The translations under genes were made by a program, and so were the position numbers. From Rhodamnia argentea (taxonomy: Eukaryota; Streptophyta; Magnoliopsida; Myrtales; Myrtaceae): 64,000 nt of DNA. This document shows positions 1 through 64,000 of this stretch, one piece after another (within the stretch, counting starts at the first letter, position 1; every line of letters starts with the position of its first letter). Below the pieces are notes generated by a model. The model was given only the letters and a program-made list of their open reading frames with translations, did not search any database and was not told where the DNA came from. The stretch covers positions 4,774,001 through 4,838,000 of the forward strand of contig NC_063151.1 of NCBI RefSeq assembly GCF_020921035.1, read 5' to 3'.

Positions 1-754
1 CCAGGCCCATCACTGCCAGTCCAATTGGCGGAGGCAGCCACTTCCTGCTACGGCTGAGCAAGTCACACTGTCTTCTCTGGCACCACTTAGTTGTCCAGGT
101 CAAGCACTGACCGACGATCATTTTTCATATTGAAAAGTAATTTACTTCGAAACAAATACCCTCAGAAAAACATAAAAGGTCTGTAAAGTACATGTCCCTT
201 GGGGACATAATGTTGCTTAAGTTGCATTACTCTCATATGTCATCGAGACTTTCCTGGAGCAATGAAATAAGACAAACCGAGAGCTCCAGGGTTCATCATA
301 GTTTTCACCTGTATACGAGGTTGTAATCAATTCAGATACCATCAGTCTGCAATATTGAGTCCTTTGTGACTTCTGCAGTGAAGACTACATTGGCTACCAA
401 ATTGAACATTTAAATAACTGGTTGTTGGAAAAAGTTAACCTATACATTCATGCCAGTTCTCAACAACTGGAAAGAGAAGTAAAAGCATTGGGAAATTTGA
501 AATCCACCCAAAAATACAAGAGACATATATTCTAATAATTTCCCCACCAAAACCTTCCATGCTTTGAAAGAATCTAATTATCTATAAGTATCCACCAACC
601 ATAAGAATATGAAACGCATCCTTTCATCGCTACTTCTTTGCAAGCTCATCACAAGACAGAGAATTCCCCTTGTTTATGGGGTTATCTTCTGGACGAAGCT
701 GCCGCAAAGAATTAGCAAAGCATTTCTCTTCAGATTCTTAGGCTCGAGAGAGAC
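1..754. other. Downstream flank of the RNase III gene
   Basis: No gene is supported here. The stretch immediately after the RTL2 stop probably contains its minus-strand 3' UTR. Positions 2-131 are open on the plus strand and end in TGA; this could be the tail of a neighbouring convergent gene, but it is too short to recognise. Confidence 0.35.
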
Positions 755-3700
755 TCACAGATAATTATACTCCTGCAAGGCACGGCACATGAGGGAAGCA
801 GCACAGTTCTCTGCATCTTTTACTCTTGATCTTTTTTCTCCCATCATAGTGAGGACACCATCATCCGTAGCTATTTGAACTGTACAAACAAAGCTCTTAC
901 TATGTGGAGGGCCTGACTCATTCTTTCTGCAAGTTAAAAGGACAGACATCAAGATAATAATTTTACATGAAATTTCAGCAGAAAGAAACAGAAAAAGAGA
1001 GCATCAACAGTTGGTGAAGAAGGAAAACAGAGGCATGCGGCATTTCATCTCATTGGGAAATACCAAAAATATTATGACCATGATAAATCTCTTGCCGACG
1101 TTGTCACTCATAAATCTTTTCGTAGAGTTTGCATCTTTTCGTAGAGTCTATGCAAGACTACCTTGAAGCAACTAATTATTACTAATACCATGAGAAGATT
1201 GGACACGTCACTGGTTCTTGCAATAAAATCCAAAAGAACAGGCAGAGAGTAAAGGAAACTGCCTGGACGGGTAAACATCTGCAAAGCGAGCACAACAATG
1301 GTAAATAAATCAAATGAAGAAGGAAGTGTACCGGTAGATTGGTTTGGGCCATTTCTTTTTGTCACAAAGCTCATGTAACTTCTGTTTGGCCCCCTCAATT
1401 TCGAATGGGCCATCAAACCCATCTATTTCCATAATTCCACGGTTGACAGGCTCTGATTGTGCTAGTTGAGACAAAGCTCTCCTGGCAGCATTAAGCTTAG
1501 CAATTTCCTTATGTTCAGAAGAACATGAGGCAACAAACTTTCCATCTACATGGACACTTGCTATATTAGTTGAACCTTTCTTCCCTTGCCTTATCTCTAC
1601 CTTCTTTCCCTGCTTTTGACAAACCTCAAATAGCATTGTGATTGGTTGAGGCTGTTGTTGCAATTCTTCAGGGCCAACAATAGGCTCCAGTAAACCTCTG
1701 AAGATCTAAAACATGTACCAAACAAATCTTTTCTAAAGACAACAATGATAACAAAACGTATAACTTGAAGATTAAAATAAAGGACTCATCATATTGAAGA
1801 AAGAAACGCCGTACCACCCACAATCTCTGTAGATCAAAGTCAACATCTATATAGATAGCAGCTGCCACAGATTCCACAATATCTGCGAGAACTTTTGGGG
1901 CTTTAATTGATCCCCCATGTGCAACAGCATCATCTTCCTCCTCAACTGCTCTAGCAAACTCTCTAACCTGCAAATTAACTAGAAACATCCCAATGAAAAA
2001 AAAAGAGTGATAGAGAATACTAACAAGTAACAGATAGAAACTCGATCATGCATCTCATTCCCATATCACACATTTTGCACATTCCCAGTAACACATAGAG
2101 TCAAAAAAGGATAAATAGATTGTTGCATTTTGTCAAGCCATTATACTTCCAACTGTCCAGAGAAACAAAGAATCCACAAGCACCAACCACAGAAATTTAC
2201 AGGGTGGCACCGATTTTGGATGGTAATGTTCCTTCTGGAAAGTTCCATAAGAAGGCAGTTTGAAAATCTTGAGAATTGCACACTTTAGATCGCGTAGAGA
2301 AATGGAGATCTTTTCAGCTTAACATTCTCTTTGCAAATATCCAGGTGCAAATTTTTTTTTTAAACATAAAAATGGATATTTACCCTTGCACTCGCTGAGA
2401 ATAGAGAATGCAGGCTTCAGGTATAAAAATGATTAGCCACTCGAGAAGAAGAAACTATATATATGATTACACGATGTGACATGCTGACATTAGATCCTCA
2501 TTCTATGAAGTGCAACTGTTCATTACACATTGATCAAGTGCATAGTTGGTTGGTTTGGCAATATCACATCGCATGTCATGTGCCATGGCATTACCCTTAC
2601 ACATTTTCTCCAAAATTCATTGCAGCCAAAGCAGGATGGGCTAGGTCCATTGGACTTGCTTTTGGAAAATATGAAATGTTATATGTCCTCATTCTATGTT
2701 AGCAGATGGAATAGAACCAATGCCGAAAACAATTTCTTGAACCAATAGCAAGGACCACCAAACACATTGTGGCTAGCCACAACAATCCGCATAGTGGTGA
2801 TGAAGCTTAAACGAGAAAAGAGAGAAAATGCCTAACTTCTGAGAATTGAACATAGACATCTGACTACCGGCCTCACTTTACAGAGTCTTATTGCCATATC
2901 AGTACCAAAACCAAAAGCTAAAGCATCACTTAGCAAAACACAGAAAAGAGTCAGTAATTCTAAGCTTTGAAGCGGTTTCACCAAACTTTCACTCATTGGT
3001 CACTACTCTCCAATCCACCAAAATGGATAGAATGCTAAAAAGGCATCAAGACTATGCCTTGATCTTTTTCCGGAATCTGCTAGTTCCGCTCTGATCCATT
3101 GGTCGACATATGCGAAATCAATGCATTGTTTGACATGTGTGGAAGCTAAGGAATTTGTTCTACCATAAGTTGTGCTCGATGCAACGAGTCTCCTTCCCCC
3201 CCCTCCCTTTTTTCTTTTTCTGGTAACCTGATGTTGAATTCTGGTAACCTCGATATTCGTTACCAGAATTCAACCCCTGTGCGGCGTCAGAAATTCCTTC
3301 CTAAGTCAGCCTTCCTTGCACACACGCAACCTCACAAGGATACTATAGAGAAGCTGTGGAATTTATTCACTTGTGAGATGATAGATACAAATGAGAGGAG
3401 GGTTCCCCTTATATATGCAAATACTCCTTCGATTACAACAGTTGAACTATCCTCGATTTAATGATGGAGATCGTATCTCCCTATCGACCAACGAGAGTGC
3501 ACCTCCCAACCGACCACATTGCAAGGAACTCTCTAGAACAAGATCCATCAACAATATCGCCCGCCTATAGGAATATTCTGGGGAAGTTAAGAGAGATGGC
3601 CGTATGAATGGTTCACGGTCTAGAAAACCTCCGGAAGGTGACACATGCATGTCGTTACCACTGCATCAAGGCCATAGGCCATGTTTGTAGAACTCTAAAA

Positions 3701-4280
3701 AAGAAACTAAGGATTATATTTTGGGACAAATAATTGATCACAAAAAACAATTGTCCCACAGAAAGAATCAAAATTAATACTTAGGCAGCAACCACTCAAT
3801 TCATACCAAACACTCTGTAATTCACCCAACAGAGCACATTGTAGGTGCTATTTTTCGAGAAGGAAATCGAGCACAAAAAGAATCAAAATTCTCGGTGGTA
3901 CTTGCCTTGTCGTCCATGGACTGCACATTGTGCCTGAGGAACCGATACAGCCCGTGACGCACGGCCACCCGCGCGAGCTTCTCGGTGCTCACGTTCACCG
4001 ACCGCAGGTTCGAGAGCCGTCCCTGATCGAGCCCTGGGTACGCCAGGAACAGGTGGTTGCTGACCGCGAGCTCCAGGACGGAGTCGCCGACGAACTCGAG
4101 CCGCTCGTAGGACGGAGCTTCCGGGAAGGAGGAGTGCGTCAGGGCCTCCTCGAGCAGCTTCGGGTTCTTGAACTTGTAGTTCAGGATGACCTCGACGGCG
4201 GAGACCGAGGAGCTCCTCTCCGGCGACGGCGGAGGGAAGGGAGCGTGGCCGCCGGAGACGATGCGACTCGGAAAGAACAT
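755..4280 (-). CDS. RTL2: RNase III-like protein with two dsRNA-binding domains (RTL2-like)
   Basis: Four exons read on the minus strand: 4280-3906, 1967-1815, 1705-1332 and 926-755, giving 357 residues. Exons 1-2 form one RNase III domain: ERLEFVGD signature with acidic residues E59, E62 and D66, and a second acidic pair D154/E157 in ADIVES. All four catalytic positions are therefore present. Exon 3 holds the first dsRBD (about residues 195-265); the second dsRBD (about 288-357) is split between exons 3 and 4. This order, one RNase III domain then two dsRBDs, is that of plant RTL2 proteins, which cleave structured RNA such as rRNA precursors and some small-RNA precursors. Intron 1 is long (1.94 kb) and opens with a GC donor (AAG|GCAAGT); the nearby GT donor would put a stop at the start of exon 2. 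RTL3-type naming is possible, but the length and two dsRBDs favour RTL2. Confidence 0.88.
3200..3660 (-). repeat. LTR-like remnant in RTL2 intron 1
   Basis: Within RTL2 intron 1 the minus strand shows an LTR-like arrangement: a TATATAAG box near 3415, a promoter-proximal leader rich in CT, and a tail ending in a 16 bp perfect inverted repeat (3233-3248 with 3259-3274). No internal region or second LTR is visible, so it would be a solo LTR or decayed fragment. Assignment rests on architecture only. Confidence 0.3.
3233..3274. repeat. 16 bp perfect inverted repeat, 10 nt loop
   Basis: The arm GTTGAATTCTGGTAAC at 3233-3248 is followed after 10 nt by its exact reverse complement at 3259-3274. 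A partial direct copy (CTGGTAACCTGATG) precedes it. In RTL2 pre-mRNA this would form a strong hairpin inside intron 1. Confidence 0.9.
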
Positions 4281-4342
4281 CTCTTTGTCTAGAATGGAGA
4301 CAAGGTTCCGTGATCAAAGTTTGGACTTTGATTAGAGGGTGA

Positions 4343-4360
4343 CAGAGAGAGAGAGAGAGA
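4343..4360. repeat. AG/CT microsatellite upstream of RTL2
   Basis: A GA dinucleotide run lies 60-80 bases upstream of the RTL2 start, so it reads as a CT tract in the likely 5' UTR or core promoter. CT tracts are common in plant 5' leaders. Confidence 0.75.
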
Positions 4361-7300
4361 AAGAGCGTGCCTGCTGAGTTTTGAATTTGGTAGTTATAAG
4401 GGTGGGCAAGCCGCTTTTGCCAATTTATATCTGAGTATGCCATTTTGGTTTTTTTTCGCATTAATCAATGATACAATATTTGTTTACCTTCCATAACTAA
4501 TTACGTGCACTTGCTCGATAAACTGCACGACAAAATATAATATTTATTCATCTTTCATAACTAATCACGTAACGTGTTAAATTATGTGACAAAAAATTTG
4601 ATCGGGATCAACGCTAAATAGACATCGTTATCGTTTTCGGAAATTGATTGAGTAATTGGTTATTATCGAGAAAATTCGTTGACGGACCGTTCCTCGATAA
4701 GGATATAGTTTTCAATTTAGTTAAAAAAAAAAAAGGGAAAAAGAGCATCTTTTCGTTATCCTTAGGCCTTAAGATATGACACATCTTTCCACTCCAAATA
4801 TGGGATGCCCCCTTACTAGGAGATGCCTAGAGATTGGAGTTCCCCACTTTCTTTTTTCTTTTTTCAATTAAGGTTTAGTTTAATTCGTAAAAAATAAATA
4901 ATTTAAATTCCATTTTTAAAAATAATTGGTTATATTAATTTCAAAAATGAATAAACGAAACATATTTTCATTGTTCACGAAAATATTCGGACATAAATTG
5001 TCAGCCATAATAAAAATATTTTTCATTGCTTAATTATCTTATACAATATGAGTAACTATTTTTAGAAAGGTCGCATCGATAAGGATTATCTGACCCAAAA
5101 AAAAAAAAAAAAACCCTTATCACTCTTCTTTTTTTGAAGATGTAATTCTCTTTTGAAAGGTCGCATCGATAAGGATTATCTGAGTCCACTTAAATTTTCG
5201 AGGGATGAACTTAATTTGATCTCAAGCCAAAATCTAGACATTCTCTACTCCGTAATTACCTTCCTGATTTTTTTTAAAAAAAATTTCAAAACATTTTTCT
5301 CTTTTTACATACAACTGCAATTTTTTTTTTTATCTCGTGATCTTATCAAGAACACGTGTTAATATTCAATGTTTCGACTATTCCAAAACAAAATAATTCG
5401 CTTCATCCTTGGAATGTCAATTTCCATGCGCATTCGCTATTGTTCTAGATAAAAAAGAACACGATGGAGGATAAGATTAATTCTCGAGATCTCGTTGTTA
5501 ATGAATGATATCCTCACTATTAAAGAATTGTTCAGTAAACTTAGCCATTCAACCGCCATATCAATCTAGAGATTCGACTGCCATAAATGGCGTAGGATTT
5601 GTTTCTTGTGGAAATCTTCTTGTCGTTTTGGGAAACTTCGTCGGCAATTTCCCGACACGAGAATTTGCCAATTGCAGAGACCATTAAGACCAAAGTCTGG
5701 TCCAAGTCGCTGCATGGAACACGGGGAGTAATGAAAAAAAAGGAATTTTCTTGAATGAAAAAAAAAAAAAAAGAATTTTCTGTGCCTAAGGCAAGTGGGA
5801 TCCACTCCGCTGACGTGGAGCGACGTGTCCACTGCTGATTGGCATGGGCGCGCATCCGGCCTACTCAATATTTCCTGAGTTGTTTTGTTTTTGGTCAATA
5901 TTGAATTTTTCATTTCAAAGCATAGTTTTTCTAAGGGCTGTCATTTCTCCCACTTCGAACTCTATACTCTCCCTTTCTCTCGAATCCAATATCTACTATT
6001 GGAAAGAACATCGAATAAAGATGTGGAGTGAGATCATTTTTTCTAAAATAAAAGTCGAAGTGAATTTTGTTTTAAATAAAAATATCAACTCAGTGGTTTT
6101 TTTTTTTTCTCTTTTCGGTCGATTTGAGTTTTCCGATGACAAACATAGGAGTATTTTCGCCCATAAACATTTTTTTTTTGTTCCTTTCCTTTCTTTATGT
6201 CCATCTTCTTCTCCGTCCAAGCCATCCCAATCACTGCTCAGAGAATATCTCAATTGTTCTTTGTCTCTCGATGGTTGTTTTGGCTTAATCGAAGTGAAGA
6301 TCAAGCGCGAATTTCGGCTCCCGATCTCCAGCAATGGAGATGGCCGCAAACTAGGGAACTTTCGGTTTTGGGTCCACGGGAGATGACTGCCGACGACTAT
6401 TGGTGCTCTTGCAGAGGTGGCCGGGGCTGGCAGATGGCCACGGGTGGCCATGGGCGAGCAAAAAAATTGAATGAAAATGGGATGGCTTGGGCGGGGATAA
6501 ATTGACTATAAGTTCAGTTTTGGTAAAATTGGACACACACGATGTTTCTCAAGTGAAAATCAAATTTATATGAAAGACAGACGTACCTACAAAATACTGA
6601 ATTATCCATACACATCATTTTTGCTTCATGTCTTCTTTAATTAGTTAAATTGTCATTGACATATATCCCGAAAACATTTTCATGTGACTCAGAATATGAA
6701 AATGTAGAACCAGAGTTTTAGTAAACATGAATTTAACAAACTCTGAAACAGAAAACCAGTAGGAAGGCTGGCGATTTGCACTAGTGATTTTCTGTTTTCT
6801 TAACTTTCATAAGATTTCAAAATGAATATATAGAACTTATTTCAGATCATGTATAAGGTTTAATATGCCTGAAACTCTGTTTGTTTCGCGAAAATTGAAC
6901 AATTTAGAAAATACTTTCCTAAAAATGCTCGCTTGTATTGCTTATCTAAATGAATGAATAAAAATATTTTCACCATCCATGAAAAATAATTATTTTCACC
7001 ATCCATAAGAAACATTTAAACATAAATTTTTATTAATAATAAAAACATTTCAATTGATTAATTATTTCAAGTGATATAAGCTAACATTTAAAAAAAAATA
7101 TTTTCAAACAAACGGACAAGATAGTTTTTTCTTCACAAACAAAAGTAAAACTACAAAAGAGCAGATGTCAAATGTAGAGTTCAAGCCCTTTTTTTGTGCT
7201 ATGAAAGGCTACAGTCGGTATCGGTCAGCAAATAAGCCAGAACCAAAACGACAAGCAAACGAAGATACCCAAAAGGAACACCCAAGAGCTCAATTATGAA

Positions 7301-7574
7301 TGCCCAAGCAGCTTTTGGTTCCCCCTTTAAGTAAAAAGCAGTTTCTTCTGTTCACTCAAATCCAGCCAAAAAAACGAGAGTAGCCTCTTCTCTGTTCATT
7401 TACGACACTTTCATGTGAGGCTAGTAGCCTACCCTATGCGGAACAACACTTAAAAAAAAAACTAAAACAGAACTGAATGCAGATGATAAATCATTCATAT
7501 ACTGGGTGTTGATGGACCAAGAGTGTCTGACTGTTAACTTCTGTATAAAATGTGCACCACTGTACTTTTCTGGT
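4361..7574. other. AT-rich intergenic region between RTL2 and CNOT9
   Basis: No gene is supported. Long A and T runs dominate. A 27-29 bp direct repeat (GAAAGGTCGCATCGATAAGG...) occurs at about 5066-5092 and 5156-5182. The part just below 7575 is probably the CNOT9 3' UTR. The open frame at 5844-6386 looks accidental. Confidence 0.5.
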
Positions 7575-10500
7575 TCAGAGCATGTGCTCGAATCCTCCGC
7601 CAGCTTGAAGCCCGGGCACCCGGTTCACGCCTACAATGGAAAGTAACTGTTGGAGCCACCGCCTAGTCGTTGGGTCTTCCTGCAGTAACATAACCATGAG
7701 ATTTATGAATACGCCTTCGACAAACAAATATGATGAAAATAAGGGCGTCAAGGAACTTCATCAGTTGGTCTAAGTTGTCATTACTTATTAGGATAAAAAC
7801 AGGTAATAATAACAACATTAGAGAAAGACAGCATCTTCAGATAACGGCGGTGGTTAAACACTAAGCAGTTGATACCTCGATACAAACTTCCAACAAAGCG
7901 CATAAATAGAAAGGTATCTTAAGGCATGCAATTAGCAAAACAGAGGCCAACAGTAATTGGGCCATGGAACTCAAAGAATTTAAACTGCATACAACCAACA
8001 TATCCGGAGTACACTTAATGAAGAAAAACTGACAGATGGACGGATTATTTTCCCATTCTTCAGAAGAAAAGTGGACATGGCTACAAGCACTTACACGCAG
8101 ACAAGCATTAAATGTGCCATCCCTTAACATTTCTGGAAGGCAACCTCTCAGTGCATCGCAAGCCCTGAAAGGGAACAGAAAGACATTTTCTGTCAACCAA
8201 ACAAATACTTAAGCCATTACGCAATAATTATTTAAAGATGAATGCTCCAAATAGACAACCTTGGATTATCTGCTAAACGCAAATAACAACGAATAATGTG
8301 CTTCAGCAGCCGTGATGAAGGTTGTTCAGCAAGTGCTCCAACCATGTGATTCAAAACACGGCCTACGGCATAGAACCGCTCTGCCGTAGTGCAAATATAG
8401 TCCAAGCCCAAGTCATCTAACAAAATCTTCTGAACAATGAATGTTGCAACCTGCAGGAACAGAAAATAAACAGTCCAGCTTTGCATTCTCCTGTCGAGAG
8501 AAAAATAAAGATGAAGTTGAACTTCGGACCACTATCTTCTTTTATGGGCATAGTTACACAAAACTTAAGATTAGATAGACCAACTATGTTATCACTCTAG
8601 GGTACTGCAGTTCAAGAAGTTTCTCGGATAACAAAATCATTTGAGCAACAAGCCAGAATTCCCAGACACGTTCCATAAGCAGAGACCAACTCGACAAAGG
8701 TGACAAAATCCATTCAAGCAATTTTATATACCAGATGCTTAACTTCAGCATTAAGAGGTATTAAGGGCATTGGCTCCACATGAGGCTATTGAGGAACTAA
8801 TTACAGAAATTGTTTCAAGATCTAGATCAACAGATACAAGCTTCTTCGTATAACCCTAGCTCACAGGAATCAAAGTCAATCAAAGAAGGACACTTCTATA
8901 AAATCAAGCAAGTCTAATAATACTCAAGATTTGTTCCTGTTCTTTCAATGGGGAAGGCACATATGAACTTCTTATATACAAAAAGAACTCTTCTTTTGTG
9001 TTGCACAAAAAGGAGAATGATTGGGTGACCAATTATTATTGAACTTATGGCACCAAGCGGAAAAAAAACCATGAGCTTGATGTAATTCAAAAATCACAAT
9101 CAAATTCTGAAATAAGACAGCAAATGGATTGAAATACTGCTTTATTAAGCATATCTCCAAATTAGCAAAGAAGAAACTTCACCGTCTTCGACAATTCACT
9201 GCCCATCTCCATAGTTCGAAGGCACAGCGGTATAATTTCTGTTGACAGAAGAAAACTGATAACTTCAGTGTCATCAACCTGTTTAAAGAAAAGTTACAGT
9301 TAAAGAAGTTCTCAGACAACTGGTGAAATGGAAAGAAATTCAGAGTTATAGCTTACAAGGTATTATGCACATATGCAAAGTCAATGTACTGAGATATGGG
9401 AGTGATAGCATGTTGATCCGAATCAAGTACCTTAACCAGGGCACCAATGACACCGAGACTAGTCAGTCTCAGATACTCGAATGGCCTTGTCTTGCTCCCC
9501 GTATTGAGGAAAGGATACAAGTATAAAGGTATATGAGCTAGAAAGGTGCAATAAGTAAAGTATCAGTTAAAAGGAATTTTATTAGTGAGAAGTACAATAA
9601 AACACGCTAGATGATTTTACACTGAAACAAATTAAGAGTATGAAGACAATATGCCATCAACCAAGGACAAAGCAATTTATTGGAACTTGATGATAAGGTA
9701 ATTATTGTCACAATGACAAGTCGTTAAGATCAACCATATCGTCGTAAATGTTCGCTCCTTGCTGAGGAGAGGTACAATAAAACATGATTGATGACTTTAC
9801 ACTGAAAGAACTGAGAATATCATGATGATATGACATCAACCACGGACAAAGCAATTTATTGGAACTTGATGATAAGGTAATTATTGTCACAATGACAAGT
9901 CATTAAGATCAACCATATCATCATAAGTGTTCGATCCTTGCTGATGAAAGGCCATGTCACACGACCCCATCAAAATTCCTTGAGGCTATCATCTTTCTTA
10001 GATATAAAGTGAAATGTAAGGCTAAATAGACAATCCTTTCATTAAATGACCGTTTACTGGAACGAAATTTCCAGCTACACATTTTGATGCAGTCATTAAA
10101 GTGATTATTAAAGGAACTTGCTAGCTCATTTCTATGCTTTGGTGGAAACATAGATCTGGTCAATGTATAAATCCCAAATAACATGTCATTGTAACCTATA
10201 AGAATCAGATTTGAACTTTGAGACTTTCTACAAATCCGTAATTCAGTTAATCCTGATAATCATACAACTATTACGGTGTGATATAAATCTTTCTCTAGAA
10301 CTTGTATGCTTCAGAGATAATTTCTAGGTAATTTTCTGATAGTGAAACTTCACAAGTAACAAAAGAAGATTATGCTTTATTCAACAATATTTCAATGGAG
10401 ATAGCCTTTCAACAGGATCTAGAACATTACCCTTGAGGAACAACATTCTTGTGTCAGAGTGAGAGGCTACACACTGTACAAAACAAAAGACAGGACTCAT

Positions 10501-12212
10501 CATTATCAGCATAGGGGTAGACAAAGGAAGAACAGACAGAAATCAAATGATGAAAACATTGGTATAATTTCTTCAATGTACTCTAACAAACTTCCACTGC
10601 AATGCTGGAGCGACAGCTGAGGACTTTCAAAATGACGAGCCACCCACATGATGGTAAAGTCACATGAGTAATATGAAGATCCAACCACCTGAAAGAGGAT
10701 ATGAACTTTACCTGAAGAAGGGCAAGAGCATTGCAGACTCGATTTGATTGAGCAGGAGTTAAATTTGGGGGGGACAGGACCGGGTATATGAAGATTATCT
10801 CCTGAATGGAAAACAAGTTAAACATGAATACATGAAAAAGGCATAAAAACAAGCAACGTTAGATCATATCAGCAATTAGGGAAGCCTATTAGATATACAA
10901 AATGAAGTTTAGAAGTATCTCATATACTATAATAGTTACCAAAGGAAGGAGTCTGATATCTTCCACCGATAGGACACTCAGGTAAATGACAAATACAACA
11001 TTAAAAGATCTAGATGTTGAAATAAAAATATGTACAAACAAGATACAAATAGTCTTAAGGATTCATGTTTTGCATAAAACCCAAGGCGTACCTGCAAAAG
11101 TGCTGCAATAGTACCAACAGAGTTCCAAAGCAGTGGAGCCAAATCTTGAAACAGTTCTCTCTTCTACGAAACGTGTCAAAGAACAAAGATGCATTAGCCA
11201 TACCTGCATGAGTGCAACAATAACAAAATGCACAAACCAAAACAACAACATAGTAGCCAGTTCTCGAAACTCGTTCCTTGTTCCATGAAATGAAACCGAA
11301 CGCTGACACACTCATAATACAGAAATTCCATTGTGGGAAGACAATTTAAAGTGCTCTGCATCTTAAACGATAGTAAAAAAAAACCACCAGCGCTACTACT
11401 ACCTTGAAGCGTTTTATAGTTGAGTTGGATCAACAGCATGAATTCTTTCATGCCATTGCACCTGCCTTAAACCATGTCTTTGCAAGACCCATATACTCAT
11501 GGTCATCCTCCATAGGTTTGTTCCATTACTCTTTTGACATGTTACCTCAAGTCTTATTATAACTTTATCGAATCTTATGTTTTATAGATAAATGAAAGCC
11601 TCCCTGCTTCTTTGGTGTAATCAGTGTGTCGTGGAGAGCCCACCATAAAGAGCTCCATTTCACCATTGAAGACCGATTCTAATCGCATCAACAAAATGCA
11701 ATAGCAACAAAACGAGCCACATGCAAGTCCAAGAACCTCAATTTCGATCTTTCACCACACTAAATCAGGCCAAAACCAATCGACCCACCACAGAATAAAA
11801 TCACCGTCGTTCAAAGCAAATTCAGAATCACACCAAAACCCTAATTTATCATCTTCCCTCAATGCCCATGCCAATTCACACGGATATCTGTTAAAAATCG
11901 CTCTTTTCCCCCGCCCCCGCCCGCCCACAGACTCCACCAATGTCAAGAACCCAGTAAGAAAAACACTATCGAACGACACGACTCAATAACAGAACATAAA
12001 AACAGTCCCTTTGTTTAGTTCACCTTGGAGAGCTCAAGAAGTGCGTTTTCTCTGAGATCGGGGTTGCAGAGGTCGAGGACCAACTGCTCCGCCGACGCCA
12101 TTTTCCGGTCCTTGCTCGGCGGAGGCCCGCCGGGGCCTGGGGCCGGCGCCCCCGGCCCGGCCCCGAACGGCGCGTTCATGGACAGCGATTGCGGCAGATT
12201 CGGCATGGACAT
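7575..12212 (-). CDS. CNOT9: CCR4-NOT complex subunit 9 (CAF40/RCD1 family)
   Basis: Nine exons on the minus strand: 12212-12024, 11163-11092, 10801-10712, 10473-10431, 9537-9431, 9278-9183, 8450-8260, 8164-8095, 7679-7575. All junctions are GT-AG and in phase, giving 320 residues. After a Gly/Pro-rich N-terminus the conserved armadillo core runs from [11 protein letters not shown] to the end, including the very conserved stretches [20 protein letters not shown] and [10 protein letters not shown]. The protein is a non-catalytic subunit of the CCR4-NOT deadenylase, a peptide-binding scaffold for mRNA decay and repression. I chose the Met at 12212 (AAAATGT context, close to family N-termini); an in-frame Met at 12245 would add 11 residues. 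Intron 4 contains a 180 bp tandem duplication. The 5' flank abuts a repeat array. Confidence 0.93.
9592..9951. repeat. 180 bp tandem duplication in CNOT9 intron 4
   Basis: Copy 1 begins GTACAATAAAACACG at 9592 and copy 2 begins GTACAATAAAACATG at 9772, a period of 180 bases. The last 90 bases of each copy are nearly identical; the first halves have diverged more. It lies wholly within the intron and does not touch splice sites. Confidence 0.88.
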
Positions 12213-13664
12213 TTTGCCGAGTTGCAGAGCGCACTGTCCTCGCAAATTAAATAAAAGTGTCGATAGATGTTTCGAAACGGGGTCGAAAAGGGGATTATGA
12301 AGGAGGTGGGACGCATGCAGATACTACGCGTCGTTTCGACAGGTAGTCGGTTTCGGATTTTTCGCTTCAATGGCAAAGTGTCAACAAAAAAAAAAAAAAA
12401 ATTCTCAATTAAGTCCTTCGCCTCTCATGAAAGTTGTGAGGTTTGGACTGACGGTCAAATTATCTAATCCTTCCCTTAATTTGAACGTACAAGCTTTGCT
12501 AAGTACAAATATATTTGTACAGTCAACATAAGTACCGCACTAATATGATAAAATGATTTACATTCTTATAAGGTATAAATATCACAAAATACTCGAATAG
12601 GAGTAACTCATTTCAACTTTTAAGCATTTTGATAGACTTTTTTTTTCTTTTTACTTAATTTAAATTTTGCGATTGACACAGTTTGATATTTTATTATTCC
12701 GAAACACCTAAATTTACCTAACATTCAATCGTCGCTTTATTTACCGTGCTAACGGTAATATGACATCTTATGTGAGATAAATGTTCATAGTTTTCTTTTA
12801 ATAACAAAAATGATCAATAAAGTCAATTATTCGAAAATCATCTTTTTCAGGAAATCATGGATTTAAATGGTTCAATTCGAGCCCAATCGAGGTAAACTCA
12901 TTCTCGAAATGCGCGAGTTACAAAGGAGTAGGCACACACGCAATGATAGCACGTGCCGTTTTTGCATGGCAGACGGTTTCATATTTTTCGCTTCACTGGC
13001 CAAGTGTCGAAAATGCTCTTTCCCTTCACTTCTCAATTCTCATGAAACTTGTGACACTACTCGTGCTTGGCATGTTTGCCGAGCCATGGAAAAATCGACT
13101 CAAGTCTTCTGTAGTGTACAATGCGTTCTAGTCCTCATGGATCATCACTCCAATCGCTTTTGCAATTGTGATTATCATCATCGTCACAACTTACAGTTCT
13201 ATAACCACCGTCATGATCCTGATTTGTTGCTCCGTTCTATTCTATACAGAGCAAGTTAAGAAGCATCGTCGAGATGCTTTCCATCAGGAAAAATCGCTAT
13301 TGAAGTCTGGGAACCAGCTGACCCACAAAAAAAAAGAGTCAGGAACCACAACGATCCTGATGTAATTCCTCAAATGCCAAGTCTTTCTCGTGCTCGAATT
13401 TTGATTTTCTTTTGCTTAAGTATTGTGGCAATGGCAACAGAATCCATAGACACAAGGGCCTCATCATTGTAGATATCTCATCAACCAAACAACAGACGCT
13501 TAACCGAGTAACAGCAAGATACCTTAATCAACTATTTACAAGGTTACATGTACGTGTCAAGGATCGGAGGTTCCGTGAGCCAACAGATCGATCACATGGA
13601 CTGAGTGCACCATAAGACTTGAAGTATCTTGGCCTACAAGTTTTCTTAAGTCCTCTACAATATT

Positions 13665-13925
13665 CTTAGGGGCGGGGTAGTGAGGTAAATGTACCATATT
13701 CTAGGGCTTTCTTATCATAAATGTGGGTAGTTGTTAGATGGGGGAGATGCAACCTCAGTCATTAGATCTAGAGTCAGTCAACGGTAGGAGAGCCTCTCTC
13801 TCATTTATATCATCTAACACTTACGTAATACAAAATATTCTCTCAAGAGCTTCTCTCTAAATACTTCCTCTCTCTCTATAATCCGGTAAATAAGTAAGCG
13901 ATCCAAGTAATTCAGAGATTAAATA
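13665..13925 (+). repeat. LTR-like tail of array unit 1
   Basis: A purine run (TTAGGGGCGGGG) precedes a 250 bp stretch with a U3-like start, an AT-rich TATA-like site and CT-rich leader. The equivalent in unit 2 (about 16300-16560) has a clear TATATAAATAGGAGGG box. This resembles a polypurine tract plus LTR of a short non-coding retroelement, but no primer-binding site or matching 5' LTR was identified. Confidence 0.3.
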
Positions 13926-14714
13926 GATGATCGAAAATGGGGGATTATAAAGGAGGTGGGACGCATGCAATGATACTACATGTCGTTTCGAGGGGCAGTC
14001 GGTTTCGGATTTTCCACTTCAATGGCAAAGTGTCAAAAAACTTTTCAATTAAGTCCTTCGCCTCACATGAAAATTTTGAGGTTTGGACTGATGCTCAAAT
14101 GATCTAATCCTTCGCTTAATTTGAGCGTACAAGCTTCGGTAAATACATTATTTGCACTTTCGACATAAGTACTACGCACAATAAAATAATCTACACGCTT
14201 ATAAGGTGTATATCATAAAATACTTGAAAAGGAGCAACTCATCTCAACTTCTAAGTATTTGGATAGACTTTTATTTTGTTGCTTCTTACTTTATTTAAAT
14301 ATTGCGATTGACACACTTTGACATTTTATTACTCCGAAATACCAAAGTTTACCTAATACTTCATTCGCATAATTAAATTGTTGCTTTATATATCGTGCTA
14401 TAGATAATATAGCATTGAAATTAATATTTATGGTTTTCTTCTAACTTCGCAATAGGTAACAAAAACTAGCAATAAAGTAAATTATTCAAAAATAATCTTT
14501 TTTAGGAAATCGCGGATTTAAATGGTTCAATTTGAGCCCAACTGAGTAAACCCATTCTCGAAATGCACGAGTTATAAAGGAGTAGGCACATACGCAATGA
14601 TACCGCGTGCCGTTTTGCATGGCAGACGGTTTCATATTTTTCGCTTCACCGACGAAGTGTTAAAAAGTACTCTTTCGCTTCACTTCTCAATTCTCAAGAA
14701 ACTTGTGACACTAC

Positions 14715-15789
14715 GATTGCGCATGACAACTATTATGTTCCAGAAAACCGATTCTAATTAAAATGATTTTTTCTGATTACGTTTCTGGATGGGATTTAGA
14801 GAATCAGAACGCACTTGATAACCGCCCAAAATTTCTGTTCGTAGAATAGAAACGCGTTTGATAACTGCACAAAATTTCTATTTTAAAAAACTGTTTCTCT
14901 TCCTAATTTTTTTATTTATTTAAGTCAAATAACCATGTAGTTACATTGTAAAATTTCATCCTAAATTGAAGACTAATTTACAATGCACACTAAAATAATT
15001 TAAAATATATTATTTTTTTAGTATGTCATAAATGAAACACGAATTTTAATACATTATGTTTGAAGTTCGATTGAAGCATGAGATAATTCCCATATTAAGA
15101 ACTTTTTTTCTTTAAACGTTGCGTTGTCCAAAATACATACAAATATAGCATTCGAATAATCAAATTATTCACTAACAAAAAAATAATAATAAATTATCCT
15201 CCTTGATACGAAGTACAAGTCCTTCACTATCATTTTGTAGCTTCCGTCCTAAATCCAAGTGGGCGTTTAGCTTCAGCTCCACGTGCAGATGTTTACATTT
15301 TGTGATGCACGGCTACGAGTATATACGTTATCATTCACATGTTGGATGCCATCATCTTCTGTGACATTTTTGCATAAGAGTGAAATCTATGAAATCTAAG
15401 AAATTTAGGCCCAAATTTATGAAAATAAGGTCAAACTAGCTTAATATAAGATTATTCTATTTTTAGGGATTTTCTAAATTTTTTGTGATTTTTTAAAAAA
15501 TTTCCAATTTTTTTGAATTTTGAATTTTTATTTTTATTAGCTTGAGGGAAAAGTGACGAGAGAACCGAGAGGGAAAAGTGAGAGATGTGAGACTTTATTT
15601 TGTTTTGTGATTCTCAAAAGTGATTCTTTTTTCCGTAACCAATTTTTTTCTCGGTTCTGGATTTTGCTCTAAAACCGATTTTGGGAACATAATGAGAATC
15701 GAATTTATTTGCGTTACCAAATGCGATTCTTATCCTTTTTTGTTCCCTTAATCAGAATCAGAGAATGAGAATGGTTATCATGTAGGCCC
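14715..15789. mobile_element. PIF/Harbinger-like non-autonomous element in array unit 2
   Basis: The 1075 bp insertion is flanked by TAC at 14712-14714 and 15790-15792. The uninterrupted sequence in array unit 1 (CACTACTCGTGC, about 13051) is the empty site, so the 3 bp duplication is confirmed by a paralogue. The right end AATGGTTATCATGTAGGCCC is the inverted form of a degraded left end (GCGCATGACAACTATT). The same family occurs at 58825-60033. A 3 bp target duplication and GGGCCTGCATG termini fit PIF/Harbinger. No transposase is encoded. Confidence 0.8.
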
Positions 15790-17828
15790 TACTCGTGCTT
15801 GCCATGTTTGCTAAGCTATATGAAAATCAACTCAAGCCTGTACTATAATTGCTTTTGCATTGTGATTATCATTATCATCACAACTTACAGTTTCATAATC
15901 ACCGTCACGATCCTAATCTGTAGCTCCGCTCTATTCTATCTAGAGCAAGTTAAGAAGCATCACCTAGATGCTTTCCATCAAGAAAAATCCTAGTGAAGTT
16001 TGGGAACCGCAACGATCCTGAGTAATTCCTCAAATGCTAAGTCTTTCTGGCGCTCGAATCTTGATTTTCTTGCAGCAATGGCAACAGAATCCATAGACAC
16101 AAGGGCCTTGCCATTGTAGATATCTGCTCAACCAAACAATGGACGCTTTACCAAGTAACCGCAAGATACCTTAATCAACTAATCACAAGGCTACGTGCAC
16201 TTGTCACAGATCGGAGGTTCAGTGAGCTAACTGGGTGAACCACAAAACTTGAAGTATTTTGGCCTCCACAGTTTTCTTGTGGCCTCTACAATATTCTTAG
16301 GGGCGGGTGATACAATAATGTACAATATTCTAGGGTTTTCTTATCATAAATGTCAGTAATTGTTAGATGTGGAGATGCAACCTCGACCATTAGATCTAGA
16401 ATCGATCAACGATAGTCATTGAGAGGCTTCTTATATAAATAGGAGGGCTCTCTCTCATTTGTATCATTAAACACTCAAGCAATACAAAATATTCTCTCCC
16501 AAAACTTCTCTCTCTAAATACTTTAATCCCAAGTAATTCGGTGAATAATAGAATTGTTGATAACAAGATGTCCTGAAATTGGATCGAAAATGAGAATTAC
16601 AAAGGTGGGACGCATGCAATAAAACTACATGTCAAGTGGCAATCGGCTTCGGATTTTTCGCTTCAATGGCAAAGTTTCAAGAAAGTTTTCAATTAAGTCT
16701 CGCTTCACATGAAGATTGTGTGGTTTGGACTGATGCTCAAATGATCTAATACTTGGCTTAATTTGAACTACAAGCTTTGCTATGTACAACATTTTACTTT
16801 CAACACAAGAACACTAATACAATAAAATAATTTGCATGTTTATATTGCGTATATCATAAAATACTTAGATAAGAATAATTCACAGACTTTTAAGTTTAAA
16901 TTTTGCGATTGACACACTTTGACATTTTATTATTCTGAAACACATAAAACTTTCCTAATATACAATATTGACATGTGAATTCACATAATGCAATCATTGC
17001 TTTATATACTGTGCTATTGATAATATGACATCTTATTTAAACAAATGTTTATAATTTTTCTAACTTCCTCAATATGAAACAGAAATTAGCAATAAAGTCC
17101 AATTATTCGAAAATCATCTTTGTAAAGGAAATCATGGATTTTCATGGTTCAATTTGAGCCTAATTGAGGTAAACTCATTATCTACGTGGTTCTATTATAA
17201 AATGCATGACTGTACATCGAAATGCGCGAGTTATAGAAGAGAAGGCACACACGCAATGATACTGAAAAAGTGCAAAAAATACACCTTCGTTTCACTTCTC
17301 AATTCTCATGCAGATTGTGACAATACCTGTGCTTGGCATGCTTTCTGAGCTATTGGAAAACAAACTCAAGTCCTTCTGTAGCAGACAACGCCTTATAGTC
17401 CTCTGCATCATCCATCATAATAGTTTCTGCATTGTGATCATCGTTGTCATCATAACCTACAGCTCCATAATCATCGTCATGATCCTAACCTGTAGCTCCG
17501 CTCTATTCTATCCAGAGCAACTTAAGAAGCATCACCAAGATGCTTTCCATCAGAAAAAATTCCTATTGAAGTCTAGAAGCCGCAACGACCTTGTGGGTAT
17601 TCCTCAAATGCCCAAATCTTTCTCTCGCTAGAATTTTGATTTTCTATTGCTTAAGTATTGCAGCAACGGCTACAGAATCCATAGATACAAGGGCCTAGCC
17701 ATTGTAGATATCTGATCAACCAAATAATAGACGCTTAATCAAGTAACTGCAAGATACCTTAATCAACTAATTACAAGGTTGCATGCACGGACCATTGTCA
17801 TTCACTCACGTATCAGGTAAAGAGCACA

Positions 17829-20800
17829 CTAATTCGGTCGCTTCTTTGAATAATCCCTGGGGCCGAATATGGTGGAACCAATTCTCACATTTGTGCTCCC
17901 CATCTCAATCTGCAAAAATCAGGAAGTGGATCTAATTGCTCACATGACATTTATCAACTTATGCTGAAACATGGGTTGCATGAACAATACTTTTGACTGC
18001 ATCTCATGTAAATGACATGAATGGAAAGAAAAGATTTGATACAATCCTGTTCAGTGGGACGAAGAAATACTGATTAATTCTGCACCATAGATCCGTATAT
18101 GCCCAGAAAGAAGATATGTGCTCCGAACTCAAACTATTGCCAAGGAAAGCACATCCCAAGACTCACTTGAGATCTATGAAGTTTTGGTTACTAACATTTC
18201 CATAGAACATCCACTAGGAATGCTTCTTGAGGATCCCACACTCGACATAAGAAGAAGTAAGTAGTGAGTATGTCACTTACTGCTTGCTCAAAATCACCGG
18301 ACATGCCCATTGACAACTCACATTGCCCCTCATTGATTCCTAGTGCCTTGCAAACCTCTGTTCTACAGTTTGAAAGTGTCTGTCACATTAAACAGCATGA
18401 ACAATGAAAATTAGCATGCAGAGGCAACAAGTTGAACCTGAATAAAGTAAGCTGAGTTAGACATCATAATATGTCAAGTTGGTTTACTTTAAATAATAAT
18501 AAGAAGAAGATGCCATCCTGAATTTGCTTGTACCAGGTAATTTTAAATCCACATTAACCACACTCTACAGTATGAACCTACTTCAGACTTCACAATGGAC
18601 GAGATGGTTCATTTCCATTCCCTGACATTGAGAAAAAAGCATCACCTGGAAATTCGCTGGAGTTGATGTGTAGTCTGGCATCCCTATTGTCATTAAGCCA
18701 GAAAATTCCAAGTTGGGGCACCGCGATTTGACGTATTTCACAAGCTCCAAACAATTTGCAGGCTCCACACCAGATTTAGCTTCAACAGTGTCATGAGGAC
18801 TAGTCGGTCAATAAAGCATATCATTTATCTAAAAAAAGGTCCGCAACGACTAAGCAGAAGGTACTGATGCTATGTTCACTTGTTCCTTCTGGTATTAAAA
18901 AGAAATCCTCCATCAGTTCCAGTCCAACAATAATTTTGCATACACTTTGGCAATCTGTTAACCTGCTCTTAGGAAAAAAGAGAAAAAACAAGTCTCCGGT
19001 TCTAACCATCTAATTGAATACACAAAAATCTTTTAGGAAACTTCAGCAAGCTGCAGGAGAGAGATTCTAACCCTGTGAAATGTGTGCAGCATGAAAGGAA
19101 CTAGATGAGGACATAAATTGGTTAAAGGCCCTCCATGACAGAAGATAAAGAAAAAGGATAAACTGTAGTTGAAACATGTAGCACAAGGAAAAACCTTTTT
19201 GAACCTTTTTCAATATCATATTGAAAGTTTGAAGAAAAAGAATAAGTATAACTAAAGAGCATCAAGTTTAATCCACTTAAAAGCCTGAAAAGACAAAATT
19301 TAACTCCATATTACAGGAAGCATAAGAGTTCAGGAAACAAGAGAGCAGCTACAGTCCTTTTGCACACAAGAACGGCTATGCTTAAAATAACAGGCGTAAC
19401 GAATACTAAGCATGTGGATGAGAAATCAGCACTTGAAAGTGTTACAAGCAATTACTTTAGCTACAATTGATCCCCCAATAACAGATTGCTTTACTAACCT
19501 AGCAGGTAAGTCTACTGATAATAGAAGACCATGTCCGTAATTATCTGCTTACTCACATACTTCTCCACTGGTGTTCACTTGGACCAAGACTTTCAATGGA
19601 TTTCTTCCAAGGCTTGAAACGGCATGATCAAGATGGTTAGCAATCTGCAAAAAAGGAAGTAGTCAGCAATCATTTTATCTGAAAGCTTCCCATGCCTCCT
19701 CAAGATTTTTCAATTTTGCCAAGACCATGAAACTTTGTAATGAAGCTTAGTAACTTAAAAAGTGGTAAGTTGATAGGCCTTTGTGGTCCAAAAAATTCAC
19801 AAGGACTGCAATATGTAAGCATAAATCTGAATGCCACCTAAGATATTGTTAAGCCATGTAATCTGTCACTATAGACAGTTCTAAATTCAAATTACAGCAA
19901 AACACCTTCTACTAATGTCTAGCTAATAACTAACAGCCATGGAAGTGCAATAGCTTCTAATTTCTGCAAAGACGGATTGGAGTCCTTACTTTCTCGTTGT
20001 CCACGCCCTCAACCATTGCCAAATTTGGAACTGCAGCTGAACGTACAGACAAAAATACCATGTGTCATATTGTGACAAAGTTGAAATAATCTTAGAACAA
20101 ACTCTGTGCAGATTTAAGAAGGAGACCTCGTAAGCGATCACCATACATTTCCATTTCCATAAACGACAATTGCGACGTCCCACAGAGAAAAGTTTTGCAG
20201 ACATCTAAAAAGTAGATTCATGACCCACCATTTCGGTGCTGTTCAAAATGTCCCATAGCCAACTTGAAGCTCGGCAATGAACTGAAATGACTAAAGGAGA
20301 ACTAATCATCCAGTCTCAGCACATGCACCGACTCTGCGTCTATGTGTGACACTTTAAAAATTTAAGTTGTTTCCAAGCCAGGTCGCAATGATCAAACTAT
20401 TACTATAGATAGAAACACAAGGGAGAAAATTTACATCACACACTCTATTTGATTGCTTACGAAAAATGCGCAGAAGGCTCGATATTCTTACTTTAAAACA
20501 CAAGTAATCTATTATTTCCATCAAGGGGCAACAAATGTATCCTAGGAGAAGAAGTAAATATTTTTTCTTTCGAATTTTACACAGAACAGTAGTAGGGAGC
20601 AATGGTTCATACAGAGAAGCGTTTTGGCTTTGTTGCTCTGCAAATGCCCCACGAAATGCCACTCAATGTCCTCGGGCAGCTGCACAAAGAACGCGCACCT
20701 TTCAGAGTCAAAGCACCACGTTTCACCCTCTAATCAATCTAATGCACCTCCTCAAACACATGAATCGAATCTAGGGAACCGAATTAAGAGCTCTAACCAA

Positions 20801-21226
20801 CCTTGCGAAAACAAATCGCATTTTCAACAGAGACTCCGAGAGAACACACAAATAGAAACTGATTAAGACACATGAACGGGCAGAGAAACTAGTCCGCAGC
20901 TCACATCAACCTCACAAACACGAATCACAATCTCAACGAAAACTCCGAACGGAAACACAATCAAAAACTGATCGGAGCACGTAAATGGTCCCAGGGAGAG
21001 AGACCTGCGGAGCTTTCTCGACGAACTCTTGCACGTAATTTTCGCCGAAACAACGGTGACCCGCGTCGTAGACATCGCGAATAAGAGAGACCGGCTTGGT
21101 TTTCGAAACGGCCACGACGCGCACGTTCTCGGCACGCGCGCCGGATCGCTCGGCCGCTTGACGGACTCGGACCATGACGGAGCGGAGCGCCGCTACAGCG
21201 AAGCTCTCCACGGCGGGAGCGGCCAT
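17829..21226 (-). CDS. Pyridoxal phosphate homeostasis protein (YggS/PLPBP family)
   Basis: Seven exons on the minus strand: 21226-21005, 20679-20613, 20036-19990, 19644-19557, 18779-18646, 18379-18281, 17909-17829. All are GT-AG and in phase, giving 245 residues. The PLP lysine lies in AVSKTKP (K42). Other family landmarks are [48 protein letters not shown] and [10 protein letters not shown]. The protein is a fold-type III PLP-binding barrel with no known enzymatic activity that buffers cellular vitamin B6 and amino-acid pools. The Met at 21226 matches the family start; the frame is open further upstream to 21379 but that part is not conserved. Exon 1 lies in the 8.3 kb duplicated segment, and a dead copy of it lies at 29322-29543. 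Confidence 0.93.
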
Positions 21227-23981
21227 GAAACGCGAAGGTTCTCGGTCGTTGCAACTGCTCGGGATCGTGTCCCGCTCCTGTGATGCCGCTCGTTGCTTTA
21301 CTCGAGATTTTCCGATTTCGGGGGTAGAGAGGTAAACTCGAATATAGAAAAAGACAAGTGAGAAAATTTTTGCAGCCACATTTTTCTTGAGACTATAATA
21401 GTTGTACTAAAAAAACCGAGAAAATTTTATGCCTTGTTTTTTTTTTTGTCAGAAAATTTTGTGCTTTTAACATTCTAGCAAAGTGCGTTATTCAGTTTGT
21501 TATTTAGTGTTACAATTTCTTTTCATTTTTTTTGCATAAATTGGGCCGCCTAAATATTAACTCATTCGAGGCATTGTTAGTTTTACCTCATTCCATATCG
21601 AGATTTATGGTTTTGTCTATTGACATATATATAGAGAATTTTTTGAATGATTGCCCAAATTCAAGAGGCTCGGTTTGTGATTTTATTTCAGCTATACATA
21701 TATAATCCATTAATGCTCTTTTCATATTTAGAATGCAATTCGATTAATTTCTACCCTATGCTATTTTAGAAGCCTGTTGAGAGCCACACATTGTTCGGGC
21801 CCATTCGGCCGAACAATCAACCTCCACCGTTATCGGATGGGGTTGTCAATTGTCATATGAATGGTTATATGCGATCTTCAGCTGAGGCATCAAGCAAAAT
21901 AAATTATTTCATGAGCAAGACATGTCTACCGTGAATTTATCTAAACACTTGAACTCGGCAAGTCTCGAAATAAATATTTTGTGGAATTCCACATATTTAA
22001 ATAATCTAAAAACAGGTTGTGGCTCATATGAAGCTAAGAGCCTAAGGCTAGTTATCATACGATCTTTTTTTTTATTATAATATTATAAACACATGTATGG
22101 CCCTATTACTTTGGTGGCGTAGTGTCCATTGGCCTAACTTTGGTACGAACCAAAGTAATCTATGCATACACCAAAAGAGCTTAATCTTTCGTTGTATTTA
22201 CGGTTATAAATATACATACACAATTACACATATATGTCCTATTAACTCAACTTAATTTTATGCTTCGGACTTCATGCAACAAACTATTATCAAGTAAAAC
22301 GCCAACATATGAACGGAATTTCAAATTTCACGACATAATTATTTCGTTTTATTTTGGGTAGTCATGGTTCAGTTTCTTGATCCTCAGAGCAATGCACCAT
22401 CTTTCTTTCTTGAGGCACGATTTAGAGCAAGCATCAAGCTTATGTTTTCAAACGAGTCTTAAGGGAGAGTATAGCCAGCCGGTTCTTGTTCATGCACCGA
22501 TTCTTGAATCAAAACGTCAACTTCAGAAAAAGACAGCAGAGAGTAAAAGGAGGAAGAAGACAGGACAGAATCGAGCGGGAGATCTGCTACTCCTCCCCGC
22601 GTCCTCTCCCATCTGTTTCCTAACAGACCTCTAAACATATTCTGGGTTCTAACGAGCATTTCCTTTGACCTTTGTCTGCTGCTGAGGTTGAGAAACAAAT
22701 CTCTCGTTGCATGGCTTCTGTTTGAACCAAAGTCACGACCATTCACTACAAGTCAACCTTCTTCTTCTTCTTTTTTTTTTTTTTTTTGGGTCGAGAAGTC
22801 AACCTTCTTTTTTTTTTTTTGGGAGTCAAGAAGTCAACCTTCTTATGTGCCTACTTTCGCAGCGATCAATGGATATCGCCATCACCCACTTCTTATCCAC
22901 TCTGGTCTTTTTTCCCTTTCACGTACCATCTTGTCCATGAAGAACTGAAAAAGATTTTGACTTGCAGCATACGCATTGCATGCGAGCGCTTGCTTTCTCG
23001 GGGGATTGAATAACCGATGCTACGGATTTAATTACAACATGGTGGGGATGCTTTTAACAGATTTTTTCTAATGAATGGGATGTTTTTAAGGATCAACTGA
23101 GGTTTTCTTGTTGTGCTAATCTAGTGTTCGAGTCATTATACCTTGAGAGTACAGAAAGAGCATTCACCCTTGTAAGTCAACCCTCATCTTTAATTGGAAG
23201 GTCTATGACCTTCATTGTTTTTTTTTTTTTTTTTGGGTTGAAATCTTTCTATGAATTATTTTTGGAAAAAATGACAAAAATGGTCTTTAAACTTTGACCC
23301 AACGTGTAATGTGGTCCATGAAATTTTAGTTTGACCAATATGGTTGCTAAACTTTAGCCCGATGTACAAGACAATACATGAACTTTCAATTTGTTTAATG
23401 TGGTCCTGTACTTTTTGAACATGTTTAAATAAATCCTTGAACTATAAGAAAATGTCAAAGTCGTCCCTTAACTTGAATAAATGGAAGGACTACATTGAAC
23501 GTTTTCTTATAATTCGAGGATTAAGTTGAACATGTTTCAAAAGTTCAGGGACCACATTGCACATTGGGCTGAAGTTCGGGGACCATATTGGTCAAATTAA
23601 AAGTTAGAAATCATATTGCACATTGGTTCAAAGTTCGCAGATCATATTGGTCAAATTAAAAATTTAGGGACCACATTACACATTGGATTAAAGTTCATGG
23701 ATTATATTGATCAAATTAAAAGCTCAGGAGGTCAAAATTCAAGGACCATTCCTTATTTTTTTTAGTTGAATTTGGCCATATCCACTTAGCACCAAAATCT
23801 CAAAAGAGAGCACAGATGTGAGCTAATTTTGACAATCAGCTCAGGTATAAGTAAAATCCAACTTCTGTAGTCTCTACACATTCCTCATTCAGGCCATTTC
23901 TCAGTGACCATCACGTCTCCAGGCTCGATATTCACCCCAAAATCCTCCCATCTTCCCTCAACAATTACTCCCTCTTCAATC
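21227..23981. other. Intergenic part of unit A upstream of the STIG1-like pseudogene
   Basis: No gene is supported. It matches 29544-33500 in unit B apart from unit-specific insertions and a unit A-specific stretch near 22796-22965. Positions 23264-23750 hold a TIR-type repeat with internal short tandem motifs (GGTCCATGAACTTT-like), whose 3' end is truncated compared with unit B. Confidence 0.6.
23264..23750. repeat. GGTCC-AACTTT internally repeated element, unit A copy
   Basis: Consists of degenerate motifs of about 40-45 bases (GGTCCATGAACTTT..TTTGACCAATATGG) in both orientations. The unit B copy (about 32768-33270) retains matching ends ATGACACAAATGGTCC and GGATCATTTGTGTCAT; here the right end is lost. 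A third relative lies at about 44764-45174. Confidence 0.7.
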
Positions 23982-24545
23982 ATGAGGTCCCGCAAGATCA
24001 TATCCATTTTCATCATATTGATAGTGGCTATTACCCTCGTTACTGACACATCATCGCCCGAGAAGATGGGCTGCGATCCAGATTACGACCAAGCGCCCAG
24101 GGAGCATGAGTACGAGCCCAATGGCAAGCTCTTGCATCGCCTCGCCTCATCCCGTGACCCAACCCGGTTCCTCTCGCATTGAGGGACGCACGCCCGTCGG
24201 TCGACTTGCGACAAGTTTCCTAGGATATGTTGCGCTAAGGGAAGTCCCGGACGTAGTTGTTGCAAGAAGAGGTGCGTGGATCTGCTCGCCGACTGGCTCA
24301 ACTGTGGGATGTGTGGCAGGAAGTGCAAGTACAATGAGATCTGTTGCAAAGGGAAGTGTGTGAACCCGTCGTTCAATAGGAAGCATCGTGGGGGTTCTAA
24401 CAATGGGTGCAAGGAGGGCAACTTCTGTCTCTTGGGGCTCTGCAAATTATGTCTAGGACAGGAGGAGAAATCCAGAATGACGATTCCCATGGTCGGATAC
24501 CAATTGTTGTGGCCCTTGTATTCTAACCTCTTGACTATCGTTTAA
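23982..24545 (+). pseudogene. STIG1-like secreted Cys-rich protein, unit A, nonsense codon
   Basis: The frame from ATG at 23982 runs through a hydrophobic signal peptide (IISIFIILIVAITLV), an acidic spacer, an RFLSH motif and a STIG1-type Cys-rich domain (CCKKRCVD, NCGMCGRKCKY, ICCKGKCVN, CLLGLC). An in-frame TGA at 24180-24182 separates the RFLSH motif from the Cys domain; unit B has a sense codon there. One conserved Cys near 24392 is Arg (KHRGG), and one extra base near 24444 shifts the natural stop at 24454-24456 out of frame, so the frame runs on to 24545. STIG1-like proteins are extracellular and act in pistil secretions and pollen-tube signalling. Unless the stop is read through, this copy is dead. 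Confidence 0.82.
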
Positions 24546-25819
24546 TTCTAAAACATGATCGTATCATCGGATCATAACCTCTTCAGATTTAATCCAAATA
24601 CGGTGTTTTTTGAAACCTAGGCTCAACCCATTTATTAATCTGGTGTATAAACCTGCAAAAAGTGTATTTAAACATCTGTCAAAGTGTCGGCGCTCTCCAA
24701 TAGACTTGCAACTTCTCCTTCGATAAGATGACTTCAACTTGCCTTGCGGGTTGGGAGTTGAGTCAAGATCGATCAAGGGGAACAACTTGCTTTGCCTTGG
24801 ATTGGTACTGATATTTTTACAAGGGGAGCAACATTAATAAAAACGCTTGTCTAAAAATGCTTTGATTTAATAAAGAGCTTGTCAAATAAAAGTTATTAGC
24901 TCGACAGTCTTACAAGAGTGTTAGTTACTTTTTATCATATGATCTCTCAATAAACGAGTGCTTTATGTAAAACATGCAGTGATAGTGTGGATTTATGGTT
25001 GAAATTGTACCGTCTTTGATAGTTCTGTCGGAAAAACATTTTCTAATGTATTACGGATATAATGGCGTGGATTAGGCAAAGAAAAAGACGCAGGGTCTGG
25101 TTGGATTCCATGTTTTTTGCTAGGGTACAGTAGATTTAGGACAGCGGTGCACTAACAAGTCAAAGTCAAGTCTTCTGGAAACGACGTGGCTGGGGTCCCG
25201 GAGTATTTGGATTTTCTTGATTGTCTTGGTGGGATTACTCGTGCGAGGAAAATCCTTCCTTGGTCCCAGATTTAACGAGATGTCTGTTCTAGTTCTAACA
25301 GGAACTCTCCAATGCATGTTTTCCCCCAAAAAAGGGTAGGCAACAAGACATTCTCGAACAAAACAAAGAGGCCCGACACTTTTTTCTCATCTTAAAGGGA
25401 AGGGATTCACCCAATCTTTGCCATACTTCTTCAGTAGAATTATTTGGGACGGGAATGTACTTCACACGACATTTTTCTGTTCCACTTTGACTTATGTTCT
25501 CCATCAAAGACAATGAATAATAGCTACGTGAACGGGAAGTTGGAAAAGATATTTGTAGAGGTTTATGGCATGGGATTTTTTTTTTTTTTTTTTTGGTCTT
25601 TTGCTTCTTCTTTTTAAGCATACTGCATAGTGCATGACAGATCCCATTACTAAAAATAAAATAAAATAACGGATATATAATTGCAACAAGAAACAAGAAG
25701 AGAAGACATTAGAAACAAGCCTTCATAAGGGAAATTACATTTTAAGATGTTCTAGTTACATCTTTATTCATTGAAATTACATTCCACGGTCGAAAGAGAC
25801 AACTCCTCAAACAATTTCA
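24546..25819. other. Intergenic, unit A
   Basis: No gene is supported. It is co-linear with 33932-35314 in unit B. The last 100 bases before 25820 probably include the 3' UTR of the minus-strand LRR gene. Confidence 0.5.
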
Positions 25820-28740
25820 TTATCCATGAAACTTGATGACCTTCTGCTTTGGCTTCTCCATGCACTTAATTGCTCTTCTCTCCAGCATTCTCACAACTTG
25901 CGCGAGCCATTTGGGCCTTCCTGTTTCAAATGTAATGTACGCTATGGAAATCCCAATTACGATTCCAGTTGCATAACCTACCCACAATACATTCTGTTCG
26001 ATCCAGTTCTCATACCCTTTCCGGTTGATACTTGGTGGAGGAGGGTGAGCATCGTCGAGGCATGCTTTAGGCAACGGAGTTCCACATAATCCTGGATTCC
26101 CACCAAATGAGTCGCTTGAAAATGTGCTCGAATGCTTATCTTGAGGAATTGGACCGATGAGTTGGTTCTTCGAGAGGTTTAAGTACCCAAGGGATGCCAA
26201 ATCTCCCAATTTCCTGGAAATTACACCACCAAGCTTGTTCGAAGAAAGATCAAGCCATTCAAGATTGGTCAAATTCCATAGACTATCGGGGATGGAACCA
26301 AGAAGGTGATTATGAGAAAGGTTGAGCCCTATGAGAGAGTGAAGATGTCCAATAACTCTTGGGATATCCCCTTCAAAAGAATTGTGCGACAAGTCAATGA
26401 TTGTGAAGACGGTCAAGGAGACCAGTAGCTGAATCTGCCCCTTTATGCTCACGGTGACTGAATTTTCATATCCTACCACCCTTCGAAAAAATTGTGTCAT
26501 ATACAATGAATTGCTTTGGTCATTTTCGCTATTCATCATGGCTTCAAGGTGCATTATCAAATTGGATGGCAAAGGACCGCCAAAGTTGTTGTCGGATAGG
26601 TCCAAAATGCGCAGCTTGGAGAAGCGGTGAGCTCCCTTGGGTAAATCCAAATTATCCTTGAAATTGTTGGATCTCAAAACGAGAACTTTTAGTTCTGGGA
26701 GTGTACCCAACCATCCTGGGAACCCATCCTCTATGCGATTGTTACCGAGATCCAGAATTTCCAAATAATCACATCTGATGAGGGACCGGGGCAATGTGCC
26801 TTCCAACCGATTTTGACTCAAGTCAAGAGTCGCCAAGCTATTTCTCCAAGAAAATGATTGAGGAATTGTGCCCTCAAGGCGATTCATTCGCAAGTTCAAA
26901 ATTGACAGATCGATGCTGAAATTTGTTAAGCACCGAGGCAAGCTACCAGTTAAGCTGTTATTTGACAAGTCGAGGTGCTCGAGCTTGCTGGCATCGCATA
27001 TCAAAGAAGGGATCTTTCCCGTAAAATTATTGCCAGCAATGCAATAAAAAAACGTGAAGGGAGATGGAAGTGGAATTGGCCCTCCAAACTCGTTGTAGGA
27101 CAACTCTAACACAGCCAATGAGGTGTTTGAGAAAACCTCTGTGGGCCACTGTCCAGTGAAACTGTTGTGGGAAATAAATAAGTACTCAAGAGCAGGGAAG
27201 ATGAGTCCAAAGGTAGTGAGATTGATAATACCATAAAATCTGTTGGCACTTAGATCAAGGGCATATAGTCGCGCTGCTTGCAGCCAATGTGGGAATATAT
27301 CAGCGAACTCATTGTAACTGAGAAGTAGTACCGATATGTTCACGCACTTGACTAGGGAGCGCGGTAACAGGCCTTGTAACTTATTGCCGCTTAGGTATAG
27401 ATAAACGAGATTGGTCATATTACCGACACATGGTGGCATCTTCCCAGAGAGACTGTTATTACCCAAGCTCAGATACCGAAGCGAACTCAACTGGCAAATC
27501 GAAGAAGGAATCTCCTCACTAATCCTGTTGGACGAGAGGTCCAAGCGTATCAATCTTTTTAACGAGCTCAGGAAAGAGGGGAACTTGGTCAAGTTGCAAG
27601 AAGACAACCCCAACACTTCGAGCAGCGGGAATGTATACTCCAGGGTGTTATAGGTTAGATTTAGCTCTAGGGAAACATTAAGCATTCGGAGATTTTTAAG
27701 CTTTGTGAAGTTTTCGAAATCTACGACCCCGCTGAAGTTATTCCCGGCTAGATATAGGATTTGTAGTTGCTTGAGATTCCACAGCGTTGGGGGGATGTGT
27801 CACGTGAATCTGCAACCACTAAGACCTAAAACTGTCAATCTCTTCATGTCACCAATTGAACCGGGTATTTCTCCTGAAAAGTTCGTACCGTCGAGAGACA
27901 AGTACGCAAGAGGACCGGTCCAATTGGATTTGGGAAGACTCCCGGACATGCGGGGATTGAAACGTGCAGAGAGAATAGCAAGGCTAGGAAATCCGAAAAC
28001 AATATCTGGAAACATTCCCCCTAAGGAACAGGCAGAAACTCTTAAATGTGTCAAAGAAGAAGACAAATTGGCGAAGGAGATGGGTGAAACCATAGACATG
28101 TCTACTGCATCAAGACCAAGCTTTCTCACTGCCGTTAGATTCTGAACAAGCATGGCGAAGACCGAATTCTCCAAAACAAGAGAAGAGAATGAGTTCGATT
28201 CATCGTAGTTGTAAGAGAGATCAAGTGACACAAGCTTGGATAGGCAAGCGATTTCAGGGGGAATGGCACCGAAAAAGTGCGAACGAGAGAGATTCAGGTA
28301 AGTCATTTGTACAAATACGCTCAGATTAGGCGAAATTCGTGTGCCAGCGAAGTCATTACCAGAAAGGTTGAGGCTCCGGAGCTGGCGAAGGAGGAGGGAG
28401 CTATTGGGACGGAGAGCGCCGCGAAGCCAACTGCAAGCACGATCGAGACCGACGACGTCGCCGGTGGTGCCGTCGCAGGCGACGCCGTCCCAGTAGCAGC
28501 AGTCGACGGCCACGTTCCACGCGTTCGTCTTCGGATAAGACGTGACGGGGTAATACAAATCGTCGCAACTGAAGCGGGACGCCATGGGATCAAGCACGAA
28601 GGAGTTCTTGAAAAGGAGCAAGGCATCGCGGTGGTCGGGAGGGCAAAGTGGGGAGGCAAAGGGGGGGATGGATGCAAGAAGAAGAGGAAACGGAGGAGGC
28701 CGAGGATTTGATGCCACCCCATTTTTTGCAGCTTTAACAC
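25820..28740 (-). pseudogene. LRR receptor-like protein (RLP, Cf-9/RLP7 type), unit A, two lesions
   Basis: A single long frame on the minus strand (28717-25820) encodes the LRR N-terminal cap with paired Cys (NVAVDCCYWDGVACDG), over 20 extracellular LRRs of the LxxLxLxxNxxxGxIP type, an island region, a membrane span (LWVGYATGIVIGISIAYITF) and a short basic tail without a kinase. RLPs of this kind pair with SOBIR1-type co-receptors in immunity. Two breaks are visible. The signal peptide that starts at 28740 in the unit B frame is shifted by a missing base in a G run near 28660-28666. An in-frame TGA at 27800-27802 (codon 306 from 28717) interrupts the LRRs. An alternative Met at 28717 gives a hydrophobic N-terminus, so secretion of a truncated product is possible. 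Confidence 0.88.
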
Positions 28741-29197
28741 GCGAGCGAGTTAAGCGGGGGGGAAGAGAGCTTCAATTTATACTAAGTTGAGTCTTGCAAT
28801 AAAGCCAGGCTATCGGCACAAGTCTTCTTCTTGAAAGGCCTGTGGACGGGCTCACCATAGCTTTCCAACTTCTTCTCCTCCCATCGTGTCCGAGATAGGA
28901 CTGCCGACATCTGCTTGCATTGCGGGTCATGGGGCAGCTTGCATTCCGTTTGACACGAGTCTTCTAATAAGCCAGGTTAGCCTCCCAACGTCTCCGATAA
29001 GACTGCCAACATCTACTTGCCTTGCAGGTTGGGGAATACTTGCATCGCCCATCCCATCAATAGGATATTCAGGCTTTCTATATCTTGCGAAAAATAGGTA
29101 ATTTAAAGAAAATATTTTTCATAAGATAAATGCGTGTACCGCTTACAAAAATGGATAATTCATTTTCCACGAAAATGTTTGGACATAGAATGTCGTT
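28741..29197. other. 5' flank of the unit A LRR gene
   Basis: No gene is seen. The stretch matches 43462-44141 in unit B except for a 220 bp insertion there. It ends at the junction with unit B. Confidence 0.6.
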
Positions 29198-29321
29198 CAG
29201 AGAAACTAGTTCGCAGCTCATATCAACCTCTCAAACACGAATCACAATCTCAACAAAAACTCCGAACGGAAACACAATAAAAAACTGATCGGAGCACATA
29301 AATGATCCCAGGGAGAGAGAA

Positions 29322-29543
29322 CTGCGGAGGTTTCTCGACGAACTCTTGGACGTAATTTTTGCCGAAACAACGGCGACCCGCGTCATAGACATCGCGAATC
29401 AGAGAGACGGGCTTGGTTTTCGAAATGGCCACGGCGCGCACATTCTCGGCACTCGCGCCGGATCGCTCGGCCGCTTGACGGACTGGGACCATGACGGAGC
29501 GGAGCACCGCTACAGCGAAGCTCTCCACGGCGGGAGCGGCCAT
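29322..29543 (-). pseudogene. Orphan exon 1 of the PLP homeostasis gene, unit B
   Basis: A 222 bp copy of PLPBP exon 1 remains open from ATG at 29543, with changes such as FGENY to FGKNY and KAPQ to KPPQ. The donor site is lost: the exon is followed by TT instead of GT (29321-29320). No downstream exons follow, because the duplication breakpoint cut within intron 1. It may still drive transcription from the copied promoter. Confidence 0.9.
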
Positions 29544-30429
29544 GAAACGCGATGGTTCTCGGTGGTTGCAACTACTCGGGATCGTGTCCCGCTCCTGTTA
29601 TGCCGCTCGTTGCTTTTCTCGAGATTTTCCGATTTCGGGGGTAGAGAGGTGAACTCGAATATAGAAAAAGACAAGTGAGAACATTTTTGCAGCCACATTT
29701 TTCTCGTGACTATAATAGTTGTAGTAAAAAAACCGAGAAAATTTTATGCCATTTCTTTTTTTGGTCAGAAAATTTTATGCTTTCAACAGACTGGCAAAGT
29801 GCGTTATTCAGTTTGTTATTTAGTGTTACAATTTCTTTTCTTTTCTTTTTTCCATAAATTGGACTGCCTAAATATTAACTCATTGGAGGCATTGTTAGTT
29901 TTACCTCGTTCCATATCGAGACTACGGTTTCGTCTATTGACATGTACATATAGAGAATTTTTCGAATGATTCCCCAAATCCAAGAGGCTCAGTTTGTGAT
30001 GTTATTTCAGCTATACATATATAATCTATTAATACTCTTTTCATATTTAGACTGCAATTCGATTAATTTCTGCCCCTTTGCTATTGTAGATGCCTGGTGG
30101 GAGCCACTCATTGTTCGGGCCCATTTGGCCCGACAATCATTCTCCACCATTATCGGGTTGGGTTGTCATATGAATGATTATATGTGATCTTTGGCCGAAG
30201 GCATTAAACAAAGTTATTTCATGAACAAGGCATGTTTATCGTGAATTTATCTAAACACTTGAACTTAGCAAGTCTTGAAATAAATATTTTGTGGAATCCC
30301 ACATATTTAAATAATATACAAACAGGTTGTGGCGCATATGATGCTAAGAGCCGAAGGCCAGTTATTTTATCAACTTTTTTTGTTGTAATTTTATAAATAC
30401 ATGTACGGTCCTATTACTTTTGATGGAGC

Positions 30430-31225
30430 AGGCGCGCATGGCAAGACTTCTGCTTCGTAAATCAACTACTGGTTATAAGTTAAAATTTTCACTTCTACTC
30501 AGAAGCAGAAGTTGATTTTTGTATTTCTGCTTCAGAAGTTAATTTCTAATCGGAGAAATTCATTTGGTAATAGTTGAAAATTTTTACTTCTGGAATATTA
30601 TTAACACAAAATCTTCTACAATGAATTATTATCGATAGTTGAAAAATTTATACTTCATTTTTAATTTTTTAAAAAAATAAAGAATTATTATTTATTTTTT
30701 ACTCCGGTGGCCGAAGATGGCAACTTAGTAGCGGTGGGTGGAGATCGGTGGCGGTGGTTGGTGGTGGGAAGTGATTGGCGTGGGGAGGTGGTTGGTTGTG
30801 GCTGGAGGTCGTAGGCAATGCTTGGTGGTCAACACGGGGCCAATGGTTGGTGGCGGCCGACGAAGGTCGAGAGGGCAACCGGCCGAGGGAGGGGGGTAGT
30901 CGACGGTGGTGGGCGGCGGGCGACAAGCAAGGGTGGCGGGCGGCGATGAGTGATGGCCGGCAACGGCGGGCGATGGCGGTTGGCGACGGGGAATGCGTGA
31001 ATGAGCGAGAGAGGCGTAATGAAAAGAGGGTGAGGCGAGAAGTATTTCTTGAGTTGAGAATCAATTTTTTTCAGCTTCTCAATTTGGGGAAAAAATAACT
31101 TCAGAAGTACAAATTTCTTTCAGAAGTAAAAATTTTTACGAAACGAATTTTTGCTTTAGAAGTTGCATTATCAAGCGGATTTTTCTAGAGCAGAAATTCA
31201 TTTTCAGAAGTGTTGCCATGCGTAC
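30430..31225. mobile_element. hAT-like non-autonomous element, unit B only
   Basis: Absent from unit A, where CTATTACTTTGGTGGCGTAGTGTCC is continuous (about 22104). The ends are inverted repeats: GCATGGCAAGACTTCTG near 30436 and its complement in CAGAAGTGTTGCCATGC near 31206-31221. The middle (30700-31000) is strikingly GC- and GGT-rich while the flanks are AT-rich. The class is inferred from the size and ends; the target duplication could not be resolved because both flanks have diverged. Confidence 0.6.
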
Positions 31226-32133
31226 TAGTGTCCATTGGCCTAACTTTGGCATGAACCAAGGTATCTATCCATACACCAAAAGTGCTTAATCTTTCATTCT
31301 ATTTACGGTTATAAATATACATACACAATTACACATGTGGCCTATTAACTCAACTTAATTTTATGCTTTGGACTTCATACAACAAGCTATTATCAAGTAA
31401 AAACCTGGTATATGAACTAAATTTCCAATTTCACGACACGATTATTTCGTTTGTTTTGGGTAGTCTTGGTTCAGTGTCCTGATCCTCCGAGCAATGCACC
31501 ATCTTTCTTTCTTTAGGCACGATTTAGAGCAAGCATCAATCCAATCTTTTCAAACGAGTCTTAACCGGGGAGTCCTCTTCTTCTTCTTGTTCATGAATAT
31601 AGCCAGCCGGTTCTTGTTCATGCACCCATTCTTGAATCAAAAGGTCAACTTCTGAGAAAGACAGCAGAGAGGAAAAGAAAGAAGAAGACAGGACAGATCA
31701 AAAGGGAGATCTGCTACTCCTCCCCGCGTCCCGTCCCATCTGTTTACTAACAGGCCTATACATATTCTGGGTTCTAACGAGCATTTCCTTGGACCTTTGT
31801 CTGCTGCTGAGGTTGAGAATCAAATCTCTCATTGCATGGCTTCTGTCTGAACCGAAGTCACGACCATTCACTACAAGTCAACTTTTTTTTTTTTTGGAGC
31901 CGGGGAGGGGGGTCTTGGTTGTTGGGTCGATTAACTTGCAGCATATGTATTACATGCGAGCGCCTGCTTTCTTGGGGGATTGAATAACCGATGCTACATA
32001 TTGATTACAACATGGTGGGGATGCTTTTAACATATTTTTTCTAATGAATGGGATGTTTTTAAGGATCATCTGGGGTTTTCTCATTGTGCTTATCTAGTGC
32101 TTATCTAGTGTTCGAGTCATTATACCTTGAGGC

Positions 32134-32650
32134 TGCGTTTGGTCATCGGGATTTCTGGTTAGGATAGGATTGGATATGATAGGATAAGAAATCTAGGGAT
32201 TTAGCCATATCATATCCATCATTTGGTGAACTACGGATTTAAAGTCGGATATTCTCATATCCTATCCTATCCCGTATTTGGTAGAAACTGTATATCAATA
32301 TAAAGAACATATATGCCCTACGTGATGCTCATGAAATATTCTGATCTTATTACTATAAAAATAATATTCTCATACACAAAAAAAAAAACTTGAAAATATA
32401 CACATTTTATTAGATTTTCAAACCTCTTTGCAAAATAAATAAATAAAATGAAAATAAAAACAAATGTGACAAGAAAGTTAGCTTTTATATGACGGATAAG
32501 AGAAATCCTATCCGACCTTATCTTACCCCCTTCCTTAGGATTTTTTTATCCGGGTTATATCCCCCCTATATCCGACATTATACTATCCGGGACACCTACC
32601 AAACACGGGATAAGATAAAACATATCCTATCCCGAGTTTTATACGGACGA
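32134..32650. mobile_element. About 515 bp insertion, unit B only
   Basis: Unit A reads CCTTGAGAGTACAGAAAGAG without interruption (about 23142); unit B has CCTTGAG then GCTGCGTTTGGTCATCGGG... and resumes at AGTATAGAAAGAG. The insert contains several inverted GGATAGGATAT / ATATCCTATCC motifs, giving a fold-back structure typical of MITEs. Exact ends and target duplication are unclear. Confidence 0.55.
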
Positions 32651-32767
32651 CTAGTATAGAAAGAGCATTGATCACAGTTGTAAGTCGACTCTCATCTTTA
32701 ATTGGAAGGTCTATGACCTTCATTCTTTTTTTTTGTTGTTGATATCTTTCTATGAATTATTTTTGAA

Positions 32768-33270
32768 AAAAATGACACAAATGGTCCATAAACTTTGACC
32801 AAACTTGCAATTTGGTCTCTGACTTTTTAATTTGACCAATATGTTTCCTAAACTTTAGTACAATGTACAATATAATCTATAAACTTTCAATTTTTTTGAT
32901 GTGGTCATGTGTTTTTTAAACATGTTCAACTAAGTTCCTGAACTATAAAAAAATGTCAGAGTCATCATTGAACTTGAATTAATGGAAGAACTGTATTGAA
33001 CATCTTTCTATAATTCATGGACTAAATTTCAAAAGTACAGGAATCGCATTATACATTAGGCTAAATCTCAGAGATTATATTGGCAAATTAAAAGTTAGGA
33101 ATCACATTGCACATTGGTTCAAAGTTTTAAGACCATAATGGTCAAATTAAAAATTCAGGGACCATATTGCATATTGGATCAAAGTTCATGGATTACATTA
33201 GTCAAATTAAAAGTGCAGAGATCACACTACACATGAGGTTAAAATTCAAGGATCATTTGTGTCATTATTC
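32768..33270. repeat. TIR-type element with internal short repeats, unit B copy
   Basis: The ends are inverted: ATGACACAAATGGTCCATAA at about 32772 and GGATCATTTGTGTCAT at about 33251-33266. The interior is a chain of degenerate motifs of about 40 bases. The same family occurs at 23264-23750 and 44764-45174. Confidence 0.65.
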
Positions 33271-33500
33271 CTCATTTTTTATAGTTGAATTTGGCCCAAT
33301 CCACTTACCACCGAAATCTGAAAAGAGAGCACAGATGTGAGCTAATTTTGACGATCAGCGCAGGTATAAATAACATCCTACTTCTGTAGTCTCTTCACAT
33401 TCCTCATTCAGGCCATTTCTCCGTGGCCATCGCATCTCCAGGCTCGATATTCACCCCAAAATCCACCCATCTTCCCTCAACAATTACTCCCTCTTCAACC

Positions 33501-33931
33501 ATGAGGTCCCGTAAGATCATATCCATTTTTATCTTAGCGACAGTGGCTATTACCCTCGTTACTGACGCATCCCGGGGAGCACGAGTACGAGCCCAATGGT
33601 GAGCTCTCCCATCGCCTCGCCTCATCCCGTGACCCAATCCGGTTCGTCTCGCATAAAGGGACGCATGCCTGTCGCTTGACTTGCAACAAGTTTCCTAGGA
33701 TATGTCGCGCTAAGGGAAGTCCTGGACACATAGTTGTTGCAAGAAGAGGTGCGTCGATCTGCTTGCCGACCGGCTCAACTGTGGGATGTGTGATAGGAAG
33801 TGCAAGCACAATGAGATCTGTTGCAAAGGGAAGTGTGTGAACCCGTCGTTCAATAGGAAGCATTGTGGGGTTGTAACAATGGGTGCAACGAGGGCAACTT
33901 CTGTCTCTTGGGGCTCTGCCATTATGTCTAG
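33501..33931 (+). pseudogene. STIG1-like pseudogene, unit B, frameshifted
   Basis: This is the homologue of the unit A gene, starting at ATG 33501. A net deletion of about 44 bases after the signal peptide (near 33565-33575) shifts the frame to a TGA at 33600-33602. Two extra bases near 33727 and one missing base near 33873 shift it again. The Cys domain and a stop in the expected place (TAG 33929-33931) are still recognisable. At the position of the unit A nonsense codon this copy has AAA. Confidence 0.85.
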
Positions 33932-35314
33932 GACAGGAGGAGAAATCCAGAGAGAGGATTCACATGGTCGGATACCAATTGTTGAGGCCCTTGTATTCTA
34001 ACCTCTAGAGTATCGTTTAATTCTTAAACATGATCGTTGCAAAGTTTCTTGGCAACAGAGCTAACAATTCGTATCATTCGGATCATAGCCTCTTCAGATT
34101 TAATCCAAATACGGTATTTTTTGAAACCTAGGCGCAATCCATTTATTAATCTCGTGTATAAACGTGTAGGAAGTGTATTTAAACATCTGTCAATATGTTG
34201 TTGGGCTCCAATAGACTTCCAACTTCTCCTTCGATAAGATGACTTCAACTTGCCTTGCGGGTTGGGAGTTGAGTCAATATCGATCAAGGGGAGCAACTTG
34301 CTTCGCCTTGGATTGTTACTGATATTTTACAAGGGGAGCAAAACGCTTGTCTAAACATACTTTGATTTAATAAAGAGCTTGTCAAATGAAAGTTACTAAC
34401 CCGACAATCTCATAATAGTGTCAGTTATTTTTTACTACAAGATCTCTCAATCGATGAATATTTTATATAAAATATGCTGTAATTGTGTGAATTTAAAGTT
34501 GAAATTGTACCGTTTTTTATAGTACTGTCAGAAAAATAGTTTTCAACATTTCACGGACATAATGGCGAGGGTTAGGCAAAGAAAAAGACACGGGGTCTGG
34601 CTGGAATCTATGTGTTTTGCTTGGGCACAGTAGATTTAGGACAGCGGTGCACTAACAAGTCAAAGTCTTCTGGAAACGACATGGCTGGGGTCCCGGAGTA
34701 TTTGGATTTTCTTGATTGTCTTGGTGGGATGACTCGTGCGTGGAAAATTCTTCCTTGGTCCCAGATTTGACTAGATGTCTGTTCTGGTTCTAACAGCAAC
34801 TCTCCAATGCATGTTTTCCCTAAAAAAAAAGGCTAGACAACAAGACATTCTCGAACAAAACAAAGAGGCCCGTCACTGTTTTTTTCATCTTGAAGAGAAG
34901 GGATTCATTCAATCTTTGCCATACTTCTTCAGTAGAATTATTTGGAACGAGAATATGCTGTGAATATTTCACACGACATTTTTCGGTTCCACTTTGACTT
35001 ATGTTCTCCATCAACGACCATGAATAATAGCTACGTGAACGGGAAGTTGGAAAAGATATTTGTAGAGGTTTATGGCATGGGATTCATTTTTTTTTGGGGG
35101 GGGGGGCTTTTGCTTCTTCTTTTTAAGCTTTGTGCTTGACAGATACCGTTACTAAAAAAAAAATTAATGGATATATAATTGCAACAAGAAACAAGAAGAG
35201 AAGACATTCGAAAGAAGCCTTCATAAGGGAAATTACATTTTAAACTAGTCTAGTTACATCTTTATTCATTGAAATTACATTCCACGGTTGAAAGGGACAA
35301 CTCTTCAAACAATT
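33932..35314. other. Intergenic, unit B
   Basis: Co-linear with 24546-25819 in unit A. No gene is supported. Confidence 0.5.
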
Positions 35315-37748
35315 TCATTGTCCATGAAACTTGATGGCCTTCTGCTTTGGCTTCTCCATCCACTCAGTTGCTCTTCTCTCCAGCATTCTCACACGTCGCG
35401 CGAGCCATTTGGGCCTTCCTGTTTCAAATGTAATGTACGCTATGGAAATCCCAATTACAATTCCAGTTGCATAACCTACCCACAATACATTCTGTTCGAT
35501 CCAGTTCTCATACCCTTTCCGGTTGATACTTGGTGGAGGAGGGTGAGCATCGTCAAGGCATGCTTTAGGCAACGGAGTTCCACATAATCCTGGATTCCCA
35601 CCAAATGAGTCGCTTGAAAATGTGCTCGAATGCTTATCTTGAGGAATTCGACCAGTGAGTTGGTTCTTCGAGAGGTTTAAGTACCCAAGGGATGCCAAAT
35701 CTCCCAATTTCCTAGAAATTACACCACCAAGCTTGTTCGAAGAAAGATCAAGCCATTCAAGATTGGTCAAATTCCATAGACTATCGGGGATGGAACCAGT
35801 AAGGTGATTATGAGAAAGGTTGAGCCCTATGAGAGAGTGAAGATGTCCAATAACTCCTGGGATATCCCCTTCAAAAGAATTGTGCGACAAGTCAATGATT
35901 GTGAAGACGGTCAAGGAGACCAGTAGCTGAATCTGCCCCTTTATGCTTATGATGACTGAATTTTCATATCCTACCACCCTTCCGAAAAACCGTGTCATAT
36001 ACAATGAATTGCTTTGGTCATTTTCGCTATTCATCATGGCTTCAAGGTGCATTATCAAATTGGATGGCAAAGGACCGCCAAAGTTGTTGTCGGATAGGTC
36101 CAAAATGCGCAACTTGGAGAAGAGGTGAGCTCCCATAGGTAAATCCAAATTATCCTTGAAATTGTTGGATCTCAAAACGAGAACTTTTAGTTCTGGGAGT
36201 GTACCCAACCATCCTGGGAATCCATCCTCTATGCGATTGTTACCGAGATCCAGAATTTCCAAATAATCACATCTGATGAGGGACCGGGGCAATGTGCCTT
36301 CCAACCGATTTTGACTCAAGTCAAGAGTCGCCAAGCTATTTCTCCAAGAAAATGATTGAGGAATTGTGCCCTCAAGGCGATTCATTCGCAAGTTGAAAAT
36401 TGACAGATCGATGCTGAAATTTGTTAAGCACCGAGGCATGCTACCAGTTAAGCTGTTATTTGACAAGTCGAGGTGCTCGAGCTTGCTGGCATCGCATATC
36501 AAAGAAGGGATCTTTCCCGTAAAATTATTGCCAGCAATGCAATAAAAAAACGTGAAGGGAGATGGAAGTGGAATTGGTCCTCCAAACTCGTTGTAAGACA
36601 AGTCTAACGCAGCCAATGAGGTGTTTGAGAAAACCTCTGTGGGCCACTGTCCAGTAAAACTGTTGTAGGAAATAAGTAAGTACTCAAGAGCAGGGAAGAC
36701 GAGTCCAAAGGCAGTGAGGTTGATACTACCATAAAATCTGTTGACACGTAGATCAAGGGCATATAGTCGTGGTGCTTCCAGCCAATGTGGGAATATATCA
36801 GCGAACTTATTGTAACCGAGAAATAGTACCGATAAGTTCACACACTTGACTAGGGAGCGCGGTAACGGCCCTTGTAACTTATTGCCGCTCAAGTATAGAT
36901 AAACGAGATTGGTCATATTACCAACACATGGTGGCATATTCCCAGAGAGATTGTTATTACCCAAGCTCAGATACTGAAGCGAACTCGACTGGCAAATCGA
37001 AGAAGGAATCTCCTCACTAATCCTATTGAAAGTGAGGTCCAAGCGTATCAATCTTTTTAACGAACTCAAGAAAGGGGGGAACTTGGTCAAGTTGCAAGAA
37101 GGCAACCCCAACACTTCGAGCATCGGGAATGTATACTCCAGGGTGTCGTGGGTTAGATTTAGCTCTAGGGAAACATTAAGCATTTGGAGACTTTTAAACT
37201 TTGTGAAGTTTTCGAAATCTACGACCCCGCTAAAGTTATTCCCGGCTAGATATAAAATTTGGAGTTGCTCGAGATTCCACAGTGATGAGGGGATGTGTCC
37301 TGTGAATCTGCAATCACTAAGAACTAAAACCGTCAACCTCTTCATGTTGCCGATTGAACCGGGTATTTCTCCTGAAAAGCTTGTACCTTCAAGAGACAAG
37401 TACGCAAGAGGACCGGTCCAATTGGATTTGGGAAGACTCCCGGACATGAGGGGATTGGAATTTGCAAAGAGAATAGTAAAGCTAGGAAGTCGGAAAACAA
37501 TATCTGGAAACCTTCCCCTTAAGGAACAGGCAGAAACTCTTAAACGTGTCAAAGAAGAAGACAAATTTGCGAAGGAGATGGGTGAAACCATGGACATGTC
37601 TACTGCATCAAGACAAAGCTTTCTCACTGCCGTTAGATTCTGAACAAGCATGGTGAAGACCGAATTCTCCAACACAAGAGAAGAGAATGAGTTCGATTCA
37701 TCGTAGTTGTAAGAGAGATCAAGTGACACAAGCTTGGAGAGGCGAGTG

Positions 37749-38166
37749 TATTGAAGATATCACCGCCTACTCTAGAATTCAATAACGTGACTCTTCGATA
37801 GATTTTTCGGTTTCCGATGGACATCTATCGACGCGCGTGTTTAGTGTTATTATTGTTTTGTAGTTCTTTTAGAGTCATCATTGTTGTGTGTCTCGAGAGT
37901 CCTTTAGTATTCCGATGTGTAATTATTGCTATGTATCCGGACGGGTCTTTTCATGTACCTAGGGCATGTCGGGAGTCATGTTGTACGCCTATATAAAGGC
38001 GAGTCCCGTAATTGTTTCGTTAAGGTGAAAATAAGGTAAATATAGAAAATTGTTGAGTCCATCTCCTCTCTTGAAAGCTTCTCTCGTGTGAAGAGAACCT
38101 TTCACCTTCGATAGTCTTCGATCATCTTGAGGATCGAGACGTGCTTCGCAACTACGAGGTTCAACA
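37749..38166 (+). repeat. 5' LTR of the copia element
   Basis: 418 bp, starting TATTGAAGATATC and ending GAGGTTCAACA. The TATA box lies at 37990-37998. Confidence 0.95.
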
Positions 38167-38358
38167 TTTGGTATCGGAGCGCGGTTATCGGGGACCGTGA
38201 ATCAAGTCTTCCGGAGCGTGGTTCGTGAAGACGGTGGTTAGCGACCATTATTCGTGTGTAAGCGGTCAAGGACCGGAGTACGTCGAAGCTCTGCGGGAGT
38301 ACAGTCGGGGATCGTGATCAATTGGTTGGGACCAAGCCGGGCATTTTTCTCCAATCGG

Positions 38359-41300
38359 ATGGCGGACGTATCAAGTTCGATGAATGGTATTGAGAAGCTC
38401 AACAATTCCAATTATAATAATTGGAGTACCCGCATGCAGTTTTATTTGCGGGGTCAAGATTTGTGGGATATTGTTGGCGGCAGCAACACCACGGCACCCA
38501 CAAACGATGGTGATCTGAGGAGATGGAACATCAAAGCGGGTAAGGCTCTTTACGCTCTTCTTGTGACTGTTGAAGATGACTTGTTGCAGCATATAAAGAG
38601 TGCGGAGACTCCCAAGGAGGCATGGGATAACTTGGCAGCGTTGTTCGCGAGGTCGAATGATGCCAAGTTGCAAAGATTGGAGAACGAGCTGCTGTCGATG
38701 TCACAACAAAATATGACGGTGAGTCAGTATTTCTCCAAAGTTAAGTCTATTTGTGACGAAATTTCGAAGCTAGATCCGAATAATGCCATCTCTGAAACAA
38801 GAATGAGAAGGATTATTATTCACGGGTTAAAGCCGGAGTATAATGGTATTGTTACGGCTACTCGTGGATGGGCAACTCAACCAACATTGATCGAACTAGA
38901 GAATATTTTGGCCAACCAAGAAACTTTAGATAATCAAATGTCTAAGGTTTCGATGAAGGGAGATGAGAGTGCCCTCTACAGTGATAAAAGAGGGTTCAAG
39001 GGCCAGAGGAGAATCGGTGCTAACAATAGAGATGACAAGCCGGGAAAAAGTCATGTCGAAAGGCAAAAGCAGCCAGCTCGTGGAGAATGGAAAAAGCGTC
39101 CTGGAGAGACGAGCTTTCGATCAGGGGGATCTTGGCGGAATTGTTATGGGAATGACAAAAGGCGTAGTGGACGATGTTACGTCCGTGGCAAAGAAGGTCA
39201 TTGTGCCAGAGATTGTCGAACAAAGAGAGTTGAAGGAAATGTCGCAGCTTCATCGAAGAGGAGTGATTTCGATGACAATGTGGAATGGGACTTTCATGCA
39301 TCTGTTGCAACGGAGGTACAAGACGAGCTCGTTGCCTCGTCCATTGCCGAGTTGAACCATTCGATGGCTTTAATCACTGTAAGTGATAAGTCGATTAATT
39401 ATGATGTTGACTGGATTGTTGATTCGGGGTGTTCGAATCACATGACCGGAGATCAAGGCAAGCTGTCGAATACGCTGGATTATACCGGTGGACGTGTAGT
39501 GATTACTGCGGATGGCTCGAGGTTGCCAATTTCCCATATTGGTGAGACGGTGATAACTCCTCGACTCAATTCACAGCAAGTTGAATTGAAAAATGTGTAT
39601 CACGTGCCGGGGATGAAGAAAAATTTATTGTCCGTGTCCCGACTCACGGACTCGGGTAATTATGTTATATTCGGTCCACGAGATGTTAAGGTGTACCGAA
39701 GTGTGAAGCCCACTAGTCGACCAATCATGGAGGGACGTCGACTCGAGTCCGTTTATGTGATGTCTGCTCAAACGGCATACGTAAACAAAACTCGGAGAAA
39801 TGATACACCTGATTTGTGGCATGCACGGCTTGGGCATGTAAGTTATCACAAGTTGAAAGTGATAATGCAGAAGAATATGCTGAAGGGCCTCCCCCAGTTG
39901 GAAGTTCAAGAAGATGTGGTTTGTGCCGGATGCCAGTATGGAAAGGCACATCAGCTTCCTTACGAGGAATCATCGTTCAAAGCTCGTACGCCTCTTGAGC
40001 TCATTCACTCGGATGTGTTTGGTCCAGTGAAGCAATCGTCTATTGGTGGATCAAAGTATATGATCACATTTATCGACGACTTCTCCAGGTATGTTTGGGT
40101 TGATTTTATGAAAGATAAATCTGAGGCATTTATCAAATTTAAGGAGTTTAAGGAGAAGATAGAAAGTGAAGTGGGCAAGAAGATTCTTTGCCTTCGTAGC
40201 GATAACGGGGGAGAATATACTTCTAATGAATTCACGAAGTATTTGCAAAAGTGCAAGATACGTCGACAGTTTTCTTGTCCGTATACGCCACAACAAAATG
40301 GAGTTGCCGAAAGGAAGAATCGACATCTAGTAGAGACATGTAGGAGCATGCTACATGCGAAGAATGTTCCACCAAGATTTTGGGCTGAGTGTATGAAGAC
40401 AACGGCTCATGTGATTAACAGATTACCACAAGTAAGGCTTGGTTCTATGTCACCATACGAGAGGTTATGGAACCGCAAGCCGGTGGTAAGTCATTTCAGA
40501 GTTTTTGGATGTGTATGTTATGCATTTGTGCCAGAACACCTTCGCAGCAAATTCGACAAGAAGGCGGTTCGATGTATTTTCGTGGGTTATGATGATCAAC
40601 GAAAAGGGTGGAAGTGCTGTGATCCTACAACAGGGAGGTGCTATATTTCGAGGAATGTGGTGTTCGACGAATTGTCGTCATGGTGGTCATCTCAAGCTGT
40701 CGAATTGCCGGATTCACAGCATATCGAAGAAGAGTTTCAAGAAAGGCTGAGAGAATTCGATGAGGATCAGCCTATCGAAAAAGATGTCGAAAAGGATGTC
40801 GAAGCACAATCACAAGGATCGACAAGTTCATCCGGTGAGCATCGAATAGTAACGGAAGAATTTCGACCAAGTCGGGTAGAGGAACCTGAAGGAAAGGAGC
40901 CTCGACTTCGAAGATCACGGAGGGAGAGGAGGCCAAACCCCAAGTATGCCAATGCGGCGTTGATCGAAGATGTTGGTGCAGTGGAGCCGTCGACATATGA
41001 GGATGCATCGAAGGATGCAGAGTGGAGAGAGGCCATGGAGGAAGAGATCCTCGCACTAAAAAAGAATGAGACGTGGGACTTGGTGTCGAAACCTGAAGAG
41101 GTACGTCCTATATCTTGCAAATGGGTTTATAAATTGAAAACTCGACCGGATGGGTCGATAGAGAGATATAAAGCACGTCTAGTTGCTCGAGGTTTTTCGC
41201 AAAAGTATGGCGTCGATTATGAAGAAACCTTCAGCCCAGTGGCCAAAGTTACTACTGTTCGAGTTTCGTTAGCACTTACAGCAAGCAAGTCGTGGAATCT

Positions 41301-42534
41301 ATGGCGGATGGATGTGAAGAATGCCTTTCTTCATGGAGAGCTTGATCGAGAAATATACATGGAGCAGCCGGATGGTTTCAAGAGCAAAAATCATCCAGAA
41401 TATGTCCGCAAGCTAAAGAAAGCCTTGTATGGCTTGAAGCAAGCCCCGAGAGCATGGTATGGGAAGATCGCAGAATTCTTATTGAGAAGCGGTTATTCTG
41501 TAGCCCCAGCAGATTCGAGCTTGTTCGTGAAGGCGGAAGATGGAAAGATAGCAACTGTGCTGGTGTATGTGGATGATCTCATCATTCTTGGAGATGATGA
41601 AGATGAGATATGTCGAATTAGAGCAAATCTCTCGGTCCGTTTTCGGATGAAGGAGCTTGGAGAGCTGAAGCACTTTTCGGGACTCGAGATTGATCGGACA
41701 AAGGAAGGATTATTCCTATGTCAACGGAAGTATGCACGAGATCTCTTGGAGAAGTTCGGGATGCTCGATTGCAAGCCTATATCTACTCCGTTGGATGGAA
41801 ATGCAAAGCCGTGTGCTGATGAAGGTCGAGAGTTAGAAGATTCGACCACATACGGGCAACTGGTAGGTAGTCTAATTTACCTTACCATAACTAGACCTGA
41901 TATTGCTTTTGCAGTGGGAGTAGTAAGTCGATTTATGGAGAAGCCACGGAAGCCTCACTTGGATGCAGCCAAGCGTATCCCGAGGTATGTAAAGAAGACG
42001 TTTGATTTTGGCCTTTTGTACAAGAAAATCTCATCGAGTGAGTTGGTCGGTTATTGCGATGCCGACTTTGCTGGAGATCAATACACAAGGCGCTCGACTA
42101 CGGGATACTCATTTAATCTTGGATCGGCGGTAGTATCTTGGTGCAGTAAAAGACAGCCGATCGTGTCTCTGTCGACAACAGAAGCTGAATACTGAGCAGC
42201 AGCAATGGCAGCTCGGGAGAGTACGTAGCTAGTGCAATTATTGGATGATCTTCATCAATCGATAGATTATTCGACAACGTTGTTTTGTGATAATCTATCT
42301 GCTATAAGCTTGGCAGAAAATCCAGTTTTTCATGCTAGAACAAAGCATGTGGAAGTACACCATCATTTTCTGCGAGAAAAGGTCTTGCAGGGCGAGATCA
42401 AAATGGAGTACACCAAGACAGGTGATCAAGTTGCTGATATCTTCACCAAAGGTCTTGGAGCAGCAAAGTTCGATGAGTTTAGAACTCAGCTTGGTATGGT
42501 CACGAGATCTGTCCTAAGAGAGAGTAGTCGGTGA
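38359..42534 (+). pseudogene. Copia gag-pol polyprotein with two stop codons in RNase H
   Basis: One frame, in order: gag (UBN2-type), a zinc-knuckle region, aspartic protease (DWIVDSGCSNHM), GAG-pre-integrase (LWHARLGHVSYHKL), integrase core with its DDE residues (FIDDFSRYVW, RSDNGGEY, QQNGVAERKNR), reverse transcriptase (YVDDLIILG) and RNase H. The order protease-integrase-RT-RNase H is diagnostic for Ty1/copia. The start at 38359 (MADVSSS) is the likely gag start; the frame is open from 38254. The zinc knuckle reads CYVRGKEGHCARDC, so the second Cys of the CX2CX4HX4C pattern is Arg. In-frame TGA (42193-42195) and TAG (42226-42228) interrupt RNase H. With near-identical LTRs, this is either a very recently damaged copy or one mobilised in trans. 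Confidence 0.93.
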
Positions 42535-42541
42535 GGGGGAG

Positions 42542-42959
42542 TATTGAAGATATCACCGCCTACTCTAGAATTCAATAACGTGACTCTTCGATAGATTTTT
42601 CGGTTTCCGATGGACATCTATCGACGCGCGTGTTTAGTGTTATTATTGTTTTGTAGTTCTTTTAGAGTCATCATTGTTGTGTGTCTCGAGAGTCCTTTAG
42701 TATTCCGATGTGTAATTATTGCTATGTATCCGGACGGGTCTTTTCATGTACCTAGGGCATGTCGGGAGTCATGTTGTACGCCTATATAAAGGCGAGTCCC
42801 GTAATTGTTTCGTTAAGGTGAAAATAAGGTAAATATAGAAAATTGTTGAGTCCATCTCCTCTCTTGAAAGCTTCTCTCGTGTGAAGAGAACCTTTCACCT
42901 TCGATAGTCTTCGATCATCTTGAGGATCGAGACGTGCTTCGCAACTCCGAGGTTCAACA
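42542..42959 (+). repeat. 3' LTR of the copia element
   Basis: 418 bp, one substitution from the 5' LTR, directly preceded by a polypurine tract. Confidence 0.95.
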
Positions 42960-43461
42960 GAGTGATTTCAAGGGGAACGGCACCGAAAAAGTGCGAACGA
43001 GAGAGATTCAGCTAAGTCATTTGTGCAAATACGCTCAGATTAGGCGAAATTCGCGAGCCGGCAAAGTCATTACCGGAAAGGTTGAGGCTCCGGAGCTGGC
43101 GAAGGAGAAGGAGGGAGCTATTGGGACGGAGAGCGCCGCGTAGCCAACTGCAAGCAAGATCGAGACCGATGACGTCACCGGTGGCGGCGTCGCAGGCGAC
43201 GCCATCCCAGGAGCAGCAGTTGACGGCCACATTCCACGCGTTTGTCTTCGGATAAGACGTGACGGGGTAATACAAATCCTCGTCGCAACTGAAGCGGGAC
43301 GCCATGGGATCAAGCACGAAGGAGTTCTTGAAAAGGAGCAAGGCATTGCGCTGGTCGGGAGGGCAAAGTGGGGAGGCAAAGGGGAGGGATGGATGCAAGA
43401 AGAAGAGGAAACAGAGGAGGCCGAGGATTTGATGCCACCCCATTTTTTGCAGCTTTAACAC

Positions 43462-43766
43462 GCGAGCGAGTTAAGCGGCGGGGGAAGAGAGCTTCAATTT
43501 ATACTAAGTGGAGTCTTGCAATAAAGCCAGGCTATCGGCACAAGTCTTCTCCTTGAAAGGTCTGTCGACGGGCTCACCAGAGCTTTCCAACTTCTTCTCC
43601 TCCCATCGTGTCCGAGACAAGACTGTCGACATCTGCTTGCATTGCGGGTCATGGGGCAGCTTGCATTCCGTTCGACAGAGTCTTCTAATAAGCCAGGTTA
43701 GCCTCCGAACGTCTCCGATAAGACTGCCAACATCTACTTGCCTTGCAAGTAGGGGAATACTTGCAT
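43462..43766. other. 5' flank of the unit B LRR gene
   Basis: Corresponds to 28741-29046 in unit A. No gene is seen. Confidence 0.5.
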
Positions 43767-43986
43767 ATGTAAGGGAATCAATTTAAAATTCAAATTGTCC
43801 TCCGTAATTTCAGGCTTTCTCATTATTGTTAATAGCTATCAATTAGTGGAGATTTTCTAGCTGTCAATTAGTGGGATTTTCTCCATATCTTTTAGTTGTT
43901 GCCATGCTTATATATGTACTATAAATATCGTAGAAATACAGCAATGAAAGTTATCCTGGAAAACATTCTCTCAATCTCTCTCTTTA
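43767..43986 (+). mobile_element. 220 bp solo-LTR-like insertion, unit B only
   Basis: Flanked by GCAT at 43763-43766 and 43987-43990; unit A has a single GCAT at the same point (ACTTGCATCGCCC, about 29040-29052). It begins ATGTAAGGGAATC and contains TATATATG and CTATAAATA boxes followed by a CT-rich end (CTCAATCTCTCTCTTTA), like a small LTR. No internal region is present. Confidence 0.6.
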
Positions 43987-44141
43987 GCATCGCCCATCCC
44001 ATCAATAGGATATTCAGGCTTTCTGTATTTCGCAAAAAATAGATAATTTTAAAAAATATATTTTTCGTAAGATGAACGTGTGTATCACTTACAAAAATGG
44101 ATAATTCATTTTCCACGAAAATGTTTGGACATAGAATGTCG

Positions 44142-45561
44142 CTGATAATGAGAATATTTTTCCTTTGATTAGTTATTTCGAGTGATACACGCAACCATTT
44201 TTAGAAAAATATTTTCTTGATCATTCATTTTTTACAAAATAAATGCATCATTAGTGCACATGATTTTTTAGATGTATTTTATTTGAGTTGTTAACCGATG
44301 AGTTTAGGAAATAACAATAAAAACACTTGATATCGCATCTCCTTATTACTATCTACATGTTGAAATAGATTGTTTATCTTTTTTTTATGAGTTAAGTTTG
44401 AATTAAGTGGAGTTTTAGCTAAGATTAATTCAATTTCTATTTCTTTCTTAGTAAAAGATATTTGATTGAACTAAAGAGTTTCATACCATTTAGAGGAAAA
44501 AAAAAATTCGTACCAATCTTATATTTTTGTAAGAACTCAATTTCAAATTAAGTGGAGGTTAGATAAAATTATTTTTGTCTTTCATTTTTTTCCTTCTAAA
44601 CATATTTGTTTTTGGACAACGCAACCTTGCAGATTTTTTCTTATTTGATTTTCAAATCTAGAATTAAAAGATTTAATTCGTCACAAAAGGAAATAGATTT
44701 TAAACTGAGTTGTTTTAATCAACAACCTATAGCAATGTGAAAGCCTCTTGTGTGTATATTGGGAAAAAATGACACAAATGATTCATAAACTTTGGCCCAA
44801 TGTGTAATGTTGTTCATGAACATTTAATTTATTTAATGTGATTCATGAACTTTAGTAAAATCTTCATTATCGTCTTTAAACTTTCATTTGTTCAATATGG
44901 TTTCTGAACTTTTTGGTATATGATCAATTTAGTCCATGCAATATATAAAAATGCAGCCATTCCATTACTTTAAGTTCATAGATAACATTGGACATTTTGA
45001 TATGGTTCAAGGACTGAATTGAATATGTATCAAAAGTTGATGGAATATATTGAACAAAGTAAAAGTTCAGGGCTAAGTGTATCAAAAGTTCAGAATTTAT
45101 ATAAAACAAATTAAAAGTTCTAGAATGACATTTCACATTAAATCCAAATTCAGAGACTATTTATGTAATTGTTCCTATATCTGGATCATGTCTAAATATG
45201 TATAATGCAAGAGTACCTGAGATACTATTTCTCAAAGTTAGATTATTGTGGAATTTAATGTAAAGTTAAAATATCTTTTAAGTCTAATGCAGTGCTTGTC
45301 TCATACTGTGCGGTTACCTCGCAGAAACGCAAAGGTAAAGACAGCGATGCACGAATTTGAGATGACATTATTGTGGTCACAAGCTTCGTTTTCTTGATTG
45401 TGAAGGTGGGGTTACTTTAGTGTGGAAAATTCTTAGTGCCATAGAATATCTTCCTTGACAGATTGCACAAAAGACGGTGGAGGAGTTTTTCAGGGCATCC
45501 AATCCAAATGGCATTGACAAATTGGCGCTAATAAGTTAGATTTTATTGGTGAGTTTTTCTT
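44142..45561. other. AT-rich intergenic region
   Basis: No gene is supported. A third copy of the internally repeated TIR element lies at about 44764-45174. Confidence 0.5.
44764..45174. repeat. Third copy of the internally repeated TIR element
   Basis: Starts ATGACACAAATGATTCATAA and ends near GACTATTTATGTAATTG, matching the ends of the copies in units A and B. The interior has the same AACTTT..AAAAGTTC motifs in both directions. This copy lies outside the duplication. Confidence 0.6.
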
Positions 45562-46441
45562 AGAAGAAAAACATCAGGAGTGCCAAAAGTTATGTATGGC
45601 GTTTATTTTAGTGCAAAAAATTTTACTCGGATCACTTATGTGGTAACTCCGATCCGCTTAGCCAAAAATCCAATGTGTCTCGCCAAAGGTCCAATCAGCA
45701 ATAAAAAATGATAATAGTTGAAAAAACATAATGAAAAATAAAAAAATACAAGCTTAATTAGATTAAAAAAATAACAAAGATAACAATTGCAAAAGATACA
45801 ATTTTTTTTAAAATTAAAAAATTAAATTTAGATTTAAAAATTTGCTAAAACTATTTTTTTAAAATATACATTTTACTTAAATTAGCTTTAAAATTAGGCT
45901 TAAAATTGAACATAAAAACTATAAAAAATTTTAAAAAAAGGGGGCAGGAAAGAATCACGAAGCCAGTTTTTTTTTTTTTTTTTTTGAAAATTTTCTTCAT
46001 TATTTTCATTTTTAAAATATTTTTCATTTTTTCATTTTTTACAAAAAAATAAATTCTTTTAAATTCTTTTAAAATTTTTAAAAATATTTTTTTAAATTTC
46101 CTCCCCTTTTTTTAATTCCCCCTTTTAAAATTTTTAACTTTTTTTTTGTTAAAAATTTATATTTTTTTAAATTTAATTAAAAAATGTGTATTTTAAGAAA
46201 CTTAGTTTTTACCAAATTTTTAAATCTAATTTTAATTTATTTTAATTTTTGTAAAAGTTAAGAAGTCCATGTGGACTTAATTTTTTTAAAATAATGCCAC
46301 TTTATATTAAAAAATTTAATTGTAGATGCCACATATTGAGTGATTGTTTTTTTCTCCGATTTGGCACTTAAGTGATCCAGCAGAAACTTTTGGACTAAAG
46401 TGAGCGCCATACAACTTTTGGTACTTCTAATATTCTTCTCC
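45562..46441. mobile_element. Long-inverted-repeat DNA element, AT-rich core
   Basis: The left arm (from about 45571, GGAGTGCCAAAAGTTATGTATGGCG...CGGATCACTTA) is repeated inverted at about 46340-46430 (TAAGTGATCC...CGCCATACAACTTTTGG). The arms are about 80-90 bases and imperfect. The core is almost purely A/T. No coding region is seen. A SINE is inserted at its right end. Confidence 0.6.
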
Positions 46442-46661
46442 TTTTTTTTTTTTTTTATGATCCAGGATTCGTCAGTCGTAATCGAGTTTTGCCCTTTCCG
46501 ACGGCAACTATACCTGGAGGAAGGCTGGCCCCGCAACCCACCAGCAATGGCCCCCCACCGAAGTCCAAGAAACGCATTAGGAGAGTTTCGAACCCTTGAC
46601 TATGGCTTATGCCGGCGCCAAATGGTTTGATTCTCATCAAACACGCCATGCCCGTGGTGGG
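46442..46661 (-). mobile_element. tRNA-derived SINE
   Basis: On the minus strand a body of about 205 bp (46661-46457) ends in a 15 nt A tail (46456-46442). It contains a polymerase III B-box (GGTTCGAAACTC, near 46590) and the sequence GGCGCCGGCATAAGCCATAG upstream of it. It is flanked by TCTTCTCC plus a T run at 46434 and again at 46662-46679, a target duplication of about 18 bp. The layout resembles plant Au-type SINEs. Confidence 0.75.
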
Positions 46662-46763
46662 TCTTCTCCTTTTTTTTTTCGTGCGTTGTCATATCTATTA
46701 TTCTACAGGTACACAATGTGAATATCTTGTCTGCTTTTTTTGAAAAAACATCAGTCAAGTCTA

Positions 46764-47353
46764 GAAAAAATTACCAAAAAAGTCTTAAACCTATCGCAAT
46801 TGTGTCAATTCAATCCAAAACTTTTTTTTGGCCAATTCAATCCTGAATCTTTTGTATTTGTATCAATTCAGTCCATCCGACAAACTTTGGCCGGCCAACG
46901 CTTTTGTAATGCGGCTGACATCGATGTGGCAATTTTTAAAAATATATAATTTTTCAAAATTTTTATTTTAAATTTATTTTTTCCTTTTTTTTCTTCTTCT
47001 TCCTCCTTCAGCTAATCGTCATACTAGTGATTGGCTAGAGGAGAGGGCCGGCAAGGTCGAGACTTGCAAAACCTAGCGAGGCGAGCCTTATCCAGCGTCG
47101 ACAAGGGTGAGGTCTCGGCCCTCGCTGGCCCTCTCTTCTCCTTTTTTCAAAATGTTATTGAAAACTGTCACGTCAACACCGTCATCCATGTTAGCGTCGA
47201 TCGGCGTCCACGTCACCACCGACCGGTCAAAGTTAATCGGATGGACTGAATTGACAAAAATGCAAAAAGTTTAGAGTTCAATTGACACAAAAAAAAATTA
47301 TAACAGAATTGATACAATTACAATAGATTTAAGATTTTTTGGTAATTTTCCAA
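46764..47353. mobile_element. MULE-like element with 9 bp target duplication
   Basis: TCAAGTCTA occurs at 46755-46763 and 47354-47362. The ends are long inverted repeats: GAAAAAATTACCAAAAAAGT... on the left and ...CTTTTTTGGTAATTTTCC-like on the right, extending about 80 bases. The core (about 47025-47140) is GC-rich with GGCCGGCAAGGTCGAG-like sequence, as in many non-autonomous plant Mutator-like elements. A relative lies at about 50212-50866. Confidence 0.8.
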
Positions 47354-47362
47354 TCAAGTCTA

Positions 47363-50211
47363 TGGAGGCATTTTTCATTTCAAAGATATGCGTGGCTCTA
47401 GTCATCACCATCTAATAGACAAATTCGGACAATTTATTCTAAGGAGGGCGATCGTTTATGAATTTTTTCAGTTAAGGTAGTTTGAATCTTTTATACTTGT
47501 TGCCACGGCAAACAAATGTGATGATCTGTATAAGTCGAGGATCTGCTATTCACTTCACCTGCAAGTTCAGCAAAAAATTAGACGCAAGCATAATTGATTT
47601 GACGGAACAAAGTGGTTTGCAAAATTAAACCTCTTGTATGTATTTGGTATTTTCAAAAAGTAGAGGTAGGCATTGGTCATTGGGTGAAAGACGGGGTATG
47701 TTCTTGGCATTTTCCCTTGGTAATTTCATATAAAAGTTAGTAAATACATAGCGTTTAGTAAGTTACCCAAATAAAAAGCTGGTAAGTTAGTACGAGAATT
47801 GCTAGTGTTGGTAAGTCAACAACATACCAGAAAAAAATAAATCATCGGTATTCTCTTTTACCTACGATTTTTCGACGCTTAAAAGCACTTATTATTCGAC
47901 AAAAACGAAGCACTCATTAGATTTGCGATGGCGAAACGTATCCATACTTTTATTTATACGAAATAATAGAATTCTACCTCCACTTACAATTCAGAAAGGA
48001 TTGATAATTGGTGATTAATACGTTTAAATGAAGTTCAGGATATATATTGTCTACTTTCATCTGGAGCTAACTCCTTCAAATTTATTAGATCGATTATTTT
48101 TTCAACGAATTTTGCTATCTTTAAAGTCGTCCGTACATAGATTATTAGGGAAACGTATCTATACATGAATTTCCAAATTCTTTTGATCCACCAAAAGAGC
48201 AATTCAATTTTTTTTGTCAAATGTGACATATAAACAAATAATAAAAGTAATGTGACAAGTCGATGGCTTCTTACTTATCAAACGTATAAAATCTATAAAG
48301 AGGACGGCTTTGCTTTTTTTTGCACGGCCACGGGGCGTGCATAAATTCTCTTTTGATTCCAGAGATAATAATGTTGAAAAAATATTATATAATATGAAAA
48401 ATAAAAATTGTTAGAAATCTATTTAAATAAGACGAGAAATTAAAAATAATTATATGAGGCGTGCAAGTACTATCATTATGCATAATTTTACCCCTCGGAG
48501 TATGAAACACGGTGCGTAAGGCTTCTAGCGGCTATTCTCCCAAGATACAACAGACCTTCTTCAATATTCCGCATTAAATATTAGAAGTAACGGGGACATC
48601 GATATGTATGTAACCCAGCAATATAATAAAAGATGTGCGGAGGAAATGAAAATTCTCTACCTCAACTAAAAAATCAGGATTGTGGTTTGAAGTCTAATTT
48701 ATATCCAAAACAAAAGAGCCGTTATATGATAGTTAGAAAATCGTTATATGACCGTTGAAAAGCCATTATATGTCTATTGCGAAACCATAAGAAGTGACGG
48801 TTTTATTGACGATTATAATTACTATCAAAGCCGTTATTTAAAATATTTCAAAACTGCTGAAATATCCAACAAATGATAATTTCTTACGTGCACTTGGTAC
48901 GTGTGAGCCGACACCGTCTTAATAGAGCATCTATTATCAACATCAAGCGGTGGCGACAGCAGTATGTGTATCCGGTTCCGCATACTATATCCATTTCATT
49001 TCGTTTCCTCTTATGTAAAAGAGATTGATTGTCGGGTTAAATCTATAGCTTTCACGTATTATATGAAGTCCAATGAAATTGAAGTTGTCAATTTATCTAA
49101 AAGGGAGAGTTAGGCTCTATTCATTCCACGAAATGTAGCCCAGTCCTTGTGGAACTCCCAATGTTTCTTGGTACTAGCGATATGTTCGCGTTCGCTCTGG
49201 AAAATCGTTTTCTATTGACAAATTTCATTGATTCTCATTTCTACATTATAATTTAAAGGTACTAATAAGAACGCCATATGCTTTAATTTGAACTTGAGAA
49301 ACATAAAGGGGAGAAGTTCATTTCATATATTTCGCAAAATTCAAAACATATATCATAAACAAAAAGGTAAGGGACGATCATGAATCCTTCATCGATTCGG
49401 TAAATGCTTCTTGTTAATAGTGTGTTCTTTTTGACAATTAAGGCGTATTTGTTCTTGGGAGAACTTCATGACAAAATAAAATGTCTTTCGAGAAATCATT
49501 TTCAGAAGGACATTTTCCTATTTTTAGGCTACATAATTCATTTTCGTACCATAAAGCAGGCATATTTTCTCTGATCGTGAATGATTTTTTAGTAACTAAT
49601 TGTTTTCAGCAAATCAAGCATGCAATAATCCAGAAAAAATTTTGCCATTGTTTTTTTCACTCAAGCAAGCACACTATTATAGTATTCTTCCAAAGTATTA
49701 GTTGCAAACAAATAAAATAAAATAAAATAAAATAAATAGTATGCTGATAGAGTTGCATGGCAAGTTTGGGAATGATGTGACTTTAAGGTTTTAATTACCT
49801 TAACAAAATGGACCGTTACTCGAAGCACTTTCATCGAAGCAAACAATGTTTTGATAATTGAATCTCACGAGTTCTAAATAACAGAGACTAATCAACTCTC
49901 TGTGTCAAATACAGGTTATAATCAGTCAATTGAGCATGTCACCTATCTTAGAGGCTCAGGCAGCAATTGAACTCAAGATTGCTCCGAAAGTTGCTTTCAT
50001 GCTAATCTGGTTTTATTTGAAGGAACCCTTGCTCTAATCTTGATTTTATTTTATTTTTCCAGCTGGAGAAAAGAAGGCGGAGCATGTCTTTAGAGCGGGC
50101 GCGTAGCTTGAAAATCTTCCCATGATTTGAAGTTCCTATTCCCAAAGTGGTGATTTACAACAATCAGTACTATGATTACATTGTAATCTCTCTCCTAAAT
50201 ATAGAGCAGGA
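47363..50211. other. Gene-poor AT-rich region
   Basis: No gene is supported. An AAAAT microsatellite lies at about 49709-49737. A cluster of near-palindromic CCGTTATATGA motifs lies around 48718-48770. Confidence 0.5.
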
Positions 50212-50866
50212 AAAAATTGTCCAAAAACTCTAAAATTTACTGTATTTGTAGCAATTCAATTATAAACCTTTTAATTTTGCCAATTTAGTCCAAAACCTTT
50301 TCACATTTCACCATTTGAGTCCATCTAGCCAATTTTGACCTGAAATTGCTAATTTGGACCCCGATCGTCCTACGTGGAACGACCGACGCTGACGTGGATA
50401 ATTGTTAATAATGTTTTAATATTATTTTTTGAAATATTTTATTTATTTTTATTTTCCTTTCTCCCTTTTTCAATCCGCCAGCCATCGACCGGCCTCTGGC
50501 CGGGGCCGCCCTTGTAGGCCTCAAACATGGGCATGGGATGGCGAGGACGACCCTCGCTTGAGGCTAGCAATGGCCAAGGGGATAAAAAGAAAAGAACAAA
50601 AAGAAAAAAGTAAAGAACAAAAATAAAAGGAAGGAACAAAGAGGGAAATATATTAAGATATTCCGAAGAATTGTGCACGTTAGTATCAGCCGTGCCACGT
50701 AGGACGTCTATTAGCCTTCACGTCCGTGTTTTTCAGCTAAAATTGACTCAATGGACTGAATTGGCAAAAGGCGAAAATTTTTTGAACTCAATTGACTAAA
50801 TTAAAAGACTTAGAACCGAATTGGTAAAAGTGCAATCGGTTTAAAACTTTTTGGAAAATTTTCCCA
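50212..50866. mobile_element. MULE-like element related to 46764-47353
   Basis: The left end GAAAAAATTGTCCAAAAACTC and right end ACTTTTTGGAAAATTTTCC are inverted, and the following motifs (AATTCAAT.., CCAATTTAGTCC) recur in inverted form on the right. A GC-rich core lies at 50470-50560. No clear target duplication was seen. Confidence 0.6.
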
Positions 50867-51966
50867 TGTCGACATAGTTCCAATATTCACGTAACAGATC
50901 ATGTGGTTCTATGCGACCTTCATGGGGGTGTTCTTATTTCTTAAACAACCGCCCTTGAGCTGACTCTTTCTGTGTATGAACATGCACGACTTGTCTAAGT
51001 CTCTTCATAACACGAGGGGGTGTGTGCTGATGAAGTAACCCTTTTTAGAAACGAAGCATTCTATCAATAGCCAGCTCTCGAGTCTCCAATTCTTTGGCAA
51101 TTTGATTAAATTAACGCATTCAACGCTCCATCCGCAAACGGGGATTGCTTCTTCTTCAAACATTCCACACCTGAGAATCGGAGGGCATGCCTTGACAAAA
51201 TCTGGTTTATGACGAGTCCAATTCTTGATTGAATAGTAATATGGCATGAAATTTTCATGGGTCCTCTCCTTCACATGCTTTGTTGAGTTTCTTAAGTACC
51301 CGTCTTACCCGCGATTAAAATTAACTTTACAATGACTTCTCCTGTTGCTTTGCAGGTAGGTTCGGCAAACCCGGACCGTGGAGACTGCGAGTGTCTACTT
51401 TGAGCCGAACATATGACTCATGATACGATTCCATAAGATATGTAGCATGATTAGAATTAGCAAGGCGGTTGTCTTAATGTGCTCGTATAGTTTTGGTTAT
51501 GAAGATTTTCGTAAGTGCTTGTCCAAAACCATTCTAATCAACCTGTACGGTAGAGGAGTAATGCTAGGTAAATTTGGTATATATGTTAAGTGATGGAGCA
51601 TACGGCGAGTGAGCACTTAAGTGAAAGTTGAATGAAATTCAAATCCAAGGAGAATTTCGCTACATAGATATGGTCACCCTTGCACAAAGTGATACGTATC
51701 CCTCGACTCCCAAAGGAAGGACTTAAAGTTTTAACAATGGATAAACAGAAGCAACAAACAATACATAGACATACACATTACTTATAGTTCACCAATCAGT
51801 AGAGGTATTACAATTAAAGAGAACGTTCGCAAAGTAGTAATAAAAGCATGTCTGCGCTTTGTTTTCATACGTATAAACCTTAACCACAAACCAATGTGGT
51901 TCTTTTATTGCATTAAGAATAGTATGACGAGCCAACCCTCTCACGGCGGACCCAAAAGGGACCGCC
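50867..51966. other. Intergenic region downstream of the STIG1-like gene
   Basis: No gene is supported. The section just before 51967 is probably the 3' UTR of the minus-strand STIG1-like gene. Confidence 0.45.
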
Positions 51967-52434
51967 CTAGCCATTGTAATTACACAATCCGTAGAAGCAT
52001 AAGTCACCTGTAGGGCATCGGTTGCCGCATCTCCCGCAGTTCCTCTTGTCGTACGCCAGGCTCGTGCACCGTCCGCCGCAACACCCGTACGTAAACTTGC
52101 ACTTGTTCTTGCACCCGCCACAGTTGTTCTTGTCATAGGACAGGTCGACGCACTTGTTGTTGCAGCAAGTGTAGTTCTCGCCCAGGGCGGTGCAAACCTC
52201 GCCGTCCTTGTTGCAGTGGTCCGCGGCTCTCGGGTTTCTGGTGTCAGCGAGGAAGCGGCTCGATCTCTTGGAAGGCAGGGCGATCTTGGCCGACGCGTCG
52301 GGCATCTTCAGGGGGTCCTCTCCCTCCAAAGGCGGCTTCTCCTCCGTCTCTTCGACGAGGGTTCGCATGGTGATGGCGAGGCTCAAAGCCATGGTCAGGG
52401 CAATCACCAAGATCACCTTCATGGTTGATGCCAT
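51967..52434 (-). CDS. STIG1-like secreted Cys-rich protein, intact
   Basis: A single-exon frame of 155 residues. It has a signal peptide ([15 protein letters not shown]), an acidic and variable spacer, the conserved SRFLAD motif and a C-terminal Cys-rich domain with repeated units ([45 protein letters not shown]). Length and organisation fit the STIG1 family; tomato and petunia STIG1 act outside the cell in pistil exudate and pollen-tube signalling. The function of this paralogue is not known. It is the only undamaged member among three in this window and is clearly diverged from the unit A/B pair. The upstream Met at 52434 is preferred over the Met five codons later; both leave the signal peptide intact. 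Confidence 0.9.
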
Positions 52435-54768
52435 GGCTCTGTGAAGATAGAGAAAGAGGGAGGCGTTGTGTGTTTTTCTTTTTCCTTGCCCTTTTTCTCT
52501 TGTTATTCTAGATTGTCAAGGATGGAGGTCCTAAGGGGGATTTGAATACAGGAGGTGAGGGGTTTATAGGGGGACTTCGAGGGGGGGTGTTGACGCGGGA
52601 AACGTGGTCAAAAGGAGGGGTTTTCTCTTGGGATGTGCCGACAATGAGTGTCTTCATGGTCATTTTAGTTCTTTTATGTGTGAAGGCAAAACTTATTTCG
52701 TTCGAGTAATTCCAATTCTTGTAGGTGTCAAGCTTTCTTTCTTGCGAAAGGATGAAACCATCCCTAAGGAGGGCCAATGCCAAATGCAATAATTTCGCTC
52801 GAATTTAAGACCAAGTCCCCTTTCATAAAACCTCATTAAATTGAATATTAAAACCTAAGTAAGATTCTACATTTTCACAGAATGATACACTCAAGTTCTT
52901 AAAACTTGAGCTAGACTTTTAAGTTGTCAATGTCTATTTCGATTCGCTAAAGACATGTCATATGCTTTTTAAACAAAAAATTTTGGTTTGATTCGGACCT
53001 CATTGAGAGAGAGATTGAAAGTTGAAACTTGAGATAGCAAAAATTGATATTTATAAAATCTAAACGACGAATGTACCGATTAGTAATTAAGATGATACAG
53101 CCCACCTCCCTTTCTTGGTTTTGATCAAATAGCTAGTTATTACCAGAAACAAGAAAAAAAAGATGATATGATTAGCATAGGTACTCGTCTTTTTATCGTG
53201 TCAAATTACAACTCGCGTGTGATCTGGTGGTGACTAACATCGAAAAGTTCTAACAAGGGTCGGTGAAAGTTTGCCCTTCTAGAGAAGAAACCCAACTAGT
53301 TTGACCACATTTGATACCAAAGTCAGAAGGACAATATGGGCATGTGAAGTCGATATCTTCCTTTCAAAGCAGGACGTCCACCGATTAATGAATTTAGCGT
53401 GTGGAACATGCGACGCTGACAAGTTTTGAACCATGCTGCGAGGCCAAGTAAAGGCGGCGAGCGTTTAAGAAAAGAAGAGATTAAGGCTTGTTTAATTAAG
53501 AAAACCTCTCGCTAAGCGACTTGATTAGCAAACCAGAAAACGAGTCCAAAGTCAGACGATACGACGGGTTTAGGGTTTCCCGCGTGCAGCCAGCTCCTCT
53601 GAATCTCCACACCTTGGAATACTATCCTAAGTTAATTGTCGTTCAAGGATTATTACCATAAGATTACACGTAGTTTGTCTGCAACACGAAACACGCATCG
53701 TTTTCAGGAGCAAATGAACGTGTGGGATCGACAGATTGATTCATGGTATCACCAACACTTTTACAACCAATGTTAAATTGTTTCTCTTGTTTCTTAGTTT
53801 TCTTTTCTTTGTGTTTATGTCTTCGTCGCGATAATTTATTTGAGGTGCAAGCAAAAAAGAGAAGGCAAGGAGAAACAGCACACGAGAAACCCTAATGGAG
53901 TCGACGTGTTGTACTATGTTAGCACGCAGGGATTTAAGTAACGTAAATCTTATCTTATGCTTTAATTATTTCATTAGGAATTTCGGGAATCGAAAAGTAT
54001 CTTTTTCATCGTACTTCTCTATTTTTTGTCCCTCTTATCTCAAAAGCTCACTTCGTTGGTGAAATTTTTATTAATTTTATTAGTTTAAAATATCTGTTAA
54101 ATCTCTTTATTTACTATATCAAAGATTTTATTTTTTTCTCACTATATTGGAGAGATACTTTTATTCAAAGTATTTGAGACGTTAGAAGAATATCTAGGAA
54201 TACACTAAAAATATAATGCAGATGAAATATTTTGATTTTTTTTTTGCTTAAATATTTCATAGAGGATATTCAATTTTGTTATTTCAAAATGATCTTACTT
54301 TATCCAATGTCATGACTCAATTAAATTTCATCTACTTAATAATATATACATAAATTTGGTCGACAATGTAAAAAAGAACTAGATTTCTTGAAAGTTTCTC
54401 TTTTCGACAAAATAAATTTTATGGAAGTAATATCTTACATAAAAAATATTACCTTTAATATACAAGAAAAATCTTCAATAAACAAAAACGGGACATATGA
54501 ATTATGGTAGGTATATCCTACATAGATATAAGAAAATTAATAAAAAGGAAAGTAATTAAATTTTAATTTAATGATAGAGGGCAATTTTATCTTTTTTTTA
54601 TAAAAATTGAGTGTATTTAATCATATAGAAGCTGGAAATAGCTGTAGCCCTTTTTCATTTGCTCTTTATCGGGTATCCTTATCTTTTTACTTTCATTTTT
54701 TTTATCCATCTTGGGTCGCCTTGGAGAAGCTTCTCGGCCAACACATACGGCTATGGATGGGCTATGGC
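52435..54768. other. Intergenic region between STIG1-like and P450 genes
   Basis: The genes diverge, so both promoters lie here. A G-rich stretch (52525-52620) adjoins the STIG1 5' side. The rest is AT-rich without recognisable genes or elements. Confidence 0.5.
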
Positions 54769-54777
54769 TATATAAAC
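54769..54777 (+). promoter_or_regulatory. TATA box of the P450 gene
   Basis: TATATAAAC lies 117 bases before the P450 start codon, leaving a plausible 5' leader of about 85-90 bases that contains CT-rich sequence. Confidence 0.65.
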
Positions 54778-54893
54778 ACGACACCTTGCCCAACATTATC
54801 AACCCATCAAGAACATTGAAGTGTCTACCTCTCTCCCTCCCTCCCCCAGAGACACATACAGACAAATAGATTCACACACAGAAGGAAGAAAAG

Positions 54894-57800
54894 ATGGAGT
54901 TATCAGCACAGTCAATTGCGCTAGTGGCGGTTCTGACCGTCCTGGCTGCATGGACGTGGAGGGTGGTGAATTGGGTGTGGCTGAGGCCGAAGAGGCTGGA
55001 GAGGCTCCTGAGGCAGCAAGGCTTCACCGGCAAACCTTACGCGTTCCTGTTCAAAGACTTCAATGAGAACGAGCGTCTGCTCATGGAAGCTATGTCCAAG
55101 CCCCTCGCCATCTCCGACGACATCAAGCCTCGCGTCATGCCGTCCTTGCATCGATCCTTCCAAATCCATGGTATGCACGTCTTCACTGCATCTTTGCACG
55201 TGGCACTTCTTTGTCTTCTTGTCCATTAAAGCTCATTTTTTTGGGTCGATGCTGTCTTTGGCGAGTTTCAAAACATTTGAACTTACTTTTGAATTTTGAT
55301 GTACGTCGGTGGATGATTGATATGTACAGACGCTCGATTATGTGACTGACGTGACTTATGCCCACATCGGACGATCACCTTAGAATTTCAGAGTGATCCT
55401 GATTGAAGATTCATGGATGTCAATCAAGTCAGTAACACGTTTTGAGGGATTAAAGTCATTTTCCTAGGGCAGAGACTAGTCCGTATCCAAACCAAAGTCC
55501 ATACACAATTGATGTACGTAGAAGTGCAATATGCCAAGTTAATCACAAACCACAATTCAGTAAGACCAAAAATCATGTGGATGACATTAAGGAACGAGTC
55601 CTTGGATGGATTTCTGTCACCCGCTCTAGTCTTCATGGCTTGAGTTTTTTTTTGTCCCACCACCATTCAAGGCTTGTGTGCTTGGTGTCTCGAAGCCTCT
55701 CTGCCCTTTTTGTCCCTTTTGCACTCCCATGGGCATTGAACCCATCAATCACTGAAACACGTACCAAATGATTGGAATGATTGTCACTGCTCCTAAAAAA
55801 AATGAAATGCTTTCTGACAATCTTGTGAGAGATGGTATAATTTAAAATATAGATTCACGCATCATTACCATGTATTTTGCATAAAACACTCATTGATTGA
55901 GAGATCCATGTGATTAGAAATAACTGACAATCTTGTCAAGCTAGTTGTTTCCTAAAAAAAACAACTACCATTGGAGTTGCATTTGTGTAAGAAGATGCCA
56001 ACCGATGGGGCTCGGAGCAAGAACAAACTATGAAATTCTTGGTAGGAAAACATATGGAATCCTTGATTATACCAAGCACCAGTGTCTGGAGTCTAGATGA
56101 CTAGCATGTGTAGAATGTTCTATTTTGGTATAGAAAGGGCTGCTTGGTAATCATCATAACCATCTTTTCCCCTCCTGATATGAATTAAAACGCCCAATTG
56201 CATGCCCTCTTAGAGAGTAGCTAAGAGCATAACTGAAAATAGTTCTTTTGGCAATGTGCCTCTTATTTTGTTGGATGCATTGCAGGCAAAGACTCATTCA
56301 CGTGGATGGGCCCAACACCAAGTGTGAACATAACGAACCCTGAACACGTGAAGGAGATCTTCTCCAAGATAAATGACTATCTCAAGCCAACCTCCAATCC
56401 CCTTCTGAAGCTGCTCATCACTGGACTCGTGAACCGCGAGGGCGAGAAATGGGCTCAATGCCGGAAAATTATCAATCCGGCATTCCACATGGAGAAGTTG
56501 AAGGTACCTAACACTATACGATGCTCAAATAAATGGAACCACTCACATTGCTGCTTCAGGAATTTTCTTTTCACTCCTCGTTTGCATTGATCGGTTGTTC
56601 TTTCAGCTTATGTTGCCCGCTTTTTATTCAAGTTGCACTGAAATGGTAGACAAATGGGATAAAATGGTATCGGAGGAGAGATCATGTGAGGTCGACGTGT
56701 CGGTCGACATTCAACATTTGACCCGTGACGTGATCTCTCGAACAGCATTTGGTAGTAGCTTTGAAGAAGGCAAAAGGATCTTTGAACTTCGGGAGGAACA
56801 AGCCTTGCTCACAAGTAAAGCCATTCGATCGGTCTACATCCCCGGCTGGAGGTAAATCTCTCATCATCCATAAACTAATTGAAAATAATTGAGCTTACGG
56901 CTTAAAACCATGACATTACAAGAAATGCAACTATTTGATCTAATGTTCCGCAGGTTTGTGCCCACTCGGATGAATAGGAGGATGAAGAACATAGATAAAG
57001 AAGTGCGAGCTCCGCTCACAAACATCATCTGCAAAAGAGAGAAAGCAATAAAGGCGGGGGAAGCTGCTAGCACCGATGTACTAGGGCTATTGCTAGAGTC
57101 AAACATGAGGGAGAACATTGGGATGAGCCTTCGCGATGTGATTGAAGAGTGCAAGCTTTTCTACTTCGCTGGACAAGAGACCACTTCGGTTTTGCTGGTA
57201 TGGACGATGGTTTTGTTGAGTGTGCACCCAGATTGGCAAGCGCGAGCTAGGGAGGAGGTCCTCCAAACCTTTGGAAGTAGAAAACCTAACTTTGACGGGT
57301 TAAACCACTTCAAGATTGTAAGTTCAATACTCTCTTCCTCTTTTGTTGAGAGTTGGCACTCATAATTACAATATATCCATTCTCTTCGTGGAAATTCTCT
57401 TCGTGGAAATTGATGATAGATGAGAGGACCTTCCCTTGATCTCATTGTAGTAATCTTTACGGGGCATCATAATCATGAAAATTCTCCTACATACACTTCT
57501 CTGCCATATGACAACTTCTACGGATTTGTTGTGATCGGGTGACGATGATCTTGAATGAGGTGTTGAGGCTATACCCACCGGTGATCTCACTAGCACGGAA
57601 GGTTCAAAAGGAAATAAAACTGGGGAAGCCGACCATACCTGCGGGAGTCCTTCTCTCAATGCCGATTCTCTTCATACACCATGATAAAGAACTGTGGGGC
57701 GAGGATGCCGAGGAGTTCAAGCCCGAGAGGTTCGCCGAGGGAGTGTCCAAGGCCACCAAAAACCAAGTCTCTTTTTTCCCATTTGGATGGGGCCCTCGTA

Positions 57801-57967
57801 TATGCATCGGCCTGAACTTCGCAATGATGGAGGCAAAGATGGCGCTCGCCATGATACTTCAGCAATTCACATTTGAGCTCTCTCCATCTTATGCGCATGC
57901 CCCTGGGCATTTCATTACCCTCCAGCCACAGTATGGTGCGCAAGTCATCTTGCACAAGGCAAACTAA
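54894..57967 (+). CDS. Cytochrome P450, CYP72A type, last splice acceptor lost
   Basis: Five exons: 54894-55170, 56286-56503, 56607-56851, 56954-57317 and 57539-57967, 510 residues if joined as in the family. It shows an N-terminal membrane anchor followed by [18 protein letters not shown], the I-helix motif AGQET (319-323), ExxR (E375-R378), PERF (430-433) and heme loop [10 protein letters not shown] with Cys457. CYP72A enzymes are ER monooxygenases acting on terpenoids and related substrates; the substrate here is unknown. Introns 1-3 have normal GT-AG ends. Before exon 5 the expected AG at 57537-57538 is GG. The next AG (57558-57559) would keep the frame but remove seven residues including the ExxR glutamate. 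The gene may therefore be non-functional, or the base may be an assembly error. Confidence 0.87.
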
Positions 57968-58824
57968 AAAGTTACATATCAGGATGACATGTGGTGTAGA
58001 GAAAAAAACGTGCATTTGAAATAAGGAAATAGTATACATTTTTCCAAGTTAATGCATTGTTGTCTTCCCTCCCTAATATAATAACCAAGTTTCATTAGTG
58101 ACTGATTGTGATGGAATCTTGCACAGAAGAACGTGATTTGATGTATCCATAGACATTATAGGGATGAAAACAAGTTTGGCTAACTCAAGCTGAATTTTTT
58201 AGGTGTCAATTTGTAATCAAAAACCAATCCCAGAATTTCTAGATCTCCAATGAAAAAATAGGACAAAGATATTGCAACTATTAAAAAGGGTCTGAAGACT
58301 GCTACGTCTTCCCTGGCTAGCTAGTTCTCCATTTAGACCGAGGCGTAACACGGATTCATCTAGAGTCCTCCTCCTACCTTCCAAATGATTTGTGCGAACA
58401 GCTTTGGCAGACGACGATCTTGGAACGCTCGTTTGCGAATTATAATCGGCATCTCTCTCTCGCTGAGCATATCATATACATATGCGTGGAGTGGTCTTCT
58501 CTTTATAGCAATTTTAAAATGTAAGTTTTTTCATTGGAGCTGCTAGCGAAGAATACACCTGGAAGTTTGCAAATTTGGACGATTCTCCAAATTCATGCAT
58601 TGGGGTTCTTGGCATAATGTGAATACAAACACCAATTGCCCTTAAATCCAAGGGTTGGCCACTAAACCAATCTAAATCGGAAATACGATTTCGCCCTCGT
58701 TTTTATTTTTGCCTCCCACGTTAGGTCTAATAACAAAACAAAGAGTGAACGAATTTTTGTTGAGGCGATCGGGGACCAAAAATTGGGCAATGAAATTGCG
58801 AATGGAAGCTTTAAAGGTACTTTA
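57968..58824. other. P450 3' flank
   Basis: The first 150-200 bases are probably the P450 3' UTR (AATAAT near 58077). No other gene is seen. Confidence 0.5.
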
Positions 58825-60033
58825 GGGCCTGCATGGCAGCCATTCTGATCCAAAAAAAGTGATTATGATTAAAATGACTTTTTCTGATTCTGTTCTCTGG
58901 ATGAGGTTTAGAGAATCAGAACGTGTTTGGTAATCGCATAAAATTTTTGTTCTTGAAACAGAAATGTGTTCGGTAATCGCACATAATTTCTATTCTCGGG
59001 AACAATTATTCTTCCCAATTTTTGTCATTTAAACGAAATAATCATGTAGTTACTTTGTGAAATTTCATCTTGCATTTCGAATTAATCGAAGATTAATTCA
59101 TATTGATTCTCTTATATAATATATTGCATATTGAAATGTACAAATAAATATCAAGAATCCTCACGAGTCATTTTTACCATTTATTATGAGGTCTCATCCA
59201 ACTCTTTTGAGCGAGCGGACAACCAACACGAGCGACACCCTCGTTTCTGCAAGGAAAATGCACTGCGCTACATCGCATTGGTGTGCATTTTTGGTTCAAG
59301 GAAATCAAATATTAGCCTCAATTCATTAAAAACTTAAGAATGAGAACTTGGTAAGTATTCACATTGGTTATTTTTGTCTTTTTTCAGAATTTTTTAAAAC
59401 TAGACTAAGTCTAAAGTACATAACCCTAGGCAAATCACAACCAATAAAAACAAGTACACAATCAAGGAATTATGAAATTGATAAACCGCATCATAAAATC
59501 CTAGCGAAGTTCTAAGGATTTAGAGAAATGTGGTTCGGGTTTAATTTCAAAGATGCTTAAGATTTTTCTAAAAAAGAACAAAATCTATGAAATCTAGGGA
59601 ATCTAGGCCCAAATTTCTAAAAATGAGGTCAAACTAGCCTAATATAAGCTTTTTCTATTTTTAGGGATTTCTTAAATTTTTTGTGATTTTTTAGAATTTT
59701 TCCAATTTTTTAAAATTTTTTATTTTTATTTTAGTTTTATTATCTTCTTATTATTTTTTTTTAAATGAGACCTCGTTGTTCTATCTTAGGTTGAGGGAAA
59801 AGTGACGAGAGAACTAAAAGGAAAAAATGAGAGCCGTGAGACTTCATTCTGTTTTGTAATTCTCAAAAGTGATTTTTTTTGCGGAACCAACTTTTTTTTT
59901 CTTGCTTTTGCTCTAAAACCGACTCTGAAAACAGAATCAGAATTAAAATCATTTACGTTACCAAATAGGGTTTTCATCTTTTTTTGTTTCGAGGAACGAA
60001 ATCAAAGAACCAAAATGGTTGTCATGCAGGCCC
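58825..60033. mobile_element. PIF/Harbinger-like non-autonomous element
   Basis: Flanked by TTA at 58822-58824 and 60034-60036. The ends are GGGCCTGCATGGCAGCCATT and the inverted AATGGTTGTCATGCAGGCCC. The interior shares long stretches with the element at 14715-15789 (GAGAATCAGAACG, AGGTCAAACTAGC, TATTTTTAGGGATTT). The 1209 bp contain no transposase. Confidence 0.87.
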
Positions 60034-60359
60034 TTAATTTCCTCGAGCGGGGTTCATTCAATAAAGTCAACTGCCCCCTGGGTATTTTGACCCTGCCCGC
60101 TTTCGATTTCTTCTGTCAACGATTACATTGCTGGCTTTTGTTTTTCACCGGCATCTATAGTCAATGATCACGTTGCAGTGATTCTCGTAATAATGGCACC
60201 AATTTCTGGGAGCTGTGGTCTATTAAACGTGGATGGAGATGTAACTAAACCACTGAAATGGAACAAACCATCGGACGAGCTTGGATTAATTTTAGCCCAG
60301 AGGATTACCTTGTCTGGATTTTTTCTTGGGTCATATTTTTCCAGAACCATGCCTTTAAT

Positions 60360-60979
60360 AAGGGCGCTTTTGGTTCAGCTTTCTCAAAATCCCTTGGAAA
60401 AAATGTGTGACGTTTGGCAACCATTCTCAATAGGCTTTGAGATAAAAACTAGCCTTATGAAAGCTGAAATCTCAATGCTGATAGGGACCAGCATTGAGCT
60501 TTCAGCATTTAGCCAAATGCTGGCCTAGGATTTTTTCTTCCAAAATTGCTCTCATCAATTCTTTCAAATTTCGATTAGCCCCTCATTTTTTTATGAAAAA
60601 GAAAATCAAACTGTAGGACTTACGCCGTCGGGGGCTGCCTCAAGGATCGCGCGACCCTTGGCGTCGGTTGCTTGGGTTGCGTGACATTAGGCTTTGTGTG
60701 GGGGTCACCCTGTCCCTGGCGACCTTGGCCGACGGTGCCGGATCTGACTCACCGACGACCTTAGCGTCAAGGTCTAATTTTTATTTTTTTTTTATGTGTT
60801 TATTGTAGAAAAGCCCCTATGCAATTTTTTTTTTTTTTTGGCCAAATATTAGTTAGCCCAGAGTTGATTTTAAAATCATTTTTTACCAAATGTCATTTGC
60901 ATTTTTTCAAAGCCCTTTAAGCTAAAAGTATTTGCATTTTTTCAAAATCCACTTTCAAAGCCGAACCAAATGCATCCTT
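60360..60979. mobile_element. 620 bp TIR element with 3 bp target duplication
   Basis: The left end AAGGGCGCTTTTGGTTCAGC and right end GCCGAACCAAATGCATCCTT are inverted, about 20 bases with a few mismatches. AAT flanks both sides (60357-60359 and 60980-60982). It has a GC-rich core (60620-60770) and no coding capacity. Confidence 0.72.
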
Positions 60980-61289
60980 AATGGATATTTAAATAAAAAA
61001 TCGAAATTCTTGTACCTTTTTGGGTCACTTTAAGAGGAGCTATCAAACGTTACCCTTCGACGTTAGCTGATATTGGGTGGTCTTGTCGAATGAAATTGAG
61101 AGTAATCAAAGTTATTAACTTTTGACCATAATATAAAATTGCAAGTTTGGATTGCTCGTAAAAGGCCACATCACTAAAATTCTGCTACCGCGATTATTAC
61201 CCGATTGCGGTGGAATCGAAGGATGCTGGAACTCGGCAGATCGATCATGTACTCTATGATGTCGGACACCTACAAAACAAATAGAGATG

Positions 61290-61811
61290 AGGAAAAATTT
61301 CAAATAAAGGATTGACCTCTTCTCATTTTCTCAAATAAAGACTCGGAGTAGACATTATTTCAAATAAGATTTTGAAATGCTCTTATTTTCTTAAATAAGA
61401 TCATCAAGTGAACTGTAGTCCAAATAAGAGCACGGGGTCGCCTGCGTCTAGACAAGAGAGTCGCGGACCTCTCCTAGTTCTAGGTAGGGCTTGCTGGCCC
61501 TTGCTAATGCCCCATTAGTGGTGGGGTGGCGACCACAAGCGAAAGGGGTAATCCTCCTCCTTGTATTCTTTTTTTTTTTTCACTTGCATCTTTTTAAATT
61601 TTTTGAAAAAATAGAAAAAGGAAAAAATAAAAAAAATTTAAATGATAAAAAAAGCCCTTTGCCATGCCCTTTTGTGAGATTACACGACTGCTTCATGACA
61701 TTGTTTGAAATATGTTATGCAATCTCATGTTCTTATTTGCAATAAATTTTACTTTAAGTTTTCATTTGAGAAAATGAGAGCGTTTCGAGTTCTTATTTGA
61801 AATTTTATCCG
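61290..61811. repeat. Inverted-repeat element upstream of the SWAP gene
   Basis: The left side AAATTTCAAATAAAGG...CTCATTTTCTCAAATAAAGACT recurs inverted at about 61750-61810 (TTTTCATTTGAGAAAATGAGAG...CTTATTTGAAATTT). The arms are about 70 bases. The target duplication is not evident. Confidence 0.55.
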
Positions 61812-62110
61812 GAAACGGTGACAAAAAGAATAAAAAGGACAAACCCGTCATGCATTGGGCCCAGATCGATAAACGTTCTATCCGGAAAAACAAAAGCCCG
61901 ACATACGGACAAGCACTCCAAAGTCCAAACCCAAAGCATTTATGTTTCGACCGACCCAAAAACCAAACCCATGAATCCGAAATGCAAAAACCGATTCGAT
62001 TTTTTCGGGTCGGATATAAACCCTACAAGGCCAGCTCCAACCGCGTTGCGTTTGCAGATGCACTCGACGCCCGAATCGGCAGAGCAAAATATTCCTCTTT
62101 CCTTCGACGT

Positions 62111-62112
<2 letters not shown>

Positions 62113-62145
<33 letters not shown>
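62113..62145. repeat. CT microsatellite in the 5' leader
   Basis: A pure TC run of about 33 bases lies 28 bases before the ATG at 62173, so it sits in the probable 5' UTR of the SWAP-type gene. Confidence 0.9.
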
Positions 62146-62149
<4 letters not shown>

Positions 62150-62172
62150 CCGACGGCTGAGAAAACGTTATC

Positions 62173-63846
62173 ATGGATCTGGAGGTGGTCGGGCGCCACG
62201 CGCTCCTCTTCGACGACGATCCCATGGCGGCGTTCGTCAACTCGCCGGACGCCCTGGTCGACTGGCACTCCCTCTCCATCGACCGCTACGACGTGCGCCA
62301 CCTCCTCTCCGCTCCCCCGCCGCCCCGCAAGGCGCGTCGCCCCCTGCCTCCGGCGGCGGCCGAAGCGGACTCCTCGATGGAATCGGAGCTCGATCGCGAG
62401 AGATATCTGGATTTGCCGCCGCCGACCGATGAACAAGGTATTGGCAAGAAAAGATTCTCCACTTCCAGTTTCCTCTTTCGGTTTGAAGTTGCAATTATTG
62501 TAAATTATCGTTGGATGATCGGAAAAAGAGGATTATTTACTTTGGAGATGGCTAAGCTCTTTTCTCTGATGTTGATTGATTTGTTAGTAACGGCGGAGGA
62601 AGTGCTGTGGCTTATTGTATATCAATCCAGATTAGGATTTCAGCTAGTTGTCTTTAGTTGTTCTTTCTCTAATAGATGTCTCTCTTTTGGTCAAGAGTTT
62701 TGCTAAGAGCCATGGCTTCTGCACTCAACACCTTCGTGTCACCATGAAGTGGCATTAAGCTTAGCTATGGTTGCTGCTCGCACCTTTTACTGGTGTTTTT
62801 GCCAAAAACTTGCGAAGACATGGACCTTGTAGCTGCTGGCATGCGAATCAATCCAAGTGCTTGCGGTCATGAGTTGAGAATTAGAAAAGAATTAAATTTT
62901 TTCATATTGGGCCGGAGAATAGATTGAGCCCGAGAGTGTGGTCACATCGGCTGTGTTAGGGAATAAAGAAATTCTAAGAGCGCTTAGATAAATACTGATA
63001 TTTTTGCTGTATGAGCTGAGCTTCACGGGCCCTTTCCTGGATCTATATAAGTAAGATGCATTTGCTTTCAGTCTTTATGTTACAATCTCTAGTTCAAACA
63101 GCTGGTCTCTGATGGATTACCCTGTCCATGGCTCATTTCCTTCTTTTGACCATCTGTTTATGATAGGGGATTCCTTTTAATCTCTCTGTTACTCCTTGAG
63201 GGTGCAACTCAACCCTCCCTTTCCAAGTCAATGTAGGGATGGCTGTTGCAGTAAAAGAACTTTTCCATCTATGTTCTAGATGTGGTACATCCTAATCAAT
63301 ACCTAGACTTTTTGGGCTAGATTCCTACTTCTCCCTTTTGGCCTTGCCTATAAATAAAAAGAAAGGAGAAAGCCGTTGTGGTGACTGGTTAAGCATAGAC
63401 ATTTTTAGAGTTCATCACCAAATAAATGGATGACGTTTGATGTTTTCTGTTTCTCCTTGTTCAAATTGTTATATTTTCTGCATTCATTTCCAAGTTTGCA
63501 GGATCAAATGTAGTAAGCGACAGTTCCTTCTTTCAGAAAGTCAAGTAAGAATATGTTCTTCCTGCCTTTGAGTTTCATTACTCAAACTGCAATTTCTGTC
63601 CTCTTAACCTTAGCTCTACGCAATTCTTATAGGTGAATTTTTAGCAAAGTTCCTTTTAAAATCTTCTTTCCTCTACATGCAGAGCCAGATGCAGAAACTG
63701 GGACAGAAACAGCAAATGATGGTGGATATCATGTTGTGGCATTCTCATATGGAAAACCCGACAATGCCACGGATCAGAAGACAACAGCTGCTGATACTGG
63801 ATACCGCCCTCCATTCCCGGTTCCAGAATATTTGCTTCAGAACATG
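62173..63846 (+). CDS. SWAP/surp-type splicing regulator, 5' part only
   Basis: Exon 1 is 62173-62437 and exon 2 is 63683-63846 (GT donor at 63847); the gene continues beyond the window. The N-terminus MDLEVVGRHALLFDDDPMAAF, the SIDRYDVRHLL motif, the acidic stretch ESELDRERYLDLP and, in exon 2, YRPPFPVPEYLLQNM just before the expected first surp domain, fit plant homologues of suppressor-of-white-apricot. These are RS-type regulators of alternative splicing. The surp domains themselves lie outside the window. Joining 62437 to 63683 directly keeps phase; a possible 43-base exon at 63502-63544 would break it. Family SWAP genes autoregulate by intron retention, and intron 1 here is 1245 bp with in-frame stops. 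Confidence 0.72.
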
Positions 63847-64000
63847 GTACGTGAATTTTTTATCCTTTTACATGCCTCATATATCATGTGATCTTGATAA
63901 TCGTTTCTTGACTGTGTCGCTATCACTCACTGTGGTCAAATGATAGTTGAATGAAGTGCGTGTGTCATTCTAAGGCTTACGATGTCTAAGTTTCAGATGC

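Follow-up and report, generated by a model that had tools for sequence, protein, structure and literature searches.

A sequence-only reading of a 64,000-nucleotide stretch of Rhodamnia argentea DNA, referred to here as the window, described a direct tandem segmental duplication in which every wholly included gene is dead in both copies. If one of two copies must survive, how could a locus come to lose both? The duplication was borne out by self-BLAST, which gave a single same-strand diagonal from 20881/29198 to 29195/44141, interrupted only by insertions and deletions, with pieces of 82.6-94.4% identity. The two copies are adjacent, share one orientation and lie between single-copy flanks. Self-BLAST, a reading of the junction and a global alignment place unit A at 20881..29195 (8.3 kb) and unit B at 29198..44141 (14.9 kb, including a copia element and other insertions), with 641 mismatches in 8,049 aligned columns (8.0%). 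Of six genome matches to the unit's first 2.1 kb, only two fall outside units A and B, and these span 43 and 119 bases, so the unit is not a dispersed repeat. Three further segments occur in unit B and are absent from A: one of about 800 bp at 30421..31225, with a near-terminal inverted match of 17/18 bases, one of 521 bp at 32132..32652, and one of about 224 bp at 43763..43986, with GCAT at each edge.

The ends of the units suggest how they were joined. Read by eye, the junction contains a 2-bp filler, TT, at 29196..29197. The breakpoints proposed at 20881/29198 were correct, whereas the unit A copy of GGACATAGAATGTCG, previously put at 29183-29197, actually occupies 29181-29195, after which the TT divides units A and B. 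No homology between the end of the left flank and the end of the unit was seen by eye in 40 bases on each side, and self-BLAST at E 1e-10 found no repeat pair linking the two. Because the join carries a 2-bp filler and its ends lack visible homology, end joining or replication slippage would be a likelier origin than unequal crossing-over between flanking repeats, which we do not favor.

The left breakpoint falls within intron 1 of a PLP-homeostasis gene, which is therefore clipped rather than wholly included. Its seven-exon model (17829..21226, minus strand) is open: exon 1 lies inside unit A, the remaining exons lie in the left flank, and the product of 245 aa has no internal stop. This small single-domain protein carries a PLP-binding Ala_racemase_N domain (PF01168, E 3.9e-16), found with the 245-aa product and not in Pfam searches with single exons, and we presume that it is of the YggS/PROSC type. 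Unit B holds an orphan exon 1 (29322..29543, minus strand), whose donor reads TT where unit A has GT. The genes that are wholly included, one STIG1-like and one encoding an LRR receptor-like protein (RLP), are indeed dead in both units, with lesions in each copy.

Both STIG1 copies retain the cysteine-rich domain PF04885. STIG1-A (23982..24470, plus strand, E 2.4e-23) contains the TGA noted earlier, at 24180-24182, and in addition a 1-nt C-terminal insertion and the loss of two conserved cysteines. STIG1-B (33501..33950, end approximate, plus strand, E 1.5e-17) is broken by three indels of 44, 2 and 1 nt, in agreement with the frameshifts reported for it; one indel sits in a G run, and the 44-nt indel is assigned to STIG1-B because STIG1-A keeps one frame across that site. 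The pair has accumulated 5 lesions against about 5.7 expected under neutrality, using a neutral stop rate borrowed from the RLP genes. Its Ka/Ks is 0.54, with a wide range (0.26-1.33; 144/163 codons used), and it is from the lesion counts that we consider the STIG1 pair to have probably decayed early.

The RLP genes are larger and differently damaged. RLP-A spans 25820..28722 on the minus strand. RLP-B, also on the minus strand, is split into a 5′ part with the N-terminus, LRRNT and first LRRs (42965..43443) and an open 3′ part with most of the LRR domain, a hydrophobic stretch and the tail (35315..37743). Matches above cut-off to PF08263, PF00560 and PF13855 identify an LRRNT and many LRRs. 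Pfam matches of the window pieces include no kinase family and, as judged by eye, the frames of RLP-A, RLP-B and four paralogs stop soon after the hydrophobic stretch, in keeping with a short-tailed protein that has no kinase; a putative signal peptide and transmembrane helix were likewise noted by eye in the sequence. The RLP lesions previously described can now be placed. RLP-A has lost 1 nt from a seven-C run (28661-28667) in the signal-peptide region and carries a TGA at 27800-27802; of all the RLP lesions, the C-run deletion could most easily be a sequencing error. RLP-B carries a TAG at 43012-43014 and the insertion of a retrotransposon at 37749-42959. Neither the LRR-RLP nor the STIG1 alignments revealed a breaking lesion common to units A and B; the lesions differ between copies, as had been claimed, which supports their independent origin after the duplication.

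The inserted element (37749..42959, plus strand) is an LTR retrotransposon, which we take to be of the copia type. Its paired LTRs (37749-38166 and 42542-42959) differ at 1/418 positions and are flanked by a 5-bp target duplication, GAGTG, at 37744-37748 and 42960-42964. The LTR has matches in the genome, and the element is listed with an open frame of 1,317 codons. One alignment showed a further 1-nt gap in RLP-B; it is absent from separate alignments, and we read it as an artefact of cutting at the target duplication with one base omitted.

Had the RLP pair been neutral since the duplication, 34.6 lesions would be expected, compared to the 3 observed, a count that omits the copia insertion and a premature stop in the last codon before the RLP-A end; the neutral indel rate behind this expectation comes from partly low-complexity flanks and is probably too high for RLP. 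Stops alone number 2 against 9.9 expected. Combining stops and frameshifts, the neutral fraction of each RLP's history has medians of 0.10-0.16 and upper limits of 0.32-0.42; from stops alone, the median per copy is 0.33 and the range extends to 0.89. The substitution pattern matches that of open paralogs. Ka/Ks between RLP-A and RLP-B is 0.51 (0.37-0.74) for the pair alone (961/969 codons, after removal of 4 gapped and 4 stop-containing codons) and 0.50 over 951 codons common to six sequences (of 1,096 columns), compared to 0.43-0.51 in all six pairs of the four open paralogs. Branch Ka/Ks is 0.63 for RLP-A and 0.40 for RLP-B (23 ambiguous codons skipped), a difference that is not significant (Fisher P 0.24). 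Because the pair has the same Ka/Ks as open paralogs and few lesions, both RLPs appear to have been functional for most of their history and to have died late. The earlier suggestion of relaxed selection at the locus fits STIG1, with its near-neutral lesion load, but not the greater part of the RLP pair's past.

Divergence between the two RLPs is uneven. Over the gene's first part Ks is 0.112, near the non-coding A/B divergence of 0.108, and in the 3′ part it falls to 0.038; for 14 pairs involving a paralog, the corresponding ratios are 0.74-1.64. The low-divergence tract covers the 3′ half (25900..27079, minus strand), with 23 of 1,180 columns mismatched, and its score was reached in 0/1,000 and 0/2,000 shuffles. 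Gene conversion is the probable cause of this tract. Speaking against this reading, non-synonymous divergence, too, drops toward the 3′ part in all 14 pairs involving a paralog (ratios 0.57-0.98), if less than between A and B (0.38). Conversion also erases older lesions and makes the RLP pair appear younger.

Relatives elsewhere in the genome bear on the premise that one copy must survive. Four open RLP paralogs lie at C2:4669985-4728444, 46-104 kb left of the window, with about 77-80% DNA identity to the pair across the gene. Among the matches listed, 7/16 other RLP loci at C2:4.10-4.73 Mb, by our own grouping of loci, also contain stops. A functional allele elsewhere in the assembly, as had been suggested, is rejected in that none of the matches listed is another copy with more than 72% protein identity. 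Open paralogs are present, which weakens the premise itself. A distant open STIG1-like gene lies within the window (51967..52434, minus strand; PF04885, E 3.8e-25; 38% identity to STIG1-A), and three open STIG1 genes occur together with one PLP paralog exon at C3:4.40-4.43 Mb. This PLP/STIG1 synteny between C2 and C3 rests on two gene types and gains no support from the neighboring Rcd1 exon, whose genome match is only itself.

Taken together, these data suggest a history that we regard as quite likely as a whole. An 8.3-kb segment, from PLP intron 1 to a point right of the LRR-RLP gene, would have been duplicated head to tail. The STIG1 pair would soon have been freed of constraint and, with STIG1 genes elsewhere perhaps standing in for it, have decayed almost neutrally. 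Both RLPs probably went on working for the greater part of their history, held by the constraint usual for such genes, and gene conversion passed the 3′ half between them. Their loss would have come late, through a stop in each copy, the recent arrival of copia in B and perhaps the frameshift in A. It may have been tolerated because the pair is a minor offshoot of a bigger RLP family that has open members. So read from the sequence, the history of the locus fits ordinary birth-and-death turnover.

One alternative is that death of the segment, or relaxed selection on it, came before the duplication, so that both copies have drifted since. Death of both genes in both units, the nearly full neutral lesion load of STIG1 and a deletion of about 69 codons common to RLP-A and RLP-B relative to the four paralogs could all be understood in this way. 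However, that deletion keeps the frame, no breaking lesion common to the units was found, and 3 lesions against about 35 expected, with a Ka/Ks of 0.51 for the pair and 0.50 over common codons as in open paralogs, lead us to reject it for RLP; for the segment, it is very unlikely. We give even less credence to an assembly or sequencing error. Homopolymer runs do host one RLP lesion (seven C) and one STIG1-B indel (G), but neither the stops nor the copia insertion can be put down to such runs, and an assembler-made false duplication is rejected by the non-coding divergence of about 10%, the insertions confined to one unit, the single-copy flanks and the unique junction. It is just as improbable that the dead RLP pair is regulatory, for example as an antisense or small-RNA source tuning the open paralogs. 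Its DNA identity of about 77-80% to them and the opposite orientation of copia within RLP-B are circumstantial points in favor, but past coding function already explains the constraint pattern.

A different possibility, compatible with late RLP loss and adding to it, is that the assembly carries a null haplotype and intact alleles of RLP-A, RLP-B or both still segregate. The few lesions on otherwise constrained frames and the single difference between the copia LTRs agree with this, as do the gain, loss and copy-number variation documented at an RLP locus in the available part of one study (PMC9718524). Yet no second haplotype is visible, none of the matches listed exceeds 72% protein identity, and we hold the idea only tentatively. 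Unlikely, though less so than death before duplication, is a recent selective reversal, in which two immune-type receptors, long functional and homogenized by conversion, were independently inactivated because a ligand was lost or their activity became costly, with intact haplotypes possibly segregating. Under our preferred history of early STIG1 decay and late RLP loss, one tandem duplication carried two passenger genes that seemingly died on different schedules, which lesion counts and Ka/Ks make legible. If intact alleles do segregate, one could ask here why a plant gives up a receptor that works.

How does this locus compare with known systems? The RLP-B 3′ part matches PDB 7drb (E 4.1e-86, with its best stretch at query positions 379-727), a membrane-localized LRR receptor-like protein that we take to be NbRXEG1 and, unlike RLP-B, an intact receptor. 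Two matches, the LRR kinases GSO1 and FLS2, outscore it because shared LRRs dominate the search. Both units match the STIG1 family (PF04885), but both copies here are broken, and A is without two conserved cysteines. At the legume INR locus, according to the part of the study available, RLP copy number is lineage-specific, RLP genes and fragments are interspersed with transposable elements, one species seems to have lost the receptor together with its tandem relative, and functions at tandem loci are described as being lost via conversion or reciprocal loss (PMC9718524). The likeness lies in RLP birth and death in tandem at one locus; in contrast to the INR locus as described there, STIG1 was carried along here, and the order of events, conversion first and late loss afterwards, is deduced from one genome. 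A genome-wide survey, again as far as its available part describes, found that tandem and proximal pseudogenes in plants are in excess relative to functional loci (tandem ones in all five species except Vitis vinifera), that parental loci are enriched in LRR domains, among others, and that tandem pseudogenes retain flanking homology (PMC7935947). That comparison concerns whole complements of pseudogenes and functional loci, whereas ours concerns one young pair, both members dead, whose open relatives are older paralogs. As it stands, the locus illustrates receptor-gene turnover cleanly.

Self-comparison of the window recovers the direct tandem duplication proposed by the sequence-only reading with small corrections, placing unit A at 20881-29195 and unit B at 29198-44141, with mismatches at 641 of 8,049 aligned columns. 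Smaller gaps aside, B is longer by a copia-type element and by three segments exceeding 200 bp (about 800 bp, 521 bp and 224 bp), and A carries a 127-bp segment that is missing from B. The most diverged region of the unit holds a 60-bp tandem repeat whose copy number differs between units (23539-23721 in A, 33068-33212 in B). Because the A/B junction contains two extra bases and we saw no homology of the left flank to the unit end, the duplication more likely arose by end joining or replication than by crossing-over between repeats. Diverged direct repeats of 74-88% identity cluster at 12283-17789, with parts recurring at 58831-60034, and two frames to the right of the duplication (56889-57365 and 57512-57967) match cytochrome P450 (PF00067).

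The PLP-homeostasis gene is clipped by the duplication, not included whole. A seven-exon model on the minus strand, from 21226 to 17829, gives a 245-aa product with no internal stops that matches PF01168. Unit B has only exon 1, and the donor at the end of this exon is GT in A and TT in B.

The LRR-RLP pair matches LRRNT and LRR families and is broken differently in each unit: in RLP-A one nucleotide is deleted from a run of C and a TGA interrupts the frame; in RLP-B the lesions are a TAG and the copia-type element. This element (37749-42959) is flanked by a GAGTG target duplication, and its two LTRs are identical except for 1 of 418 positions. Its 5' LTR has 40 scored matches genome-wide, counting both in the window. 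On another contig, two LTR-sized matches are separated by 4.8 kb (C10:22245215-22250422) and show 100% identity after rounding, from which we infer that the family has probably moved recently. In the assembly searched (346.7 Mb, 74 contigs), where the window occupies C2:4774001-4838000, the nearest RLP relatives among the matches listed are four open frames of 1,044-1,089 codons on the same strand at C2:4669985-4728444, starting 46-104 kb to the left of the window, with DNA identity to the RLP query of about 77-80% over long matches. One of them (C2:4696144-4699410) carries about 41-45 additional codons of LRR sequence that resemble a copy of its adjacent repeats. Compared with all four paralogs, RLP-A and RLP-B both lack about 69 codons of the LRR domain, between motifs NRIS and EEIPSS; this in-frame deletion is older than the duplication and did not break the frame on its own.

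Non-coding divergence between the units (0.108; 447 of 4,439 columns) is close to Ks over the first part of the RLP gene (0.112), and therefore both date the same duplication. Assuming 7e-9 to 1.3e-8 substitutions per site per year, the age of the duplication is about 4-8 My and that of the copia-type insertion about 0.1-0.2 My (limits 0.002-0.95). Neutrality of both RLP copies since duplication predicts about 9.9 stops and 24.7 frame-breaking indels; two and one are seen. The RLP A/B Ka/Ks of 0.50 (951 codons) is also like that of the open paralogs (0.43-0.51 in all six pairs), with branch values, polarised with the four paralogs, of 0.63 for A and 0.40 for B. Because lesions fall below the neutral expectation and Ka/Ks is as in the open paralogs, RLP-A and RLP-B were probably both held by ordinary constraint most of the time. 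Both lesion kinds together put the neutral part of each RLP history at medians of 0.10-0.16 (upper limits 0.32-0.42); stops alone give a median of 0.33 (upper limit 0.89).

The STIG1-like copies, which match PF04885, are likewise both broken, again with lesions that differ between the units. STIG1-A carries a TGA and a 1-nt insertion towards the C-terminus and has lost two cysteines that are kept in STIG1-B and in three open relatives; STIG1-B has three frame-breaking indels. The observed load of one stop and four frame-breaking indels, against a neutral expectation of 1.6 and 4.0, looks as if the pair had been free from constraint since about the duplication. The A/B Ka/Ks of 0.54 (0.26-1.33) has too wide a range to add much. 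The two passenger genes seem to have become pseudogenes at different times, the RLP pair late, and this is the more interesting part of the locus, missing from the sequence-only reading. The open STIG1 relatives (C3:4414966-4430750, 57-64% identity) adjoin a PLP paralog exon at C3:4403611, which suggests that C3:4403611-4430750 is a possible older duplicated PLP-STIG1 block, a counterpart of the window locus. No RLP lies there among the RLP matches listed, and a genome search with a single exon of Rcd1, the gene left of PLP, found no second match.

Divergence within the RLP pair is uneven. When the alignment was split at codon 530 of 951, Ks was 0.038 in the 3' part versus 0.112 before the split, a ratio of 0.34; the same split gave 0.74-1.10 for A or B versus a paralog (eight pairs) and 1.14-1.64 for paralog pairs (six). 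The lowest-divergence tract, 25900-27079, has 23 mismatches in 1,180 columns, and its score is reached by none of 1,000 shuffles across the unit and none of 2,000 restricted to the RLP. Conversion between A and B after duplication would be the simplest cause.

That both copies are broken stands, but the loss is not the surprise it seemed when A and B were treated as the sole copies. The RLP query has 173 genome matches, and a stop lies inside a matched stretch in 7 of 16 other RLP loci, grouped manually from the matches listed at C2:4.10-4.73 Mb. Of these seven, the locus near 4371003 contains a long open frame as well, so that its stop may reflect the alignment. For a larger family that retains open members, which probably made the loss tolerable, it is ordinary that a young pair loses both copies. 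The available text of a study of the INR locus in legumes describes gain and loss of tandem RLP genes, one species in which a receptor and its relative both seem to be lost, and fragments interspersed with transposable elements (PMC9718524). The available text of a survey of five plant genomes reports an excess of tandem and proximal pseudogenes, the tandem class except in Vitis vinifera, with LRR domains among those over-represented at parental loci (PMC7935947). As far as these portions go, the Rhodamnia argentea locus fits both studies.
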